Shown piece by piece: positions 1-64,000 of a stretch of DNA of 64,000 nucleotides. A model generated the notes under the pieces. The model was not told the DNA's origin. It searched no databases and saw only the letters and a program-made list of their open reading frames with translations. Where the stretch lies: positions 1 through 64,000 of the forward strand of contig NZ_JAQMUB010000097.1 of assembly GCF_028330965.1 (NCBI RefSeq), written 5' to 3'. This DNA comes from Oscillatoria sp. CS-180. GTDB taxonomy: Bacteria > Cyanobacteriota > Cyanobacteriia > Phormidesmidales > Phormidesmidaceae. How positions within the stretch are numbered: position 1 is the first letter of the stretch; every line of letters begins with the position of its first letter. Position numbers and translations under genes: made by a program.

Positions 1-1
1 G

Positions 2-109
2 AGTCAAGCTCATCTCAAGAAGAAGATTCTGGCCTTTGTCGATTACTTCAATCGCACCATGGCCAAGCCTTTTAAGTGGAATTACACGGGCAAACCACTC
101 ACCTCATGA
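2..109 (+). CDS. IS630-like transposase, C-terminal end (cut by window edge)
   Basis: The reading frame is open from the window edge to a TGA and encodes 35 residues ending in FNRTMAKPFKWNYTGKPLTS. The arrangement FVDYFN followed by AKPFKWNYTGKPL is typical of the last residues of IS630-family DDE transposases. Only the extreme C-terminus is present, so the catalytic residues cannot be checked. The fragment is directly followed by a truncated gene remnant, which suggests that the IS end lies close to position 110. Confidence 0.6.
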   Translation, partial: SQAHLKKKILAFVDYFNRTMAKPFKWNYTGKPLTS

Positions 110-113
110 ATAG

Positions 114-311
114 TTCCTTTATTTCTGCCGTCAGGTACTAGGCTTACTCAACCTTCCTATTCGTCTTGAGAGAGGAAGTTATCTTGCTTTACATCAATCA
201 GGTATTACAGAGCCTGAAGCAGTGTGGGAGCTAAAGAGTGAGCGACTGGAAGCAATTGTGGGGAATGCGGTTAATCTGAGACTACAAGCAGTTCGGCCCA
301 AAAGGGCATAA
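114..311 (+). pseudogene. Truncated 3' fragment of an unrecognised gene
   Basis: An open frame without a start codon ends at TAA 309-311. It encodes a peptide containing NLPIRLERGSYLALHQSGIT and then EPEAVWELKSERLEAIVG. The latter reads like a helix-hairpin-helix style tail, such as is found at the end of some helicases and DNA-binding proteins, but I cannot name the family. The frame is truncated at its 5' side exactly where the IS630-like transposase ends, so it is best read as the 3' remnant of a gene interrupted by that element. Confidence 0.4.
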
Positions 312-631
312 ATCATCTGGAAATTTTTATAACTGCGTGCTATTGGCCTTAAACATTTGGATTTACTGTCAGCGGCTCTCTCTGAGTTCGTGTGAGATTA
401 AGCTTTGCTGGAACGCCGAACCAGGAGCCTCGGACTTTTCTCTAGCCTTGTTCCACACCAAGTCAAGGAGAGGCCTGTCAGCTAACACGGTATGGCCGCG
501 GACGGATGAAATCTGCAGGTGGAGTTGCAAAGATTACCTACTGCCGCTACATTTTGCCATTAGATTTTGAGTCGTTAGGGTATAAATCGATGTACTTTTC
601 CTCAAATATTCTCTAACACTTTCGGCGATCG
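312..631. other. Intergenic stretch, no supported gene
   Basis: About 320 bases lie between the truncated fragment and the convergent stop codon of the large minus-strand gene. A 77-codon frame at 337-570 has no family resemblance and no clear ribosome binding site, and I do not support it. The only structured feature is the inverted repeat at 574-617. Confidence 0.5.
574..617. repeat. GTTAGGG inverted-repeat element, copy 1
   Basis: The left arm is GTTAGGGTATA (574-584) and the right arm TATTCTCTAAC (607-617), an imperfect inverted repeat. The same arms at nearly the same spacing recur at 6959-7003 and 27538-27582. Right-flanking bases (CTAACACTTTCGGCGATCGC) also resemble those of copy 2. 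This copy lies just beyond the stop codon of the 1414-residue gene rather than in front of a gene. Confidence 0.5.
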
Positions 632-3600
632 CTACGCCAGTTCTGCCGATACCTTGCAAGCTTGCCGCGATCTCCCTGCTACTTCCAGCGTTTGTTTTCC
701 CGCTGCGATCGAATCCTGCATGTGCTGCCGATCGCTCTGGCTAATCACCAGTGAAGCATTGCGGTAGTCCATCGGCGGTTTTTCTCTGCTGCCCGTTTCC
801 TGGGTGTAGAGAGCATTGAGCTGCTTGCCCTTCGTCATGATTTCAGCGGTCAAAGGTTCGTTGCCGCTAGCGATCTCGACCGCACACCATTGCCGGAGTT
901 CTTCACGGGAAGGTGAGTAAATTTCACCGGAGCGATCCGGGAAGGGTGTGATTTGTCCGTCCTGGTAGTCGCCCAACGGTGCCATCTTGAGGCCCCATGC
1001 GGTTTTTCCCTTGAAGGTTCGCAGCACCTTAGGACTGTGCTTCTCCTGTGCGGCCCACTGCTGCTGGTAAGTCGGATCATCCATCATCGCTGGAGTGATG
1101 CGGTATTGCGGCCCCACTCGAAACGCTACCTGTTTATCGCCAGAATAGGCGATCGCAATGTTGCCCTCTTTGAAGCCATAGGCTTTGTAGGGTTCGTAGC
1201 TGCGAGTGGTATGAGTGCGCCCATAACCGCGCATCGCTTCAAGGCAGGTATTGACAGGCAAGGGGTTCTTCTCCCCGTGCAGCATGAGCGGGAAGGCCAT
1301 CTTAATCGGTTTGCCAGTTGGCGTGATGCCATCATCCCCCGGTTGAGTCAAGTCGGCTGGCTTGTGCGCTGGCTTCGCAGAAGTGGGCTGATAATTACCC
1401 TGTGACTCTGCGGCCATCGATGCCGGGTCGGGGAAGCTAGTGGTTGCGATCGCTGGCACCTCCATCGGGGATCCCAAGGCTCGTAGTGGTTCTACTGTCT
1501 GTGGTTCGGGTTCTGGGGCTAAGTCAAGCACCTGCATCTTGGCAATCTTGCCGGAGGGGGCTATCTGGATATTGGCCCTGACTGTGGTGCTGATGGGTAG
1601 GTGCATGGAGCGAGCCGAGAGTGCCCCAAACTGCTTTTCTTCGCCGTCTTCCGTGACGATCGCCACCGATGAAGTCGTGCGCGTTTCGCCGTTCTTTTTG
1701 TAGCTGTACTTACTGAAGCGAGCCGTGTACTCGCCGGGGGGAATCTGTCCGGCTTCATTACTGCTGTGCTGAAGGCCCGTCAGGGTAATTTCGGGGACGG
1801 TAGAGAGGCGATCGACAATCTCCGGCGTGAATTTCTTGAGGGCCAGTCCCATGCCTTCGCTATGTCGCCATAGCGATGAGAGGTAGTCTTGCCGCTCCGC
1901 TTTAGGAATCTCGGCGATCGCATTATCCACATACTGAGTCGCCCGCTCCATCATTTCGTCAAGGTCATTCTGCTGGGCGTAAGGAGCCTGAATCTGGGCC
2001 GTGGGCTGCGGGATGGTCAGGGTGTGGTTGGGCCGTTGTTGTAGGCGTTCGGGCAAGTGATGCTCACGGACCGACTCAGGGGCTACCGTGCCGAGGGGAG
2101 AGGTCACGCGATCGCCACCAGCGGCGGTGTAGGTCAGTGAAGCGACAAACTGCTCTGATTTACTCAGGTGGTTTGGTCTGATGGCAATTTCCCAGTCTGG
2201 TTGGGGGCCATTAGCTCTCCAGATGGGTAGCTCTCCATCTTTGTCTTTGATGTTTTGAAGGGTAAGGCTTTTCCCGCTAGAGGAGGTGACTAGCAACGTG
2301 GGTTGCTCATCTTCAGCGCGTTTTTCCCGTAGGCGGTCTTTGGCCGTCTGGTAGTTGGCGATGCGATCGTTGTAGGTGCGAGCGATCTTTAGGGCTTTCT
2401 CTTCCTGCTCCGGTGTCGCGGTCTTGGGAAAGAGATCGCGGAAAGCTTCATGCCGCAGCTCCGGTAAGTGAACATCTTTGTAGACGGCGTTGACGGCTTC
2501 GACATTCCACCCAATTGGCTCCTGGGTGTTGGTGGGCATCAACTGCCCATTAGTGTAAGTATTTGGGTCTTTCTGATGCTGCCGGAGTTCGTGATCCTTA
2601 TAGGCCAACCCTCGGATAAAAGTATGGTGGGATTCGTCGATGCCTCTGGAGCTTTTCGCCGTGTCTACAGCCGTTTGCAGGTTTACCGCATTGGGTCCGT
2701 CTACAGCATTGGAGAGAAGGTCGGCAGCATAGCTGAGCTTTTGCCTAACAAACGCTTGCCGTTCTTGAGGATTCGAGAGGGTTGCTAATTGGTTGTGAGC
2801 TTTTGCCACCCGCTCCATTCGTTCTTTGAAGTGATATGCAGGAAACCCCTTTGCTTGCAATTGCTCGTCATCTGGAATGGTCAGTTTCCCAGCATTGGCC
2901 TGCCGCAGTTGCTTGGCAAATGAAGTCGCGACCTGCCGGAGTAGTTCCTCTTGTTGATCAGGAGGAGTGTAAGTCATCTCCAGGGCAAAGCTTTGCAAGG
3001 TCATCCCGGCGTTGGCAACTTTCCCCGTCTGATTATCGGCGGTGATCTCCCAGGCTCTCCAGGTGGCTGTCGAATGTGATTCGCTTTCATACCACGGGTG
3101 CTTTACCTTCTTCTGCTTCTCAATCTCCGGAGGCTTCTTGTCCGGTGCCGTGCGCTCCACGAACTCTTTTACCGCTAAGGGGTACTCAGCCGGGATGAGG
3201 CGGTTTTCCTGCCCCTGCTCCATGCGCTCAATAAATTGTCCGATCGCGGCCCGCCCCGCTTCGTATTGTTCTGCTGGAGGTAAGCTTTTGGTTTCCGCTA
3301 ACTGCTGGCGGAGCTGCTGGGGGAGGTCGGCCACCGTCGCTTCGTAGCCGACAAAATAGCCATTGGCATCTCGGTCGAAGTCAGTAATGGCAATGTGCTT
3401 TGCTGTCCAGGGATTGAGGTAGGCCACTCCCATTTTAGAAAAGGCTTCTCTGTCCTGATCTTTTAAGTCTTCAGTGTTGTTAATCGCGATCGCCGCTGCG
3501 CCCACGTTCGGGAAGGGGGAGCGATAGTAAGCTACCACCGCGCCGTGGGGCAGGTCTTTATTGCACACTTCCCACGGTTTCACTTGTGAATGATGTTGAG

Positions 3601-4876
3601 CCATTGCGGAGGGGACGGAGATACCTCTGACCGCGCTTTCCTGCCACTCCCCCTTAATATCTCGTTCGAGGGCTGTATTGATCCGTTTGAAGCCAGTGAG
3701 CTGCCCATACTTATCCGCTTTGAGGGTTTCGTATAGCCACTCTGATTTGGCTTTGGGGGCGTCCTCGCTCAGATCATCAGCAGACTGGGAACGTTCTTGT
3801 TGCCGATCTTTTCGCTCTACATAATGCTGCTTGAGTTGAGCCAGATCATCTGCGATCGCTGCCAGTTCTGTGACCTGAGCTTTAATGCGCGGGTTGAACT
3901 CGCGCAGGGTCGCTTCTGGGATACAGCCTTTCACCTGCGGCCCCACTGCCTGTTGGCCGTATTCCCCGTCCGACTTGCGATTCACCCAAAGCTGCGAAAC
4001 CTCCTGAATGCCCGGAGTTGAGAGCCTACCATCATCGCCTTTGATGTCATTGGTGGAGATGATCGCGTCTACCCCTAAGCGATTACACCAGCGACTAGCG
4101 CCCATGGTGCCCTTAGCGATGCCGGGAAGATCGGGCGTTGCCGCTCGAAACTGCGATACTGTGCGTTCGGCCAGTCCATTGATTTGCTGCTCTACAGTGG
4201 CGGTGGCCGCATCTACTTGATCCAGGTCTTGCCCAATGGCGATGATGTTCGGGTCTACCCCGGCTTTCTCAAAGGCTTTAGCGGTGATGGTGTCGCGCTC
4301 TGCATCCGTGATGAGGGCCTTCATGGTTTGGTGGGGCACCAGCATGGTGCCGTCGCCCATCTTGTCATAGAGCTTTTCGATCGCTGCTTGGGGTATGGGG
4401 TGGCCGTGCTTGTCGAGTAGCTGCGTATCCCCGTGAGATCGCTGCTCGTCGTCAATGATTAGAATTCGCGCCTGTGGAATCGCGGTTGAAGCGATGCCAT
4501 CTGAAGCCACCAAGCTGCCATAGGCAACAAAATTATGAGGTGAGTTTTTATCGGCAGCGTAGATTGGTGCAATGCCTCGTTCGGTATCGCCCTCGGTCAT
4601 TAGTCGGGCAGTTTCTGGGTCAGTGAAGTATCCAGACTTGCCGTTGGTAAAGGCTAAGACCTTGCCCTCGCTCTCAAGGCGCTGGCGATCCGCATCATTT
4701 ACACTGCCGTAAAACTTCCCGGTAAAGAACTCGGCTTCAATTCCGTTCGTCTCAAGCCAATGCTCCAGGTAAGAGTGCTCAACCTCTTTGAATTGGCGTT
4801 GTTGCGTTCCGCCAATCGTGTCGTACAGGTCTTGACCTGTCTTTGTGTCAATCTGGCCGATCTGAAAGCTGACCAT
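632..4876 (-). CDS. Large plasmid protein of unknown function (1414 aa)
   Basis: The single intact frame starts at an ATG behind GAGGA. I recognise it only as the kind of very large uncharacterised protein carried next to ssb on cyanobacterial plasmids. No P-loop, nuclease or helicase signature is evident. Visible features are ARILIIDDE and YDKMGDGTMLV near residues 135-180, a charged glutamine-rich central part, and low-complexity proline-rich linkers around residues 960-1000 and 1140-1190. There is no signal peptide or clear membrane segment, so it is probably cytoplasmic. It follows the 93-residue acidic gene after 22 bases and is probably co-transcribed with it. Size and position beside ssb suggest a role in plasmid DNA or RNA metabolism, which is inference only. 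Confidence 0.75.
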   Translation of the reverse strand: MVSFQIGQIDTKTGQDLYDTIGGTQQRQFKEVEHSYLEHWLETNGIEAEFFTGKFYGSVNDADRQRLESEGKVLAFTNGKSGYFTDPETARLMTEGDTERGIAPIYAADKNSPHNFVAYGSLVASDGIASTAIPQARILIIDDEQRSHGDTQLLDKHGHPIPQAAIEKLYDKMGDGTMLVPHQTMKALITDAERDTITAKAFEKAGVDPNIIAIGQDLDQVDAATATVEQQINGLAERTVSQFRAATPDLPGIAKGTMGASRWCNRLGVDAIISTNDIKGDDGRLSTPGIQEVSQLWVNRKSDGEYGQQAVGPQVKGCIPEATLREFNPRIKAQVTELAAIADDLAQLKQHYVERKDRQQERSQSADDLSEDAPKAKSEWLYETLKADKYGQLTGFKRINTALERDIKGEWQESAVRGISVPSAMAQHHSQVKPWEVCNKDLPHGAVVAYYRSPFPNVGAAAIAINNTEDLKDQDREAFSKMGVAYLNPWTAKHIAITDFDRDANGYFVGYEATVADLPQQLRQQLAETKSLPPAEQYEAGRAAIGQFIERMEQGQENRLIPAEYPLAVKEFVERTAPDKKPPEIEKQKKVKHPWYESESHSTATWRAWEITADNQTGKVANAGMTLQSFALEMTYTPPDQQEELLRQVATSFAKQLRQANAGKLTIPDDEQLQAKGFPAYHFKERMERVAKAHNQLATLSNPQERQAFVRQKLSYAADLLSNAVDGPNAVNLQTAVDTAKSSRGIDESHHTFIRGLAYKDHELRQHQKDPNTYTNGQLMPTNTQEPIGWNVEAVNAVYKDVHLPELRHEAFRDLFPKTATPEQEEKALKIARTYNDRIANYQTAKDRLREKRAEDEQPTLLVTSSSGKSLTLQNIKDKDGELPIWRANGPQPDWEIAIRPNHLSKSEQFVASLTYTAAGGDRVTSPLGTVAPESVREHHLPERLQQRPNHTLTIPQPTAQIQAPYAQQNDLDEMMERATQYVDNAIAEIPKAERQDYLSSLWRHSEGMGLALKKFTPEIVDRLSTVPEITLTGLQHSSNEAGQIPPGEYTARFSKYSYKKNGETRTTSSVAIVTEDGEEKQFGALSARSMHLPISTTVRANIQIAPSGKIAKMQVLDLAPEPEPQTVEPLRALGSPMEVPAIATTSFPDPASMAAESQGNYQPTSAKPAHKPADLTQPGDDGITPTGKPIKMAFPLMLHGEKNPLPVNTCLEAMRGYGRTHTTRSYEPYKAYGFKEGNIAIAYSGDKQVAFRVGPQYRITPAMMDDPTYQQQWAAQEKHSPKVLRTFKGKTAWGLKMAPLGDYQDGQITPFPDRSGEIYSPSREELRQWCAVEIASGNEPLTAEIMTKGKQLNALYTQETGSREKPPMDYRNASLVISQSDRQHMQDSIAAGKQTLEVAGRSRQACKVSAELA

Positions 4877-4898
4877 ATTCCTCTATGCGATAGGTAGA

Positions 4899-5180
4899 TT
4901 AGAGGCTGATTGGGCGATAGCCATGCCCATGAGAGCCGATAAATTTCTGCTCGTATGCCATTTCAGCTAGGACTTCTTCACGGGTGAACGTAGATGACTC
5001 AGCTTCGTTCCCTTCCTTTTCATCATCCTGGGAGGATGGCTCATTATCATTGAGCACCCCAGCAGCGATCAGTTCATCAATGTCAGCGCCACCGGACAGC
5101 AGGGCTTCTACGTCTTCATTACTGCTGCCAAGTTCAGTTAAATAAATCTCGCGGTCAGAAAGGTGATCTGGAGTGGCCAT
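4899..5180 (-). CDS. Small acidic hypothetical protein (93 aa)
   Basis: The frame starts MATPDHLSDREIYLTELG and is rich in Asp, Glu and Ser in the middle, ending with a HGHGYRP segment. It lies 22 bases upstream of the 1414-residue gene on the same strand. It is preceded by a terminator-like hairpin, a T-run and a mini-hairpin, the arrangement seen in front of most genes in this block. The family is not recognised. The upstream position and tight spacing support a small co-expressed partner of the large protein. Confidence 0.6.
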   Translation of the reverse strand: MATPDHLSDREIYLTELGSSNEDVEALLSGGADIDELIAAGVLNDNEPSSQDDEKEGNEAESSTFTREEVLAEMAYEQKFIGSHGHGYRPISL

Positions 5181-5240
5181 GGTTTGTTGCCTGCATTAAA
5201 TCTTGACTCTATTGTGAGACCAACTTTTCAGTTCTGTCCT

Positions 5241-5292
5241 GGAGTCCATACTCCGAGGAACAAAAAATTCCCCAACCTCAATCTGAGTTGAG
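5241..5292 (-). promoter_or_regulatory. Leader hairpins upstream of the 93-aa gene
   Basis: Reading on the minus strand, a CTCAA/TTGAG hairpin (5277-5292) is followed by a short A/T segment with a run of six T, and then a second small hairpin GGAGTATGGACTCC (5241-5254). This repeats the hairpin, T-run, mini-hairpin order seen before other genes of this region. It may also serve as the ssb terminator. Confidence 0.45.
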
Positions 5293-5310
5293 AGCAGGGA
5301 AAGTGGGAGT

Positions 5311-5682
5311 CTAAAACTCCGGTTCGCCGTCGTCGTCTTGGTCTTTAGCTTTCGGCGTCAGGTTTTCGACGCGCTGGGCTTTGACTACGAGCCGCGAGCG
5401 GTTGTCGCCAGTCGCCTGATCAGTCCAACGATTTTCTGCCAATGAGCCAGTGACAGCCACATGCGCTCCCTGGCGCAGATAGTCAGCACAGAACTCAGCG
5501 GTCTTACCCCAAGCTTCTACGGGAATGCGATGGGTTTGTTCTTGAGTTTCGCCGTTCTTCGTGAATTTTTCATTGACGTATACCGTCAGGCGAGCAGTGC
5601 AAGAACCGGACTCGAAGTACTTAACTTCAGGGTCGCCACCGAGATGACCAATAATCGTAGCGTTGTTGATAGACATAGCCAA
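5311..5682 (-). CDS. ssb: Single-stranded DNA-binding protein
   Basis: The 123-residue protein has the SSB OB-fold pattern: NNATIIGHLGGDPEVKYF at the N-terminus, then the V..W.KTAEF region and a GSL.ENRW strand. It ends in the acidic tail DDDGEPEF, which matches the usual SSB protein-interaction tip in acidity and final Phe. It is shorter than chromosomal SSB (about 180 residues) because the glycine-rich linker is reduced to a few residues, as in many plasmid SSBs. It coats single-stranded DNA during plasmid replication, transfer or repair. The upstream radC on the same strand is separated by a strong hairpin and 226 bases, so ssb probably has its own promoter. Confidence 0.95.
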   Translation of the reverse strand: MAMSINNATIIGHLGGDPEVKYFESGSCTARLTVYVNEKFTKNGETQEQTHRIPVEAWGKTAEFCADYLRQGAHVAVTGSLAENRWTDQATGDNRSRLVVKAQRVENLTPKAKDQDDDGEPEF

Positions 5683-5870
5683 TTTCCTTTTGGAATTTCC
5701 ATTGCTGCTAGGCGTTAGCCGTCTCCTTTGCCGATAACGGGACCGGCCCTACATGCAGTCACCAGCAAGGGGCGATCGCCTTTCTCAGAGCCCGCCAAAC
5801 CTATCGGGGAGATATCTCTCAGTTGTCCCATGCAATGATTCTTTACGCTTATCGGTCGATTAACGAAAGA

Positions 5871-5904
5871 ACCGCCACCCTTAAGATTGCTTGAGGGTGG
5901 CGGT
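5871..5904 (-). terminator. Strong hairpin between radC and ssb
   Basis: ACCGCCACCC (5871-5880) and GGGTGGCGGT (5895-5904) form a perfect GC-rich stem extended by an A-T pair, with a short loop. On the minus strand it lies just after the radC stop and is followed by TTCTTTC. It is a likely intrinsic terminator of radC or a leader hairpin for ssb. Confidence 0.6.
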
Positions 5905-5908
5905 TTGA

Positions 5909-6568
5909 TTAGTCCGTCCACAGACCAGTCGTTGCTCGCAGGGACATATAGTCTCCGTGCGAAACAACTAAATGATCCAGGATGGGGATGTCCATCACCT
6001 TGGCAGCGTCCAGAAGTTGCCTCGTGAGTTCGATGTCATCTTGCGAGGGTTCAGTGCTGCCGCTGGGATGGTTGTGCGCGATGACGCACCGTGTCCCCCC
6101 TGCCTGCATGACGACTGAAAAGATTTCCCTCGGATGAACGATCGTCTGAGTCGCCGTTCCCGACGAGAGAATGCGGCAACAGAGAAGGCGATGCTTGATA
6201 TCCAAACAAGCGATCGCGAATTTCTCGGTCGGTTCCCAGGCGATGCAGTTGAAAACGGCTACCGCTTTATCGGGAGTATCGAGGGCTTCTCCCAGCGGAG
6301 TCTCTTCGACGTAGAGCTGTCGGCCCAACTCTAGCGCAGCCTGGAGTTTCTCTAGCCGCTTCGGGGTCAACCGGGGTAGCGCTCCAGCTCGGATGGCAAC
6401 CCGCAAGCGATCGCGCAGGTTTTGCGGTGAGACTTGCTCATCCTCGTCGATTAGATTAGCGAGGATTTCTTGCCCCAAGGAATACCCCAGGACGGTATCG
6501 ATCAGGGCTGATAAAGTTGTGGTTTGGGCTGCTGGCCTGTAAGGGGCAGCGCAGTCTTTTACACGCAT
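5909..6568 (-). CDS. radC: RadC/JAB-domain protein
   Basis: The 219-residue protein has an N-terminal helix-hairpin-helix-like region and a C-terminal JAB/MPN metalloprotease-like domain. The domain's metal-binding motif HNHPSG is at residues 165-170, followed by an Asp at 177. The length matches RadC proteins (about 220 residues). In plasmids and phages, RadC-like proteins sit in DNA maintenance and anti-restriction blocks. The biochemical activity is unresolved, although the motif predicts a zinc-dependent hydrolase. The gene has its own hairpin leader (6570-6641) and lies between a small hypothetical gene and ssb. Confidence 0.9.
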   Translation of the reverse strand: MRVKDCAAPYRPAAQTTTLSALIDTVLGYSLGQEILANLIDEDEQVSPQNLRDRLRVAIRAGALPRLTPKRLEKLQAALELGRQLYVEETPLGEALDTPDKAVAVFNCIAWEPTEKFAIACLDIKHRLLCCRILSSGTATQTIVHPREIFSVVMQAGGTRCVIAHNHPSGSTEPSQDDIELTRQLLDAAKVMDIPILDHLVVSHGDYMSLRATTGLWTD

Positions 6569-6569
6569 G

Positions 6570-6641
6570 ACTTGTATGGATTGATAGGTCAGCCATGCAG
6601 CGCAACAGCGAAAAGAGAGCTGGCCTCCTTTCGGAAGCCAG
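6570..6641 (-). promoter_or_regulatory. Hairpin leader upstream of radC
   Basis: On the minus strand, CTGGCTTCC and GGAGGCCAG form a nine-pair stem around a GAAA tetraloop (6620-6641). A TCTCTTTT run follows, then CGCTGTTGCG (a CGC/GCG mini-hairpin) and CATGGCTGACC before the ATG. It is a member of the repeated leader family. Confidence 0.55.
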
Positions 6642-6658
6642 GGGGAAGGTGTGAAAAT

Positions 6659-6895
6659 CTAGAATTCGTTGGAGGCACGGGACTGTTCGGGGGTATCCAC
6701 ATCGCTCCAGCAAAAGTGTCTGTGAGGACTGTGGTGGATAAGGGCTCCATTAGCGTATGTAGGGAGTTCTCGGACGAAAGTGGCATCAGCCGCTCCCAGA
6801 TTCCGTGCAGCTTGAATGCCTGCCTCCTCAGCTTCGCACCGGGCCGCGTCATTAGCTTCAGTGCGTTCTTGTTCCAGGGCATAGTCGAAATACAT
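6659..6895 (-). CDS. Small hypothetical protein (78 aa)
   Basis: The frame starts with ATG behind a strong AGGAG site. It begins MYFDYALEQERTEANDAA, followed by a Glu/Ala-rich helix and a basic C-terminus with HHSPHRHFCW. The family is not recognised. The good ribosome binding site and the upstream inverted-repeat element at 6959-7003 support it over the overlapping frame at 6589-6882, which has no such start. Confidence 0.55.
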   Translation of the reverse strand: MYFDYALEQERTEANDAARCEAEEAGIQAARNLGAADATFVRELPTYANGALIHHSPHRHFCWSDVDTPEQSRASNEF

Positions 6896-6958
6896 GCTGA
6901 ACTCCTAATCGAATAGCAGTTCAGCGCCGCGAAAGCGACTGAGCGATCGCCTCAAAGT

Positions 6959-7003
6959 GTTAGGGAATAGAAGGGCTAATTGTCCCCTTGCCTGTTCCCT
7001 AAC
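6959..7003. repeat. GTTAGGG inverted-repeat element, copy 2
   Basis: The left arm GTTAGGGAATA begins at 6959 and the right arm TGTTCCCTAAC ends at 7003. With flanks, the arms extend to about 16 bases (AAAGTGTTAGGGAA on each side). It lies in the promoter region of the 78-residue gene on the minus strand. Copy 3 has the same total length (45 bp) and lies immediately before a plus-strand gene, which suggests an operator-like role. Confidence 0.6.
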
Positions 7004-7015
7004 ACTTTCTTCACG

Positions 7016-7471
7016 CTACCCTCTCGGACGATTCCATACAAGCCGCAGCAGGGGGCAACAACGGGCATCATCAACCGCATCCGGCGTGAGCCAAACTTGG
7101 TTATTTCTCATCACCAGATATTTGCAATAGATGATACGGTTCTGAGTACCGCGCTCCAGGAAGCGATCGCTAAGAAACGGGTTGTAGGTCAGGTCAATCG
7201 GCGCATAGATATCGAGGTCGCTCACTCCAATCAGTGTCCCCTGACCCCAGGCGTGAACCGTTCGCCGCTGCTGCGTAAGCACCCGCTGGCGGGTTGATTC
7301 GACCACATGGAATTTGACATCCCCTAGAACGCAGTCGAGCACATGCCCAACGACTTTCCAGCTTTTGGGCGATTTGGCTTGGATGGACATGCGCCCATTT
7401 TGCAAATTTCGATATATGCGGGTCTGCTTGCCAAGATGAGCAGACCAATCCAGTTCTCTGATGGCTGCCAT
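7016..7471 (-). CDS. Hypothetical protein (151 aa)
   Basis: I place the start at the ATG at 7471 (MAAIRELDWSAHLG), because AGGGGAGA stands seven bases upstream; the longer frame reaching 7726 would overlap the neighbouring gene. The protein is basic. It has recognisable beta-rich stretches such as KVVGHVLDCVLGDVKFHVVE, a TRQRVLTQQRRTVHAW segment and the C-terminus LLRLVWNRPRG. The family is not recognised; similar lengths and composition occur in plasmid-borne DNA-processing proteins. It is the next gene after the 168-residue gene on the same strand. Confidence 0.6.
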   Translation of the reverse strand: MAAIRELDWSAHLGKQTRIYRNLQNGRMSIQAKSPKSWKVVGHVLDCVLGDVKFHVVESTRQRVLTQQRRTVHAWGQGTLIGVSDLDIYAPIDLTYNPFLSDRFLERGTQNRIIYCKYLVMRNNQVWLTPDAVDDARCCPLLRLVWNRPRG

Positions 7472-7544
7472 CGACAAGTCTCCCCTAAAAATAACTAGAA
7501 ACCTTTGTGAGAAAGCTTTCTGGCACCAGGGCGAGAGCTTATGG

Positions 7545-8051
7545 TTAACAACCGGGAGTGCAATCGGGCAAAACCTGACGAAATCGAATGTACTCAGCCA
7601 ACGAGATTTCTCTCCAGCCCTGAGGATACGTCTGAGTGAAGTCATCGAAGACATAAGCGTCTTCGGGCTCCTTCCATTCGCCGCCGCTTGTGTACCATCC
7701 CCTGGCGATCTCATCAGCAACTGCATCTAGCTGCCCAGCCTTTCCATGAGCCAGGCAATAGCAAGCGTATTCTCGCTCCCCATTCTGTTCGTAAATTTCT
7801 CCAGCAGCGTAGAAATCGGCAATGGGGACATCCTCAACCGCCTCTAATTGCCCATTGTTGAAGGTCTCTATGGCCATAACCGCAATTAACGGATCGTCGG
7901 TCGGTTCAACTATCCTTGGCAGATCAACAAACCGAACCTTGGCCTGGGTGGGCTGCCCGCCGCCCATCACCATTGCAATTCGCCCATAGGCAAGACTGCT
8001 GATGTCGGTGACGCGAACCAGTTGCCCTGCTGTAAATTTAGCCTGAGCCAT
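7545..8051 (-). CDS. Hypothetical protein (168 aa)
   Basis: The N-terminal half (AQAKFTAGQLVRVTDISS, then GRIAMVMGGG and KVRFVD) looks like a small beta-barrel of the KOW/SH3 kind. The acidic C-terminal half ends with YPQGWREISLAEYIRFRQVL. There are no catalytic motifs. The start codon is eight bases after a large hairpin whose 3' arm contains the GAGGA ribosome binding site, so translation may be controlled by that hairpin. The function is unknown. Confidence 0.6.
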   Translation of the reverse strand: MAQAKFTAGQLVRVTDISSLAYGRIAMVMGGGQPTQAKVRFVDLPRIVEPTDDPLIAVMAIETFNNGQLEAVEDVPIADFYAAGEIYEQNGEREYACYCLAHGKAGQLDAVADEIARGWYTSGGEWKEPEDAYVFDDFTQTYPQGWREISLAEYIRFRQVLPDCTPGC

Positions 8052-8057
8052 GAAAAA

Positions 8058-8102
8058 TCCTCATTCAGCAGCACTCCCCGGCTAGAGCAGGCTGAATGAG
8101 GA
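8058..8102 (-). promoter_or_regulatory. Hairpin containing the ribosome binding site of the 168-aa gene
   Basis: TCCTCATTCAGC (8058-8069) and GCTGAATGAGGA (8091-8102) pair perfectly over 12 bases. On the minus strand the 3' arm ends in GAGGA followed by TTTTTC and the ATG. The hairpin therefore resembles a terminator and at the same time sequesters the ribosome binding site. Confidence 0.6.
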
Positions 8103-8107
8103 AATGT

Positions 8108-8263
8108 CTAGGTCATGAACAGCTCGAAGGTCATGATCTTAGTTGCGTCGGGATCAATGCCAGCCGCAATCTCACCAGCATCCACCATATCGGCTGCGTG
8201 AACCAGTACCGTCCCCTTGTAGGACATCACATCATTATGGGAAATCACAACGAAATACCTCAT
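8108..8263 (-). CDS. Small hypothetical protein (51 aa)
   Basis: The frame is MRYFVVISHNDVMSYKGTVL followed by VHAADMVDAGEIAAG and the end KIMTFELFMT. Its ATG overlaps the TGA of the upstream 100-residue gene (ATGA), the classic sign of translational coupling. The amino-acid composition looks like a folded alpha/beta mini-protein. It is too short to place in a family. It ends just before the hairpin at 8058-8102. Confidence 0.6.
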   Translation of the reverse strand: MRYFVVISHNDVMSYKGTVLVHAADMVDAGEIAAGIDPDATKIMTFELFMT

Positions 8264-8562
8264 TGCTCAGCCTCTAGGAGGAACTGATAAAGCCGGTCTG
8301 CCCCCTCAGCGCGAGTTAGCCCTTCATTGAAATGAGCGCTGTAGTCCCACTCCATTCGTCTTTCCTCATCGATGCCGCGATCGCCCATGCACTTCGAGAC
8401 GATCTCATCAACCTGGGCGCACCATTCGTCAAACTCGTCATCACTAGCTTGAGAAACGGCATTCTCCAGCACATTGAAAAATGGCTCTAGATGTAGCTCA
8501 CGCTTTTGGGCGCGAATTAAATCCCTAGCGGCTTCGACAATGCGGCTTTCCAGATCAGCCAT
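8260..8562 (-). CDS. Hypothetical protein (100 aa)
   Basis: I start the gene at the ATG at 8562 (MADLESRIVEAARDL), which has AGAGG upstream, rather than at the TTG further upstream that would lie inside the leader. The protein is acidic and mostly helical, with FFNVLENAVSQASDDEFDEW near the middle. There is no recognised domain. It is coupled to the following 51-residue gene by a four-base overlap. Its leader has a perfect 20-base palindrome followed by TTTTT. Confidence 0.6.
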   Translation of the reverse strand: MADLESRIVEAARDLIRAQKRELHLEPFFNVLENAVSQASDDEFDEWCAQVDEIVSKCMGDRGIDEERRMEWDYSAHFNEGLTRAEGADRLYQFLLEAEQ

Positions 8563-8631
8563 AACCTGACCTCTTCTTAAACGTCCCAACCGCAAAGCGA
8601 AAGCAAAAAGGGATGCCCCACGTGGGGCATC
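8563..8631 (-). promoter_or_regulatory. Hairpin leader upstream of the 100-aa gene
   Basis: GATGCCCCACGTGGGGCATC (8612-8631) is a perfect palindrome. On the minus strand it is followed by CCTTTTTG and then a CGCTTTGCG mini-hairpin, the same order as in the other leaders. It could also terminate transcripts of the ardC-like gene. Confidence 0.6.
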
Positions 8632-8643
8632 GGGAATAGGGCA

Positions 8644-9552
8644 TCAAGCCACTTCGAGATCGACAGCAGCATTCTCTAGCAGCAGGTTTGCGGCCTTCTG
8701 CGCGAGGGTCGTGGCCCTGAAGAACGCCTTATTGTCTGTGCCGATTAGCTCCATCCAGTCTTCGAGAAAGCTGGCATGGTGCTCCAGCGCTGGGGTGATA
8801 TCCAGTTCGTTGCAGATGAAAGAAGCACCCAGCTCTGCAACCATTTCCTCAAAGGCATACTCCGAGGTACCGAACTTATTGCGAATGTCCCGATTGAGGC
8901 GGGATTCGTGCCCTGTTCGGTGGATCAACTCGTGAATCGCTGTACTGTAGTACAGTTCAGCACTGGAGAAATCCGCGAAGCGAGGTAAGCGAATTTGATC
9001 GCGGCTGGGCGAGTAGCAGGCTTTGCTCCCACCATGCTGAATGTCGGCATCTTGGGAGAAGATGAGCCATTCTGCATCATCAATTCGGGGGTCAGGGTTC
9101 TCTGGGCCTCGATAGCGATCGATCACCTCAGAGATCGGATGAGAGGATTCACTATCGTCGAAGCAGTCCAGGTTAAAGACCTGGAGCCACTTGATCGTGG
9201 TGAAGAATTTTTCCTCTGTTTCCCCCGTTACCGGATCTTCCTCTTCCTTACGAACGGTACCGCCCCAGCGGAGCCAGGTGGCTTTGCTGCCTTTGCGGAG
9301 CTTCCAACCCTTTTCCTGGGCTTGTTTGAACCCAGCGAACAGAGGGTATTGATACCCATGTGCGAGTACATCAACCTGGGCCAACAGCGGGTTAAGTCCC
9401 TCATACTGATGCCCGGTCACTGCGTTGCAGGTGGGAACAGTGCTCCACGGTTTGCGCCAGGGTATGGTGCCTGATTGCATAAGAGCCAGCAGGTTGTCGG
9501 CAACGATTTGAAATTTGTCACAGGCTTTGGATTTAGCGGTTTGTTTACGCAT
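8644..9552 (-). CDS. ArdC-like antirestriction / zincin-type peptidase
   Basis: The N-terminal domain (about residues 10-130) has the ArdC N-terminal pattern: a GTIPWRKPW segment, then G..YEGLN and AHGYQYPLFAGFKQ, and KGWKLRKGSKATWLRW. The C-terminal domain has the metallopeptidase motif HELIH at 207-211, followed by RTGH and a downstream EEMVAELGA helix. The length of 302 residues matches the family. ArdC proteins enter recipient cells with plasmid DNA and protect it from restriction, and the C-terminal domain is a zincin-like protease. The gene lies between the helicase-methyltransferase and small hypotheticals and has its own leader. I see no missing key residue. Confidence 0.85.
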   Translation of the reverse strand: MRKQTAKSKACDKFQIVADNLLALMQSGTIPWRKPWSTVPTCNAVTGHQYEGLNPLLAQVDVLAHGYQYPLFAGFKQAQEKGWKLRKGSKATWLRWGGTVRKEEEDPVTGETEEKFFTTIKWLQVFNLDCFDDSESSHPISEVIDRYRGPENPDPRIDDAEWLIFSQDADIQHGGSKACYSPSRDQIRLPRFADFSSAELYYSTAIHELIHRTGHESRLNRDIRNKFGTSEYAFEEMVAELGASFICNELDITPALEHHASFLEDWMELIGTDNKAFFRATTLAQKAANLLLENAAVDLEVA

Positions 9553-9629
9553 GGCTTTTAATTGATAGAAGTTTCAGCCATGCGCGGCGATAGCCCAAAA
9601 GAAAGCGGCCACCCCGAGGGATGACTGCC
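9553..9629 (-). promoter_or_regulatory. Hairpin leader with conserved box upstream of the ardC-like gene
   Basis: On the minus strand there is an imperfect hairpin at 9605-9629 (GGCAGTCATCCC with GGGTGGCCGC), then TTTCTTTT and the box GGGCTATCGCCGCGCA followed by TGGCTGA. The box is nearly identical to those in front of the 1443-residue gene and the RavA-like gene. Confidence 0.6.
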
Positions 9630-9649
9630 ATGTAACGATTGCAGGTGAA

Positions 9650-12600
9650 TTAACTCAGTAGCTTGACCACTGCCTCCAGAACTTCCGGGCCGCGAGTCTC
9701 GTCGGTTGGGACAAAGACCCGTCGCCGCCAGGAGATGATCTCGGTGAAGCAGCCTGCGGCCTTGAGCTGTTCGCACAGCCCATCCGAGACGGTGCCGGTG
9801 ATTTCCAGTCGCCGCTCGTCCATGAGCAACGAGGATTTCAGCGACAACCCGCCCGGCAGAGGTAGGTGTTGCTTCTGATTCAGCACCGTGTCGAACATCT
9901 CGGAAGCCGTGAGTTCGACCTGATGAACGCCCAGAGACTTGGCGATCGCCTGCATCTTGTGCAACTCCACCACCCGACCGAGGAGGCGTTCGCCATCATC
10001 GGTTTGCAAGCGGTAGACCCGCATGTTTTCCCGGTCTAGCGAGTTCCAGATCGGCAGCAGTAAGCCACAGATCAGGAAGATCCGATCGCTGGTGAATTCA
10101 GGAATTCGGCTCACTTCGTCCTGCCAGCAGCGCTGCCATTCAGATGCAGAAGCATCTTCCCAGGTGCTGTTTTCTAGTTCGGCCACAGTCAGCTTGGTAC
10201 GGATGATGGGACGCACCAGCGCCGCGCGAGGGATGACCGCCCCCGAATCACTCATCGCCGATGAGGTTGGGATGACGACTGCCGCCCGTCCAGACTTCTG
10301 GTTGACCATCAAGCGGCCTTCCCATCTCTTCTGCAGCTCCAGGGCTTCTTGAACGCTGGTATACTCCGTCCGCCAGCTTCGCTCGACCTCCACGCAGAAG
10401 GTTTCGCTGCCGGAGACATGAGTGTAGACCACGTTGCGATCCACCACCGCCAGCTTGTCCGCCTGGATGGTTTCAACGCCACTCTCGAAGGTGCCAGTAG
10501 CGATCGCCGCTTCCACCCGTGTTTCGACCAGCATCTCGAAGACTTCAAAGAGGTCATTCTGGAGCTGAATTGGCAAGGCCAGGATGCGGTTCAGGAACTG
10601 CGCCATACTGGGCAAGTCCTCCCGCAATCCCCCTTCTTTGGAGGTCAGGGTTAGCCCTGTAGCCCTTTCAAACTGTGCCAGGGAGCAACAGTCTACTTGC
10701 TCGGCATACAGCAGTCGGAACAGTTCCCGTAGTGCGGATTGGGCATAGAGAGATTCCAGGTTGTCTTTGGAGTCAAAGAGTCCCTGTCCTCCGGTCTGCC
10801 GCTGCCCTCGGGTGAGTGCCCCTAGTGCATCGAGTCGCCTGGCAATTGTCGAGATGAATCGCCGCTCGCCGCGTACGTCTGTCACCACAGGCCGAAAGAT
10901 CGGCGCTGTAGCTTGGTTGGTACGGTGAGACCGACCGAGCCCTTGGATCGCGCCATCGGCCTGCCATCCCGCTTCAAGCAGGTAATGCACCCGCCTGCGC
11001 GTATTCTGACAGCCCAAGTCGGCATGGTAAGAGCGTCCGGTATTCCCGGCCCCGCTGAAGATCAGGACATCCTTCTCTCCATCCATGAAGGATTGGGTTT
11101 CTGAGAGATTCGCCGATGCCGGACGCTTCGCCACATACTGTCGCCCATCTGGATCACTGAGAATCCGCACGGAACGCCCGGTGACTTCTGCGACCCGATC
11201 ATGACCAAAATGGTGCAGAATTTGCTCTAATGCACCGGATAGGGCTGGCAATGACGCCACTTTGCCAACTAGGGCGTCTCGCTGGTCTTCCGCTTCACGG
11301 CAGATCACGGGATTGCCGTCAGCGTCTTGCACCAAACTGGAACGCACCTGACCATCTTCGGTTGTGTATGCCTCATAGAGATACACAGGGAACGCATTGA
11401 ACAAGTAGGTCATGATGTTCTCTCGTGGGGTCACATCAATGTTGAGGTCATCCCACTCCTCGGTGGGCACCTCTGATAGACGGCGTTTGATCATCTCCTC
11501 ATTGGTCGAAACCAATTGGATCACTGGGGCCAACCCCTCTGCTAGATCTGCCTCCATTGCCTGAAGCAGGCTGGGGCATTTCATTGAGGTCAGCAGGTGG
11601 TTGAAGAACCGCTGCTTGTTCGACTCGAAGGCCGACCGCGCCGCGCCTTTAGCCGAGCGGTTCAAGTTTGCGCCGCTGACCGCCAGCGCCTCTTCCAGGT
11701 GGGTGTGAATCACCTGGAACACTTCGGAATAGGTGTCGTAGATCTTGATTTGATCAGGCGTCAGGGGAACGGCCAGGGCATCATACTCCACGCCCTCGAA
11801 ACTGATGTTTCGAGCGAAGTACAGGCCCAACGCCTTCAGGTCGCGACACACCACTTCCATTGCGGCCACCCCACCGGACTCAATGGCCGAGATAAAGTCA
11901 GAGCGGTTAGGAAACGGAAAGTCGCCAGTTTGCCACAGGCCCAGGCGGGAAGCGTAAGCGAGGTTGGACACCTTAGAGGCACCTGTCGCTGACACGTAGA
12001 CCACCCGCGCATCGGGCAGTGCATTTTGTAGACGCAGACCTGTGAGCCCCTGTTGGGAGGCTTCCTGGATGCCGCGACTCCCTTCTTGGGCGATCGCGTT
12101 CCCCATCGAGTGCGCCTCATCAAAGGCAATGACACCCTCAAAGTCAGCACCCAGCCAGTCAGTGATTTGCTCTAACCGAGACTTCTTGCCGCCCCGACTG
12201 CCACCCCGCAGGGTTGCATAGGTCGTGAACAAGATGCCTTCGCTAATGGGGATGTCAGCACCCAGCTTGAACTTCGAGAGTGAGACGACCTTGGACTCGT
12301 CACCACCAAGGGCTTTCCAATCCCGCCGCGCATCTTCAATCAGCTTGTCGGACTTAGACAACCATAGGGCTTTCGTGCGCCCCTGGAGCCAGTTGTCCAG
12401 AACGATACCAGCCACCTGACGGCCTTTGCCGGAACCCGTGCCGTCACCGAGGAACCAACCGCACCGAAATTGCACGGCATCCGGGTCGCCACTGCTGGCA
12501 ACCTCGATCTTGTCCAGCGTTTCGTCAACTTTGTAACAGCCGCCAAGAAGCTGGCTGTGGGCTTCGCCTGCATAGACGACGCTCTCTAGCTGTGCTTCTG

Positions 12601-13981
12601 AGAGCAGGCCCTCAACCACCGCTTTTGGCAACTTAGGCCGATAGCTAGGCATCGGTGGCCGCACTGCGGAGAGCGCGACTGACTCACACAAGGTCGTAGG
12701 ATGCTTCTGCGCCCCCTGGATAGAGATGCGCTGAGGTTGATAGACCTCATACAAAACTGCCTGAGTTTGTGTGGTGGTCGGGGGCACTTCCTCATACTCC
12801 ACGTCGATCACGTCATCCCAGAACGGGCCAGGATTCACTTCAGTGGGTTGTGGAGTTGGTTTCGGCTGTGCTTTGGCCTTGGCTTTAGCCGCTTGAGGTT
12901 TGGCTGGCTGCGGCTCATCGCGGAGAGGCAATGACCGGAGTTGCAGCTCACTGCGGGGCGGGAGTGACCGGAGTAGATGAGCCACTTTCGCCAGTTCCAG
13001 CGATCGCACCTTGGCAGTTTTGCTGTCGATCTGAGTAATCATCCACTCGGTTCCGATGTCTAGGGACATTGGGGTTCCGATGGGAGCTACTTTATCGATA
13101 ACGGTTAAGCGAGTTTCGATGGAGGTACCGTGCTTGAGATAGGTATCCCCAGAGAAGACCACAGTGGCGCGGACGCAGACCTGATCCTCTAAACCAGAAA
13201 ACGCAGTTCTCCAGAATTTGGAGTCCGGCGAAAACCAACGTCCCGAAACCAACACCAGGCGACCACCCGGTACTAACCGCAGAAACGCAGAACGTACATG
13301 GTTGCCGGTGGCATCAGGATTACGCCGATCTTGTCTGGGAGAGGCAGAAAACGGTGGGTTCATGACCACTACGGAAGGTTGAACATGCCCCGGCATCAGG
13401 TCGTGGATATGCTCAGCATTGAACTGATGCACCGCCGTTTGTGGAAACAACAGGCGCAATAGTTCAAATCGGCGATCGCTCAACTCATTCAGAACCACTT
13501 GAGCCCCGCGCACGGCGCAGAACTGGGCTAAGATGCCCGTTCCGGCTGAGGGTTCTAGAACTAGATCGGTTGGTGTAACCCGCGCACAGTGAGAGGCTAC
13601 ATACGCCAGTTGCAGCGGTGTTGAGAACTGTTGCAGGGCGATCGCTTCTTCGTTGCGTCGCGTATGAGTCAGACCCAACGCTTCTAGTCGGGCGAACTGC
13701 TGCAGGGCGGCGATCGCCGAGGTGCCTTGAGTTTTCATGTCCTCTGCGAAGTAGGGGAGCATGAAAACAAAGGCCGATTCTTGAAGGTCATAGACCTCTT
13801 TCCATGACCACAGGCCCTCAGCGTCGGAACCGCCAAAGGCTGTTTGCATTAATTTCCGGGCGTGACTGCGGTGAAGTTTACAGTTCCGCCAAAAGATGCG
13901 GCCCAACTGCCGCACGAGGTCTAAAATTCCGTTTTCCTGAGCCGCATCACAAGTGGGCTCATGTTGTTGTTGAAGTAGCAT
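9650..13981 (-). CDS. Strawberry-notch-type helicase fused to N6-adenine methyltransferase
   Basis: The 1443-residue protein has an N-terminal methyltransferase domain with EPSAGTGI at 143-150 and NPPF at 208-211, which predicts adenine-N6 methylation. A proline-rich linker follows around 360-400. Next comes a superfamily 2 helicase-like region with GDGTGSGKGRQ at 512-522, DEAH at about 620 and a GLGRSHRTNQ motif near residue 990. The order methyltransferase, P-loop NTPase and strawberry-notch C-terminal domain is that of large plasmid and phage proteins thought to modify or protect incoming DNA. No Rossmann or Walker residue is missing. The gene is flanked by leader hairpins on both sides. 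The role in plasmid establishment or anti-restriction is inferred. Confidence 0.85.
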   Translation of the reverse strand: MLLQQQHEPTCDAAQENGILDLVRQLGRIFWRNCKLHRSHARKLMQTAFGGSDAEGLWSWKEVYDLQESAFVFMLPYFAEDMKTQGTSAIAALQQFARLEALGLTHTRRNEEAIALQQFSTPLQLAYVASHCARVTPTDLVLEPSAGTGILAQFCAVRGAQVVLNELSDRRFELLRLLFPQTAVHQFNAEHIHDLMPGHVQPSVVVMNPPFSASPRQDRRNPDATGNHVRSAFLRLVPGGRLVLVSGRWFSPDSKFWRTAFSGLEDQVCVRATVVFSGDTYLKHGTSIETRLTVIDKVAPIGTPMSLDIGTEWMITQIDSKTAKVRSLELAKVAHLLRSLPPRSELQLRSLPLRDEPQPAKPQAAKAKAKAQPKPTPQPTEVNPGPFWDDVIDVEYEEVPPTTTQTQAVLYEVYQPQRISIQGAQKHPTTLCESVALSAVRPPMPSYRPKLPKAVVEGLLSEAQLESVVYAGEAHSQLLGGCYKVDETLDKIEVASSGDPDAVQFRCGWFLGDGTGSGKGRQVAGIVLDNWLQGRTKALWLSKSDKLIEDARRDWKALGGDESKVVSLSKFKLGADIPISEGILFTTYATLRGGSRGGKKSRLEQITDWLGADFEGVIAFDEAHSMGNAIAQEGSRGIQEASQQGLTGLRLQNALPDARVVYVSATGASKVSNLAYASRLGLWQTGDFPFPNRSDFISAIESGGVAAMEVVCRDLKALGLYFARNISFEGVEYDALAVPLTPDQIKIYDTYSEVFQVIHTHLEEALAVSGANLNRSAKGAARSAFESNKQRFFNHLLTSMKCPSLLQAMEADLAEGLAPVIQLVSTNEEMIKRRLSEVPTEEWDDLNIDVTPRENIMTYLFNAFPVYLYEAYTTEDGQVRSSLVQDADGNPVICREAEDQRDALVGKVASLPALSGALEQILHHFGHDRVAEVTGRSVRILSDPDGRQYVAKRPASANLSETQSFMDGEKDVLIFSGAGNTGRSYHADLGCQNTRRRVHYLLEAGWQADGAIQGLGRSHRTNQATAPIFRPVVTDVRGERRFISTIARRLDALGALTRGQRQTGGQGLFDSKDNLESLYAQSALRELFRLLYAEQVDCCSLAQFERATGLTLTSKEGGLREDLPSMAQFLNRILALPIQLQNDLFEVFEMLVETRVEAAIATGTFESGVETIQADKLAVVDRNVVYTHVSGSETFCVEVERSWRTEYTSVQEALELQKRWEGRLMVNQKSGRAAVVIPTSSAMSDSGAVIPRAALVRPIIRTKLTVAELENSTWEDASASEWQRCWQDEVSRIPEFTSDRIFLICGLLLPIWNSLDRENMRVYRLQTDDGERLLGRVVELHKMQAIAKSLGVHQVELTASEMFDTVLNQKQHLPLPGGLSLKSSLLMDERRLEITGTVSDGLCEQLKAAGCFTEIISWRRRVFVPTDETRGPEVLEAVVKLLS

Positions 13982-14056
13982 AATGATTCGCCTATGAAGG
14001 GTCGCCCCTGCGCGGCGATAGCCAAAAAAGAAGCAGTCGTCTTCACGGACGACTGC
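13982..14056 (-). promoter_or_regulatory. Hairpin leader with conserved box upstream of the helicase-methyltransferase
   Basis: GCAGTCGTC and GACGACTGC (14033-14056) form a nine-pair stem. On the minus strand it is followed by TTCTTTTTTGGC and the box GGCTATCGCCGCGCA, then GGGGCGACC, an AGGCGAA ribosome binding site and ATG. Confidence 0.65.
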
Positions 14057-14093
14057 TCAGAAAGGCATAGCTGAGATGGGAATCGTGTGCCGT

Positions 14094-14270
14094 TTAACAG
14101 CACTGGACTGCGCGTAGTTGACGAGGCGCAAGCTTATGTCTGCGGCCCTCAACTCTAACCAAGACGAAACCCTTGGGAAGTCCCGTAAAACCTACGACCT
14201 CGCCAATTTGATGATCCTGGGTCTGAACCAAATCATGAATATCCATAGTGCTAGCTGAATTGCTTGTCAT
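14094..14270 (-). CDS. Small hypothetical protein (58 aa)
   Basis: The frame begins MTSNSASTMDIHDLVQTQDH and continues with a compact beta-type sequence, GEVVGFTGLPKGFVLVRVEG, ending in basic residues. GGAAGG lies directly before the ATG; a second ATG seven codons later (MDIHDL) is an alternative start. It is found immediately downstream of the decayed pseudogene on the same strand. The longer frame to 14594 reads through one of that pseudogene's shifted frames and is not a real extension. The function is unknown. Confidence 0.45.
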   Translation of the reverse strand: MTSNSASTMDIHDLVQTQDHQIGEVVGFTGLPKGFVLVRVEGRRHKLAPRQLRAVQCC

Positions 14271-14302
14271 CCCTTCCAGGCGTAAGCGAAAGGGCCAAAA
14301 TT

Positions 14303-14819
14303 TTACTCGATGAATTGATGGGCTTCGGCGATCGCGGACTTGGAGAGGGCGAATCCGTGCTCGTCTAGATGGCTCTGGATTGCCTCGATACTTATAATCT
14401 ATGTCGATATCCTTTTTTGACCGTTTCCGACTCTGATCGATATGCAACCACGGGACGCAAGCCCCAATTCCGGCAAGGGCGGATTCTTCGAGAAACTGAT
14501 GCAAAACGGCGATATCCGCGCCCCATTGCCAAACCGGGACCAGGGGTAGACCGCAGTTTTTGCAGCGGTTCCAGTTGGCAAGGGTTTCGTCCATGTCGCC
14601 AAGTTCATCAGGTGCGACGACAAACTCGAACGATCGCGATCGACATCAATTGTTGTTCCGTTTTTGAGGCGCGATAGGCCCCAGAGTCGAGAGCGGCTTG
14701 GGCATTCATGCCCTTGGCGTTGTGCAAATCGGTGGGGTCAACTAGGATGCGTGTCACCCCAGCCTTGATGAGTATGTCGCGCTCCTCGGTGGAGCCGATG
14801 CCCGAAAGACATACTTCAT
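14303..14819 (-). pseudogene. Frameshifted remnant, possibly a TGT-like TIM-barrel protein
   Basis: Several frames must be joined to read one protein. The pieces are CLSGIGSTEERDILIKAGV through LDSGAYRA, then LKNGTTIDVDRDR, then EFVVAPDELGDMDETLANW through LPLVPVWQWGADI and GIGACVPWLH, and finally SHLDEHGFALSKSAIAEAH ending FIE and a stop. About four frame changes, one just after the ATG, make it non-functional unless the assembly is in error. LDSGAYR, the APDELGD segment and the late GIG.CVP motif recall the barrel strands of tRNA-guanine transglycosylase-like proteins, but the match is by eye and weak. It has its own hairpin leader, so it was once an ordinary gene of this block. Confidence 0.55.
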
Positions 14820-14894
14820 GTTGCTTCTGCCTGAAGGAAGGTCGCTCAGATAGCCCAGCCGCGCAAAAAAAGACGCTTCCCAGATGAGAAGCGT
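14820..14894 (-). promoter_or_regulatory. Hairpin leader upstream of the pseudogene
   Basis: ACGCTTC and GAAGCGT (14873-14894) form a stem. On the minus strand it is followed by a run of seven T, GCGCGGCTGGGCTATCTGAG and GCGACC, which resembles the conserved box in a rearranged order. The leader has survived although the gene has decayed. Confidence 0.55.
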
Positions 14895-14915
14895 TGGTCA
14901 GGGCGTCGGTGACAA

Positions 14916-15698
14916 TCACGATTCGACATAGCCTTTGCGGAGTTTCGCCTTGATGATGTCGTCATATGCCGCTTGACAGGCGAACTGGTTGGCGAAGACC
15001 TTCAGTCTAGATTGGCCTTTCGTGCCAATCCGTCCATATCGGGTTTGGAAGCCCAGCCCATCAGAACGCATCGTTATTTCCCAAAACTTGGAAGCGTTTT
15101 CGGAATAGTTGACACACTCGAAATAGCGAGAGGCTGAACCTGAAGCTACCGGAGTATTTTGTACGGCTTGTGTAGTCTGTTGTTGCCACGGCTCAGGGGT
15201 CTTGCGCTCTAGCCACTCGTCGCTAGACTGTTCGCAGACGCCTCCCTGATGAGCAAAGCCCAAGTCTTTGGACGTTTCCCGATCTAAGTCACTGTCGCAA
15301 ACTAGCAGCGTATGGAATGGCTGAAGCTCTTGCATTAGCCCCTCAATCAGGTGGGCATAGGGCTTATTGAAGCCTGGCACATCCACTTCTTCCCAGTACC
15401 CCTCTTCCAGTAAATTCCCCCACGGGAACCGCGTGGCTTTGAGTTTTCGGAGAGTCGGAAAACCGCTCTCTGATTGGCTCAGCCAGTAGGCATAACCCAC
15501 GGGGCTACCGGAGATCAGGAAATGGGAGATTGGCAAGATTGCCATTAAGTTGATGCTTTTGGATAGGCGCTCCTCGATAGAGAGGTTGCCTTGAGCGTCT
15601 AAAACGGCCACTTCTACCCGATCTTCGTAGAGTCCCAGTCGTTCAGGAATTTCAGGGCGGTTCAGAATGTTCGTTAGCAAAATAACTAAGGGTTTCAC
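14916..15698 (-). CDS. WGR-domain protein
   Basis: I choose the GTG at 15698 (GAGGAC upstream), because the more distal ATG at 15743 lies inside the terminator-like hairpin. The last 70 residues form a WGR domain: RYFECVNYSENASKFWEI, then the characteristic RYGRIGTKGQ, and the end DIIKAKLRKGYVES. WGR domains bind nucleic acids in PARPs and in bacterial VWA/ATPase-associated proteins. The N-terminal part has LLVCDSDLDRE and looks like an alpha/beta domain I do not recognise. It lies next to a VWA protein and a MoxR-type ATPase, which suggests a functional link because WGR proteins often accompany such pairs. Confidence 0.75.
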   Translation of the reverse strand: MKPLVILLTNILNRPEIPERLGLYEDRVEVAVLDAQGNLSIEERLSKSINLMAILPISHFLISGSPVGYAYWLSQSESGFPTLRKLKATRFPWGNLLEEGYWEEVDVPGFNKPYAHLIEGLMQELQPFHTLLVCDSDLDRETSKDLGFAHQGGVCEQSSDEWLERKTPEPWQQQTTQAVQNTPVASGSASRYFECVNYSENASKFWEITMRSDGLGFQTRYGRIGTKGQSRLKVFANQFACQAAYDDIIKAKLRKGYVES

Positions 15699-15750
15699 TG
15701 GAATGTCCTCATGCGAAAAATCGGGAGTGTGGCCCTGCTGCACTCCCGAT
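15699..15750 (-). promoter_or_regulatory. Hairpin leader upstream of the WGR gene
   Basis: ATCGGGAGTG (15720-15729) and CACTCCCGAT (15741-15750) pair perfectly over ten bases. On the minus strand TTTTCGC, then GAGGAC and the GTG start follow. No mini-hairpin box is evident here, so it is the shortest version of the leader. Confidence 0.6.
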
Positions 15751-15762
15751 TAGTGGTCGAAT

Positions 15763-17346
15763 TCAGATGTCAAAGACCTGATGAACTTGAGGGTCGCTCA
15801 AATCTCTGACATGGATATTTATGTCGCTGAAGCGATCTAAAACTTCAGTGTTGACATAGCTGCCGACGAGCAGCGTATAGACCTTGAAGTTCAAGCGCTG
15901 CTGGGCTTCTCGCCATTTCTGGGAGAAGCTTTCGGTCACATCGGCCTCGCCATCCGTAATGAACACGACATCGGCCTCTTTCAGGTCCGCGTGTTTATCC
16001 AGGGCGTCGAGAGCTTCAGAAAGCGGTTTCATGAAGTCGGTGCCGCCCCCGTACTGCCGATCTGCCAGATCGAGCCGATCAGCTGGAGAGGCCGTTAATG
16101 GGTCAATGTCCTTGACGTGCCGCACCTGCGAGTCATAGAGAATGACCCGTGCTTTTCGGTTCTGGCTCTGGGCGATACCCACCAAGGCCAGCATCAAGCC
16201 GGTTGATTCAACCTCATTCGGCCCATCCATCGAACCAGACTTGTCGAGACAGATGACGACGGGGCCTTGTTGACCGTCATCACTACTGCCATCGAACTCC
16301 TGTTGCATCAGGGACTCCTCGGCGAAGTCTTTCATGAAATGGGTGCGGGCCGCATCGAGGGCGACTCGGACTAACTCAGAGGGAGCTAGCTTGGCGAGAT
16401 CGTTGCCCGTGCTGGTATCAGCAATCTGGTCGGGCACTTGTTTGGAGCGCTTTACCCCCTGCCGGAGGGCCGCGATCGCCTGGAAGCGACCCGCAGCTTC
16501 AGCGATTTGACGGAACCGCTGATTGCTCATCAGGCGTTGGGCGACTCGCTCTTTCTGTTGGGCCGTACCAGGACACTTGAGGGTGCCCAGGCCATCTCCC
16601 CAGCCAAAGCCAATCAGAGCCATGCGTTGCTCATACACCCTGTTCAGGGCTTGATACACTGCATTGGCGATTTCCTCGGCCATTGCCTCGCCAATCTTCT
16701 CAGCGAAGGCTTGGGCCGCTTTATCGACTCGCCCCATCTTGGTTTTGATCTTCTGAACCGCTTTCTTGAGGCCAGCGACGTCAAAGTCGAGCTGTTCAAG
16801 CTGCTGTTGCAAAGCTGCTAACCTTTGCGAGTCGGTTTCCGCTTGTCGTTCCAGCTTGAGACGCTTGTGAGCTTCCTCCCGTGCTGTGAGCTCAGTCTGG
16901 AGACGCACAAACTCCGCCTCTAGTTCTTCAGCCTTTTGCGGGTTAAAGCTACGGGGCGGTTGGGGCAGTTTCTCAATCGCCCACTCACAGAGCTTACAAG
17001 TAGCTTCCCCGGCTGCCAGTTTGTTATTTCGGCAGGCAATCTGAAGTTCGCCGATGTCCACAGACTCATTGATGAGCTGGTGGAGGACATGCCCCCAGAG
17101 CGCTTCGGGTCGGAGTTGATCGTGGGGAATCGGTTGGGGTGCTGTGTAGAGGCGGTGAAACATCTCCTCTGCGAATAGTTCCCAGCCCTTTATCCGTTGC
17201 TCACCAATGTCGATAGCGGCTGCAAAATCGGGGAAAGCCTGCAAGTAGTCCTTCCAGGTGTCCCGATCCCATTGGGACAAGACATAGCACAGTGATGCTA
17301 CCTGGGATGTCCAGTTAGAAGGGATTGGTTGAATCTGCAAAGTCAT
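15763..17346 (-). CDS. VWA-domain protein, partner of MoxR/RavA-type ATPase
   Basis: The 527-residue protein has an N-terminal helical part, a coiled coil around residues 138-210 and a C-terminal von Willebrand A domain. The metal-ion-dependent adhesion site is complete: DKSGS at 368-372, a GGGTDF segment and TDGEAD. The order is that of ViaA-like proteins, which work with the RavA ATPase encoded directly upstream. Only 10 bases separate the two genes, and AAGGAG lies before the ATG, so they form an operon. The likely role is chaperone-like remodelling of a macromolecular complex; the substrate is unknown. There is no membrane segment. Confidence 0.85.
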   Translation of the reverse strand: MTLQIQPIPSNWTSQVASLCYVLSQWDRDTWKDYLQAFPDFAAAIDIGEQRIKGWELFAEEMFHRLYTAPQPIPHDQLRPEALWGHVLHQLINESVDIGELQIACRNNKLAAGEATCKLCEWAIEKLPQPPRSFNPQKAEELEAEFVRLQTELTAREEAHKRLKLERQAETDSQRLAALQQQLEQLDFDVAGLKKAVQKIKTKMGRVDKAAQAFAEKIGEAMAEEIANAVYQALNRVYEQRMALIGFGWGDGLGTLKCPGTAQQKERVAQRLMSNQRFRQIAEAAGRFQAIAALRQGVKRSKQVPDQIADTSTGNDLAKLAPSELVRVALDAARTHFMKDFAEESLMQQEFDGSSDDGQQGPVVICLDKSGSMDGPNEVESTGLMLALVGIAQSQNRKARVILYDSQVRHVKDIDPLTASPADRLDLADRQYGGGTDFMKPLSEALDALDKHADLKEADVVFITDGEADVTESFSQKWREAQQRLNFKVYTLLVGSYVNTEVLDRFSDINIHVRDLSDPQVHQVFDI

Positions 17347-17356
17347 GGTTTGCTCC

Positions 17357-18511
17357 TTAGTGAGTGATCATTTGGCGATGCGTTTCGAGCTGGGTGATCT
17401 TCTGGTCAATCACCGTCAACGCTTGGCAAATTTCCTGGGTCTGCGGCACCTGGGCCAGGCCATCCTTGAGTCCCTGCAAATCGGTCAGCGCGATCGCGGC
17501 TTGACCTATTGCAGTGTCGATATCAAAGTTCTGCATGGCCTGGGTTGCCCTATCGATCACCGGATCAAGCGCTTGCTTGAACTGCGATTTCGCTTTTAAG
17601 GGCCGCAGCTTCAGCAAAGGCTTCAGCGTTCTCTCGATGACTAAAATTTGCTTTTTGTCCGTCCAGAGCACATGCTTGAGGACGGCGAAGTCTGCGCCGG
17701 TCACTGCGCTGTTGCCGTTGAGGAACGCCGTTGCTTGCAGTAAATCGACGCAGCTACCCCACCGCCGATCCGAGGCATGAATATCCTCAACAGCAAGTTC
17801 TTTGCGAAGGCGAGCGATCGCCTCCTGCATGTCGGGAGGAAAGTCAGTATTGCTGGCCGCTGCCTGCATCTGCTGAAGTTCAGTGATGCTGAGGACAGTC
17901 GTGATGAATGGACTGTCACCCGTGGCACGACGCCGGACAAACTCCAGAAAATTGGAGTCTGACTGCATCCAGTCCACCTCAATGCGGAACAGGAAGCGGT
18001 CTAGCAGTGGCGCGAGGGCTTCGGTTTGAAGCTGGGAGATACTGTTTGCCGCCCCAAACAGGCTAATGAGGGGCATGTCGCACATCTCACCATCGTTGAG
18101 AAACAGCCGTTCCTCCATCGCCGTGTAGAGGGCGTTGAGGATCACGCTGTTGGCCTTGTCAATTTCATCCAGAAAAGCCAACGGCTTCCCTGGCATGAAG
18201 TTCTCGAAGGCTCGGCACAGTCGGTCGTTGGGCAGTTCAGACACTCTAATCGGCCCAAAGAGCTGATCCGTAGTCGTGTCCTTGCCCAGTTGCACTTGAA
18301 AGCAACCGCCTGAAATGGCTGAAGCAATGGCGCGAACCAGGCTACTTTTAGCCGCGCCCGGTTTGCCAAAGATTAAGCAGTGCTGGCAAGTCAGCAGTGA
18401 GAGCAGGATGATGCGGATAAGGTCTGCTCTCTCTAGGAAGATTTGGTTTAATTCCTGCTCCAGCCGCAACAGCTTGTCACGGGGGCCGCAGGAGGTTTTT
18501 ACTTTAGGCAT
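17357..18511 (-). CDS. MoxR/RavA-type AAA+ ATPase
   Basis: The Walker A motif GKPGAAKS is at 49-56, Walker B FLDEID is at 111-116, and a NALYTAMEER segment and sensor regions follow in the usual AAA+ order. GKPG rather than GPPG and the length of 384 residues fit RavA-type members of the MoxR family. The C-terminal third is helical and ends in a likely coiled coil. It works with the downstream VWA protein, and the pair presumably remodels or activates protein complexes. It is preceded by a leader with the conserved box, and its ribosome binding site AAGGCGAAAG lies at the end of that leader. Confidence 0.85.
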   Translation of the reverse strand: MPKVKTSCGPRDKLLRLEQELNQIFLERADLIRIILLSLLTCQHCLIFGKPGAAKSSLVRAIASAISGGCFQVQLGKDTTTDQLFGPIRVSELPNDRLCRAFENFMPGKPLAFLDEIDKANSVILNALYTAMEERLFLNDGEMCDMPLISLFGAANSISQLQTEALAPLLDRFLFRIEVDWMQSDSNFLEFVRRRATGDSPFITTVLSITELQQMQAAASNTDFPPDMQEAIARLRKELAVEDIHASDRRWGSCVDLLQATAFLNGNSAVTGADFAVLKHVLWTDKKQILVIERTLKPLLKLRPLKAKSQFKQALDPVIDRATQAMQNFDIDTAIGQAAIALTDLQGLKDGLAQVPQTQEICQALTVIDQKITQLETHRQMITH

Positions 18512-18580
18512 AATCTTTCGCCTTTATAGGTCAGCCCTGCACGGCGATAGCCCAAAAAACAGCCACCCAGACGGATGGCT
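18512..18580 (-). promoter_or_regulatory. Hairpin leader with conserved box upstream of the ATPase gene
   Basis: AGCCACCCAG and the complementary ACGGATGGCT form a hairpin at 18561-18580. On the minus strand it is followed by GTTTTTTGGGC and the box GGGCTATCGCCGTGCA, then GGGCTGACC and a purine-rich ribosome binding site. The hairpin could double as the terminator of the upstream gene. Confidence 0.65.
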
Positions 18581-18610
18581 GAATAGAAGCAAAACTATTG
18601 ATAATGAGGC

Positions 18611-19282
18611 TTATGCCGCTGCTGCGATGCCTTCGACGACTGTTGCCAGTTCTTCAGGTGTGAGACTTTCCACCTTGCGGCGTCGGACAGCAAGAAGCTG
18701 TTTCTTGACGATGGATTGACGACAATCAGCATCAGTGATGCCTGCTCTGTCGAGTGCGACTGAGATAGCGGCTCTCGCGGTGGTCGGTTCATCTTCGTCA
18801 GAGGCTTTGATCGTAGAAGGAATTGCAGCAGATTCCGGGGTCTGAATAGGTTCAGTATCGTCTTCAACCACAACGGTTTCGACTTCTTCGGCTGCTTCCT
18901 CTTCCGGAGTGTATGCCTCACGAATGGCGGCTAGAGCCTCCTCTAGTTCCTTTTGAGAAAGGTCGGCAGCTTTGCGGGCACCAAGATACTGGGTTGCCAC
19001 GGACCTGCGAGCAGCCAGTTCGACAACCCCAAGTTCATTCAGCAAGTCGCTGATGTGCTGGGCGTTGGATTTGGGCGATGTGGCATCGTGACAGGGAGCT
19101 GCGACAAGGGTTTTCCCTTTCATCAGTGAGGCAACTGGTTGAATACCGAGTTCCTGGCCTCGCAAGATTATGGCAACAGCCTGCTCCTCATTTTCCAATT
19201 CCTTGAATAAACCACTAGCAAAGAGGATTTTGCCAATTTGAATAGTCTCTGCAAGGAGAGTATGGGTAGTGTGGGTGTTCAT
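18611..19282 (-). CDS. Hypothetical recombination-associated protein (223 aa)
   Basis: The N-terminal 60 residues (IGKILFASGLFKELEN, then QAVAIILRGQELGIQPVASL) match the start of the phage and plasmid protein group found beside single-strand annealing recombinases. In that group SG.F, a KI.AGQELG.. segment and P..A. are conserved. The rest differs: an acidic Glu/Thr-rich middle and a C-terminal helical part with KKQLLAVRRRKVESLTPEEL. The next gene upstream is the zinc-ribbon protein that such genes usually accompany. The function is inferred to be homologous DNA annealing or its control, with low certainty. Confidence 0.55.
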   Translation of the reverse strand: MNTHTTHTLLAETIQIGKILFASGLFKELENEEQAVAIILRGQELGIQPVASLMKGKTLVAAPCHDATSPKSNAQHISDLLNELGVVELAARRSVATQYLGARKAADLSQKELEEALAAIREAYTPEEEAAEEVETVVVEDDTEPIQTPESAAIPSTIKASDEDEPTTARAAISVALDRAGITDADCRQSIVKKQLLAVRRRKVESLTPEELATVVEGIAAAA

Positions 19283-19370
19283 AGTGTCCTTAAATATGCG
19301 AAAGAGATTTCATGCCCGCTGCGCCTAAGCGCACAGAAAACGGCATCCCTGAAAATCAGAGATGCCGTTT
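19283..19370 (-). promoter_or_regulatory. Hairpin leader upstream of the 223-aa gene
   Basis: AACGGCATC and GATGCCGTT (around 19339-19369) form a strong stem with a GATTTTC-type loop. On the minus strand TTTTCTG and a TGCGC/GCGCA mini-hairpin (19324-19338) follow, and then AAGGACA ahead of the ATG. The mini-hairpin has different bases but the same position as in the other leaders. Confidence 0.6.
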
Positions 19371-19385
19371 CATGCTTTGATGTCG

Positions 19386-20477
19386 TCAGTCAATGCCGAC
19401 TCCGTTAACAGTCGTGGCTTGACGCCGGACAGGGACTTGCTCGGATAGGGCTTCACTACAGCGCAGGGCAAAGCGATGAATCAGGTTGTTGTCAGTGATT
19501 CTTGGCTGTTCGGCTCTAATCTTATTAATCAGTTGTCGGGCAATCTGAACTGAGACATGGTGCCGGGTTCGCCCCCACTCAATTAGGAGTTGCTCAATCA
19601 AGCTCTGCATCTCCTCATCGTTGAGCTGATCGGCGGTCTTGCCCGCCATCTGTTTGACCTGTGCCAGCGTGTGTCCAGTCCTCTCAATGACCAGTCGGAT
19701 GCGATCTCGATTGAGCTGCCCCTGATCCATCTCTTCGCCCTCGATGGGCATCCGCTCTAGACGAGCCGCGCTACTGACGTCTTCCAAAGGCTCGAAGTCT
19801 GCGTCAAGGGTCTGAATTTCGCTATGTTCGACCGCAAAGAAATTGCTGGCATTTGCGGCCAGTATCACCGATCCGACGAAGGACCGCTTTTGGGCCATTT
19901 TGTCGATGGTGTTGACCTGATCGAAGACACGATCGTTGGGCACTTTGCCCTGTTGCTGCGAGATGATTTGAGGGTCATCGCTCTGGAACTTGGCGTTGCA
20001 TCCACCAGACTTTGTGTGGCAGTACCAACCTTTATCGCCAGTTTGCTTATCGGGGTAGTTACTGCGCTTAATGGCTGCCGCTCCACATTTTGGGCAAGTC
20101 CGCCCAGATGTACGGTAGCGATACTTCTCCTCCCATGAGTTACAACTGGCAACACACTCTGCCACCACATCGCCTAAACGGTCTCTGAGAGTGCATTTGT
20201 ATTCAAAGTTAAAAAAGGGCTCTTTGAATTGTTGCCCAGTCCAGTCTTTAATCGCCTCAAGTCGCTCAAACGACTCACGTAACCCAAACAGGGTGGCAAT
20301 CTTTTCTGCCCCTGGCTTAAACAGGACGGGTTTGTCACCGCAGCCTTTAATTGTTCCGTAATCAAGCCCTTCCCGCAGAGAGCGCTGGATAAACAGGACA
20401 AGGGTGTTGTAATGGTCAACCGCCGTATTGATTTGCTCAATACTGGTCTGAGGCAGGCGAACAATTGCATTAGTCAT
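19386..20477 (-). CDS. Zinc-ribbon protein of phage/plasmid recombination type (363 aa)
   Basis: The N-terminal half has YNTLVLFIQRSLREGLDYG followed by KPVLFKPGAEKIATLFGL, then a basic core. A zinc ribbon is formed by CPKC, then a CHTKSGGC pair about 30 residues later (residues 128-159). KMAQKRSFVGSVILA follows, which is characteristic of a broad phage and mobile-element family usually annotated as hypothetical and often located beside recombination genes. The C-terminal third is helical. The most likely role is DNA annealing or recombination; no nuclease or ATPase motif is visible. It is transcribed in the same direction as the 223-residue gene, with a hairpin between them. Confidence 0.6.
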   Translation of the reverse strand: MTNAIVRLPQTSIEQINTAVDHYNTLVLFIQRSLREGLDYGTIKGCGDKPVLFKPGAEKIATLFGLRESFERLEAIKDWTGQQFKEPFFNFEYKCTLRDRLGDVVAECVASCNSWEEKYRYRTSGRTCPKCGAAAIKRSNYPDKQTGDKGWYCHTKSGGCNAKFQSDDPQIISQQQGKVPNDRVFDQVNTIDKMAQKRSFVGSVILAANASNFFAVEHSEIQTLDADFEPLEDVSSAARLERMPIEGEEMDQGQLNRDRIRLVIERTGHTLAQVKQMAGKTADQLNDEEMQSLIEQLLIEWGRTRHHVSVQIARQLINKIRAEQPRITDNNLIHRFALRCSEALSEQVPVRRQATTVNGVGID

Positions 20478-20556
20478 AGCTATGAACTCTTATGCGAGAC
20501 ATCAGAGCAGCGTGGCGACAGCCAAAAATATCTGCACCTCGCGAAGAGATGCAGAT
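20478..20556 (-). promoter_or_regulatory. Hairpin leader with conserved box upstream of the zinc-ribbon gene
   Basis: ATCTGCACCTC and AGAGATGCAGAT (20530-20556) form a hairpin with a GCGA-type loop. On the minus strand it is followed by ATTTTTGGC and the box variant TGGCTGTCGCCACGC, then CTCTGATG and the start region. Confidence 0.6.
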
Positions 20557-20732
20557 CAGAGATGGTGATGTTGTTAGGAGCGTTGCTGTTGAGAGTGAGA
20601 GCACTGCACCCTGGTGGGTGACCGTCAGCACTTCGGGCGGCACAAGGCACTTTTACCTGATGGGGAGATCTGAGCAGCGGCAGAGAGCATCCCTGGCCCT
20701 TCGGTCTAGAGCCTCAGAGCGATAGCGCCACT
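20557..20732. other. Gene-free spacer with an orphan leader-box copy
   Basis: No supported gene lies here; the plus-strand frame at 20492-20725 has no family resemblance. On the minus strand, immediately after the stop of the following small gene, 20705-20727 carries GCTATCGC and TGAGGCTCTAGA. This is nearly identical to the leader segment at 23789-23810. A downstream 21-codon frame exists but is too short to support. Confidence 0.4.
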
Positions 20733-20939
20733 TCAGGAAAGTAGGCTCTTTACGATCGCGGCGGCGTGTTCAACTTCGAGTCTCGCCGTTCTTAGGCGCA
20801 TCAGGCTCCGCCGAAGCCGACACTGAAAGTTGGTCTGCGGATCGGTCAACATCCGTTGGGCCGTGGGGGACAGCTCCAGCGCTGCTGCGATCGCTTCCAG
20901 TTTCTCATGCAGCGATCGCAGCTCGACTCGACTCGGCAT
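20733..20939 (-). CDS. Small helical hypothetical protein (68 aa)
   Basis: I start at the ATG at 20939 (MPSRVELRSLHEKLEAIAAA), because the alternative ATG at 20984 lies in the hairpin at 20984-21014. The protein is basic and almost entirely helical: an LHEKLEAIAAALELS segment, FQCRLRRSLMRLRTARLE and VEHAAAIVKSLLS. A small DNA- or protein-binding helical bundle is plausible. The family is not recognised. It is the next gene after the DGQHR-motif protein on the same strand. Confidence 0.45.
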   Translation of the reverse strand: MPSRVELRSLHEKLEAIAAALELSPTAQRMLTDPQTNFQCRLRRSLMRLRTARLEVEHAAAIVKSLLS

Positions 20940-20983
20940 AATCTGCTGAGTTGATTGTTTTGGAGGGGTTTCGTATAAAAACA

Positions 20984-21014
20984 TAGCCGTTCCGAATTAA
21001 GGTCGAAACGGCTA
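20984..21014 (-). terminator. Hairpin after the DGQHR gene, leader of the 68-aa gene
   Basis: TAGCCGTT and AACGGCTA (20984-21014) pair, and on the minus strand TGTTTTTATA follows. It sits 12 bases after the DGQHR gene stop. As elsewhere in this block, the hairpin serves both as a possible terminator and as a leader of the next gene. Confidence 0.55.
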
Positions 21015-21026
21015 CGCGAACGCGGA

Positions 21027-22157
21027 TTAATCCAGCTCGATATTCATCTGTTGGGCAAAGTAGGCAGCCAGGGCAGCCGCCGTCCGCGTGTTCTTGGTGA
21101 TGCGACCACCGAAGCGACACACCCTCTCCAGGTCTGGATTATAAGCACTCCAATTCACCTGATTGAGACGTTTCAGCCAGGTTAGGCCACATCCTTTTCG
21201 ATGCTGATGATTCCCTAGAACGCTCAGGGCATTCAGAGAAATCGCATGGAAACTCATGGTCTCTGCTCTTAAGGTTTCGGCGTTAGTATTCGCATCAACG
21301 GTTTGCCAATCGGGGTGATGCTTACTGACGGCCTTCCAGAAGGACACAGCCAACTTGGATAAGTCCCCTTCCAGCCCCTTGCAAAGCAACTTCGAGCACT
21401 CTTTCAAGGTATTCATCGTAAAGAGGTCATCGCCTTTGGCATTCGTCGCCTCTAGCGCTGTCCGCCCCTCAAAGATGGGAACCCCCATCAAGACGGCTCG
21501 GGCAATCTCACAGTAGGGATCTCCACTATCAAAGAGGGCGATGATACTCTGTGATGGTTTCGCGGCATGTTTATTGATGTCCAAGAACATCTGTTTACGC
21601 CGCCGTCCGTCCGCATCAGGGATCAGCATCACCCCGAGCGTCTCCTGCTGTACGAGGGGCTCCCCCCTTAAATGGGCTTCAATAGCCCCCCTTATGCGAT
21701 GCTGTCCATCTGCCAGCCAAAGCGTGGCTGAAGCTGGCAGTGACAGAGTACCAAACTCCGGGGTAAAGGCTTCTAACGATGAGATCCCAACGTCATCCTC
21801 AAACTCCACTCCACAAAACTCAAAGGTTTCATTCTGTGAAATATCTACGGTCACAGTTACCGGGGGAAGGACATAGCTCTCATGAGGCAAGCACCCTTTC
21901 AAGATGTATTGAGCTACCTTCTTGACTCTCGATGGATTGAGCGTTCTCTGGGCCAGAGTAAGGGGCCGCTTTTTGCCGTCTCGCTCACGCTCAAAGAACG
22001 GGCGAAAGTATTCGGCAAGCTCAGACATACGAATGTTAGTCATCCAGTAAAAGTTGCCGGACTGCCACCCTTGAACAACGGGCAGCTCAATTCGCTTTTC
22101 GCCGCTTAGCTGAACGAGCTTTGCGAGAGATTCGGAAACCGGGATTGCGATCGTCAT
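21027..22157 (-). CDS. DGQHR-motif (DndB-like) protein
   Basis: The 376-residue protein carries LWLADGQHRIRGAIEAHL, with DGQHR at residues 150-154, as in DndB and related regulators of DNA modification operons. Other family features are RTLNPSRVKKVAQYIL near residue 71 and a DINKHA segment near residue 212. DndB represses and modulates phosphorothioation operons; the wider DGQHR group includes ParB-like proteins of other modification systems. AGGAG before the ATG fixes the start. The upstream PP-loop gene overlaps it by 71 bases, so the two are co-expressed. No DndA, DndD or DndE is present nearby, so this is not a standard Dnd system. Confidence 0.8.
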   Translation of the reverse strand: MTIAIPVSESLAKLVQLSGEKRIELPVVQGWQSGNFYWMTNIRMSELAEYFRPFFERERDGKKRPLTLAQRTLNPSRVKKVAQYILKGCLPHESYVLPPVTVTVDISQNETFEFCGVEFEDDVGISSLEAFTPEFGTLSLPASATLWLADGQHRIRGAIEAHLRGEPLVQQETLGVMLIPDADGRRRKQMFLDINKHAAKPSQSIIALFDSGDPYCEIARAVLMGVPIFEGRTALEATNAKGDDLFTMNTLKECSKLLCKGLEGDLSKLAVSFWKAVSKHHPDWQTVDANTNAETLRAETMSFHAISLNALSVLGNHQHRKGCGLTWLKRLNQVNWSAYNPDLERVCRFGGRITKNTRTAAALAAYFAQQMNIELD

Positions 22158-23766
22158 GATTTTCTCCTAAAACGTTGGGAACTTGGCCGGTGATCATTGC
22201 CCACTTCAGGTCATAGGCTTCGTCTAAAATGCGCTGCTTTTCGTATGGCGCGGCTGGCAGTACGACAAACTGTTCTTCAACGAAAGGCGGCTTGGGCTTT
22301 TCCACCTTCTTCCTGGGTTTGCCATTTCGCCCGACACTGACTGTGATAATTGGCTCGGGTCGGGGAATTGTCCAAAGCCGCAGGGATAACTTCTCGTGAA
22401 CCGGACGTTTGCCGTAGCGATCGCTTAGCTCACGTAGATATTCCTGGCTGCTCTGCTGCGTCCCTTGATGAAGAATCCGAGTTTGGCGGTAGGGAGCCTT
22501 GGCTTTGCCGTCAAAGATTCTTCGCACGCAATAGACAGCCCAGGTTTTACCCTCCAGAAGATACTGAGCCTGACGAGCTGCTAGCTCACCGCCATATTCG
22601 CGCTGGATGCCGATTTCGTCAGTCAGTCGCTCGGCCACCCAGGCGGGCCAATCGTTACCGTCAAGCAGGTGGTAATAGTGCTCGACAGCCTTACCGTTAT
22701 TGCTCTCCAACAGCGCCTCAATAACCGTCTTACGTCCGTAGAGAGGTTGATTCACGTTCAAGCCCAGTGAAATATGCTCGATGAATGCAGCTTCACCGCC
22801 ATACTCCGGCTCGTTTAGCCAATCCTCACGGAGGTCAGAATGGGTGTTATTCCCCTTCAGGCGTTTCTTGCCATTGCACTCGGAGAATGGACAGGAATTG
22901 ACGCAGTAGGACTTTTTGCCTCGGGTGATGCGACCTGAAGTTTGGCGCACCAGGAAAGCATCTAGATAATCTTCACACCACTTTCGCCCCAACCCCATCT
23001 CGATCAGCGGAAATCGAAACACCTGTTGGCGTTCAGGGCTTTCCTTGATCCGACTGGCTTCATTGGCATTGAAAGCGATGGAATAGTCGTAAGGCTGATC
23101 ACCAAAGTTCTTTTCCTTGAGGCGACTCACCTCGTCCGCATTAAACCCCACCTCGTAAATGGGTGTCTGCACTGTGACGCTTTGATCCTTTGCTGCCCGC
23201 TTTGCCTCATCCGCGTTAAACCCGATGAACCGCTCACGGGGACTATCCCCAAACAGATAGGAAGCGATCTCGTCAATCACCCACCCCTTGAATTTCAATG
23301 TACAGAGCCGCTTTGAACCATTTCGCTGCGGCACAGTACCCGACATGATCAGCTCCAGTAGCAAGCTGTAGGAGCCCCGCTGAAAGTATTCGACGGGTTG
23401 CCGCGTGGAGGACAGCACCGTGATGCCGTGTCGTTCAAACTCACCGTTGCGGTGGGCTTGGATAAACCAGATATTGTGCTCACGACATAGCGGGAAGATA
23501 GTTTCCTCCATGATCCGCTTTGTCTCGACAGACTCCCCACCCACGACGGCGTGGATGACGACCAGATTACAGAGTGGGAATCCTCGCTCTGCATCCGACA
23601 TTTCGCAGTAGCGAACCAGCAGAGCATTGCTATCAACGCCCGCGCCACTGGAAAGCACATGAGGCTTGAATCGAGGTGCTAGCTCTTGCGCCATTTGGAA
23701 GAAAGCGTTTTCTTCCGCTTCATGGAGAAAGTGCAGTGGTGGCAGTTTCTCCCTTGAGATAACCAT
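22087..23766 (-). CDS. PP-loop ATPase, PAPS-reductase/DndC-like (559 aa)
   Basis: SSGAGVDS at 39-46 is the PP-loop. An LVVIHAVVG strand and ETKRIMEETIFPLCREH follow, then CTLKFKG and the CVNSCPFSEC cysteine cluster at about 288-297. These match the PAPS-reductase-like group carried by phages and mobile elements. The motif GFNADEA..R, present once in relatives, occurs three times here, at 181-190, 206-215 and 230-239. The C-terminal 200 residues are basic and have no known domain. PP-loop enzymes adenylate a substrate before thiolation or reduction. Together with the DndB-like partner this suggests a nucleic-acid or nucleotide modification role, which is inference. Confidence 0.8.
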   Translation of the reverse strand: MVISREKLPPLHFLHEAEENAFFQMAQELAPRFKPHVLSSGAGVDSNALLVRYCEMSDAERGFPLCNLVVIHAVVGGESVETKRIMEETIFPLCREHNIWFIQAHRNGEFERHGITVLSSTRQPVEYFQRGSYSLLLELIMSGTVPQRNGSKRLCTLKFKGWVIDEIASYLFGDSPRERFIGFNADEAKRAAKDQSVTVQTPIYEVGFNADEVSRLKEKNFGDQPYDYSIAFNANEASRIKESPERQQVFRFPLIEMGLGRKWCEDYLDAFLVRQTSGRITRGKKSYCVNSCPFSECNGKKRLKGNNTHSDLREDWLNEPEYGGEAAFIEHISLGLNVNQPLYGRKTVIEALLESNNGKAVEHYYHLLDGNDWPAWVAERLTDEIGIQREYGGELAARQAQYLLEGKTWAVYCVRRIFDGKAKAPYRQTRILHQGTQQSSQEYLRELSDRYGKRPVHEKLSLRLWTIPRPEPIITVSVGRNGKPRKKVEKPKPPFVEEQFVVLPAAPYEKQRILDEAYDLKWAMITGQVPNVLGENHDDRNPGFRISRKARSAKRRKAN

Positions 23767-23937
23767 AAGTTTTCTCCAGAAAAATTTTCTAGAGCCTCAA
23801 GGCGACAGCACAGCAGTACTGGATCTGGGACGCAAGCACAGCATCTACCTCAACTCCTCGCACAGTTCCTAGGTCGAGAGTGGGCGGAGTAATGCGAATA
23901 AGCGTGGTGCATCTCTAGAAAAAATCCTAGAGATGCA
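23767..23937 (-). promoter_or_regulatory. Leader region upstream of the PP-loop gene
   Basis: GCATCTCTAG and CTAGAGATGC (23909-23937) form a ten-pair hairpin. Nearer the gene, the box variant TGCTGTCGCC with TGAGGCTCTAGA (23789-23810) precedes an AATTTTTC run and a GGAGAAAA ribosome binding site. The IS at 23944 inserted just upstream of the distal hairpin, so the original promoter may be separated from the gene. Confidence 0.5.
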
Positions 23938-23943
23938 ATGCGA

Positions 23944-25435
23944 CACGACTTGGCATGTTCTGAAGAAAGAAAAAAGCGAGAGCATTGCTGTGTTAGGAAA
24001 TCAGCACCAGTATCCGAGTGGGGTTGTCTCCATGCTGCCGTTGGTTCAGATTCCTCAAACGCTGAGAAAGCACTTACAACCGTATCGTGCGGTGTTCTGC
24101 CGCATCGCTGGCTTTGCCCAAGTGAGCCGTTATCTGACGGGTCTATTGTTGAGTCCAAATAAGACGTTGCAAGGGATCCATGCCCAGTGGGTGTGGCCTG
24201 AGGGCGAGGGGGTTCAGCGTCGGGCGATGCATGCGGCAGTGTTTGAGTCCGCGGGATGGAATTGCGAGGACTTGATGCAACGGCATCGTCAGGTCGTCGC
24301 TCCCGCGCATCGGGGTCGCGGCAGGGCGGTGCTGAGCCTGGATTGGACCTTTGCCCATCATCCCTACAGCAAGAACATCTACGGCGCGAAAGCGGCTTAT
24401 GATTACGTCAATCGTTGCTGGAGTCGGTATCAAACGGTGGTGACAGCGGCGATTGCCAATCCGCATCGGGTCGATGGGGTCGCCGTTGAGGTGCAGTTTC
24501 CGAACTACCAGCGAGAAGAGTTGGCGTACTTAGAGATGACCGCTCAAGAAAGCTATGAGCAGATGGAGCAAGTGCATCAGCGCCTAGAGGAACTGCTGCA
24601 CTATCAAAAGAACCGCTTAGCTTACCGCAAGCGCACCGAGATGGCCGTTGATATGGTGCGACAGTTGGAAGCCGAAGGCGAGTTTCCGCAAGCGGACTAT
24701 GCCTTCGATTGTGGGGTGCTCTCAAGGCCGTTAACTGAATTGATTGAAGCCTCTGGCAAGCACTGGGTGAGTGAGATTGAAAGCTCTCGCCTGATTCTCT
24801 GGCAAGGGCAGTGGCAGCGGGTGGATGGGGTCGCCCAGCGGTTGCGTCTCGAACATCCCGAGAGCTTTCGCCCCAAAGTGGTCACTTGCCGCAACGGCCG
24901 GAAACGAGAAATTTGGGCTTTTACCAAGACCGTGCGGTTGAAAAAGTATGGCTCGAAACGGCTCGTTATCGTGCATGAAACCGCTGAACTGAGCGATACC
25001 CCGCGATTTTTGTTGACCGATGCCCTGCATTGGGACAGCAGTCGCACCTTTGCCACCTGGAGTTATCGCTGGCCGATTGAGACCTTTCATGAGTTTGCCA
25101 AGCAAATTGTGGGCTTTGAGGCGGCTCAGCTACGCAAGGAGGAAGCGGTGAAACGCCACTTCTGTCTGAGTTGCGTGGCGCAGTCGTTGCTCCAAGCCAC
25201 ACCGGCCTCTGGGCAATCATCGGAACGGTTTGACTTTGCTCCAAACCACGAGCAAACCATCGGCCAACGGCTCTACACCTTGGGTCGAGAAGCCTTGCAG
25301 CAACTCCTAGAGATGACGCAGAGGCTTCTAGCTCAAGGGCGGTCCATCGCTCAGATTATGGAGGTGCTCATGCCGACTTAGCGATAAGTGATCGCCAACG
25401 CTGAATTTTCTCTGCTCGTAACTTACCAAGTCGTG
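23944..25435 (+). mobile_element. Insertion sequence with intact ends (about 1.49 kb)
   Basis: The ends are inverted: CACGACTTGG at the left (23944-23953) and CCAAGTCGTG at the right (25426-25435), a perfect ten-base match with further partial similarity inward. Directly outside, ATGCGA occurs on both sides (23938-23943 and 25436-25441), a six-base target duplication. One transposase gene fills the element. The complete ends and intact gene suggest recent insertion and possible activity. Confidence 0.85.
24032..25381 (+). CDS. IS4/IS701-superfamily-like transposase (449 aa)
   Basis: The gene starts at the ATG at 24032 (MLPLVQIPQTLRKHLQPY); the longer frame from 23933 begins outside the element and is excluded. 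The order of motifs is that of IS4/IS701-related DDE enzymes: SRYLTGLLLSPNKTLQGIH near the N-terminus, LSLDWTFAHH with the first Asp, DYAFDCGVLSR with a second Asp, and SYRWPIETFHEFAKQIVGFE with the final Glu in the usual helix. It cuts and inserts the IS. The family assignment is by motif only; a six-base duplication is also compatible with IS1634-type elements. Confidence 0.85.
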   Translation: MLPLVQIPQTLRKHLQPYRAVFCRIAGFAQVSRYLTGLLLSPNKTLQGIHAQWVWPEGEGVQRRAMHAAVFESAGWNCEDLMQRHRQVVAPAHRGRGRAVLSLDWTFAHHPYSKNIYGAKAAYDYVNRCWSRYQTVVTAAIANPHRVDGVAVEVQFPNYQREELAYLEMTAQESYEQMEQVHQRLEELLHYQKNRLAYRKRTEMAVDMVRQLEAEGEFPQADYAFDCGVLSRPLTELIEASGKHWVSEIESSRLILWQGQWQRVDGVAQRLRLEHPESFRPKVVTCRNGRKREIWAFTKTVRLKKYGSKRLVIVHETAELSDTPRFLLTDALHWDSSRTFATWSYRWPIETFHEFAKQIVGFEAAQLRKEEAVKRHFCLSCVAQSLLQATPASGQSSERFDFAPNHEQTIGQRLYTLGREALQQLLEMTQRLLAQGRSIAQIMEVLMPT

Positions 25436-25459
25436 ATGCGATAGCAATTTTGTGAGTTT

Positions 25460-25570
25460 GTATAAATCTGGATTTATACTTTGCAAGTTGAACCTATAAT
25501 TCTGTATAAATCTGGATTTATACGTTGTGAATCCAGGGAGATTGCTGCCTGTGAAAATCTGGATTTATAC
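25460..25570. repeat. Three parS-like palindromic repeats upstream of parA
   Basis: GTATAAATCTGGATTTATAC occurs at 25460-25479 and 25504-25523. A third copy at 25551-25570 has its first arm partly changed (GTGAAAATC). Each is a palindrome around a TG centre, and the starts are 44 and 47 bases apart. The position directly before parA suggests that they are the plasmid centromere and/or the operator of parAB. Confidence 0.75.
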
Positions 25571-25585
25571 GCTAGGTGAGTTGGA

Positions 25586-26422
25586 ATGAAGCGAAAACAA
25601 CTTAGAGTTGCGATTATGAGCAGTGCTGGCGGCACAGGGAAGAGCACAGTAGCAGTGAACACGGCTTACCAGCTGGCGCGAATGGAGATGGCGACGGTAC
25701 TTGTGGACTGCGATCCGAATGGTTCTTTGGCATTGTTTACAGGATTGGAAGATCCCTCGGCAGAACAAACTTTAGCCCATGTCCTGGCTCCTTCAGAATT
25801 CAAGGGGGATTGGCCATTGCTTCCTATTTGGGAGGATAAGATTGCTGGGGTCTCTGCCTGCTTAGGGGGATTGCCTCTATACGAGGCCGTTAAGCGTATT
25901 GATCAGGAGCCGAGAGGGGTGTATCTGCTATCGGATGCGCTCGAAGACTATCCACTAAAGCATGATGTTCTGATTTTCGACTGCCCAGGAACAATCGAGC
26001 GATATCATGAGTTGGCTTTGGCTGCCTGTACTCATGTTTTGATTGTCCTGCATCCAAATACCAAAGCAATTAATGCTGGATTTAAGTTGATTGATTGGGT
26101 GTATCAATATCGCAGTAAGCTCAGGTTAAACCCACCCCCTCAGATCTTGGGCATTGTCCCGAATGCCTATCAGAAGGATGCAGCTATGCACCGCAACCAT
26201 ATGGGTGAAGGTGTTGCAGACGAGTCGGAAACTTTGCCAAGTATTTTGCAGAGCCTACCCGATCCGATTAAGTTGTTTGATCCCATTCGAGAAACCAGAC
26301 TGCTTGGCAATGCGGCAGATTATGGTTTACCTCTGGGAATTTATCGACCAGGAGAGGGGATAAACACGGTTTTTGCGTCGATTGCTCAAGAGATTGCCAA
26401 CAACCTTGCGGGAGAAAATTAG
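25586..26422 (+). CDS. parA: ParA-family partition ATPase
   Basis: The 278-residue protein has a deviant Walker A motif, AGGTGKST, at residues 14-21, VLVDCDPNGSLALF as Walker A', and the Walker B strand DVLIFDCPGT. IVLHPNTKAINAGF follows in the family's usual place. ParA binds DNA and, with ParB on parS, moves plasmid copies to daughter cells. Odd: the signature Lys that normally opens the motif (KGG.GKT) is Ala here. The gene starts 15 bases after the third parS-like repeat, so it is probably autoregulated by ParA or ParB. It overlaps none of its neighbours and is followed by parB after one base. Confidence 0.9.
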   Translation: MKRKQLRVAIMSSAGGTGKSTVAVNTAYQLARMEMATVLVDCDPNGSLALFTGLEDPSAEQTLAHVLAPSEFKGDWPLLPIWEDKIAGVSACLGGLPLYEAVKRIDQEPRGVYLLSDALEDYPLKHDVLIFDCPGTIERYHELALAACTHVLIVLHPNTKAINAGFKLIDWVYQYRSKLRLNPPPQILGIVPNAYQKDAAMHRNHMGEGVADESETLPSILQSLPDPIKLFDPIRETRLLGNAADYGLPLGIYRPGEGINTVFASIAQEIANNLAGEN

Positions 26423-26423
26423 G

Positions 26424-27485
26424 ATGGTGCGAGAGAAAAGGAAGATTTCTACTTTGGTCGCTGGAGCTGTAGGCTCTCAAACGCAAACTCTTTTGCAGGA
26501 AAAGGATACCGAAATTGAAACATTAAAGGCTCAGCTTGAAGGGCTGGCCAATAGTAATGGAGGTGGTGATGGCTGGGCTGAGCTCCCCGTTGATGCTATC
26601 AAACCGCTATCAATTCGTTCCGGCAACCAATCAGTTGATCAACCGCGAAAATATTTTGAGCCAGTTGCACTTCAAGATTTGGCTGAGTCCATTAAGGAAG
26701 ATGGATTAAAAGAGCCCATTGTTGTGCGACATACCCCTGATGGCTACGAAATCATGGATGGGGCTAGGCGGCATGAGGCTCACAAAGTCGCCGGATTATC
26801 CAAAATCAAAGCTTATGTGAGGCAGAATATCTCGGATGATGAGGCCCTGGCCTATGCCCTGACGACAGATGCCTTGAAGGAGAAAATTAGTCCTCTAGAG
26901 CAGGCGATATCGGTTGTTGATCTACTGTGTCTGAAATTGAATCTGAGTGAAGCCGGAGTAAAGAGTCTGCTATTTGCTATGCAGAATGATGCGATCGGCA
27001 AAACAAATCCTGATGACCGTGATGAAGTGCATCATCAAAAGGCGCAGGTCGCTCACGGCGTCCTTAACTCTATCGGTGTCACACTGGGAACGATGGTTAA
27101 CAGCCGTTTGAAATTTCTAGATCTAGCCCAAAAGATTCGCAGGGCATTAGAAGCTGGACAGATCAGCCCGACCAATGCTCTCTTGATCAATAAAGTTGAT
27201 AGTCGCTTTCACAATCGCTTGTTGAAAGAAGGGAGTCTCCTCAGTAAGAAGGACTTGCAAGCGCTTATTGTCAAACTTACCAAAGAGGATAAGTCCACAG
27301 GTGTTGAGCTGGAAAACGCTTTTACACAAAATCCTAATTCAATTTATGAGCAGTCCATCACAAGAATGCAAGAATTGAGTCAGTCGCCTCTTGTTCAAGA
27401 AGATACTCGTGCCCGACGCATGTTTCTCGACATCTATGAAAGGCTAAACAAGCTTGGTAAGTATGTTGAGTCGAAGCACAGTTGA
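26424..27485 (+). CDS. parB: ParB-family partition protein
   Basis: I start at the ATG at 26424, one base after the parA stop, where GGGAGA provides a ribosome binding site. The N-terminal coiled-coil region is followed by the ParB/Sulfiredoxin core: the VDAIKP.S strand, a QPRKYFEPVALQDLAESI helix, GLKEPIVVRHTPDGYEIMDG and GARRHEA in place of GERR. A helix-turn-helix region with ISPLEQAISVVDLL and a C-terminal dimerisation part follow. It is expected to bind the palindromic repeats upstream of parA. The length of 353 residues is normal for plasmid ParB. Confidence 0.88.
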   Translation: MVREKRKISTLVAGAVGSQTQTLLQEKDTEIETLKAQLEGLANSNGGGDGWAELPVDAIKPLSIRSGNQSVDQPRKYFEPVALQDLAESIKEDGLKEPIVVRHTPDGYEIMDGARRHEAHKVAGLSKIKAYVRQNISDDEALAYALTTDALKEKISPLEQAISVVDLLCLKLNLSEAGVKSLLFAMQNDAIGKTNPDDRDEVHHQKAQVAHGVLNSIGVTLGTMVNSRLKFLDLAQKIRRALEAGQISPTNALLINKVDSRFHNRLLKEGSLLSKKDLQALIVKLTKEDKSTGVELENAFTQNPNSIYEQSITRMQELSQSPLVQEDTRARRMFLDIYERLNKLGKYVESKHS

Positions 27486-27537
27486 TCGGAAGGTGATTCA
27501 GTGGTGAGGACAATCTAAGACTTCACGTTAGTGAAGT

Positions 27538-27582
27538 GTTAGGGAATATCTGGGAGTATAATGATTAAGAATGTTCCCTAAC
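27538..27582. repeat. GTTAGGG inverted-repeat element, copy 3
   Basis: GTTAGGGAATA begins at 27538 and TGTTCCCTAAC ends at 27582, a span of 45 bases. The interior contains TATAATGATT, which could be a -10 box. The ATG of the next gene is six bases downstream, so the element covers that gene's promoter and probably acts as an operator. Confidence 0.6.
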
Positions 27583-27587
27583 AAATT

Positions 27588-27911
27588 ATGTCCCCTAAGT
27601 CCCCGACCGACAAGCTTCTCCCCTCTCTCTCAACTTGGAAGTCATCCGACCTGCGAGCGCTACAGGCAGCGCTCGCAGGATTGATTGAAGCGCTGGAACC
27701 TTCCCAGGTGAATCCCAAAGATGCTGCGGATGATGATGGCGGTGGGAAAGATGAATTTGAGCAGGCAAGGACAAAGGGAGCGAGAGGGCATATCGAAGCG
27801 AAGTACATTCCTCGTGGCAATAAGCAGCACGGCCCCTATCTCTATTTGCGGTACTGGCAGGGCGGCAAGCTGCGGTCGAAGTACCTGGGCAAGGCGCAGC
27901 CAGGTTCTTGA
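27588..27911 (+). CDS. Small plasmid protein, GPYLYLRYW family (107 aa)
   Basis: The C-terminal half has the pattern ARGHIEAKYIPRGNKQHGPY followed by LYLRYWQGGKLRSKYLGK. This pattern is shared by small proteins of unknown function on many cyanobacterial and other mobile elements (DUF6788-like). The N-terminal half is helical and then acidic (DAADDDGGGKDE). No catalytic residue is evident. The reading frame begins six bases after inverted-repeat copy 3, and a short leader implies tight control. It is convergent with the next minus-strand gene. Confidence 0.65.
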   Translation: MSPKSPTDKLLPSLSTWKSSDLRALQAALAGLIEALEPSQVNPKDAADDDGGGKDEFEQARTKGARGHIEAKYIPRGNKQHGPYLYLRYWQGGKLRSKYLGKAQPGS

Positions 27912-27912
27912 C

Positions 27913-28575
27913 CTATTGCGGACAGGTCGATACGAGGATTTGGAGACTATAGAAAGACGGCTCTATTGCTTCCAGCTCAAATCCCCCCAGCAGTAGGCTG
28001 AGCCAGAGCTGCACCAACGGCCAATCTAAAGCCTGTCGGAGGTCTAGTAGCGGAATTGGGTGAGGGTGAACCTGAAACCAGGCGTGGATGTCCGCTACCC
28101 ATTCCTCAATTCGTTCTTCATGGGCAACGGCGATCGCGGCTGCTTTTTGCTCTGCCAGTTCCACCTCGTCCAACATCTTCAGGACGTTTTCTTTAGGCAC
28201 TTCGCCCACCACCGTTCCTGATGCCTTCTTCGTCTTGCTAGAGGCTGTGCGAGGACGCCGTTGGACAGGGGCCGTTAGGTCTGACAGGTCAACGTGTTGT
28301 GACTGCCGCACAAAGCCCTGGAGCCAGTCTCCCGGTACGTTAGGGTCTTGGGGGTCATGGGTATTCTCCCATTCCTCCAAAAGCCATTCAGCCTTGGCTT
28401 GATAAATCTCGGCTAGACGCTCGAACACCTGACTCCCCAAAGTCAACTGCTCCTGAATAGACAATTGAGATGAGGCTACTTCAAACTGCTGGCAAAGAGC
28501 TTTCAAGTTAGCTATGGCAGGGGTTTCAGCGGCATCTTCAAGTGCCAGTTCTAGCTGTTCAGGCGGATGGGTCAT
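27913..28575 (-). CDS. Cyanobacterial plasmid protein of unknown function (220 aa)
   Basis: The protein begins MTHPPEQLELALEDAAETPA and is largely helical, with an acidic N-terminus. A basic Ser/Lys-rich linker follows around residues 105-120, then a C-terminal part with ERIEEWVADIHAWFQ and a hydrophobic LVQLWLSLLLGGFELE segment. I do not recognise a functional family. It overlaps the upstream 176-residue gene by 17 bases, so the two are translated together; pairs like this are common on cyanobacterial plasmids. It ends one base before the convergent small gene. Confidence 0.6.
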   Translation of the reverse strand: MTHPPEQLELALEDAAETPAIANLKALCQQFEVASSQLSIQEQLTLGSQVFERLAEIYQAKAEWLLEEWENTHDPQDPNVPGDWLQGFVRQSQHVDLSDLTAPVQRRPRTASSKTKKASGTVVGEVPKENVLKMLDEVELAEQKAAAIAVAHEERIEEWVADIHAWFQVHPHPIPLLDLRQALDWPLVQLWLSLLLGGFELEAIEPSFYSLQILVSTCPQ

Positions 28576-29089
28576 GAGCTAACTCTGCCGTCGTCTTTGG
28601 CTTCAATGGGCAGGGTCTGATGGGACATTCCGTGGGCTCCATTCGGATTTCCGGCTCAAACTTCGTAATACCAAACTGCTCACGAAGGGTTTTGAGGACA
28701 TCCGTCAAGTATCCCTGAATCTGCTGATTCCGCATCCCCGCGCAATGAATCGGCTTTACCTGCAAAACCTGCTGGTCGCCTTTCCATACCGAAACAGCGA
28801 TGGCGTGGAGTGGGGCATCCTGCCGCTTCTGGCGATATAGATACAAGTAGGCCACAGGCTTTAAAGCGACAGGCACTACCAGCGTCTCCGGCTTTCTTGT
28901 GCATTGCCTCTGCTGATAGAGACTCCGCCGTGAGGCATTGTTATCCCGACGATTGCGATAGTGCGATCGCCTGCGGTGGCAACGGCTCTCGTCCCAGCAA
29001 CCGTCTCCCTCTGGACCGTGTTGTTGGCGTGCCTCAGCTACGGATAACTGAGCGCAGTCCAGACATTTAGGATCAATGCGTCGGGGCAC
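28559..29089 (-). CDS. Cysteine-containing plasmid protein of unknown function (176 aa)
   Basis: The gene starts at a GTG. Its N-terminus has CLDCAQL, then a GDGCWDESRCHRRRSHYRNR stretch that could bind metal and nucleic acid. The central part, VPVALKPVAYLYLYRQKRQD, and the LHAIAVSVWKGDQQVLQ region form a beta-rich domain. A C-terminal helix with LTDVLKTLREQFGITKF follows. It overlaps the downstream 220-residue gene. Inverted TTTAGTGTAA repeats in its upstream region may serve as an operator. The function is unknown. Confidence 0.6.
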   Translation of the reverse strand: MPRRIDPKCLDCAQLSVAEARQQHGPEGDGCWDESRCHRRRSHYRNRRDNNASRRSLYQQRQCTRKPETLVVPVALKPVAYLYLYRQKRQDAPLHAIAVSVWKGDQQVLQVKPIHCAGMRNQQIQGYLTDVLKTLREQFGITKFEPEIRMEPTECPIRPCPLKPKTTAELAHDPSA

Positions 29090-29105
29090 AACATCAACCT
29101 CAATA

Positions 29106-29193
29106 TTTAGTGTAAGTTTTAGCGTAAACCTTGAATTAGTGCAAACGACCTATCTCGGTAAAGGAAAGGAATTACACTACAAATTACACTAAA
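29106..29193. promoter_or_regulatory. Inverted TTTAGTGTAA repeats, putative operator
   Basis: TTTAGTGTAA (29106-29115) and TTACACTAAA (29184-29193) are exact reverse complements. A further TTACACTA copy is at 29172-29179. They lie between the 176-residue gene and the umuC fragment and probably belong to the former's promoter. Confidence 0.4.
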
Positions 29194-29195
29194 TT

Positions 29196-29393
29196 TCAAT
29201 CAGCCTTCATCAACTCATCCCAACGAGTTGTGTCCTGGGGCGTTCGTGCAACGTCTCCGAAGGAGAATCGTGTCTGCCACCCTTGCTCCCTTCCTGCCGC
29301 CGCGCTTCGCACTGTCTCAGGGCCAAACCGACGATTGAGTTGATCCACCAGATTTATCAGTCGATGCGATCGAACGTGCTTCCCAGAGTCCAT
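29196..29393 (-). pseudogene. UmuC-like C-terminal fragment
   Basis: The 65-codon frame encodes HVRSHRLINLVDQLNRRFG, a TVRSAAAG segment and DTTRWDELMKAD. These match the last part of UmuC (the DUF4113 region: RL...D.LN..FG..TV..AA.G ... TT.WDEL). The catalytic polymerase part is missing, so this is a remnant. An intact umuC with its own version of this tail is present at 38629. The ATG used by the frame is internal to the family sequence. Confidence 0.7.
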
Positions 29394-29476
29394 ATACTGT
29401 CAGGAAAAAGCCCGTAGGCTCGCTCACGTTAGGCTAATAACCACCCCCATGTCCAAGCCCTAACTAAAAAACACTT

Positions 29477-30784
29477 ATGGAGAATCTTTCCGCCCTATCT
29501 CAGCCTTTACAACAGCTGAGAGCATGGCTGCCTCCCCTCAAACGAGAAATTTGGATTCTCTCTTTCGGTCAACTGATGCTGTTCATTGGTCAGGGCTTCA
29601 CGCTAGTCTATGCCTCAATTTACTTCGTAAACGAATTAGGCTTTTCACCGACCCAAGTGGGCCTGGCTCAGGGCAGTATCGGGGTCTCAGGTCTCGTTGG
29701 CCGATTTTTTGCCGGCAATGCTCTAAACTCGCCTAAATTGGGGCGTCGCGGCACGCTACTGTTGTCAGCTGTCATTGCTGCTTTAGGCAGCTTCCTCCTA
29801 GCCTCTGCCCACACGTTCGCTGTATTGGTAGCGGGCAATTTACTGTTGGGCTTAGGCATTAGCCTCTATTGGCCCGCCACCTTGACGGTCACCACTGATT
29901 TGACCGAGCCAGAACATCTTACTGAAGCGATGGCCCTGGCCCGTCTTGCGGATCATTTGGGCCTGGCGGTAGGCGCGTTAATGGCGGGGCAGTATATTGC
30001 TGCTGCTGGCAGTTATCCGGTTCTCTTCATCGCTAAAGGAGTACTCTATCTCTTATTTAGCGCCGTCATCTGGTTCACAATTGCGGAAACCCGTCACACA
30101 GACGCACCTTTGACTGCCTGGGCCGATTGGGGAAAAGCTTTACGCGATCGCGCATTTGCAATCTATCTCCTCGCCAACCTGTTCTTTCCCATCTATGCCG
30201 CGCAATCCAGCAGCACCTTACCGCTTTATTTAGCTAATTTTATGCCGGGGGGCAACACTGAGACCGGGTTCTCAGGGCAGTTTATTAGCTACTTTTTCGT
30301 TTGGCATGTGATCCTTAAAATCTGCCTGCAATTACCGCTAACTCGCGTATTCCGCTCGCGATCGCATAGCAGTTTGTTGATCGCTGCCCTGATCGTGTGG
30401 TGCTTGGGATTTGTCATGATTTGGCTGCCTCATGCCGTCCCCCAAGTAGCACTAGTGGCCGTTGTGAGCGCCATGGCCTGTTTAGCGATCGCTGATGTCC
30501 TGTATGGCCCGTCCGCATCGGCTTTAGTCGGTGAGTTAGCGCCCGCCTCTCTGCGGGGCATTTACTTCTCGCTAGAGTCGCAATGCTGGGCGATCGGCTT
30601 CCTGATTGGGCCTAGTCTCGGCGGGTGGGCATTGGACCATCCCACGGCAGTTGGCGCAAAGCTCTGGCTGTACTTCGTTTTAAGCGCGGTGATTGCCTTG
30701 GCGCTGTTAATTCTGTTGCGACGAGAGATCGTTGTTAGTCAGACACTAGCGGCTGAGGAGGAGACAACAGGCTCGATTGCTTGA
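29477..30784 (+). CDS. MFS transporter
   Basis: The 435-residue protein has about twelve hydrophobic segments. It carries the MFS motif A region GLVGRFFAGNAL and a loop with KLGRRGTLLLSA after the second helix. The second half starts near residue 230 (FAIYLLANLFFPIYAAQ). It is an inner-membrane secondary transporter; the substrate cannot be read from the sequence, and drug or metabolite export is plausible. It is the first of three plus-strand genes (transporter, hydrolase, dehydrogenase), but the 190-base gap after it argues for separate transcription. Confidence 0.85.
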   Translation: MENLSALSQPLQQLRAWLPPLKREIWILSFGQLMLFIGQGFTLVYASIYFVNELGFSPTQVGLAQGSIGVSGLVGRFFAGNALNSPKLGRRGTLLLSAVIAALGSFLLASAHTFAVLVAGNLLLGLGISLYWPATLTVTTDLTEPEHLTEAMALARLADHLGLAVGALMAGQYIAAAGSYPVLFIAKGVLYLLFSAVIWFTIAETRHTDAPLTAWADWGKALRDRAFAIYLLANLFFPIYAAQSSSTLPLYLANFMPGGNTETGFSGQFISYFFVWHVILKICLQLPLTRVFRSRSHSSLLIAALIVWCLGFVMIWLPHAVPQVALVAVVSAMACLAIADVLYGPSASALVGELAPASLRGIYFSLESQCWAIGFLIGPSLGGWALDHPTAVGAKLWLYFVLSAVIALALLILLRREIVVSQTLAAEEETTGSIA

Positions 30785-30976
30785 AGAGTGAGCACAAGAG
30801 GAGTCCTAAAACTGTAAGGCTGCGGTGTAGTGATGGATGCAATACCAAATTGAGCGTTGCTGAATCAATGATGATCAGACTGGTATAGGGACCGTTCGAT
30901 AAAGCAGCATTGATGTTTCTCTCGCTCAAAAGCAGGAAGATGTTCAAGCGACGTCAGCTGGTGAGTGTATTTGGAT

Positions 30977-31939
30977 ATGTCCTTTAACCGCATCATTCCG
31001 AAGTCTGACCTCGAACCGTTTCTGCCGCTCCTGGCTCAGCAGATTCAGAACGGCGATGCCATTGCCTTCCTCAATCACCTGCAACGCCAACCCATCACGG
31101 TCTCTGATCTGGTGACTGGCGCTCCTCCGGTGCCGGTACCGACCGCCGTGATGGCGACCGGCAAGCCTACACCAGACGACTCAGCGCCTCTGATCCTGCT
31201 CCCTGTGTTTGACAGCTCTGCCTTAGAATTTCGCCACTTGATTCCTTACCTGGCTCCCCACAAAGCCACCTATGCACTTGATGTGTTGGGATTTGGCTTC
31301 ACAGCCTCTCTGCCGTCTATCGCGATCGCACCCAGCACGATTCGCCAGCATCTTTACGCCACTTGGCAGCAGTTAATTAACCGTCCGGTCTTACTGCTGG
31401 GGGCTTCGCTGGGCGGGGCGATCGCCATTGACTTTGCGCTGAGGCATCCGGACTGTGTAGAGCGACTCATTCTGGTGGATAGTGTCGGCTTTTCTGGCAG
31501 TTTTCCGCTGGGTCAGTATCTGGATGCCTCGCTGCTGAACTGGGGAGCCGACTGGCTGCGGTTGCGTAAAAGCATGGCGTTTCAGGCAACGGCAATGCTG
31601 CCGTTTACCAGCTCAAGCCAAACGGACAAAATTCTGTGTGCCATGCTCCATCAAGCGATGCCCGGCTGGAAGCAAGCCATCGTTTCATTTACCCAGAGTG
31701 GTGGCTATGGCTACTTGACTCAGCATATTGCTGCTATCCAACAGCCCACCTTGATCCTTTGGGGCACGCGCGACAACACACTCGGCACTGAAGATGCCTG
31801 GAAGTTTAAACAAGCGATCGCTCGCAGTCGTTTGGAGTGGATCGCCGGGGCTGACCATGCGCCTCACATTGATGCACCTGAGGCCGTGGCCGAGGTGATT
31901 CTGCAAGACTTTAGTGAGGATAAGGATGTAGGAGCATGA
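30977..31939 (+). CDS. Alpha/beta hydrolase
   Basis: The nucleophile elbow GASLGG, the acid loop WGTRDNTLG and the late histidine in ADHAPHIDAPE form the full catalytic triad of the alpha/beta hydrolase fold. The beta strand YALDVLGFGFTAS is in the usual place. I use the ATG at 30977; a GTG at 30965 is an alternative. At 320 residues it is normal for esterase-like or haloalkane-dehalogenase-like members. The substrate is unknown. It is followed by a short-chain dehydrogenase gene in the same direction. Confidence 0.85.
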   Translation: MSFNRIIPKSDLEPFLPLLAQQIQNGDAIAFLNHLQRQPITVSDLVTGAPPVPVPTAVMATGKPTPDDSAPLILLPVFDSSALEFRHLIPYLAPHKATYALDVLGFGFTASLPSIAIAPSTIRQHLYATWQQLINRPVLLLGASLGGAIAIDFALRHPDCVERLILVDSVGFSGSFPLGQYLDASLLNWGADWLRLRKSMAFQATAMLPFTSSSQTDKILCAMLHQAMPGWKQAIVSFTQSGGYGYLTQHIAAIQQPTLILWGTRDNTLGTEDAWKFKQAIARSRLEWIAGADHAPHIDAPEAVAEVILQDFSEDKDVGA

Positions 31940-31993
31940 TGGCAACATCCGTTAGGATCATTGGGCACTCCATCAATCCCAGCCCAGCGAGCC

Positions 31994-32677
31994 ATGAATA
32001 AACATATTGTCATTACCGGGGTCAGCCAGGGGCTAGGGCGGGTGATGACAGAAGCCTTCATCGCCCAAGGGCATCGGGTCTCGGGCTGTGCCCGCAATGC
32101 CGCCAAAATGGATGAACTCACGCAAGCCTACCCGTTACCACACCAGTTTGCGGCTATTGACATCGCCGATGATGCCAGTGTTAGTCAATGGTGTCAGCAG
32201 GTTCTAAACCACAATGGTGTACCTGATCTGGTGATCAACAATGCGGGGCTAATCAATACCCCGGCTCCGCTATGGGCCGTGCCCGTAGCCGACTGTGAGG
32301 CGGTGATTAAGGTCAATCTCAACGGCATGATTAACGTTATTCGCCATTTTGTGCCGCCGATGCTGGAGCAGCGATCGGGCCTCATCATCAACTTCAGCTC
32401 CGGTTGGGGACGCTCTACCTCGCCAGGAGTGGCTCCCTACTGCGCCACCAAATGGGCCGTGGAAGGGTTAACTCAGGCGATTGCTCAGGAACTGCCGGAC
32501 GGCATGGCAGCGGTGGCGCTAAACCCAGGCATCATCCATACTGAAATGCTGGAAACCTGCTTTGGTGAAGCCGCCGCCACCTATACGTCTCTGTCAGCGT
32601 GGGCAAAGTCAGCAGTGCCCTACATTCTCGGCATTCAGCCGCAGGACAATGGTCGTCAGCTATCGGTACCAGGATAG
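31994..32677 (+). CDS. Short-chain dehydrogenase/reductase
   Basis: The N-terminal cofactor motif is TGVSQGLG, NNAG follows as the strand-4 motif (LVINNAGL), and the catalytic YCATK sequence with an upstream Ser (NFSSGWG) completes the SDR pattern. The N-terminal VSGCARN after strand 2 suggests NADP(H). I start at the ATG at 31994; a TTG at 31961 is unlikely. At 227 residues it is a small classical SDR. It is adjacent to the alpha/beta hydrolase, so both may act in one small-molecule pathway, which I cannot name. Confidence 0.85.
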   Translation: MNKHIVITGVSQGLGRVMTEAFIAQGHRVSGCARNAAKMDELTQAYPLPHQFAAIDIADDASVSQWCQQVLNHNGVPDLVINNAGLINTPAPLWAVPVADCEAVIKVNLNGMINVIRHFVPPMLEQRSGLIINFSSGWGRSTSPGVAPYCATKWAVEGLTQAIAQELPDGMAAVALNPGIIHTEMLETCFGEAAATYTSLSAWAKSAVPYILGIQPQDNGRQLSVPG

Positions 32678-32692
32678 GGCAGGCATAGCACC

Positions 32693-34180
32693 CTAAATGG
32701 GCATCATGCCTGCCCCTAACGGTCCGCTCGGCACCTGATGAGTCTGGCGTTGAAAGGTGCCAGTTTCCGCCATCCGTAGCCAGGTGAGTGAGATTGGCTC
32801 ACGGGGAGTGGCAGTTTGCAAGGCATTAACGAGATCTGGCATGGTAGCGATGGGGCGATCACCGTAGCGCACGATAATGTCCCCCGTTTGCAGTCCAATT
32901 CGATCTGCTGCTCCATTGGGAACTATTTCATAGAGATAGACACCGCCCGTGATTGCTAGCTGTTCCAGTTGCAGTGTCAGTTGCTGTGCCGTGCGAACAT
33001 ACTGGCGAGCAGTTGGATCGCTGTCGGCAAACATATCGGCATAGCGAGAAAATGCTGCGATCGCCTCCGATGTGCGGCCTAGCTGCCGTAAACTGATCGC
33101 CTTAGCCACCACAATATTCCAGGGATCAGAGTCTTGAATTACAAGTGATTCATTGACCTGAGCATAATCGTCTAGGGCGGCATCTCGCAGTTTTTTCGCT
33201 TCTTCCAGTAGGGCAGCGCGTTGTACCACTAACTGTTCGCCCTCCGATACGGCGGTTGCCATGAGGGGAGCTACCTCCTGCTGGGGGAGCAGTTCACGAG
33301 GTGCCAGCACCTTGAGAGTGCTGAGCTTGGCTTTGGCATCGGCGAGAGGACTCTCCAAATTGTCTAACAGCATTAACGCTGATAGGTGGGCGAGTTGTGA
33401 TCGATTCTCCAGCTTGCGGATCGCCAGCTTTACCCGTTTTTCATGGTGGGTTACTAAGTCTGGATTATTTGAGTGCTTGACCTCGGCAGCCTCTGACAAC
33501 TCTTGTAACAGCGACTCTGAAGCGTCTCGGACCTCTGTCAAGCGGCTGTAGAAGGCTTCGACCCGTGAGGCGTTAACGTTGCCATCTAGCAGTACCTGGA
33601 TGAGGGGTTCCCGCACCTCATAGAGGGGATAACTGGCAAAGGCACTCCGCAGGGCGGCGATCGCCTGCTTTTGAATTAATTGCTGATAACTCCCTTCAAA
33701 TGTTTGACTCAATGCTGGGGCGACTTGCTCCCGGACTGTCCCGAGTCGTGCATCAAAGTCATCGCTACTGTCCCCCGTCAAGGCAACAGGCAATAGATTC
33801 AGCCGTGCATCCAGGTTTGTGATATTAGTGAAGACCTCCTCTGCTATGAGGGCTTTGGCTTGATTGATCTTGCGCCGCTTCTCTTCGGGAGAATCGCCCT
33901 GAAAAATCTGGAGCTGATTGGCAACGGTAGCTCCTTCCCCCACACCGCCCTCAATGTTGATGACATTGTTTTGCCGTCCGGCCACAATAATGCCAATACT
34001 ACCCACGATCGCTATCAGGGCAGAAACCGCTATACTGACTGGTTTTTGGACAAAGTGGATGACTGAATTTTTTATTTGCGTCAGGTTCCCGCGAGCCTGA
34101 CCGACTTGAGCATCCTCTACTGAGCTATCCCGAATGTTGAGATCCTGATCAGATTCCGGTGGTGTAGGGTCATTCATCAT
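32693..34180 (-). CDS. Membrane-anchored protein with GAQVGQA-type motif and PDZ-like domain
   Basis: Near the N-terminus IRDSSVEDAQVGQARGNLTQ forms a short beta-type motif. A single membrane helix follows (about residues 48-68, SIAVSALIAIVGSIGIIVAG). The long middle is helical. The C-terminal 90 residues form a PDZ-like domain with YEIVPNGAADRIGLQTGDII and VRYGDRPIATMPDLVNAL. No protease domain is present. The upstream 141-residue gene carries the same N-terminal motif (IHGSHVSGAQIGQAERDVTQ), so the pair may interact through it. In cyanobacteria such motifs appear at the start of signalling and conflict-system proteins; the role here is inference. Confidence 0.6.
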   Translation of the reverse strand: MMNDPTPPESDQDLNIRDSSVEDAQVGQARGNLTQIKNSVIHFVQKPVSIAVSALIAIVGSIGIIVAGRQNNVINIEGGVGEGATVANQLQIFQGDSPEEKRRKINQAKALIAEEVFTNITNLDARLNLLPVALTGDSSDDFDARLGTVREQVAPALSQTFEGSYQQLIQKQAIAALRSAFASYPLYEVREPLIQVLLDGNVNASRVEAFYSRLTEVRDASESLLQELSEAAEVKHSNNPDLVTHHEKRVKLAIRKLENRSQLAHLSALMLLDNLESPLADAKAKLSTLKVLAPRELLPQQEVAPLMATAVSEGEQLVVQRAALLEEAKKLRDAALDDYAQVNESLVIQDSDPWNIVVAKAISLRQLGRTSEAIAAFSRYADMFADSDPTARQYVRTAQQLTLQLEQLAITGGVYLYEIVPNGAADRIGLQTGDIIVRYGDRPIATMPDLVNALQTATPREPISLTWLRMAETGTFQRQTHQVPSGPLGAGMMPI

Positions 34181-34270
34181 GTGCTCTTTTTGTCAGGCGT
34201 TTCAGGGGGAACTGTTCGAGAACCACAGTTTCTGAATCCGAAATGCATGGAATGCAGTGAGACGAAAAAG

Positions 34271-34696
34271 CTAGACGAAGAAGCTTGCTGCTACCCCAAG
34301 CCATGGCAGTAGCTTTTCGAGCAAAGGTTTCACATTTGCCCAGATACTTTGACTGGTTTCGATGGATTCGTTTGCATCCTGGAGCACGCCTGCGAGCTTT
34401 TTCAAGCTCATGGCGGCAAAGTCCTTATCAGGAGACTCACTAGCGGCTTCCGTTTTAGCGGCACTGAGATAGCTCAGGGCTTTATCACGCTGCTCAACAG
34501 GAAGGAGACTTTTTTGTATGTGAGCTTCTAGCACTGCCAAGAGATCAATTGCCTCGGCCTGGGTATTTGCAACACCTTTCGCCACGGAGTGATCAGTTTG
34601 TACTTGGGTGACATCCCGTTCAGCCTGCCCAATTTGTGCTCCAGAAACGTGACTGCCATGAATATTGATGGATTGGGAAGAAGGGGGGTTGGACAT
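34271..34696 (-). CDS. Small GAQIGQA-motif protein with hydrophobic tail (141 aa)
   Basis: I use the ATG at 34696 (MSNPPSSQSINIHGSHVSGA); an ATG at 34708 is equally possible. After the short beta-type motif comes a helical domain (AEAIDLLAVLEAHIQKSLL, then YLSAAKTEAASESPDKDF). The C-terminus LLEKLLPWLGVAASFFV is hydrophobic and could anchor in the membrane. It lies 90 bases upstream of the PDZ-like gene in the same direction. The composition resembles the adaptor-like part of cyanobacterial NTPase signalling proteins, but without an effector domain. Confidence 0.55.
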   Translation of the reverse strand: MSNPPSSQSINIHGSHVSGAQIGQAERDVTQVQTDHSVAKGVANTQAEAIDLLAVLEAHIQKSLLPVEQRDKALSYLSAAKTEAASESPDKDFAAMSLKKLAGVLQDANESIETSQSIWANVKPLLEKLLPWLGVAASFFV

Positions 34697-35065
34697 GGTA
34701 TCCACCATCGGCGACGATGCCTCAATGCTAGCTCAAGCCCTAATGCTCATCATTTCCTTTTAGCTAACGTCAGTTCGGGTTAAGTAAAGCCCCAAAAGCC
34801 AGGCAGTGCAAGAACTTACCAGAAACTCCTTCTTCACCATTTTTGCAATAAGAGTCACTAACGAGAATATTCTCAATACTGGGGCTTATTGAGAAAGCTT
34901 GGGACAGTTGATTTTCTAGAAGCCAACATAATGCAACGGTTTGAGCGATTCCTTATCCCGAACTCAGGTTAGCTATGAAGATTTTGGCTGAGGGGACCAG
35001 GGCATCCCATTAGCAGATAAGCCAAAAGCAGACTAATAGACAGATAGAGGGAGTGACACATCTAC
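34697..35065. other. Intergenic stretch of about 370 bases
   Basis: I see no gene, hairpin or repeat I can support between the divergent start of the 141-residue gene and the end of the NERD-helicase gene. The sequence is moderately AT-rich and presumably holds the promoter of the 141-residue gene. Confidence 0.4.
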
Positions 35066-36946
35066 CTATACCACCTTCTTCAAAGCCCCCTCAATCCGCT
35101 CGACAAACCTTGACCGGCGATCGCACGTCAACACCAACACCTCAATTGCCCTCGTCATCGCCACATAGAGCAATCGTGCCTCTTCCGCGTTGGCGGAGCC
35201 GTCCCGGAGGGACATCGCTTGATGCGGGTTCGGCAAATATCCTAACCCTGGAATAAACACTACCGGAAACTCCAGCCCCTTGCTCGCGTGCATCGTCATC
35301 AGCTTAATGCTTCGCTCTGAGGGGTCAAAGTTGCGGCTGTCGCGATCCTTGTTGATCCAGGCCACCGGCAGCTCCGCCTTCGTTAACTCCCGAAAGATCC
35401 GCTCCCCCATCCATTTGCTGCGGTAGAGAATCGCCATCTCATTCCAGGGAATGCCCCGCTCTTGCAACTGCTGGGCGCGATCGCGAATCCGCATAATCTC
35501 CTGCCCAAACCCCGAACATTTCATCAACTCGGGTACTGGCCCCTCTCGTCCGGCACTGTTGGGCATAATCAGCGGTGGCATATCCTCATCGGCGACATTC
35601 AGCGGTTCCATCACCTCTCTAGCAAACTCATAGGCCAGCATCAACACTTGAGCCGTATTCCGATAGTTGAGCTTCAGAATCGTAGTGCGGCCCTGGGCCT
35701 TGATGCCGACACTTTTAAAGCTGAACTGACGGCTCGCGCGTTGCCCGTAGAGATTCTGGGCGTCGTCATAGAGCACTAGCAAGGAATCAGTGGAAGGGCT
35801 CACCATTTGAGCCACCAGTTTCAGCCATTCTGGTTCAAAATCATGGCCTTCATCCACCATGACCGCGCCATATTGCCCCGCTGGAATCTGTCCGGCATCG
35901 ACGGCGGCCACCACGGACTTTTCCAATTGCTCAATGAAAGCGCCTCCCCTGTACTTGTTTCCGTCGGGACGCGGTAGCCGATGCTGCTTGAGCTGATCCA
36001 TGCACCAGCCATGGAAGTGGCGCACTGTGACGATGCGGTCGAGACCCTTTTCTTCCATCAGCATTCGCAGTCTGGAAGCCAGAGCCACGTTAAAGCACAG
36101 CACCAAAACCGACTGTAGGGTTTCCGCCAGGTGCTGACAGCGATAAGCCAGAATCAAGGTCTTGCCCGAACCGGCCACCCCATGAATCACCCGATGCCCT
36201 TCCCCGAGGCTGCGAGCGAGTTGTTCTTGCTGCAAGTCCATTACCTTGAGGATCTGTGGAATCGCAGTTTGGAGGGTTTCGGTAGGTTCATCGTCGAAGA
36301 AAGAGAGCTGCTTGGCTGAGATGCGCAGATCAGGGTAGAGGTGCCAGCGGATGCGGTCAATCTGCTCATTGGTAAGGGTGTTGCCAAAGTCGTAGTGGCT
36401 CATAGTCCAAAGCCGCTGCTGAAAGTGTCCTGGATCGACGCTCTCGGTCATTTCGTCTTTACAAATCACGAGATGAGACGGAATGACTTCGGCCAAGACT
36501 GGTTGGGAGTCAAACTGGCGGCGTGTGATCTGAGGCAGAACGACTCCATAGGCATAGGGGCAGAGAAGTTTGCCTTGGTAACGACCTTGAGGCTGCACGA
36601 GCTGCGAGTCTTGCTCTAGCAGCGAACACATCTCCAAGACGTAATCACGGGCTTGCTGTAGGGGATTTTGAACGTGCTTGGGCTGCCCATGAGGAGCGAT
36701 TAGAAATTGCTCCGGGTTGACTTTGCGAATGGTTTCTAGCTTCCAGTCTTTGACTTCCAGAACAAAGAGACCTCGGCACGGGTGCAGCAGAATAAAATCA
36801 GGATGCCGGTATTGGGGGCCAACGGGAACGTCGTACCAGAGCAAATAGTCGTCATCGAGTTTGGCTCTGAGGCATTGGGCTAACCGACGCTCTCCAGCGG
36901 TCATGCGGGTGGCGCAGCTGCCATAGGCCGGAATCAGAGTTGCCAT
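35066..36946 (-). CDS. NERD-domain UvrD/Rep-type helicase
   Basis: I start at the ATG at 36946; the TTG further out is unlikely. The N-terminal NERD domain has the nuclease-like core DFILLHP, then FVLEVKDWK with its Glu and Lys. The superfamily 1 helicase follows: GVAGSGKT (about 256-263), DEGHDFEPEW as the Walker B, TILKLNYRNT, a TMHASKGLEFPVVF segment and EEARLLYVAMTRA. The length of 626 residues fits NERD-helicase fusions. They are thought to process DNA ends or foreign DNA. The neighbouring NucS-like nuclease is divergent from it, across about 100 bases, so they could share a regulatory region. Confidence 0.85.
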   Translation of the reverse strand: MATLIPAYGSCATRMTAGERRLAQCLRAKLDDDYLLWYDVPVGPQYRHPDFILLHPCRGLFVLEVKDWKLETIRKVNPEQFLIAPHGQPKHVQNPLQQARDYVLEMCSLLEQDSQLVQPQGRYQGKLLCPYAYGVVLPQITRRQFDSQPVLAEVIPSHLVICKDEMTESVDPGHFQQRLWTMSHYDFGNTLTNEQIDRIRWHLYPDLRISAKQLSFFDDEPTETLQTAIPQILKVMDLQQEQLARSLGEGHRVIHGVAGSGKTLILAYRCQHLAETLQSVLVLCFNVALASRLRMLMEEKGLDRIVTVRHFHGWCMDQLKQHRLPRPDGNKYRGGAFIEQLEKSVVAAVDAGQIPAGQYGAVMVDEGHDFEPEWLKLVAQMVSPSTDSLLVLYDDAQNLYGQRASRQFSFKSVGIKAQGRTTILKLNYRNTAQVLMLAYEFAREVMEPLNVADEDMPPLIMPNSAGREGPVPELMKCSGFGQEIMRIRDRAQQLQERGIPWNEMAILYRSKWMGERIFRELTKAELPVAWINKDRDSRNFDPSERSIKLMTMHASKGLEFPVVFIPGLGYLPNPHQAMSLRDGSANAEEARLLYVAMTRAIEVLVLTCDRRSRFVERIEGALKKVV

Positions 36947-37045
36947 AGAGTGGGGTTGCGGCTTTGCTTTTAGGATGCCCAACTGCGTTAGGTTTAGCTT
37001 TGTTGGTGGGTTTTCTAAGCTGAGGGAGATTAAGCTGGCAGACTG

Positions 37046-38107
37046 ATGGGTATAGAACTAAGCAACGTCTCGCTTCAACCAGTGGGGAAAAGTTGGGAAT
37101 TTACCAGTGAGTTAGCCCTCGAAGACTTGATTTGGGAACGCCTAGAAACTCTACTTCAGCTCAAGCCCTTTCGACGGCAATATGCAGTGATGGGTGAAAT
37201 CTGCGACATTTTGGCACTCTCACCTACAGGGCAGCTAGCCATTCTAGAGTTGAAGAACACTGAAGACCGCTACATCGTTCAACAGCTGACTCGGTATTAC
37301 GCCAATCTGCTTGAAGAGAGGCCACTTTCAGAGCATATTGATTACACCCAACCGCTTCGGCTGATTGCGATCGCGCCGACTTTTCACCGCCACAATGAGA
37401 TTGACCGGCAATACAGTCGTTTATCTTTTGAGTTCATTCGCGTCAGGGTAGTTAAAGAGGAATCGTTCTTTCTTGAGCTCCAGTTTGAGGATGCTGAGCG
37501 TCCTTCTACAAGGATGACGCTGCCGTTTCGAGAAGTTGAGTTGGGGCCGCAGCGAAGCGATTTACCGTTAGTACCAGATTTATTAATGAAGTGGTTAGGA
37601 GGCTGTTCCGCGGCGGATCAGCAGGCGATTTTAGCGGCACGGGAGCAGATCCTAAGTTTTCATTCCCGAATGCAGGAAATGGTCAGCAAGACGACCATTC
37701 AGTATGGCACGGGCAAGACAAAGCTCTGTGCAGAAATCTGTTTTCACCGCAGCCAGCAGCAGCCAGTGGTCTTTCTCTGGCTAACGTTGCCGACTCATGT
37801 CATATCTCCACGTAAGCCGGAGCGTACTGGTCGCTTAAGGCTTTGGCTGCAAGACAGCATGGTCACGTACGTCGGTCATGTTCCCAAGGGCTTGGGGAAC
37901 ATGCGTCTGCAGGCAGAGTGGGAAGCTACTCCCAAGAGCAAATGGCCTAGGAAGTATTTAATTTCGAATGCGAGCCATCGCTCGATGACACCGGTGAGGA
38001 TTGAGGGATACTACCGAGCAGTCTTGGGCGGTCCACAAACCAGGGTGACGCTCAATGAGCTGGTGGCTGTAGCGCTTCAGAAGTGGTTGAAGAAGCTAGG
38101 AACTTGA
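37046..38107 (+). CDS. NucS/DUF91-like nuclease
   Basis: The RecB-like nuclease core is visible near the N-terminus: GEICDILALSPTGQLAILEL, where the Asp and the ELK form the expected D...ExK pattern. ALEDLIWERLETLL in front and QQLTRYYANLL behind complete the DUF91/NucS C-terminal-like fold. The C-terminal half is not recognised and includes a basic region with KSKWPRKYLISN. The protein probably cleaves or resects DNA, and as it is divergent from the NERD-helicase gene, joint action is possible. Confidence 0.75.
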   Translation: MGIELSNVSLQPVGKSWEFTSELALEDLIWERLETLLQLKPFRRQYAVMGEICDILALSPTGQLAILELKNTEDRYIVQQLTRYYANLLEERPLSEHIDYTQPLRLIAIAPTFHRHNEIDRQYSRLSFEFIRVRVVKEESFFLELQFEDAERPSTRMTLPFREVELGPQRSDLPLVPDLLMKWLGGCSAADQQAILAAREQILSFHSRMQEMVSKTTIQYGTGKTKLCAEICFHRSQQQPVVFLWLTLPTHVISPRKPERTGRLRLWLQDSMVTYVGHVPKGLGNMRLQAEWEATPKSKWPRKYLISNASHRSMTPVRIEGYYRAVLGGPQTRVTLNELVAVALQKWLKKLGT

Positions 38108-38172
38108 GAACTTGTCCTTATCGGATGCAAGAGGAAGATTCTGACGCGCTTGTTGTCACAGGGCAGGGGGTG

Positions 38173-38186
38173 AGTACGAAAGTTAG
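38173..38186. promoter_or_regulatory. Degenerate LexA-box-like site upstream of umuD
   Basis: AGTACGAAAGTTAG resembles the cyanobacterial LexA consensus (RGTACNNNDGTWC) except in its right end. It is 68 bases upstream of the umuD start. The match is imperfect, so it is only a candidate SOS operator. Confidence 0.3.
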
Positions 38187-38253
38187 GTATCAAAGCCGTC
38201 AGGAAAGGGCAGAATAGGGCAAGGGGTAGCAGTCGCCCGCGAGTCTAGCTTGG

Positions 38254-38622
38254 ATGCCGACGGATACACGATTCACTCAATGGACCAGGTCAATGGGCTT
38301 TCCCGTCCCCGGCGATGCCATCGAACAGAGCCTCGATCTCAATCGTCATTTAATCCACAACCCCGCAGCCATTTTCTTCATGCGCGTGGATGGCGATGCC
38401 GCAGCGGATGCGGCAGTCTTACCCGGCGATCTGCTGGTGGTTGATCGGTCTTTAACGGTTCAGAATCACTCCTTGGTTGTCGGAATCATCGATGGCCAGA
38501 TGCAGGTGCTGCGAGTGCAGCAGCACGGCGCTCATTGGGTGCCAGTAGAGGATTTTCATCAGGGTACTGTCACCTCGCTGGAAGTCTGGGGAGTCGTGAC
38601 CCATATCATTCGCCAGGTCTAA
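38254..38622 (+). CDS. umuD: UmuD-like protein lacking the catalytic dyad
   Basis: The 122-residue protein follows UmuD closely: MGFPVPGDAIEQSLDLNRHL at the N-terminal processing region, then NPAAIFFMRVDGDAA, LPGDLLVVDRSL and QMQVLRV. In active UmuD the GDSM motif holds the catalytic Ser; here it is GDAA, with Ala49. The catalytic Lys (usually in TVKRL) is Leu86 (QVLRV). It should therefore be unable to cleave itself. It lies six bases upstream of umuC and must be co-translated with it. UmuD forms the polymerase V accessory dimer. A non-cleavable form would stay full length, if it still binds UmuC. Confidence 0.85.
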   Translation: MPTDTRFTQWTRSMGFPVPGDAIEQSLDLNRHLIHNPAAIFFMRVDGDAAADAAVLPGDLLVVDRSLTVQNHSLVVGIIDGQMQVLRVQQHGAHWVPVEDFHQGTVTSLEVWGVVTHIIRQV

Positions 38623-38628
38623 CCCAAC

Positions 38629-39909
38629 ATGTTTGCTTTGGTGGACTGCAATTCGTTTTTTGCCTCCTGTGAAAAGGTCTTTCGGCCTGATCTCGAAGGT
38701 CAGCCAGTCGCAGTGCTCTCCAACAATGACGGCTGTGTCGTCGCGCGATCGCCCGAGGCCAAGCAGATTGTCAAAATGCAGGCGACGCTCTTCTCGATCA
38801 AGGACTTGGTGGAGCGGGGAGAATTGCATGTGTTCTCATCCAATCCGGTGCTTTACAAAGACATGTCCAGGCGGGTTATTGAGACCCTGCAGCACTTCAG
38901 TCCTGAAGTCGAGCAGTACTCCATTGATGAGGCTTTTCTGGGGCTACAGGGTTTTGTTAATCGTGACCTGACGGACTACGGTCAGCAGATGCGTACTACA
39001 GTGCAGCAGTGGACCGGCATTCCGGTTTCAGTGGGCATCGCTAAGACGAAGACGTTAGCCAAGTTGGCGGCGCAGGTGGCGAAGCGCAACCCAGATATCG
39101 AGGGCGTGCTCGACTTCGAGACGTTAGAGGATATTGATGCTGTCTTGGCCGTGATCGACATCGGTGAGGTCTGGGGCATCGGCAAGAACCTACGGGCCAA
39201 ACTCAATGCCCTCGGCATCAAGCAGGTGCTGGATCTCAAACAGGCTAACGAAAAGCTGATCAAGAAGAAGTTTGGCATCTTAACGCGGCGGACGGTTATG
39301 GAACTACGCGGCGTTCCCTGCTTTCCAATGGAGCCGGTAGCGGCCCCGAAGACGATGCGGATTGTGTCGCGTTCCTTCGGTCATTTGGTCACTGAATTGT
39401 CAGACATCAAAGAGGCGGTGGCGACTTACACCACTCGCTGTGCGGAAAAGCTGCGGGATGATGGGTTGGTGGCTCGTCAGTTTGCCGTGTCGATGCGCAC
39501 CAGCTATTACCGTGAGCAAAATCAGTATGCCGCTGCCCGCTCGGTGGAACTAGACCCACCCACTAATGACACCGCTGTCTTGATACCAATGGCGATGCAG
39601 TTGGCCGAGGCAGCGTTTAAGCCGGGATATGAATATCTCAAGGCAAAAGTGATTGCCACTGAGTTATCCCCGGCTGGGGCAGTCCAGGGCAATCTCTTTA
39701 GCGCTCCGGTTAACACCGAAAAGCGAGATCGCTTGATGGCCACCATTGACGGTTTGAACCGTAAGCTACAGCCGGATGCGGTGAAGTTCGGGGCGATGGG
39801 CCTCAATCCGTCGTGGCAGATGCGATCGGAGTATTTTTCGCAGCGCTACACTACCCATTGGGATGAGATTCCTACGGTTCGCATCTGGCAGCCTAAACAA
39901 AGTCGTTAG
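38629..39909 (+). CDS. umuC: DNA polymerase V catalytic subunit UmuC
   Basis: The Y-family signature is complete: the N-terminal FALVDCNSFFASCE with Asp6, a SNNDGCVVARS segment, and YSIDEAFLG with Asp100 and Glu101. SVGIAKTKTLAKLAAQVAKR and the helix-hairpin-helix VWGIGKN lie in the thumb region. The C-terminal tail with TTHWDEIPTVRIWQP is the DUF4113 end. The length of 426 residues is normal. It carries out error-prone bypass synthesis with UmuD'. It sits in an operon with the odd UmuD. A fragment of a second umuC is at 29196-29393. Confidence 0.92.
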   Translation: MFALVDCNSFFASCEKVFRPDLEGQPVAVLSNNDGCVVARSPEAKQIVKMQATLFSIKDLVERGELHVFSSNPVLYKDMSRRVIETLQHFSPEVEQYSIDEAFLGLQGFVNRDLTDYGQQMRTTVQQWTGIPVSVGIAKTKTLAKLAAQVAKRNPDIEGVLDFETLEDIDAVLAVIDIGEVWGIGKNLRAKLNALGIKQVLDLKQANEKLIKKKFGILTRRTVMELRGVPCFPMEPVAAPKTMRIVSRSFGHLVTELSDIKEAVATYTTRCAEKLRDDGLVARQFAVSMRTSYYREQNQYAAARSVELDPPTNDTAVLIPMAMQLAEAAFKPGYEYLKAKVIATELSPAGAVQGNLFSAPVNTEKRDRLMATIDGLNRKLQPDAVKFGAMGLNPSWQMRSEYFSQRYTTHWDEIPTVRIWQPKQSR

Positions 39910-39952
39910 TTGCCACCCTCTTGCCTCAGGTGGGCTCAGCGCGATTTGCTGT

Positions 39953-40426
39953 CTACCGTTCCCAGATGCCGACCGCGTTCTCTTGCGCCCGGTTTTCTGC
40001 CCCCACGTAAATGTTCGAGTTCGGGCAGGTCTCGACGTCGTCAGGATTCACCACCGCTAGTCCCTGAAGCAGCATTTCTGAATTGAGGTGGATTTCGATT
40101 TCCCCTGGCATGCTCAAAAACCAGGCTTCCGCAACTGTGACGCCGTCTTTTCCGCGTCCAGTCACCACAAGGTGAACTTGCCCACCTTCGCGGTAAACGA
40201 GGGACTCCAGAGCCGCTTTTGCCTCTATCCCCAGCGGTGCTTCTAGCTCGGGTGCGTTTATGCCGCACAGGTCTACGGTTTTAGGCGTTTCACCAAAGTA
40301 AACTTCCAGCGTGTCGCCATCGACGACCGCTCTCACCGCGACCGGCTCAGGCGCTGATTCGTGAGGCTGACAGCCAGTCGCTGCGATCACCATTAACAGG
40401 ACTGTCAGCCCATGTCGCACCAGCAT
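39953..40426 (-). CDS. Thermonuclease-like (SNase) lipoprotein, degenerate active site
   Basis: I start at the ATG at 40426 (MLVRHGLTVLLMVIAATGCQ). It gives a signal peptide ending in a lipobox-like ATGC, so the protein is probably exported. The SNase fold shows as VRAVVDGDTLEVYFG, then DLCGINAPELEAPLG and a C-terminal GLAVVNPDD region. In staphylococcal nuclease the catalytic Arg before the D.PE loop is conserved. Here the loop reads VDLCGINAPE: the Arg is Asp and the D40 equivalent is Asn. The activity is therefore doubtful. An excalibur-domain gene starts 62 bases away on the other strand. Confidence 0.7.
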   Translation of the reverse strand: MLVRHGLTVLLMVIAATGCQPHESAPEPVAVRAVVDGDTLEVYFGETPKTVDLCGINAPELEAPLGIEAKAALESLVYREGGQVHLVVTGRGKDGVTVAEAWFLSMPGEIEIHLNSEMLLQGLAVVNPDDVETCPNSNIYVGAENRAQENAVGIWER

Positions 40427-40488
40427 ATGAGTTGCACCTCCCTGAAAAGGGGAACCATAGTCATGTCGAAAACAGTTTGCCCATCTAC

Positions 40489-40758
40489 ATGGAATTAGTG
40501 CTCGCCAGCCTGACTGCTTCAATGCAATTATCAATTGTCGCGATCGCTCAACCGAACGCGACGGAGCCGGACTGTGACCCAGCTTATGCCGAAGTTTGCA
40601 TTCCGCCAGCACCACCAGATTTAGACTGTGGAGACATTGCCGATAGGCGTTTTCGCGTTTACCTGCCGACTGATGCTGATAAACCTGAGGAGTTAACCGA
40701 TTTTGACCCGCATGGCTTTGATGGGGATGATGACGGGATTGGATGTGAGCGCGGATGA
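40489..40758 (+). CDS. Secreted excalibur-type calcium-binding protein (89 aa)
   Basis: I start at the ATG at 40489 (MELVLASLTASMQLSIVAIA), which gives a signal peptide. The mature part has CDPAYAEVCIPPAPPDLDCG and ends in FDGDDDGIGCE, the excalibur motif DxDxDGxxCE that binds calcium. In many bacteria the domain is fused to SNase-like nucleases. Here the nuclease-like protein is encoded next to it but on the opposite strand, with divergent starts 62 bases apart. It is presumably a periplasmic or extracellular protein. Confidence 0.7.
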   Translation: MELVLASLTASMQLSIVAIAQPNATEPDCDPAYAEVCIPPAPPDLDCGDIADRRFRVYLPTDADKPEELTDFDPHGFDGDDDGIGCERG

Positions 40759-41011
40759 CTGGTTTACCACGATCAGACGCAGGGGCGGCTCAATCCCCAG
40801 GCGATGAGTTGACGGGTGCTTGAGGTTTCGTTGGCCGGTCGCTGCAGTCGCCGCCATCGTCAAGCTCAGCGACAAACTTCATACCAGCATCGGTTTTTAT
40901 CTCGTTTCCATAAATCTATGGGCTTCCTCTTTACCGTGGTGACCATGCTCGGTCATGATGAATTCACCTGGTGCTCAGACCACACCGCGAATATACAGAG
41001 CCCGCTACAGC

Positions 41012-41046
41012 AAACACCCCTGATGCACTAGGCATTGGGGGTGTTT
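41012..41046 (+). terminator. Rho-independent terminator-like hairpin
   Basis: AAACACCCC (41012-41020) pairs with GGGGTGTTT (41038-41046), and GATTTGG follows. It lies 250 bases downstream of the excalibur gene and may end its transcript. Confidence 0.6.
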
Positions 41047-41208
41047 GATTTGGAACTGTCGCTATGTTGTTATTTGAGTTGAAATTGCGTATAAATACTG
41101 GTTTTTGAGTGATACCTGAATAAATCTGAACTTATCCCTATGGTGGGGATGAATTGTCTGAGCCATTCTAAAAACATCCTGTAGACTCGCGTGTGCTCTT
41201 TGAGCACC

Positions 41209-41254
41209 AGTCGGGCTGAAGGCTTCCTTGGGAACTCTTCAACCCGACTTTTTG
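41209..41254 (+). terminator. Rho-independent terminator with T-run
   Basis: AGTCGGGCTGAAG (41209-41221) pairs with CTTCAACCCGACT (41237-41249) except at one position. TTTTTGTTTT follows. No gene ends directly before it, so it may belong to an unannotated transcript. Confidence 0.65.
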
Positions 41255-41439
41255 TTTTAAAGGTTGGCTGGCGAAATGTCCTCGATTAGGCAGCGCTAAA
41301 GCTTTTCGCCAACGATACTCCGCAGGAGCGGCTCCGCCAACGCCGAGCATCCTTTTTGGATATGTTGCATGTCTTAGATCAAATGCTCTATCTTCTCCTG
41401 AGTCAGCTATCCTACGGGCGGTGAGTGACGTCGGTTGCC

Positions 41440-41934
41440 ATGCCAATCATTCGGGCCAGGTATCCAGACAATTGGGAAAGCCTGGCGCTCCAGATTAAGC
41501 ATCAGGCCCAGTGGTGTTGTCAGCAGTGTCAGCGGCCTTGTCGTCAGCCCAGTGAACTGTTGGCCGATTTTCTGGAGCGGGTGAAGCGGTGGCGGCAGCA
41601 GCAAACACCACTTTCGGCAAAGTTTGAAGCGGCTCCCCGGCGCTACCTGCTCACAGTCGCCCATCTCGATCAGCAGCCTAGCAATCAAGACCCCAGCAAT
41701 CTCAAGGCCCTTTGTACGGTCTGTCATCTCCAATTCGATAGTCAGTTTCGAGCCAAGCAGCGGCGGCTCAAAGCGGAATTCTTCGGACAACTCTCGATTG
41801 ATGATGCTTGGCCGGAAGGCTTACAGCTTTCCCTTTTACCTCAGGCGGTCGCGCCTTTCAGCGTACCACGACACGGCACCGCCCCCGCAGAAGGCCAGGG
41901 CTTGCGCCCACCACCCTCACCGAAGCGAGCTTAG
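41440..41934 (+). CDS. HNH endonuclease-like protein
   Basis: The protein has two zinc-binding cysteine pairs typical of HNH folds: CCQQCQRPC near residue 25 and CTVC at about residue 92. The core is YLLTVAHLDQQPSN, with the His of the first strand, then NLKALCTVCHLQFD. The start at the ATG at 41440 (MPIIRARYPDNWESLALQIK) is preferred to the GTG at 41425. The protein is about 164 residues long; the last 30 are basic and low in complexity and may include read-through. HNH enzymes cut DNA; the target is unknown. Confidence 0.7.
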   Translation: MPIIRARYPDNWESLALQIKHQAQWCCQQCQRPCRQPSELLADFLERVKRWRQQQTPLSAKFEAAPRRYLLTVAHLDQQPSNQDPSNLKALCTVCHLQFDSQFRAKQRRLKAEFFGQLSIDDAWPEGLQLSLLPQAVAPFSVPRHGTAPAEGQGLRPPPSPKRA

Positions 41935-42042
41935 CTCCCCCAGATCGCTAACATTGTCCGGCTTTACACACTCGGTGCCCGCACAATGGAGAGACACCGG
42001 GCCTTGACCCGCAGCTACAGGGCTTTCACAAGTAGGGATTCG

Positions 42043-42207
42043 ATGACTCCTCTTCCCGATGAATTTCATGACCTGATGCGTCAGCAAACCAGCTACTCAG
42101 CCCTGGTGGCTTGGCGACAACAGCATCAAGGCTGCTCTTATGCTGAAGCGTGCCAACAAATCAATCAGATGCTTCAGTTATATCGTCAGCGGTCTGCAGC
42201 CTCGTGA
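42043..42207 (+). CDS. Small helical hypothetical protein (54 aa)
   Basis: The frame from the ATG at 42043 reads MTPLPDEFHDLMRQQTSYSA, then LVAWRQQHQGCSYAEACQQI and NQMLQLYRQRSAAS. It is helical and regularly spaced like a small DNA-binding or regulatory protein. The longer frame from 41986 lacks a convincing start. It lies 108 bases after the HNH gene in the same direction. The family is not recognised. Confidence 0.4.
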   Translation: MTPLPDEFHDLMRQQTSYSALVAWRQQHQGCSYAEACQQINQMLQLYRQRSAAS

Positions 42208-42735
42208 GACCAGTTTCCGGAGCGATCGCGGGCCATGCAGCACACTCAGGCGAGATCACCCCAACCAGGGGAGACGACGTCATCAAATGAAAGAATGAAC
42301 TTTGTTTGCAGTCTGAAAGAATGACGCTTCAGCAGGTTTATTCTAATAGTCAAGAAGCGAAGCGCTTCGACATCAAATGACCGTTCAGTTCACGTTAAAG
42401 AGGAGGTTTGATATCGATTTAACGTCTGAAACGTCATCAACAATAACAGCATCCAATCAGGTATTTGATATTTCCTCGAATTGACAGCAGAGAGCTAGGA
42501 TGTGGGTATCGCAAGGCCCAGCCTTGAAAAAGCGATTACCGCCACCGCTCTAAGAAAGCTCGACCTCGGTGAGGAGGTCACTCAAAAGAACCGTTCTGGG
42601 TGCTGTTATTCTTTTAAATATTATTCTTGAGTTCTCAACTCTTACTTAATTCATTTATCCTCAACAAAATTATTCTGAATATTTCGTCTCAGCATAATTT
42701 TGATCTCGGTAAAAGTGATCTCTCTTCCAATGAAG

Positions 42736-42770
42736 AAAGGCTCTGATCGCATGGGCGATCAGAGCCTTTT
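42736..42770 (+). terminator. Rho-independent terminator
   Basis: AAGGCTCTGATCGC and GGCGATCAGAGCCTT form a long stem with an ATG loop, and TTTT follows on the plus strand. No plus-strand gene is found immediately upstream, which hints at a small RNA or unannotated transcript. Confidence 0.65.
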
Positions 42771-42820
42771 GGTGCTAGATGATTGACTCTCATGGAGTTC
42801 GGGCACCAAGCTTCAATAAA

Positions 42821-42848
42821 GCCCCCTGAATGGTGACATTGAGGGGGC
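42821..42848 (-). terminator. Terminator of the FDELRRENLDKDA repeat gene
   Basis: GCCCCCT and AGGGGGC pair across a loop with a partial inner match. On the minus strand the hairpin lies 53 bases after the stop of the repeat-protein gene, with TTTATTG beyond it. Confidence 0.6.
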
Positions 42849-42900
42849 AAAGGTGTGTGTGGGACGGAACGTCGTTGGCAAGGAGGAGAGAGTCTACCGT

Positions 42901-43305
42901 CTAAACGGTGGCGATGGCGTCTTTTTCTAGATTTTCGCGGCGCAGTTCGTCGAAATCAATCGCGTCTTTGTCCAGGTTCTCACGACGCAACTCATCAAAG
43001 TCAACGGCGGCCACAACTTCGTGGACGGCATCTTTGTCGAGGTTTTCGCGGCGTAGTTCATCGAAGTCAACCGCGTCTTTATCTAAGTTTTCGCGGCGTA
43101 GTTCATCGAAGTCAATCGCTTTGACTTGAACCGTTTCAACCGCATCCTTGTCGAGGTTCTCACGACGTAACTCGTCAAAGTTGACGGCGTCTTCGTCGAG
43201 GTTTTCGCGGCGTAGTTCGTCGAAATCAGGGGCAGCGTAGCTAGCGGGGGCGATGGCAATGGTAACAGCGGTCAGAGCAGTGAGGGCGAATGCAATGCGT
43301 TTCAT
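42901..43305 (-). CDS. Secreted protein of six FDELRRENLDKDA repeats (134 aa)
   Basis: A signal peptide (MKRIAFALTALTAVTIAIAP, cleavage near ASYA) is followed by six near-identical units, FDELRRENLDKDA, with small changes. They come in three pairs, separated by ETVQVKAI and HEVVAAV linkers. Synonymous codons differ between the copies (Arg-Arg as CGCCGC or CGTCGT, Leu as five codons), so the protein sequence is conserved although the DNA has diverged. Each unit should form a short amphipathic, highly charged helix. The protein is probably exported to the periplasm or outside. I recognise no named family or catalytic motif. The gene has its own terminator. Confidence 0.85.
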   Translation of the reverse strand: MKRIAFALTALTAVTIAIAPASYAAPDFDELRRENLDEDAVNFDELRRENLDKDAVETVQVKAIDFDELRRENLDKDAVDFDELRRENLDKDAVHEVVAAVDFDELRRENLDKDAIDFDELRRENLEKDAIATV

Positions 43306-43558
43306 GATTTGAACTCCTTTGTTTGGGGGTGATTTAGCGTTTCAATCATCTTGAGTTCTATAGTGGAGTCCGCCCCTGAGCCCTGCCTGACCTGAAAATA
43401 AGCCTGAGTTAATCGCTTTCTGAGAAAGCTGAGGGTGATCGCAGGAAGACCTGAGTGCCGGTGAGGCAGGTCACGCAGCGGCTTCATAACCCGTAAAAAA
43501 GTCCCTCACCACGGGGCAAGGGGACGCTGTTGGCAGATAGTGGTAGTCAGTTTAGCGA

Positions 43559-43756
43559 CTAGCGAGACAAATGCTCGTTCAGGCAGTCGATCGCGGTATC
43601 AATGCCAGCAGCAGCAGTCTGTACGTTGGTATCTTGCAGGCCTTCGGCGAGACAGTGTTCGAGATAGCCCAGTTCAACGACCAGGCGTTTGACGATCGCT
43701 CGAAGACGACGCTGGCGAGCGGCTGGATGAGTAGTGGTGAGTGTAGTGTTGTTCAT
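43559..43756 (-). CDS. Small hypothetical protein (65 aa)
   Basis: I start at the ATG at 43756, which has GAGGA upstream. The sequence MNNTTLTTTHPAARQRRLRA is followed by IVKRLVVELGYLEHCLAEGL and a helical tail ending CLNEHLSR. It is basic at the front and helical throughout. The longer frame to 43801 has no better signals. The family is not recognised. It is upstream of the repeat-protein gene in the same direction, but 250 bases separate them. Confidence 0.45.
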   Translation of the reverse strand: MNNTTLTTTHPAARQRRLRAIVKRLVVELGYLEHCLAEGLQDTNVQTAAAGIDTAIDCLNEHLSR

Positions 43757-44047
43757 GGCAGCAATCCTCGGAGGTTGGGCGATACCGCAGTGATATCGCA
43801 CCTCGGCTTGTTGCAGCTAGCCCTGAAATCTCAACAGTTAAGGTGTTGCAGAGGGGGGCATGGTGTAACAAGGGCGATCACTGAAAATTGCACCAGTCTC
43901 ATCTTTTTTCCAAAGAAAGAATTTCTAAGTCTAGACATAACCAAAGACGGGAGAACGAAGAAAGAAAAACGAGAAACTTCTCCTGGAAAGGCTTTCAGGG
44001 GGCCAAATATCCTAGCTATGTTAGCTACCGTCGTCGCATGTGATTTT

Positions 44048-44851
44048 TCAGAGTCCGGGAACCCGCTTCAGGGCTTCACAGGCAACCAGCATTTCAAATT
44101 GAGAGCGTATGGCACGGGCAACAACTTTATCAGTCATCAGAATCCCAGCTTCGATATTGCGCTCATGGGCAGCTTCAGAGAAATTGGCAGAAGTGATGAG
44201 GAAGCGTTCTTCGTCAACGACTACACATTTAGCATGTAGACAGGCGTTAGATCGCTCCGTCATCAGCATTGTACGAGGATCGTGAAAGACTTCGGGAAGA
44301 CGTTGGCCAGGCCAGACATGGTTGCGGAAGATTTCTGTAAATCGCTGCAGCAGAACGGTTGCAGGAGTCGTATCTTGGTACTTCCGTTGCACGTTGAGAA
44401 ACATCCGGACTCGGAGATCAGGATTAGCATCCATGCGCTGAGCAAGTGGGCGGAAAAGGGCATGTCCCTTAGGACCTTGATCGACAGAGAAGCTAGAAAT
44501 CAATATATTCGATTGGGCACTGCTGAAGAGTTCGCGGACGACAATGCCGGTATCACGGCTTTCGGTACCGGGCACCTCTGGTCCTGTCCACACTAAATCA
44601 ACCCGGTCTTGTTGGGCTTGGGACTGGGCACGTTCTGACGCCAATAGCCTGAGCATGTAAGCAATGTGACCGATCGCCATTCCTTGCTCATAAAGCTGAT
44701 TGAGCTCGGTCATGACTTCTGGCAGGCTGCCATCAATCACATAGCTACAAATTGCTACGGGTGTTACTGGCAGACTGAGCCGACCAGCATCGAGAGCATC
44801 GGCGATACCGTCGAGAGCCGGACGACTGAGCTTCAGAAAAGAGGACTTCAC
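44048..44851 (-). CDS. drmC: DISARM protein DrmC, phospholipase D-like
   Basis: The 267-residue protein has a single phospholipase D/nuclease HKD motif: HAKCVVVDEERF (His206, Lys208, Asp213), then LITSANFSEAAHERNIE. This is the DrmC signature, and its position directly after drmB agrees. Its ATG overlaps the drmB stop (ATGA), so it is translationally coupled. In DISARM, DrmC is a nuclease-like component that is dispensable in some hosts. The domain at residues 100-250 is intact. It ends the operon, and the neighbouring hypothetical gene starts on the same strand after 290 bases. Confidence 0.9.
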   Translation of the reverse strand: MKSSFLKLSRPALDGIADALDAGRLSLPVTPVAICSYVIDGSLPEVMTELNQLYEQGMAIGHIAYMLRLLASERAQSQAQQDRVDLVWTGPEVPGTESRDTGIVVRELFSSAQSNILISSFSVDQGPKGHALFRPLAQRMDANPDLRVRMFLNVQRKYQDTTPATVLLQRFTEIFRNHVWPGQRLPEVFHDPRTMLMTERSNACLHAKCVVVDEERFLITSANFSEAAHERNIEAGILMTDKVVARAIRSQFEMLVACEALKRVPGL

Positions 44852-46761
44852 AGAAGACTATCTGGGAAAAATTCGGCCCCCAGACCCTCCACGGTACTCG
44901 TGACCAAAGCCCGATCCAGCATTTCGTTACGCCGCTCACAGGATGTTTCAGCGATGAGCAAGCATCCATGGCAGGCTGCACCATGCAGGAAGCGATCTTC
45001 CTGAGGACTATCGGGTTTGTGCTGAGCACAAACGGGATCGTTAGAGCAAAGGCGTCCCTGTTCTAACGCTTTAGATAAGTGGTGTTCAATCCGTCTGCCC
45101 ACTTCGACTAAACCGCCTAGCGTACCTTCCGAGCCGGAGGTGCCGGTGTGCAGCAAGATGCCATAACCGATATCGGGAAAGGCATAGATGCGCTCTCGAA
45201 TCGCGCTAGAAGCGTAGCCACACTCTAAAGAAACTGAAGTGATCAGGAGATGGGAAAGCGAGTGGAGCATGATGTAAGCAACGCCTGGGAACTTCATTTT
45301 TTCGCTAGGAATGCCATGGCTTTCCGCCCATTTCCGATAGCCTTGCTCAAGCTCTTTGGCTCGCAACTGAACGGCAGGTTTGTCAAGCCAGGTTGTGATG
45401 AGGTCGGATTTGAAGCTGATGAAGACGCCCTCGCCCAAGTTCTCGATCGCGGGTACCCATTTCGGCTCAAAATCCAGAGTGGCACGACGGACACCAATTT
45501 CTAGATCGTCAATTTCACCCTCGATGTTAGGCATGGCGGCCTCAAAGCGAGTGAAGCCAATCAGCGCTACCACCTCTCGCAAGCGATGGACCAGTACGAC
45601 TTGATCAATCACGCTCTGCCATTGGGGCGCTAACGAGCTCGGACATCGGGCATAGCCCTGAAAGACCTTGTCATCCGAGGGCGCTTCTTTGCCTTTCTCC
45701 TGAGGGCAGGATAAGAGCGCTTCTAGTTCAACCTGTTTGATACTTTTCTCAGGCGCATGTTGATTGGCTTTGCGGCGCTGGACTTCAGCCCAGACAGCTT
45801 CCGCACCGAACTCAACCAAGTCGACAAACTTCGGTTTCTTCAGTTCCTTTTTGACGTCGCTGATGTCCTCAGCAAACTGCAGGTCTTCCAGGAAAAAGCG
45901 ATCCACGGCCTTTTTCAGCTCCGCCTCTTTATCCGGCATGGAGATGACGCTGAGAATTTGGCTGAAATATGCATTACTGGCTGATCGCACCAGCAGGCGA
46001 TTATATTCTGGCTGATCAGTTTCGATGCGATCGCCCGTCTCAGCCGAGATCTGACTACGACGGCAGGGTTCGTTTCCCCTTGGGCCTAACCAGGGCCGGT
46101 GGCCGCTACAGGCTCCCAGAACTTTGGAGTTTGGCACCTTCGCTTGAGATAGTGGACGGCGCTGACCGCACTGTTCGCAGCGGACAAAGATTTCCTCGAA
46201 GTCGTTGCCGGAGCCCGCTTCATCCAGCCAAAGTTGCCCTCGACACTTGGCATCAAAGTCATCATGGGCAAAGGCATTCCAGTTGATATCGCTGAGATGC
46301 CCGTTGGTGCAGGCTTGGACGAAGCGGACGGGAACAGCGGGAATCCGTTTACCTTCAAAATTCAAGCCTCCCTTCACGGCTCCCCAGGGGACGAGTGGAC
46401 GAGTGCGGTAGATTTTGCCTTCGCGCTCAAAGGTGCGATCAACCTGGGCGAGAAACCAAGTTGGGAAAACGAAAGCATCAACGCCTGTATGTCCCGCCTG
46501 CGGATCATTAGACTGCCTCGGTGGTGTGAAGAGGTGAATTTCTTGGCCTTCTGGTAATTTGTCCTGGAGGCTTTTCGCGACTTTATAAGCGAGACGTTCT
46601 TCTCGGATATACTGTTTGTCGCCTTTCCAGAAGCTAAGACCAGAGATGATGACTGATCGCTGAGGCAAATCCACCATGGCACCGGGGCCAAAGGTAGTGA
46701 GCATTTGGCTTTGGCGGAGTTCGCCGCTGGGCTTTTTCTGGGACTTTTTCGACTTTGCCAT
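44848..46761 (-). CDS. drmB: DISARM protein DrmB (DUF1998)
   Basis: The 637-residue protein begins with a lysine-rich segment and the conserved RQSQMLTTFGPGAMVDLP. It ends with the DUF1998 signature HGAACHGCLLIAETSCERRN and a four-cysteine arrangement (C.QHKPDS region, C..CL, SC). Internal CEQCGQRR could bind zinc. DrmB forms a complex with DrmA that binds DNA and is needed to detect unmodified phage DNA. It overlaps drmA by one base (TAATG) and drmC by four. No frameshift or missing segment is evident. Confidence 0.93.
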   Translation of the reverse strand: MAKSKKSQKKPSGELRQSQMLTTFGPGAMVDLPQRSVIISGLSFWKGDKQYIREERLAYKVAKSLQDKLPEGQEIHLFTPPRQSNDPQAGHTGVDAFVFPTWFLAQVDRTFEREGKIYRTRPLVPWGAVKGGLNFEGKRIPAVPVRFVQACTNGHLSDINWNAFAHDDFDAKCRGQLWLDEAGSGNDFEEIFVRCEQCGQRRPLSQAKVPNSKVLGACSGHRPWLGPRGNEPCRRSQISAETGDRIETDQPEYNRLLVRSASNAYFSQILSVISMPDKEAELKKAVDRFFLEDLQFAEDISDVKKELKKPKFVDLVEFGAEAVWAEVQRRKANQHAPEKSIKQVELEALLSCPQEKGKEAPSDDKVFQGYARCPSSLAPQWQSVIDQVVLVHRLREVVALIGFTRFEAAMPNIEGEIDDLEIGVRRATLDFEPKWVPAIENLGEGVFISFKSDLITTWLDKPAVQLRAKELEQGYRKWAESHGIPSEKMKFPGVAYIMLHSLSHLLITSVSLECGYASSAIRERIYAFPDIGYGILLHTGTSGSEGTLGGLVEVGRRIEHHLSKALEQGRLCSNDPVCAQHKPDSPQEDRFLHGAACHGCLLIAETSCERRNEMLDRALVTSTVEGLGAEFFPDSLL

Positions 46762-49700
46762 TAGTTTTCGGCCTCCACGTCTTCAAGGCTGTATGGGTCA
46801 CGAATCCAGAGATTGACGGTGGCCTCTACGTCGCGCATGCTGCGCTGGGTCTTGAACTTTTGCTCATCAGCCGGTTTTTGATCGGCGTCTGGAGCAAAGG
46901 GATCCACTAGCAAGGGGGCTGCCAGGTCAGTTTCTGTGTGGTATTGCAGCCGTTGATTCCGCTGGTAGATGCGCTCCCAATTGTCGAGCAGGTCGATAAC
47001 CTGTGATCGCACGCTGGTTCTCAGCGCATTGGAGGTTTCGGCATCCAAGTCGGGGCTGTGACCTTCAGCACGACGGGCGATGGTCTCAACCATGGCTTCA
47101 ACAGCGGCTCGCTGGTCCGTGATGTTGGATGCGCCCAAAGGGGTCGTCATCTCCTGAATGCCGAGGCGAGCGAGGGCGACAGTGACACCGGCGAGGCCCC
47201 GATCGAGAGCGCGAGGCGAAAAGGGCGTTACACTGGTCGCCTCGACGGCGCGGTAAAAGCTGTTGTGCCAGGTTTGGAAGCGTTCGTAGTGGGAGCGATC
47301 GCGCGGTCGATGAATATTCATCAGCGTCACCACCAGACCGGGACGACTAGGATCACGACCCACCCGGCTGGTGGACTGAATGTACTCGGCGGCAGTCTTG
47401 GGCTGCCCCAGCACCACCATCAGCCCCAATCGCACGATATCGAGACCCACAGAAATCATGTTGGTGGCCAGTGCGACATCGACTCGCTCTTTATCGCTAA
47501 AGGGTAAGGCAAGGCGGCGTTTGGTATTGGCAATCTTATCAGTCCCGACCCGTGAGGTCAGTTCTTCCGGTTCTTCGTCGATTTTGCGCCCGTGGAAGGG
47601 ACCGACTAGCTCACCTTCGCGCAGGTGCTCATGGTATCGCGTCAATCGGGAATTGACTTCGTCTTCCACAATGCGACGACTACCGCCCAGTTCTCGCAGG
47701 GAGTTGAAGTAACCCATCAGCGTCATATACGGATCGGCAGGATTCGGTTTGAGTTTCTGCGCGCGCGCGATGTCCCACTGCTTTTGTGCGGCAGCAAGTA
47801 ACGGCAGATAAGACTTGAGGAGCACTACCTTAAGGCTGCGTCCCTGGGCCGCAACCCCCAGATATAAGCGTCCTGGTGATTCAAAGTCGGTTTTCGCGAA
47901 GAAGGAGTTGTGGCGATCAGGGCCAGGAGGCGGGAAGATATCGACATGGCTACGACTAAAGAGGGCCTGAATTTGACGGCTAGCACGACGAACGGTAGCC
48001 GTAGAAGCAATGACCTTAGGGCGGATGGCTTGGCCGTTATCCCCATCACGACAGCACAGGGCGTCGATCGCCGTCTCATACAGTCCCACCATTGTGCCGA
48101 GTGGTCCCGAAATCAGGTGCAACTCGTCCTGAATGATCAGATCAGGGGGAGGCAGGAAGCCTTCGAGGGGGCGACCCGCTTTAGTGGCATCACCGGGACC
48201 GTAGAAACCTTCTTGCTCCTGATAATGGGTGACACGGCCAAATAAGTTCCCCGTTTGCCCAAACCAGGGCAGGCCTGCAAATTTATCGACGGTAGCGATG
48301 ATGAAGCAGGGCAGACGGCGATAGATGGGTTCGTCCACTGCCAAAATGGGCAGGGGATTGCGGCTGCGGAAGTCACAACCACGATTGACGCACATAACCT
48401 TCAGGTTTTTCGGAGCGTCTTCGTTGGGCAATAGTTGGAAGGAGTTGGTTGTAAACGTCTCCCCGCACCAGGGACACCGCTCTAGGGGAATGGGCGATGG
48501 CTTGCTCTTGCTGTCACTTTTGAAGGCGAGGGTGCGGGTGCGGGCAGAATAGTCGTCTTTGTCACCGCGTTTACCCATCCGGTTGGGCGTGGCGCTCTGG
48601 CCGACCCACAGACCGATTTCAAAAGGCCACTTGCCCAGCTTGTCAGGATCTTTTTGGCGTTCCAGCTCTAGAGCACAAATGAGTCGGGAGGCCCGCTCTA
48701 GCTGGTCGAGGGTAAGCAGGCGGAGGGTATAGCGCATCAGCACACTGACCCCACCAGATTGAATGGCGGGATTATGGAGCCGTCGTAACACCAGCGTGAA
48801 CGCTGCTAGACCCAGATAGGCTTCGGTTTTACCACCCCCTGTGGGGAAGAATAGGAGATCGACGGTTTCTCGATCGCGGTGCTCTGGTTCGGCAATGCCC
48901 GTCAGATTAAGCAAAATAAAAGCGAGTTGGAACGGACGCCACGCTGGCGGCTCAAAGCTCTCTGGTGGGTGTCCTAACTCTTGACTGAGCTGTCGTCGTC
49001 GCCCGATCGCGATCACCCGATTCATTAGCTTGAAGGCTTCTAGCTCCTGGGGATTTTCGAGGGATTTCAGTCCGGCTTCGATGCGATCGCAAGCGTGGCT
49101 AGCCTGATCCATCAGATGCTTGGACACATCGGCAGCCGCTTGGGGCTGGATGGCGATGGTGCGTTGAGTCTCGATCCAGGCACGATATTGGGTCACTAGA
49201 GGGCCAATCATGCCGCGTAAAGTGATGTAATCGGGCACAGCGGCGAGCGCTTCCATGCCCAGCTTCACATTGGGGAGAGGGGTGGGTGCGACTCGGGGCA
49301 CTTCGGCAGTGGGAATCCAGGTGGTGCAGACTTCGGTGCAGTGATCCCCTTCGACGCCATTGGCGATCGCGGATACATTGTGACCCACGGCAAACTCGTA
49401 ATCTTCGCGATATTGCAGGGCGGCAATGGCCTCGTCTGGGTCAGTGGTGTTGTAGCCACGCGGGTCGGAGCGGGGTACAAAGCCTTCGGCACACTTGAGA
49501 CAGAGGTGGGTTTGGAAGGCAAAGGTCGCGTCGCGATCGCCTTTCGCGGCCTGCCGATAGTTCACCAAAAAGACGGAGACAGATTGAGTGCCGAGGGGAA
49601 ACTGGTCGCCGCAGACGGGGCGGCAGGTGACCACCAGGTTGAGACCGCTGCCGCCGGGAATATCAATGGCGTAGGGTTCTGGGCTGGCTTCAATCTTGAC

Positions 49701-50168
49701 GGGTAGGACGACTCGCTGAGGTACTCGCTGCCAGTGTTCAGGCTTTTTCTTGCGCTTGCTCCGCTCTTGCTGATCGTCTTCAAAGGCTTCCTCAAGGCTC
49801 GGTTCGATGGGCAGATAGTCGCCCCAGGTCATCGTCGCTTCAACGGTCTGGGTGGCGGCGGAGATGAGAAAGCTCAGCCCCATAGATGAGGGAAAGAGGA
49901 CTTTGCGGGCAGCGGGTTTATCCGGGTTTTTGCTGTCTTCGCTGGTGTCGGTTTGGGTAACTTCTTCGGGGAGGGCGTCGTCGCTGTCGTCGTCGGAGCG
50001 GAGGTCGGGCGGTGCGCCAAAGGGAGCCAAAAAGCCGGTGAGATACCACTTGGAAGGAGCCTGGTTGAGCACTTCCTCAGCGTGGGTTGAGTTGTTGGGG
50101 GCGGGGCCGACGAGGTCGATATTGAGGGCATCGACGAGGGTGGCGCGAATGTCAGCGGACGTGGTCAT
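46761..50168 (-). CDS. drmA: DISARM helicase DrmA
   Basis: The 1135-residue protein starts with the DrmA N-terminal part, including PSKWYLTGFLAPFGAPPD. The superfamily 2 helicase motif PTGGGKTEA is at 442-450, QDELHLISGPLG is the DEAH-type Walker B, and QSTSRVGRDPSRPGLVV is motif VI. Cysteines (CPWCGE and CVNRGCDF) form a zinc element between motifs I and II. DrmA unwinds and translocates on DNA in complex with DrmB. It begins 37 bases after the toxin gene at 50206 and overlaps drmB. The core is intact. Confidence 0.93.
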   Translation of the reverse strand: MTTSADIRATLVDALNIDLVGPAPNNSTHAEEVLNQAPSKWYLTGFLAPFGAPPDLRSDDDSDDALPEEVTQTDTSEDSKNPDKPAARKVLFPSSMGLSFLISAATQTVEATMTWGDYLPIEPSLEEAFEDDQQERSKRKKKPEHWQRVPQRVVLPVKIEASPEPYAIDIPGGSGLNLVVTCRPVCGDQFPLGTQSVSVFLVNYRQAAKGDRDATFAFQTHLCLKCAEGFVPRSDPRGYNTTDPDEAIAALQYREDYEFAVGHNVSAIANGVEGDHCTEVCTTWIPTAEVPRVAPTPLPNVKLGMEALAAVPDYITLRGMIGPLVTQYRAWIETQRTIAIQPQAAADVSKHLMDQASHACDRIEAGLKSLENPQELEAFKLMNRVIAIGRRRQLSQELGHPPESFEPPAWRPFQLAFILLNLTGIAEPEHRDRETVDLLFFPTGGGKTEAYLGLAAFTLVLRRLHNPAIQSGGVSVLMRYTLRLLTLDQLERASRLICALELERQKDPDKLGKWPFEIGLWVGQSATPNRMGKRGDKDDYSARTRTLAFKSDSKSKPSPIPLERCPWCGETFTTNSFQLLPNEDAPKNLKVMCVNRGCDFRSRNPLPILAVDEPIYRRLPCFIIATVDKFAGLPWFGQTGNLFGRVTHYQEQEGFYGPGDATKAGRPLEGFLPPPDLIIQDELHLISGPLGTMVGLYETAIDALCCRDGDNGQAIRPKVIASTATVRRASRQIQALFSRSHVDIFPPPGPDRHNSFFAKTDFESPGRLYLGVAAQGRSLKVVLLKSYLPLLAAAQKQWDIARAQKLKPNPADPYMTLMGYFNSLRELGGSRRIVEDEVNSRLTRYHEHLREGELVGPFHGRKIDEEPEELTSRVGTDKIANTKRRLALPFSDKERVDVALATNMISVGLDIVRLGLMVVLGQPKTAAEYIQSTSRVGRDPSRPGLVVTLMNIHRPRDRSHYERFQTWHNSFYRAVEATSVTPFSPRALDRGLAGVTVALARLGIQEMTTPLGASNITDQRAAVEAMVETIARRAEGHSPDLDAETSNALRTSVRSQVIDLLDNWERIYQRNQRLQYHTETDLAAPLLVDPFAPDADQKPADEQKFKTQRSMRDVEATVNLWIRDPYSLEDVEAEN

Positions 50169-50205
50169 AGTAAGACCTCATGGCGACGAGCGATGGTAAA
50201 TGGCG

Positions 50206-50595
50206 CTATTGGGAGTATTCCCGGATGACGAAAATTTGTTGGTCGGCTTGGGGACGATTTTGCTTTTGCACCCGCAAGAGGCGATCGCTTAATTCATCCC
50301 CAGAATTCACAAGGTAGTCATGCAGCGCTTGGGCTTGTCCAACATAGTCGCGGTCTTCTTTGCAGATGATGATGCCGCTATGGTGCAGACCGCTCTGATG
50401 TAAGGCAATGAAGTCTTTGCGGTTGAGGGTGATGACAATGCGGTTTTTCGTGGTGGCATAGGTCAAAACGTCGGCATCAGGAATTCTCTGGTTGGCTTGT
50501 TCCGCTTCATAGGAGGTGAGCACGTCATGGTCGAGTGCGCGTAGAGCGTTGACCAGGTCGATGGGCAGATTTTCGTTGGAGTAAAACCTAGCCAT
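50206..50595 (-). CDS. PIN-like toxin (DUF5615)
   Basis: I start at the ATG at 50595, eight bases inside the end of the upstream DUF433 gene. The sequence ARFYSNENLPIDLVNALRAL, then HDVLTSYEAEQANQRIPDAD, is the DUF5615 PIN-like nuclease pattern, including the acidic residues D25 and E33 and a later NRKDF. It is the toxin of a toxin-antitoxin pair with the upstream DUF433 protein. The pair lies between the DUF262 gene and drmA, so it may be maintained with the DISARM operon. Confidence 0.85.
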   Translation of the reverse strand: MARFYSNENLPIDLVNALRALDHDVLTSYEAEQANQRIPDADVLTYATTKNRIVITLNRKDFIALHQSGLHHSGIIICKEDRDYVGQAQALHDYLVNSGDELSDRLLRVQKQNRPQADQQIFVIREYSQ

Positions 50596-50920
50596 GCCCA
50601 CCGTCCTCGTCGGTGTCGTCAGCAATCTCTTGATCAATTTCGTCGGAGTGCGCTGCGTAGTAGGCTCGGGCGGCGATCAAATCGAGGGGAGTAAGGCCGG
50701 GAAAGTTGTGCAGCAGTTCCGCATCGTCAGCTCCCTGTTTCTGTAAGGAGATGAGTGTCCATACGGCGATGCGGGTGTTGCGAATGCAGGCGAGGCTGCC
50801 CGCAACGCCAGGGGTTTTGCTCACCATGCGATCGCTGAGGGTGGTTTGAAAGAGGGCATAGTCCTCTGGGGGTAAGGACTGCACCGCTTCGACGAGGGAT
50901 TCTACGAGTTTGGTATTCAT
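50588..50920 (-). CDS. DUF433 antitoxin
   Basis: The 110-residue protein has the DUF433 helix-turn-helix: GSLACIRNTRIAVWTLISLQ, then LLHNFPGLTPLDLIAARAYY and an acidic tail. It belongs to the VapB-like antitoxin group that accompanies DUF5615 toxins. The overlap of eight bases with the next gene couples their translation. It binds the toxin and probably the operon promoter. Confidence 0.85.
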   Translation of the reverse strand: MNTKLVESLVEAVQSLPPEDYALFQTTLSDRMVSKTPGVAGSLACIRNTRIAVWTLISLQKQGADDAELLHNFPGLTPLDLIAARAYYAAHSDEIDQEIADDTDEDGGHG

Positions 50921-50990
50921 GGTCGGGGGCTGGAAAAGCTGACTGTGCTTAAAATCTAACGTTTACACCTCGTTTGCGAAGACCAGGACG

Positions 50991-52706
50991 CTAAGCTTGC
51001 AGTGCCATCACCGGAACGTGTTCATCCAATCGCCAAAGTTTAGCCAAATAACCAATGAGTTCTTCTTGCCGTCGCTCAACCACACCAGGCGTCCACTCGG
51101 TTTCCTTGAGTACCTGGGTTGTGATCACGAAAGGCGACACACCGTCTTTACCGCCAAAATACCTTTGCTTCTTAGTTTCAAAGTCGTAGTTACTCGCACT
51201 GCTATTTTTGTAGCGGGATAGCAACACCAAATTGCCCAAACGATGAACATAGCTTTGGCGGCTTTCCTCGTCGCCAAACCATTCCAGCCACTCACTATTA
51301 GGCTTAGGTTTTTGAGGTAAGACATGCTCGACGGTGATGCGGGGAAAGTTGTAAACAGCTTCGCCGCCAGACAGATAAGTATCTAAACGCAGCAAGACAT
51401 ACAGGCGGATTTTACTCTCTAGATACAGCGGGCCATCGAGGCGTTGAATCACGTTACGGCATTCTTCTTCAGTCAAATGGAGCGGTGACTCTGGACTTTG
51501 GAGATCTTTGTCTTCTTCAATCCAAGTAAGCAACGTGGCATAGCGCCGCATCCGTTCGTTAATGTTGGCCCGGCGAATCATTAGGCCCGATGCTAAGCGA
51601 TCAAGTTGGGTGAAAAACCACAGCAATTGGGCAGGCTGATTTGGGTGGCGAGAAAGGTAGGCGATCGCAGGGGGGAGCCAATCTACGTTGTCCACTCGGT
51701 TGAGGTATCGAAAACAGGTATTGATCGCCTCCGCGTGTTGATGACTTTCGTAAGCACAATCCCGAATATCGGCATAGGCTTGGGCTGCCGGGTACAAGAC
51801 ATCATCAATGAAATGTGTAGGATGCTCAGTCGGTTTGACATATTGCCGAATCTCTTTGAGCACAGTGTCCTGCGATTTGGCTTTGCGATACATCATCCGA
51901 ATATGTGAGAACAAGTCACGGAAGGTGTCTCGCCCTAGTTTTTCTTCGGTGTCTTCCCACAGCTTGTTGTATTGCTCCTGCCGGGCTTCGGGAATTTTGC
52001 CAATGATTTCTGACTTGAGAATATCGGTATGGGAGAGGTCCAAGCCGCGATCATTGAGGACGGAGAAGATCCGGTATGCCGATTCCATATCTGGCGTCGA
52101 AACCACTACCAATAGGCACCCTGTGACCACAAATTGGGTAAGCCTTAAACACTGCTCCTCAGAGAGTTCTTGCAATCTCTTAAGCAGGTGTAAGGCGTTA
52201 TCGCGTATGTGAGCTTGGCTATCGGGGAGAAATGCATCTTTGATCTCGATGAGCTTGCTGATGCCACCCTCATCCTGAATACAGGTACGGAAAAACTTAA
52301 TATCCCGTTCTCGCAGGGTCAACCTGTAACGATTAGGAGTCCGCCGTACTCGGCTCCCTTTTTCATACAGATAAGCGGTCAACTCTAGCGCCACTTCGTC
52401 GGGTACAACTTCTCGCAGAACTGATAAAAGAATAGTCAGTGTGGTTAGACGTTGCTGCCCATCAACCACTTCTGCTTCTGCTGACCCATCTGATTTGATT
52501 AAAACGATACTGCCCAGAAAGTAAGGGTTTAGCTCTTCGATGGGAATCTCGCTCTCTCCTAAAAAGCCAAGCAAATCATCTAACAAAGCTTCGGCCTGCT
52601 CTGTTTCCCAGGCGTAGGGGCGCTGGTAAAGCGGGATCGAGAAAACAAAGTCATCACAGAAGACCTTCTCGATGGGATATTCAGCACCATGGATTCTGGT
52701 AGGCAT
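50991..52706 (-). CDS. GmrSD-like DUF262/DUF1524 protein
   Basis: The N-terminal DUF262 domain has SIPLYQRPYAWETEQAEALL and VVDGQQRLTTL with the DGQQR motif at residues 82-86. The C-terminal DUF1524 nuclease domain has ITVEHVLPQ with the catalytic His and HRLGNLVLLSRYKNSSASN. The fusion with DGQQR and an HNH-like nuclease is that of GmrSD type IV restriction enzymes, which attack glucosylated or otherwise modified DNA. The length of 571 residues is in the normal range. It sits inside the DISARM island between the toxin-antitoxin pair and the ABC transporter. Confidence 0.9.
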   Translation of the reverse strand: MPTRIHGAEYPIEKVFCDDFVFSIPLYQRPYAWETEQAEALLDDLLGFLGESEIPIEELNPYFLGSIVLIKSDGSAEAEVVDGQQRLTTLTILLSVLREVVPDEVALELTAYLYEKGSRVRRTPNRYRLTLRERDIKFFRTCIQDEGGISKLIEIKDAFLPDSQAHIRDNALHLLKRLQELSEEQCLRLTQFVVTGCLLVVVSTPDMESAYRIFSVLNDRGLDLSHTDILKSEIIGKIPEARQEQYNKLWEDTEEKLGRDTFRDLFSHIRMMYRKAKSQDTVLKEIRQYVKPTEHPTHFIDDVLYPAAQAYADIRDCAYESHQHAEAINTCFRYLNRVDNVDWLPPAIAYLSRHPNQPAQLLWFFTQLDRLASGLMIRRANINERMRRYATLLTWIEEDKDLQSPESPLHLTEEECRNVIQRLDGPLYLESKIRLYVLLRLDTYLSGGEAVYNFPRITVEHVLPQKPKPNSEWLEWFGDEESRQSYVHRLGNLVLLSRYKNSSASNYDFETKKQRYFGGKDGVSPFVITTQVLKETEWTPGVVERRQEELIGYLAKLWRLDEHVPVMALQA

Positions 52707-52755
52707 GATAAGGAATGGAAATTTCGATAATTGTATAAGTAGATGAAGTTACGTT

Positions 52756-54189
52756 TTACTGGGCTAGAGCGTCTCGCTGATAGGCTTGTTTAGCAATGAG
52801 GCCACCCAAAACGCTGTAAAACGCAAGCCACAGAATGTGGAGCATCAATTGATGGTCGTTAGCAATACCCGCCGCAAATTCGATCAACCCTTTGTAGTGG
52901 ACAAACGGCAAGAGCACGATCACATCATTCAGCGAAGTCGGCATTTGGTCTGCAAATAGTCCACTACTAATCAGCGCAACCGGAATTAATAAGCCGGTAA
53001 TTGCGTCTAAGGCTTTGGGTGGCACGATGTAGCCGAGGGCAATTCCAGCCATTGCAAACGGGATAATGCCCAACAGCAAACTAGAACTCAAGAGACTCCA
53101 TTCAGCGACTGACTGAACAATGCCAAACTTATAAATACCGATACCAAAAATCGTGGCCAGGCTGGTCATCAAAACCACCATTGTCATGAATAACTTGGCA
53201 ACTAGATACAAGCTAGGTTGTAGCGGTGTGACTTTTAGAAGTTTTAGCCAGCCCTCCACTCGTTCAATGGCAATCCGTTTGCCCAGGCGATCAACTGAGA
53301 ACATTAACAGGCTGATTGCACCAAACAATACGAGCAAAAGCTTCAATGTATGGGAATCATCGGCTGGAAAGAGACTAGCCATACCAGAAAAAAGCAACAC
53401 TCCAACTAGATAAATAGGCGTTCTGATGAGTTGCAAAATTTCTGCTTTAGTCTGCATGAATAAAACGCCCACTGGGTTGGCCTGTTTGGTCGTCACTGGC
53501 ACGCAGGTCGGCTGGTTTGCCGAAGCCAAATTGGGACGCTTGTCATAGCTTAGTTTTCCATCAGCCAAGGTGAGAATATGTGTCGCAGAGTTCTGCAATA
53601 CGCTTTGCTCAGCCTTAATGTGAGTCACCATCAGAATCGTGACACCGTCTTTCTGGCAGCGCTGCACTTGTTCCCAAAACGTTTTTTGGCCTTCATCATC
53701 TAAATTTCGAGTAGGCTCATCCAGAATCAGTAGTTGGGGATTACCCACCAAGGCGATCGCAAAGTAAAGTCGCTGCTTTTGCCCTCCTGATAAATCACTC
53801 GGAAAGGCATTTTGTTTATCTTCCAAGCCAACGGTTCTCAGGATCTCTTGAGTGGGTTTAGGGTCGGGATAATAACTACGAATCAGATTAATGAGTTCTT
53901 TGACCTTCAGACTGTTCGGAGGCGTCACTTCCTGAAAGATGGTTCCTACACGCAGCTTGGATTCTGGTGTTTTGGGCGATCTCCCAAACAGTTCCACGCT
54001 ACCACTGTCGGGTTCTTGTAAACCGAGAATAATTTTGATGAGGGTGCTTTTGCCAGCGCCATTCGCACCGCGCAGCACAACAAAGTCACCCTGACGGACG
54101 GTCAAATCTACGTCATTTAAGATGGTGCGCTTACCAAACATGCCCTCTGGAAAGCTTTTAGATACTTGCTTAACTTCGATTAAGTTCAT
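52756..54189 (-). CDS. ABC transporter, ATPase fused to ABC-2 type permease
   Basis: The N-terminal ATPase has GANGAGKST at 41-49, a Q-loop at FQEVTPP, the signature LSGGQKQR at 133-140 and LILDEPT at 154-160. The C-terminal half (from about residue 230) has six hydrophobic segments (for instance PIYLVGVLLFSGMASLF, then LLKLLLVLFGAISLLMF) and belongs to ABC-2 permeases. ATPase and permease in one chain make a half-transporter that must dimerise. Two small membrane proteins are encoded just upstream. Such modules export peptides or give resistance; here it sits inside a DISARM operon, and its substrate is unknown. Confidence 0.85.
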   Translation of the reverse strand: MNLIEVKQVSKSFPEGMFGKRTILNDVDLTVRQGDFVVLRGANGAGKSTLIKIILGLQEPDSGSVELFGRSPKTPESKLRVGTIFQEVTPPNSLKVKELINLIRSYYPDPKPTQEILRTVGLEDKQNAFPSDLSGGQKQRLYFAIALVGNPQLLILDEPTRNLDDEGQKTFWEQVQRCQKDGVTILMVTHIKAEQSVLQNSATHILTLADGKLSYDKRPNLASANQPTCVPVTTKQANPVGVLFMQTKAEILQLIRTPIYLVGVLLFSGMASLFPADDSHTLKLLLVLFGAISLLMFSVDRLGKRIAIERVEGWLKLLKVTPLQPSLYLVAKLFMTMVVLMTSLATIFGIGIYKFGIVQSVAEWSLLSSSLLLGIIPFAMAGIALGYIVPPKALDAITGLLIPVALISSGLFADQMPTSLNDVIVLLPFVHYKGLIEFAAGIANDHQLMLHILWLAFYSVLGGLIAKQAYQRDALAQ

Positions 54190-54223
54190 AAGTTTTAGAT
54201 GCCGTATATCATTTACTGCGGCA

Positions 54224-54514
54224 TTAGAGAAAGTTTTGAATTGCCAGCCAAATAGCCACCCCAGCAGCGGTCGCTGCCATTACAGGAACCCCCATCAAAG
54301 TGAGAACCACTAGGGCAATTGCTCCACCCAGGAATGCTAGGGGATCAGCACCGTCAGGAAAGACTGCATCCACGCTGCCATTGAAGTGCCAAAGCAGAAT
54401 GAGTACAGCTCCGATACAAAAAATAATTAGACTGGCCTGCGTCAGTCGCTGGACAAAAATCGGCCAGCTAAAGCGGATGATATTTTGCGAAGCATCGGAT
54501 GAGGAATGGGTCAT
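54224..54514 (-). CDS. Small two-helix membrane protein (96 aa)
   Basis: MTHSSSDASQNIIRFSWPIF is followed by two membrane helices, LIIFCIGAVLILLWHF and LAFLGGAIALVVLTLMGVPV, and the tail AATAAGVAIWLAIQNFL. The C-terminal part resembles the end of the 190-residue protein at 54819 (GAPAMIAIGVGVAVWLAASA). It lies 34 bases before the ABC transporter gene on the same strand. It could be an accessory subunit or a peptide substrate. There is no signal peptide cleavage site. Confidence 0.65.
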   Translation of the reverse strand: MTHSSSDASQNIIRFSWPIFVQRLTQASLIIFCIGAVLILLWHFNGSVDAVFPDGADPLAFLGGAIALVVLTLMGVPVMAATAAGVAIWLAIQNFL

Positions 54515-54560
54515 GTTTTTGGTTTGCTTAGGTTTGTTGATCAGCTCGAAGTCTCAAATT

Positions 54561-54804
54561 AGGTAGTGCCCTACAGGTAAGGATGGCTAAATCTTATATG
54601 CAGCAAGGGATATCAAGATTTACATCCCGCTCAAAGGTGCCAAGTATATATACTCGTTGAAGGCTAGGACACTCATTCTCCCGTGGATTTTCGGTGGAAA
54701 TCCTGTGAATAACCAGGATAATTCAGCACTCAGGAGCTAGCTTCACTCGTCGAAACTCTTTCAGAAAGAGAATTACAGCCATCCTTACCTTTTTAGGACT
54801 ACCT
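54561..54804. mobile_element. MITE-like element with terminal inverted repeats
   Basis: The ends are inverted: AGGTAGT (54561-54567) through GGTAAGGATGGCT (54576-54588) match AGCCATCCTTACC (54777-54789) through ACTACCT (54798-54804). By eye, 23 of 28 positions pair. CAAATT flanks both ends directly (54555-54560 and 54805-54810), a six-base target duplication. The 244-base interior has no gene. It is a non-autonomous transposable element, inserted between the two membrane-protein genes. Confidence 0.8.
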
Positions 54805-54818
54805 CAAATTAAACTGTT

Positions 54819-55391
54819 TTAGGAGTTAGAGGCCAGTAACGCGCTAGCGGCAAGCCAGACAGCCACACCAACACCAATGGCAATCATCGCCGGAGCCCCA
54901 GCAACAACTGCACCTACAGCTACAACGGAGCCAGCCAAAGAGCCTTCAATCATCTTTTGTGGCGGAATAAGTGGCCGAAAGTCATCTCCATTGCTGCTAC
55001 CACCGCCGTCTGCACGATTGGTTTCAGAAGTATCGGGGGTGCTTTTGCCACCAGAACCAGTAATGTTAATTTCATCTCCTGATTGAGTTGATCTCAACTG
55101 CTTGGGGCAGGTTGGTAGGCTCTCTTCCTTCACAAAGATATTGATGTCTTGCCAAAAAGAATGAGGAGCATCCACTTCAGCACAGGGACTGCAGGCAGAA
55201 GCGCCAACTAGCGGTTTGCAGGAATATTGCACCTCAAAGGTATAGATGCTCAGAAAAGCTGCCCAGTTGATCATCAACAGTGTCGTTAATACACCCGTTA
55301 TTCTCTGCCTCAACGCAGAAAACCGTCGCCATGAAAAATCAACTTGCATTGGTCTTTGAGTGGAATGGCTGACTAACAGAGGTGGTTCCAT
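54819..55391 (-). CDS. Membrane protein with extracytoplasmic Cys-rich loop (190 aa)
   Basis: One membrane helix is at about residues 32-50 (ITGVLTTLLMINWAAFLSIY). A loop with CKPLVGASACSPC (three cysteines) and a further CPKQ follows. The C-terminal helices are SLAGSVVAVGAVVAGAPAMI and IGVGVAVWLAASALL. The gene is adjacent to drmMI, with three bases between the two, so it is in the same transcript. Its C-terminal helices resemble those of the 96-residue protein. It is an uncharacterised membrane component of the island, possibly working with the ABC transporter. Confidence 0.65.
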   Translation of the reverse strand: MEPPLLVSHSTQRPMQVDFSWRRFSALRQRITGVLTTLLMINWAAFLSIYTFEVQYSCKPLVGASACSPCAEVDAPHSFWQDINIFVKEESLPTCPKQLRSTQSGDEINITGSGGKSTPDTSETNRADGGGSSNGDDFRPLIPPQKMIEGSLAGSVVAVGAVVAGAPAMIAIGVGVAVWLAASALLASNS

Positions 55392-55394
55392 AAC

Positions 55395-58300
55395 TTAGAT
55401 TTCAAGGCCGGGGATGGTGGGGGCATTGGCTTGGAGTCTGGGGGATTTCTGTTTGGAGCGAGCAGATTGTTTTTCCCCCTTTTTCAGGGTACCCGCTGCC
55501 TTATGGCCGCGCACCTCCTCTAGGTATCGTTGTTGATTTAAATCGAGGAGGCGGGCGAGAACTTCGTCATGGGTGACTTCGGGCCAGCGGTAGCGCCAGG
55601 GGAGTTTGCGCTTGCCGGTGCGCACCAGGCTGTCGAAGGCGGCGGCTTCGTCGGGGGTGGGAAAAAAGAGGTCCCCGGAGACAATGCGGTCTTGTGCCTC
55701 GGGAGGGAGGTCGTCGGGGTCGGTGTCGAGGTAGTCAAGGGCGAAGCCGCAGGTAGTGTCGATGTCGGGCCAGCCGTAGGCGTTGAGGACGGCGCGATCC
55801 ATTTGGTTATGCAGGTCGCGGAGTTTGAGGATGTGGGGGTGGCGTTCTTCGGGGTCGTGGAAGCAGTTGTAGGTGTCGGTGAGGCCCTGGTTGTTACGCA
55901 CCATGAGGTCGGCGCGGTATTCGTAGTAGGTTTTGCCAACTGCTTCGAGGGTAGGGGCGGTTTCCCAGTTTTCGGGGAAGGGGAAGGTTTCAAAGCAATC
56001 TTCTGGAATATATCGGAAAGTATCACCAATTGATGAACCAAAGAAAATAGCCCATATATCGTGAACTTGAGACTGCAATACAGAAAAGCCAGAATATTGG
56101 TCAAAGGCAAAAAGGGTAAGCGCATCAGAGAAAACACGGTCTGAGTTCTGAAAGCCAAAACAGATGTAAGGACTATGCCTGGAACTTGCTAGAATTTGGC
56201 GCATATTCTTGCAGCGTGTGTAAAGCTCACGCGCTGGTCTAGAGTGACGCCACCAATACTCCTTCAACCGATTCTCTGAACTGCTTTGCCTTTGAATTCT
56301 GACAGTTTGATTCAAGTGCTCAAATAGCTCGGGATGAACCTCAACCTGCTCGATTTCGTCATCTCCAAAATCAATTACATATCTTGAATGCAAAAGCTTA
56401 GGATTGGTGTTTAGTTCATCGCCTCCAATATAGGGTTTTATTTTTTGAGAATTTTGAGCGTTTAAATTAATGAATTCTTCGGCTTGCTCAGGAGATAAAA
56501 CAAACCCTTTTCCATTTATGTTGCTGCCGCTAAAAACTCTATTTTTGTTTTCCTTTAGAGGCGTGGGATTTTCGTCGATGTCAACTTCGCAAAGATAAGC
56601 AGATATAACTTTAGTAGATTTTCCATCCATGCAGTTTGTGACTCTCGGATGAATGTCCTTTGTCACATGAATCACGCTGACGACTACAGCAGCCTTTCCA
56701 GGCCATCGTAGTCTTTTTGTTGCATTGTAGATTTTTCCGCCATTAATACGAACCCATCTCAACCCCGTAAATCTTGTGTCTCCTTGGGCAATGGTTTTTG
56801 TTGTTATTAAGCCTAAGCACCCTTTTTCTCGAACAAGGGTAAATGCCTTTCTCAAGAAAAAAGCTACTAAATCTCCTTTTCCCCTTGATTCAGGTGTGAT
56901 TTCCAAAAGATATGTCAAATAAGATTTTCCATATTTCTCAGATACTTTAGAGCCACCCATAAACGGCGGATTTCCAACGATCGCATCAAACCCAGGATTC
57001 TCCCGATCAAACACCTCTGGAAATTCAATTTCCCAGTTAAACGGAAGTATCCCCTTTGAACCTGTCCTCAATCTCTCCGAAATTTCGAGAACTTCATAGG
57101 CCGGTATCTGATGCTCTTTGAAAGCAACCAGTTTTCCTGCAAACTCTCTCCGCCTTTCATCACGCTGCCTAGAAGTTCTTCCCTCAATGTGTGCGGCAAT
57201 AGCCAAATCTGCTGAGAGACGTTGACTTGCTAGATTTTCTTCGGAAAACTCCTGCTCAAAAAGTAATAGCTTGGTGGCAAAGTCCTCTAGTTTCTCCTTG
57301 CGGTCTTTCTTGGTGGTACCTTCAAGAAACGCTGCCACCATCAAGTCTGCTGCCAGTCGAACCCCTACGCATGCTGCCTCTGCGGCCTGTTGATTCTTCC
57401 GCTTTTGAGCATCATCTTCGTCTGTTAATGCGTCAGACGCCTGAATTAGCTCGCGAAATTGACGTACTTTGGCAACAGGTTGATCAACCTGATCCCGTTT
57501 CTGGTAATCATCAAAAGTTGGTCTATAGACTGCATTGTTCACGAAGGAGTTAATTTCTTTTCTGGATATGCCTACCAATGAATCTCCACACTTGAGCGCA
57601 TGGTCCACAAAAGTGAATGGTAAATCCTTCGCTAGGGTCACCAGCCACAGTGACAGCTTTGCCAAGTTCACGGCAAAGGGGTTCTTGTCTACCCCGTAGA
57701 GGCAGCGTTGGGCCACGAGACGACGGGCATAGACTACCGGCTCCACCGCATCCGGCAGGTCGGCAGGCTGACCGTGGATGTCCCAGGCTGCCACTAGCGT
57801 TTCCGCCAGTTGCCGACAGGCTTCTACCAAAAACGCTGCTGACCCCATCGCCAGGTCGCACACCTTCAGCGCCAAAATCTGATCAGGGGTGGGGTGTGGC
57901 CCCAACGCCTCCCGCACTGGCCGCAGGGTAGTTTCCACAATCGGCTGGGTCAGCTTTCGTGGAGTGTAGTGCGAGCCCGTGCGGCGGCGTTCTTCCCCTG
58001 GTTGCAGGTACAGGCTGCCGGGGGACAACAGGTTCGGCGTCCGAGACGATACCCGCCGCTCCAGTGCCGCCACAATGTCTTCCACGGTTTCAGCCTGCTT
58101 CAGCGCTGTCAGCCCCTTGCCTGTGACCTTGCACTCCGCCTCATCCTTTAGTCCCTTGGCCCGATCCTTCGCCGGGGTAGCCAGCAGTGCCTCTACATTG
58201 ACCACCACATCCTTGGGCTTCACCGCAATGGACCGCCCCTCGGCTACCTCCACCTCGTAGCCCATGATCGCCTCATACACTGAGCCAATCTGCTCCACAT

Positions 58301-59576
58301 CCAGGGCACGGTAAGAGAGCCGTTCCCCATCCAGCATCAGCAGCTTGTCGAGCATCCGGTAGATGGTGCCGTCGGGGATGCGAGGCGCTTCCACCCGGCC
58401 ATAGACCTGATACTGGCTGCCCTGAGGTCGCCCTTCTAAAAACGGATACTCGTCGGGGTCAAACAGTTGCCCGTGGCGGGCAGGGAGATATTCTTCATAG
58501 GCTCCCCCACCGTCGTACACCAGCCGAAACAAGCTCAGCAACGTCGCCCAAGCGCCATAGCGCTGATCCATCGTGTCCGGATAGCTGCCCGCGTCTTCCC
58601 GCAGCTTTTCATAGAGGCCGGAGACCGCATAGTTCTGCTGATACACCGGGTCATCGGGCATCAGCCCCTCGTCTTCGGCATACAGGAGGAACACCAGACG
58701 CATCAGAGTTGTGATGAGGCCGCCGTAGATATGTTGGGAGTCCGTTTCTGATAGCTCCCGCACTAAGCTGCCGTTAACTGCCGCATCCGCCGCCTGGAAG
58801 CCCCGCAGCAGCTCCCACAGGGCATCGAGCACCTGCTCTGCCAACTTGGTGGAAACTTCCGCTTGATAGTTGCGGCTCTCCACCAGCAGACGATTCAACC
58901 GCTGATTTTCCGGCACGTTAAACAGGCGGTCTGCCCCCAGGAGCAAGTCCAGCGCCCCCAGAATCAGTCGCCCCGGCACCTCCGACATCGCCTGTACCGG
59001 AAAGGTCAGATACCCCGATGACTCACCACTGGGGGCATACACCAGCCGAATGTCTGTGCCATTCACCAGTAGCCCCGCCGCAATGCCCGTCTCCCGCAGC
59101 AACCGCTCAAACTTCGCCTGAAAACTCGCCTTCCACCCCTGCCCCGCCACTGCTGCCGGGTCATCCTCATCCAAGGGCAGTCCCGGTGCCATCTCCTGAA
59201 TCAGCAGAACCCACTCGTCACTGTCCGGGTCTTTGACGCCGTAGGTGGGCCGCAGGGTCTCGCCATAGCTGGGCAACACCGCTGAAAGACTGTCCGGCAA
59301 GTCCGCCGCTGGCACCAAATCCTCTGGGTACCAGCCCAGCACCTTTTCGGTAAAGGCCGAGAAGTTCTCAATCCAGGCCAGTCCGTCATCCTTACGACGG
59401 TGCAAGACCTCCGTAGAGAGCACCTCCCGCAATCGCTCCTGAAGGTCCACCAGCCGCCCCCGATCAATTACCGCCTGAGCTTTAATCAGTGCTGGCGGCG
59501 ATACCACTAAGCCCACCGGCTGCAGCAGGCCGAGCCATTCTTGGTGTCTAAGTATGTCGAGGTCTTTAGAGGGCAT
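55395..59576 (-). CDS. drmMI: DISARM N6-adenine methyltransferase DrmMI
   Basis: I start at the ATG at 59576 (MPSKDLDILRHQEWLGLLQP); the upstream TTG frame is unlikely. The 1393-residue protein shows EERRRTGSHYTPRKLTQPIV, the AMGSAAFLVEACRQ AdoMet motif, YGVDKNPFAVNLAK and the adenine-specific NPPF (about residue 870). This is the type IIG-like architecture of DrmMI, with the recognition part C-terminal to the catalytic core. It methylates host DNA to distinguish self. The central stretch from about 56000 to 57500 is visibly more AT-rich than both ends. It is intact and in the usual DISARM position after drmD, except for an inserted gene. Confidence 0.92.
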   Translation of the reverse strand: MPSKDLDILRHQEWLGLLQPVGLVVSPPALIKAQAVIDRGRLVDLQERLREVLSTEVLHRRKDDGLAWIENFSAFTEKVLGWYPEDLVPAADLPDSLSAVLPSYGETLRPTYGVKDPDSDEWVLLIQEMAPGLPLDEDDPAAVAGQGWKASFQAKFERLLRETGIAAGLLVNGTDIRLVYAPSGESSGYLTFPVQAMSEVPGRLILGALDLLLGADRLFNVPENQRLNRLLVESRNYQAEVSTKLAEQVLDALWELLRGFQAADAAVNGSLVRELSETDSQHIYGGLITTLMRLVFLLYAEDEGLMPDDPVYQQNYAVSGLYEKLREDAGSYPDTMDQRYGAWATLLSLFRLVYDGGGAYEEYLPARHGQLFDPDEYPFLEGRPQGSQYQVYGRVEAPRIPDGTIYRMLDKLLMLDGERLSYRALDVEQIGSVYEAIMGYEVEVAEGRSIAVKPKDVVVNVEALLATPAKDRAKGLKDEAECKVTGKGLTALKQAETVEDIVAALERRVSSRTPNLLSPGSLYLQPGEERRRTGSHYTPRKLTQPIVETTLRPVREALGPHPTPDQILALKVCDLAMGSAAFLVEACRQLAETLVAAWDIHGQPADLPDAVEPVVYARRLVAQRCLYGVDKNPFAVNLAKLSLWLVTLAKDLPFTFVDHALKCGDSLVGISRKEINSFVNNAVYRPTFDDYQKRDQVDQPVAKVRQFRELIQASDALTDEDDAQKRKNQQAAEAACVGVRLAADLMVAAFLEGTTKKDRKEKLEDFATKLLLFEQEFSEENLASQRLSADLAIAAHIEGRTSRQRDERRREFAGKLVAFKEHQIPAYEVLEISERLRTGSKGILPFNWEIEFPEVFDRENPGFDAIVGNPPFMGGSKVSEKYGKSYLTYLLEITPESRGKGDLVAFFLRKAFTLVREKGCLGLITTKTIAQGDTRFTGLRWVRINGGKIYNATKRLRWPGKAAVVVSVIHVTKDIHPRVTNCMDGKSTKVISAYLCEVDIDENPTPLKENKNRVFSGSNINGKGFVLSPEQAEEFINLNAQNSQKIKPYIGGDELNTNPKLLHSRYVIDFGDDEIEQVEVHPELFEHLNQTVRIQRQSSSENRLKEYWWRHSRPARELYTRCKNMRQILASSRHSPYICFGFQNSDRVFSDALTLFAFDQYSGFSVLQSQVHDIWAIFFGSSIGDTFRYIPEDCFETFPFPENWETAPTLEAVGKTYYEYRADLMVRNNQGLTDTYNCFHDPEERHPHILKLRDLHNQMDRAVLNAYGWPDIDTTCGFALDYLDTDPDDLPPEAQDRIVSGDLFFPTPDEAAAFDSLVRTGKRKLPWRYRWPEVTHDEVLARLLDLNQQRYLEEVRGHKAAGTLKKGEKQSARSKQKSPRLQANAPTIPGLEI

Positions 59577-59667
59577 TATTACGACTTTTATCTGTGAAAG
59601 TGGTTTGCCTGAGTCCAGGATCAATCAATAGGAAAATTTGCTTTTACTATGCATTTGAAGCGCATTT

Positions 59668-60990
59668 TTATGTTTTGATTAAGCGATGTATTTCATGCAC
59701 TAAGTCATTGATAGAAACTGCAATAGATGGATTTTTTATCAGCTCGACTTTATAAGTATCAGAAAAAATCAAGAAATCATTGAATTCATATATTTTTCTG
59801 TCTTCAAAAGATGATTTCAATGAAATAAAGTCTATCTTTGCAAGGTTGAGATAGCTGCTTTTAGCTGTCCGCATCAGCACAATCCTCGCTTCTCTTGTCC
59901 GTACACAAGAGCTATTGTTCCTATCTACAATCAGAAGATCGCCTTCAGAGGGTTCTTGACTGAACTTCTCATCTTGATTGTCAACAAGATATCGTCCGAG
60001 GGAAATCTTCCAGCCCGGAACAAAATCACACTCTAGATACTTTTTGTAAGATTCATAAAGATCATGTATTCCTGAAACGCTAATTCGATTTCGATGAGGA
60101 ATTTCGACTCTTTTATATGTAATTCTAGATATCCATCCAGCTTTGATTAGCTTTAAGTGATTGATTTTGCCGATTCTGGTTTCATGGCTTATGCCTGAGC
60201 ACTTGCCCGACGACAACCAAAGGTTGCCTTTGTCGAGATAAATTGACTGGATAGATGAACCGTTGACTTGTCTAACAAAACTCTTTGAATGCTTTAGAGA
60301 ATGTAAAATATCGTTGTTAGAGGGAGGATGAATTTGCTCAAAGAGCTTGAGCCAGTTAATTGCTTCTAGAGATCCCAATACATGACAGCAAAGTATATCT
60401 TCATCGAACAGAAATCTGCTGTTGTAAGTTCTGTTTAAAATATGATTCGTGATGACCTTGAATAGGTTTCTAGATGAACTTACTGTCAAGTAGTCAAATG
60501 CCTCGCCAACAATTTCTCTCTCTAAAATTGTTCGCTTTCTGCCAAAAATGCGTTCATACCTTAAAAACGCCTCTAGATTATCTCTCGCATGTTGAAGTGC
60601 TCTAGATTGTAACTCATTCAACTCGGTTTCTTGTGGTTCTACTTTTAGAGGACTGATGTCCAAATCGGGAATAGCTGTCCGAAGAATATATATAAAGTGT
60701 TCTTGAAATAAATAGAATCTTTGCTCTCCCCCCTTCTCTTGCCACCACGGTTCCTTAAAGGAAGGTCCACCCCCCTTATTTTGTTGCCTGAGCAAACATT
60801 CCTCGTATTTCTGAGGATCAATGCTGGGAAAGTGTGCGAAGTGAGACCTTCTTTGATCTCCAGCTCTATAAAAAACTGGCTCTCCACAGTAGATACATCT
60901 AAGTCCCATCTCTCGATAAGAGCGGGAATTTACTCTGGAGTCATCAGCACGAATCTTCTTACCTAGATATATGGATCTGGCCACTTCCAT
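59668..60990 (-). CDS. CoiA-like zinc-finger protein (440 aa)
   Basis: Residues 30-55 read LRCIYCGEPVFYRAGDQRRS and HFAHFP, so Cys32, Cys35, His50 and His53 form the CoiA-type CCHH zinc finger. The rest is not recognised; a helical centre with FLRYERIFGRKRTILERE and a C-terminal part with SEGDLLIVDRN follow. The gene is AT-rich compared with drmD and drmMI. It lies 14 bases after drmD on the same strand and 91 bases before drmMI. CoiA helps competence by handling transforming DNA, and CoiA-like nucleases are also found in mobile elements; here a DNA-handling accessory role in DISARM is inference. Confidence 0.7.
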   Translation of the reverse strand: MEVARSIYLGKKIRADDSRVNSRSYREMGLRCIYCGEPVFYRAGDQRRSHFAHFPSIDPQKYEECLLRQQNKGGGPSFKEPWWQEKGGEQRFYLFQEHFIYILRTAIPDLDISPLKVEPQETELNELQSRALQHARDNLEAFLRYERIFGRKRTILEREIVGEAFDYLTVSSSRNLFKVITNHILNRTYNSRFLFDEDILCCHVLGSLEAINWLKLFEQIHPPSNNDILHSLKHSKSFVRQVNGSSIQSIYLDKGNLWLSSGKCSGISHETRIGKINHLKLIKAGWISRITYKRVEIPHRNRISVSGIHDLYESYKKYLECDFVPGWKISLGRYLVDNQDEKFSQEPSEGDLLIVDRNNSSCVRTREARIVLMRTAKSSYLNLAKIDFISLKSSFEDRKIYEFNDFLIFSDTYKVELIKNPSIAVSINDLVHEIHRLIKT

Positions 60991-61004
60991 CGTTTTGTGC
61001 CCCC

Positions 61005-64000
61005 TTAGCTAGATACTGGCCACAAATACACAACCCCCACCGGCTCTACCCGCTCCGCCTTGACCTGATAGGTCTGCTGAATCCGTTCCGGCTCTGTCAA
61101 AATCTCCTGCTCCAACTGCGCTACCCGGCTTTCCCAGTGGCGGCGATCGCTGTCGATCTGCCGCCGCTCCTCCGGGTTAAACAGATTGAGCTGCTGCGTT
61201 TCGTACTGCTGAAACTGTTGGAGAATGCGATTACGCTGTTCCTCCAGCAATTGTGTCATCTCTGCCGCTTCCCGCTCTCCCCGCTTCTCCAGCTTGCGCT
61301 TGGCACTTTCGGTAAGCTGCTGCGATCGCCGCTCTAGGTGAGGTAACAACTCCTCCACATCCTGAGCGGTGTACTGCTTCATCTGCGCCAAGCGGTTCGG
61401 CGGCACCTCCTGCAAGCGTCGACTGGCCAGGGAATCTTCCAGGATTTTCAGCACATCCCGCTTTTCTCCCTCCGTCAGCGGTCGCAACTTACTGCGGCCA
61501 CGGGCTTCCGGATCCATCCACTCCGCCGCAATGGTGATAATTTCATCGTGGAGTCGCGCCGCGCGATCGCCATACAGCGACAACCGCCCCAGCACTAGCA
61601 CCCGAGGAATCGGATCATCGGTACGCACCACACAGGCCCGCGTCAGCTCATCATGGAGGAAGCCCTGGGACAGAAATCGCCCCAAGAGCCGTTGCACCAT
61701 CCGGTGCTCTAGGTGCAGATGCACCACCTCGCCATCCAGCGACCCCGGATCGCGGAACACAATCGGACGAATTGGGGCTTCTTTACGCCATTCCCAAAGT
61801 TTTTGCCCCCGCTGTCGCGGTGCCCGCAGGGTGTCCAGCGTGTTTGCCCAGGTCGGATCGGCTCCCATTCTTTGGTCCAGCGCCGGTACCTTCCAGCGAC
61901 TACGTTCTTCGTTGTCCACCGCCTCCTCGGCTGACAAGGGCTGCAGTCCCGTTGCCCCCATCAACTCCAGCGACACTGAGAGCGCATCCCGGAAATGGCG
62001 ATCGCTGAGGCCCAACCAATCCCGCGAGTCCTGCAGAATGGTTTCCAGCTCCACCTGCTGCTGCCGCAGCTTATCCTGGCGTAGCCGAACCGCCTCTAAC
62101 TCCTCCTTAATCGCGCGACCTCCGACCTGGGAAGTTTCATCGGCAGTATCCGCTTGGTTAATGGAGCCCTTTAATGCTTCCTCCTCAGCTTCCCTGATTC
62201 CCGTCTCCAGCAGTTTGTTGACATTTTTTGCAATCACTGGAGAGAGGCTGCCCAATTCCTCATGGATGCGCTGGGTTTTCTGCACCAGCACATCAATCAC
62301 CCGATCCTCCGGGCGCTGGAGCAGCACGAAATAGTGACAATGCACCATGTGAGATCGTTGCAACTTCCGGTCGATACGTCCGTTGCGCTGTTCCATGCGG
62401 CTGGGATTCCACGGCACATCAAAATGGAATAAATCCGCGCAGTAGTTCTGCAGGTTAACGCCCTCCCGCGCTGCATCCGTCGCAATCAGAATCCGCAGGG
62501 GATGCTGAGCTGGGTCGGCGTTAAAGGCCGCCTTGATTTCCTCGCGGCGATCGTCCCCCATGCCCCCGTGGAACGTACCGATGCGATCGTGCTCCTGATC
62601 CGACCCGGCAATGATGGTCTTAAGCTGCTGCTCCAGATAGCGCTTGGTGTCGGTGTACTCCGTGAAGATCAGCACCCGCCGATTCAGCCATTGAGCGTCA
62701 GACTCCCCCAAATCAGGACAGAGATTTTCTTGAATCCAGGTTTCTAGCTTGCGAATGCGGCTGTCAGGCTGATGCTTGGCCTGCTCCGCAATCTGACTCA
62801 TCGCCGCCAGCAGCTCCAACTCCTCCTGAGCAATACCTGCCCCGGCAGCATAAGTCGCCTTCTCCATCTGGGTATCTTCTTCCGCCATCACCTCGTCTTC
62901 ATTGAGGTCAGCGCGATCGTCATCGGATCCTGCCGACTCTTGCAGCAGTGACAAGGTGCGGCTCATTACCACCTGTTGTTGCTCCGCCTGTCGCTCAACA
63001 GCCTGCCAATGTACCCGCAGCGTCCGCGCGAAAGCTTCGATGGAAGAGAGCAACCGCTTTTGTAGGTTGGTCATTACCAGCATCGCCGCTGTCTGAGTCG
63101 AGCGCGGCATCTCCTTGAGCCGCTGCTCCCGGAGCTGGCGATACCGTTGCAGTAGGCGAGACAGTTTCAGCTCTGGCGCATCCTCTGGCAGTCCATCAAT
63201 CACGACGGGCACTACTTCCCGCTTCGGAAAGTCCGGTTCGTTAATCTCCCGCAAATCCTGCTTCAGCCGCCGCACCATCACCGCATCCAGCAGCTTCTTA
63301 CTCCGCACCGGCACCCCGCGACAAAATCGCTGCGGGTCCAGGATTTCCAGTAGCGCCGCAAAGCTATTGGAGTGTCCGTTGTGGGGCGTCGCCGATAGGA
63401 ACAGCCGATGCTCAAACCGGGTGGCTAAGTCCCGCACGACTTTGGTGAGCTGCGAGTCAATGGCATAGCGCGATCCACTAGCGGGAGCGGCGTTGTGGGC
63501 CTCATCTAAGATGAACAGCCCCCCAGCAGAGAAGTCCCCCAGCCAGTCCCGCAAGGGAGCCGCATAGGTCTCATCGCGCAGCAGGGAATGGGAAATGATG
63601 AAGCGGGTATGGGTCTTCCAGGGATTGATGCCATAGCCCCGCTGCCGCCGCTTAGCCGCCATGAAGTCGCGATCGAAAATCACGAAGGTGAGGCCAAAGC
63701 GGCTCTCCATTTCCTCCTGCCACTGGCGCACCACCGACGGCGGACAGGAAATCACAACGCGCTTGATCTTCTGGCGCATCAGCATTTCCCGCAGAATCAG
63801 TCCGGCTTCAATGGTTTTGCCCAAGCCCACATCGTCGGCAATGAACAGGTTCACCCGGGGCATCCGCAGGGCCTTTCGCAGGGGTTCTAACTGATAAGTC
63901 TTGACCTCAATGCCCGCCCGATAAGGTGCCTGAAAGAGCTTCGGCTGGGTCGAGGTAACGCAGTTCCACCGTAAAGCATGGAGATAGGCCGAAAAGTAGC
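61005..64000 (-). CDS. drmD: DISARM helicase DrmD (SNF2 type), N-terminus off the window
   Basis: The frame is open to the right edge, and the nearest ATG at 63863 is internal. The visible part starts at TYQLEPLRKALRMPRVNLFI, followed by DDVGLGKTIEAG (motif I) and LFILDEAHNA (motif II). A late RILIATDAAREGVNLQNY block and MEQRNGRIDRKLQ (motif VI) complete the SNF2 helicase core. The C-terminal 400 residues form a long coiled-coil and helical extension. DrmD is specific to class 1 DISARM and is required for its anti-phage effect. The first 50 or so residues before motif I are also visible, so only a small N-terminal piece is probably missing. Confidence 0.92.
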   Translation of the reverse strand, partial: YFSAYLHALRWNCVTSTQPKLFQAPYRAGIEVKTYQLEPLRKALRMPRVNLFIADDVGLGKTIEAGLILREMLMRQKIKRVVISCPPSVVRQWQEEMESRFGLTFVIFDRDFMAAKRRQRGYGINPWKTHTRFIISHSLLRDETYAAPLRDWLGDFSAGGLFILDEAHNAAPASGSRYAIDSQLTKVVRDLATRFEHRLFLSATPHNGHSNSFAALLEILDPQRFCRGVPVRSKKLLDAVMVRRLKQDLREINEPDFPKREVVPVVIDGLPEDAPELKLSRLLQRYRQLREQRLKEMPRSTQTAAMLVMTNLQKRLLSSIEAFARTLRVHWQAVERQAEQQQVVMSRTLSLLQESAGSDDDRADLNEDEVMAEEDTQMEKATYAAGAGIAQEELELLAAMSQIAEQAKHQPDSRIRKLETWIQENLCPDLGESDAQWLNRRVLIFTEYTDTKRYLEQQLKTIIAGSDQEHDRIGTFHGGMGDDRREEIKAAFNADPAQHPLRILIATDAAREGVNLQNYCADLFHFDVPWNPSRMEQRNGRIDRKLQRSHMVHCHYFVLLQRPEDRVIDVLVQKTQRIHEELGSLSPVIAKNVNKLLETGIREAEEEALKGSINQADTADETSQVGGRAIKEELEAVRLRQDKLRQQQVELETILQDSRDWLGLSDRHFRDALSVSLELMGATGLQPLSAEEAVDNEERSRWKVPALDQRMGADPTWANTLDTLRAPRQRGQKLWEWRKEAPIRPIVFRDPGSLDGEVVHLHLEHRMVQRLLGRFLSQGFLHDELTRACVVRTDDPIPRVLVLGRLSLYGDRAARLHDEIITIAAEWMDPEARGRSKLRPLTEGEKRDVLKILEDSLASRRLQEVPPNRLAQMKQYTAQDVEELLPHLERRSQQLTESAKRKLEKRGEREAAEMTQLLEEQRNRILQQFQQYETQQLNLFNPEERRQIDSDRRHWESRVAQLEQEILTEPERIQQTYQVKAERVEPVGVVYLWPVSS

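Follow-up and report, generated by a model that had tools for sequence, protein, structure and literature searches.

YonO of phage SPbeta is among the described systems closest to the candidate polymerase and boxes reported here. It resembles the polymerase in belonging to a single-chain two-barrel family, in motif order and in the DbDGD loop, but it is a prophage enzyme of ~900 aa, for which no promoter sequence is known and no repeated box is described (PMC5467207). YonO-like proteins in cyanobacteria, possibly of the family described below, are mentioned in the same paper, and in the literature covered the role of the cyanobacterial YonO-like polymerases is not known, and no YonO-type enzyme has a known promoter (PMC5467207). 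The cytoplasmic linear plasmids pGKL1/2 of yeast are extrachromosomal elements that encode an RNA polymerase of their own, which belongs to the two-barrel superfamily. Each start codon is preceded at 20-40 bases by a short conserved element, and the genes are followed by stem-loop terminators (PMC6211774). The Oscillatoria sp. CS-180 plasmid analysed here (a stretch of 64,000 nucleotides, hereafter the window), with its candidate polymerase, is alike in these respects, but differs because the pGKL enzyme is eukaryotic cytoplasmic, poxvirus-related and composed of two subunits, and the UCS element is ATNTGA, with no hairpin (PMC6211774). In addition, the present system involves no more than a part of a bacterial plasmid, and its elements are putative promoters.

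The virion RNA polymerase of phage N4 differs in being of a T7-like family and in using promoters with a 5-7 bp stem and a 3-base loop on the single-stranded DNA of the injected genome. These promoters are similar to the box described below in combining a small hairpin with flanking sequence (PMC4496689). EGeRS1 and EGeRS2 of pLS20-family plasmids are also repeated upstream of ardC and other establishment operons, and EGeRS1 likewise has no strong sigmaA promoter, but it is 420-750 bp long and heavily structured, and no plasmid polymerase is reported (PMC8708921). STAXI (PMC2864571) and the Frpo/ssi single-stranded DNA promoters (PMC11541004) resemble the present case in being structured and in lying close to ssb and anti-restriction genes on mobile elements, but STAXI consists of tandem pseudoknots (PMC2864571), and Frpo has its -35/-10 elements on a long hairpin (PMC11541004). 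The box stems of the window measure 3-5 bp and its terminator stems 7-11 bp, with no -35/-10, and they are not of the Frpo type.

Results

A box is repeated before about nine genes of the minus-strand block

When 20 leaders of the block are submitted to unsupervised motif discovery, one 24-base motif emerges, GCTnTCGCCnnGCAGGnCTGAAAT (LLR 125.4, as compared with 66.7-73.5 in six shuffles). This box consists of a mini-hairpin, GCTNNCGC (GC-NNNC-GC), followed by GCANGGCTGACC, and at most genes it ends 16-24 bases (about 18) before the ATG; the distance is nearly constant. With a maximum of three mismatches allowed, the word GGCTATCGCCGCGCA is found 10 times (2.3 expected), and GCTATCGC occurs six times on the coding strand and never on the opposite strand. 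These results bear out the sequence-only reading of this DNA in its claim that a shared box follows the hairpin in several leaders. The features are shown in Table 1. About nine genes are boxed, namely ssb (5676), radC (6568), 6894, 8562, ardC (9552), 13981, 18511, 19282 (with a longer-stem variant) and 20477; the list of the earlier reading omits those of ssb (5720) and 6894 (6937). Among the block leaders, those of 5180, 15698, 17346, 20939 and 22157 have no box. At the leader of gene 7545-8051, a clear box is preserved in relatives from genus g13. At 23766, where a modified leader had been proposed, a box-like motif (18 bits) is present, but it is doubtful because the G004 ortholog has no box.

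It is very improbable that these leaders are merely ordinary terminators accompanied by chance or HIP1-like words, with no common regulation. The number of terminator-like sites in the whole stretch is indeed not above chance (26 versus 19.6 +/- 5.0 in shuffles), and GGCTATCGCC differs at a single base from the HIP1-type GGCGATCGCC, HIP1 being abundant (56 per strand). However, the LLR (125 versus 73.5), the strand bias, the constant distance to the ATG and the conservation in three genera refute this explanation for the box, and it holds for the large hairpins alone.

Table 1. Features of the minus-strand block and of the adjoining polymerase operon
Feature	Positions	Strand	Basis
1,414-aa protein, remote YonO-type homolog, catalytic motif ITDFDRDANGYF	632..4876	-	motif order, hhalign
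93-aa protein, first gene of polymerase operon, conserved beside polymerase; leader without box	4899..5180	-	
Sigma70-like promoter TTGGTC-N17-TTTAAT ahead of polymerase operon	5195..5223	-	sigma70 scan, score 7.7
ssb box GGCTAACGCCTAGCAGCAATGGAAA, no adjoining terminator	5696..5720	-	motif discovery
radC box CGCTGTTGCGCTGCATGGCTGACCT	6586..6610	-	motif discovery
Terminator of upstream gene 6589-6894, just before radC box	6620..6641	-	terminator scan
Box of gene 6589-6894, CGCTTTCGCGGCGCTGAACTGCTAT	6913..6937	-	word count, motif discovery
Leader hairpin of gene 7545-8051, CTCATTCAGC...GCTGAATGAG, with box-like GCTCTAGCC inside	8060..8100	-	
Box of gene 8260-8562, TGCTTTCGCTTTGCGGTTGGGACGT; G004 ortholog also boxed	8581..8605	-	motif discovery
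ardC terminator; same hairpin follows ardC in G005 (radC next there)	8612..8631	-	terminator scan, relatives
ardC box GGCTATCGCCGCGCATGGCTGAAAC	9571..9595	-	word search, motif discovery
Terminator of SBNO-type helicase gene, upstream of ardC	9608..9625	-	terminator scan
Strawberry-notch (SBNO) helicase gene box GGCTATCGCCGCGCAGGGGCGACCC	13999..14023	-	word search, motif discovery
Terminator upstream of helicase box	14031..14058	-	terminator scan
WGR-domain gene terminator, followed by at most a degenerate box	14873..14894	-	terminator scan, motif discovery
moxR box GGCTATCGCCGTGCAGGGCTGACCT	18528..18552	-	word search, motif discovery
Terminator of gene 18611-19282	18560..18581	-	terminator scan
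Variant box of gene 18611-19282, TGCGCTTAGGCGCA (5-bp stem), then GCGGGCATGAAAT; conserved in G004	19307..19333	-	
Box of gene 19386-20477, GGCTGTCGCCACGCTGCTCTGATGT	20499..20523	-	word search, motif discovery
Terminator-like hairpin and T-run just upstream of box of gene 19386-20477	20530..20556	-	terminator scan
Doubtful box before 23766, TGCTGTCGCCTTGAGGCTCTAGAAA	23786..23810	-	motif discovery, 18 bits

The large hairpin belongs to the upstream gene

The terminator-like hairpin and T-run reported earlier ahead of twelve genes are present at the named places on the minus strand. They are detected before 5180, 6568, 8562, 9552, 13981, 14819, 18511, 20477 and 20939 by the terminator scan; folding and inspection by eye add those before 8051, 15698 and 19282. 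Nearly all long GC-rich sites of this type are located on the minus strand, in gene gaps. Together with its T-run, the large hairpin serves the upstream gene as an ordinary terminator. In relatives with a different gene order, the hairpin goes with that gene, and in G005, where radC comes after ardC, radC bears the ardC 3' hairpin. Unlike the adjoining terminator, the box belongs to the downstream gene. The ardC genes of G004 and G005 have a different upstream gene and a different hairpin, yet keep the ardC box. Because the box tracks the downstream gene and the terminator tracks the upstream gene, a unit boundary lies between them.

This arrangement does not support the earlier proposal that the terminator and the box form one attenuation or antitermination leader. 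Nor do the spacing between T-run and box, which can be anything from 0 to about 30 bases, and the ssb box, which adjoins no terminator. Processive antitermination (RfaH/LoaP, put, nut) is not supported, because the genome encodes one NusG and no NusG paralog, which argues against the paralog-dependent type, and Rfam gives no match of the put or nut type. An RNA-only type would be a version of the RNA leader considered below. No Rfam family reaches the gathering score in the window, the block or the relatives; weak Cyano-2, RNAI and mir-451 matches near 5768-5976 derive from the radC terminator.

The mini-hairpin covaries

The outer pair of the mini-hairpin is Watson-Crick at 34 of 44 sites over three genera (12 expected), and all four Watson-Crick pairs occur at the outer stem positions. 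The view that this hairpin is kept by compensatory change is thus statistically upheld, with covariation found in related plasmids. In 12 of the 44 leaders, a helix of at least 7 bp is possible between the start codon and the 3' half of the box (4.8 expected, P 0.003), such as GCATGGCT/AGCCATGC in ardC and CATAGCT/AGCTATG in radC of G005. This second helix is a lead only. If it forms, the box would have to be transcribed.

A serious rival, which we nevertheless consider rather unlikely, is that the box is an RNA leader element, transcribed by read-through, and that the mini-hairpin and the CTGAC segment act in the mRNA through translation control, binding of a plasmid regulator or antitermination. 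The stem covariation fits RNA, and the start-codon helices and the nearly constant distance from box to ATG also favour this explanation, as does gene 8051, which starts a few bases past the T-run, so that either read-through or another start is needed. However, few genes other than ardC and radC show the start-codon helix, which is not found in moxR, sbno or ssb, and no NusG paralog is encoded. In addition, the box often touches the T-run of a terminator that is conserved as a unit of the upstream gene, and such a box can be transcribed only by read-through.

Box leaders have no sigma70-type promoter

No sigma70-type promoter is detected in the box leaders of the window by the sigma70 scan (scores 1.2-5.1, equalled or exceeded by 42-99% of shuffles), in agreement with the earlier remark that there is little room for a promoter between hairpin and start. 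Over the whole block, promoter-like sites number 2 versus 10.0 expected. The leader of the polymerase operon scores higher (7.7, with 5.5% of shuffles as good), but only the window and L111 show its sigma70-like promoter clearly, and it is weak or absent in several relatives. The leaders of this operon have no box in the window and its relatives.

That the box is a double-stranded operator, at which a plasmid activator or repressor acts over weak host promoters as at EGeRS2/Reg of p576, is improbable. An establishment-type regulon sharing one upstream motif has precedent (PMC8708921), and the size of the motif suits a binding site. However, the box leaders have no -10/-35 elements, covariation with all four Watson-Crick pairs at the outer stem is not expected of a fixed DNA-binding site, and a non-exhaustive search identifies no conserved small regulator.

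The plasmid encodes a YonO-like protein

Sequence profiles show the 1,414-residue protein to be remotely homologous to YonO of phage SPbeta, an RNA polymerase of the single-chain two-barrel type. Its hhalign local score versus the YonO family is 37.6, as compared with a mean of 15.5 (sd 2.6, maximum 24.2) for 100 column-shuffled controls and 15.4 for the reversed control. The E-value is 8e-4, and the hhalign probability is only 24%, because the alignments are shallow. The motifs AYxxL, ILIIDD, DGxG, KGT, SxxKG, RSP and D(F/Y)DGD follow one another in the family in the YonO order, and AYxxL and DbDxD are 350-405 residues apart, versus 342-384 in the YonO comparison. The DbDGD loop is DFDGD or DYDGD in the Pseudanabaena, Leptolyngbya, Nostoc and Anabaena homologs. 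In the window and two sister plasmids it is DFDRD, in which the three aspartates are kept but the glycine of the DFDGD signature is replaced. The YonO homolog of phage BUCT082 has DFDYD, indicating that a non-glycine residue is tolerated somewhere in this loop. AlphaFold2 on the single sequence gives a pLDDT of 37, no PDB structure matches the protein by sequence, and a search of IMG/VR yields no relative.

Box and polymerase in other genomes

Among the 59 genomes searched, box matches at E below 0.003 are found only in G000, G004 and G005. These genomes encode the polymerase, while G001-G003, of the same genus as the window, have neither polymerase nor box. Within this genus the two therefore occur together in three genomes and are both missing in the other three, and the box is confined to genomes encoding the polymerase (3/3 with, 0/3 without). 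The converse fails, because Nostoc-type polymerase plasmids have no box; motif discovery finds no such repeated motif in the polymerase-bearing plasmids of Nostoc, Anabaena and L. boryana.

In polymerase plasmids of genus g13 (same family) and Pseudanabaena, with polymerase identities to the window of 51-64% and about 33% respectively, the box precedes ardC, radC, ssb and other genes, and its stems differ. When the Pseudanabaena plasmid is taken by itself, unsupervised discovery misses the box (LLR 84 versus 80), and its members were identified by eye and with the covariance model. The exact box pattern is not found in IMG/VR, and in 84,980 genomes it is found only in sister plasmids, in one lone Leptolyngbyaceae MAG and eight times in unrelated bacteria, the last being about the chance expectation. 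Wider searches with gene 19386-20477 and with moxR yield no additional box plasmids.

Discussion

The boxes may well be start signals of the plasmid polymerase, because they lie right after the stop signal of the previous gene on a plasmid that carries a polymerase-like gene. We tentatively propose that they are hairpin-type promoters of this enzyme. The minus-strand block would then consist of short transcription units packed end to end, each composed of box, gene(s) and intrinsic terminator. The YonO-like protein would read the box by its mini-hairpin with the covarying outer pair and the following GCANGGCTGACC. The polymerase operon would be started by host polymerase, because it has no box but, here and in a single relative, has a sigma70-like sequence. 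Expression of ssb, radC, ardC, the SBNO helicase, moxR/vWA and others would then fall to the plasmid polymerase. Activity of the polymerase, its recognition of the box and the position of the transcription starts are inferred. A plasmid polymerase would be a more economical explanation than attenuation or antitermination. The DFDRD loop, the lack of a sequence match among solved structures, the possible pairing of the box with the start codon in ardC and radC, the restriction of a clear sigma70-like promoter to the polymerase operons of the window and L111, the unboxed genes 15698, 17346, 20939 and 22157 and the motif-less Nostoc, Anabaena and L. boryana plasmids argue against promoters of this type.

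A further, distinctly unlikely possibility is autonomous plasmid transcription, in which the YonO-like polymerase would act on hairpin promoters, possibly on single-stranded DNA at conjugative entry, and switch on anti-restriction, SSB and repair genes without host sigma factors. One plasmid carries a candidate polymerase and about nine candidate promoters, in which covariation shows which bases pair, and one protein and short DNA make the question testable in vitro. If the promoter explanation is right, the yeast pGKL transcription system would have its bacterial counterpart in this system, which may provide an orthogonal expression tool for cyanobacteria.

Plasmid setting

The contig holding the window (G000:C40) is 86,250 bases long, of which the window covers bases 1-64,000, and belongs to a cyanobacterial genome of 6.5 Mb. 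Sister plasmids are present in two genomes of the same genus, G004 (Halomicronema sp. CCY15110, box-bearing contig NZ_JACSWC010000425) and G005 (Leptolyngbya sp. SIOISBB, JAAHII010000002). The minus-strand block encodes, in order from 23766, the DndB-domain protein, the genes 19386-20477 and 18611-19282, moxR, vWA, WGR and the strawberry-notch helicase, followed by ardC, small genes, radC, ssb, the 93-aa gene and the 1,414-aa protein. Its ssb, ardC and radC content resembles that of the establishment or leading regions of conjugative plasmids (PMC11541004, PMC8708921). No relaxase is found in the annotated parts of the contig; related Pseudanabaena plasmids are typed MOBP. No other dnd gene is found in the window beside that for the DndB-domain protein.

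Features of the window
Feature	Position	Strand	Remark
1,414-aa protein	632-4876	-	aa ~1178-1314 form a short C-terminal domain; many plasmids of Nostoc and other cyanobacteria carry it detached (≤66% identical)
Minus-strand block	23766 down to 632	-	
Weakly RecT-like gene	18611-19282		
Stand-alone DndB-domain protein	21027-23766	-	overlaps a protein of 559 aa, weakly PAPS-reductase-like
DDE-type transposase	23933-25381	+	between par genes and block, near the doubtful leader at 23766
parA + parB	25586-27485		
Class 1 DISARM defence system	44048-63863	-	
DrmC	44048-44851	-	
DrmB	44848-46761	-	
DrmA	46761-50168	-	
GmrSD-type protein (PADLOC Orf5/HEC-06)	50991-52706		within DISARM system
DrmMI	55395-59624	-	
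DrmD	61005-63863	-	

Box and terminator as separate elements

The hairpins and T-runs described in the sequence-only reading are present in the leaders named there, each of which was checked. The box that it proposed to be shared is recovered by unsupervised motif discovery in 20 leaders as GCTnTCGCCnnGCAGGnCTGAAAT (LLR 125 vs at most 73.5 in shuffled leaders), and good sites end 16-24 bases 5' of the ATG. It is absent from several of the leaders listed in that reading, and is present in two unlisted ones, before ssb and before the gene 6589-6894. That the boxes have no common function is very improbable. In the ssb leader of L048, the G005 plasmid (14782-14857, minus strand), the box core is duplicated in tandem, as GGCTGACGCCTCGCAG and GGCTAACGCCTCGCAG.

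Hairpin and box had been regarded as one leader. The box of ardC is the same in the window, G004 and G005. In the window, ardC is located 3' of the helicase gene with one hairpin between them, and in G004 and G005 a different gene precedes it, with a different hairpin, CTGCTTGTC...GGCAAGCAG. The G005 radC gene is preceded by ardC, and its leader hairpin, GATGCCCCAC..GGGGCATC, is that found 3' of ardC in the window. Because the hairpin tracks the upstream gene and the box tracks the downstream gene at these ortholog junctions, they are two elements: hairpin and T-run close the upstream unit at its 3' end, and the box opens the downstream one at its 5' end. The gap between T-run and box varies from 0 to about 30 bases, and the ssb box has no adjoining terminator.

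Covariation of the mini-hairpin

The GC....GC core does not vary within the window's genus, and the outer pair switches from G-C to A-T or C-G. Pseudanabaena plasmids with the syntenic block (ABRG53b, L111 and relatives) have the mini-hairpins ACGC-TATC-GCGT and ACGC-TAGC-GCGT, both followed by AAGTCCRTGA, as well as GGC-TAGC-GCC and GAGC-TAGC-GCTC. Another genus of the window's own family has TGC-GTTC-GCA, TTGC-TAGC-GCAA, GAGC-TAAC-GCTC and TTGC-TTC-GCAA, followed by CTGACG, CTGAAG or ATGACC. Of 44 sites, 34 have a Watson-Crick outer pair, as compared with 12.0 expected when partners are shuffled; with one site per gene family and clade, the values are 16 of 22 and 6.0. These counts carry a small bias, because the pairing core is preferred in leaders with two possible cores. 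The suspected compensatory change is thus borne out, and the covariation indicates that the mini-hairpin is real in single-stranded nucleic acid, either RNA or melted or extruded DNA. A double-stranded DNA operator is an improbable reading of the box, and an RNA leader element is a possible, if rather unlikely, one. A second helix, between the 3' half of the box and the start codon, is found in 12 leaders vs 4.8 (P 0.003), which is suggestive only. In ardC (9552), radC (6568) and their orthologs, this half is complementary to the start-codon region (GCATGGCT/AGCCATGC, CATAGCT/AGCTATG), and some of the changes are compensatory; such pairing could mask the start codon.

The polymerase-like protein and its link to the box

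The 1,414-aa family and phage YonO homologs have in common, in the same order, AYxxLxxS, (I/L)xxDD, DGxG, KG, SxxK, RxP, DbDGD and a G-x-(I/V)-x-N motif. DFDGD or DYDGD, the loop with which two-barrel RNA polymerases bind metal, is present in homologs on Pseudanabaena, L. boryana, Nostoc and Anabaena plasmids. The loop is DFDRD in three independent genomes of the window's genus and DFDYD in the YonO homolog of phage BUCT082. Profile comparison with the YonO family gives a score of 37.6, as compared with a maximum of 24.2 among 100 column-shuffled controls. The YonO study places YonO-like proteins in cyanobacteria too, and describes the promoter as yet to be determined (PMC5467207).

Plasmids that carry the box also encode, in their block, the 1,414-aa protein or a homolog of it. 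Within the window's genus, the box is present in all three genomes with the protein and missing from all three without it. This link is based on three plasmid lineages and does not extend to Nostoc-type plasmids, which have either a different promoter or a polymerase-like protein with another role. No sigma70-type promoter is found in the box leaders. The polymerase operon, which begins with the 93-aa gene, is not preceded by the box in any plasmid checked; the sigma70-like TTGGTC-N17-TTTAAT is located upstream of it in the window, and a sigma70 match is weaker in other relatives. A tmRNA-like RNA fragment lies upstream of the polymerase operon in L048 (10712-10790, minus strand; Rfam RF00023, 32.9 bits, under the gathering score, E 1e-9).

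We tentatively favour the reading that the box is a promoter of the plasmid's own polymerase. Its covarying hairpin resembles the hairpin promoters of the phage N4 virion polymerase, but that enzyme belongs to another polymerase family (PMC4496689). The plasmid would then carry repeated box-gene-terminator units along an element with its own putative two-barrel polymerase. Both this layout and an element-encoded two-barrel polymerase, putative here, recall the yeast pGKL plasmids, in which a conserved element is located 20-40 bases ahead of each start codon and messages are ended by stem-loops (PMC6211774).
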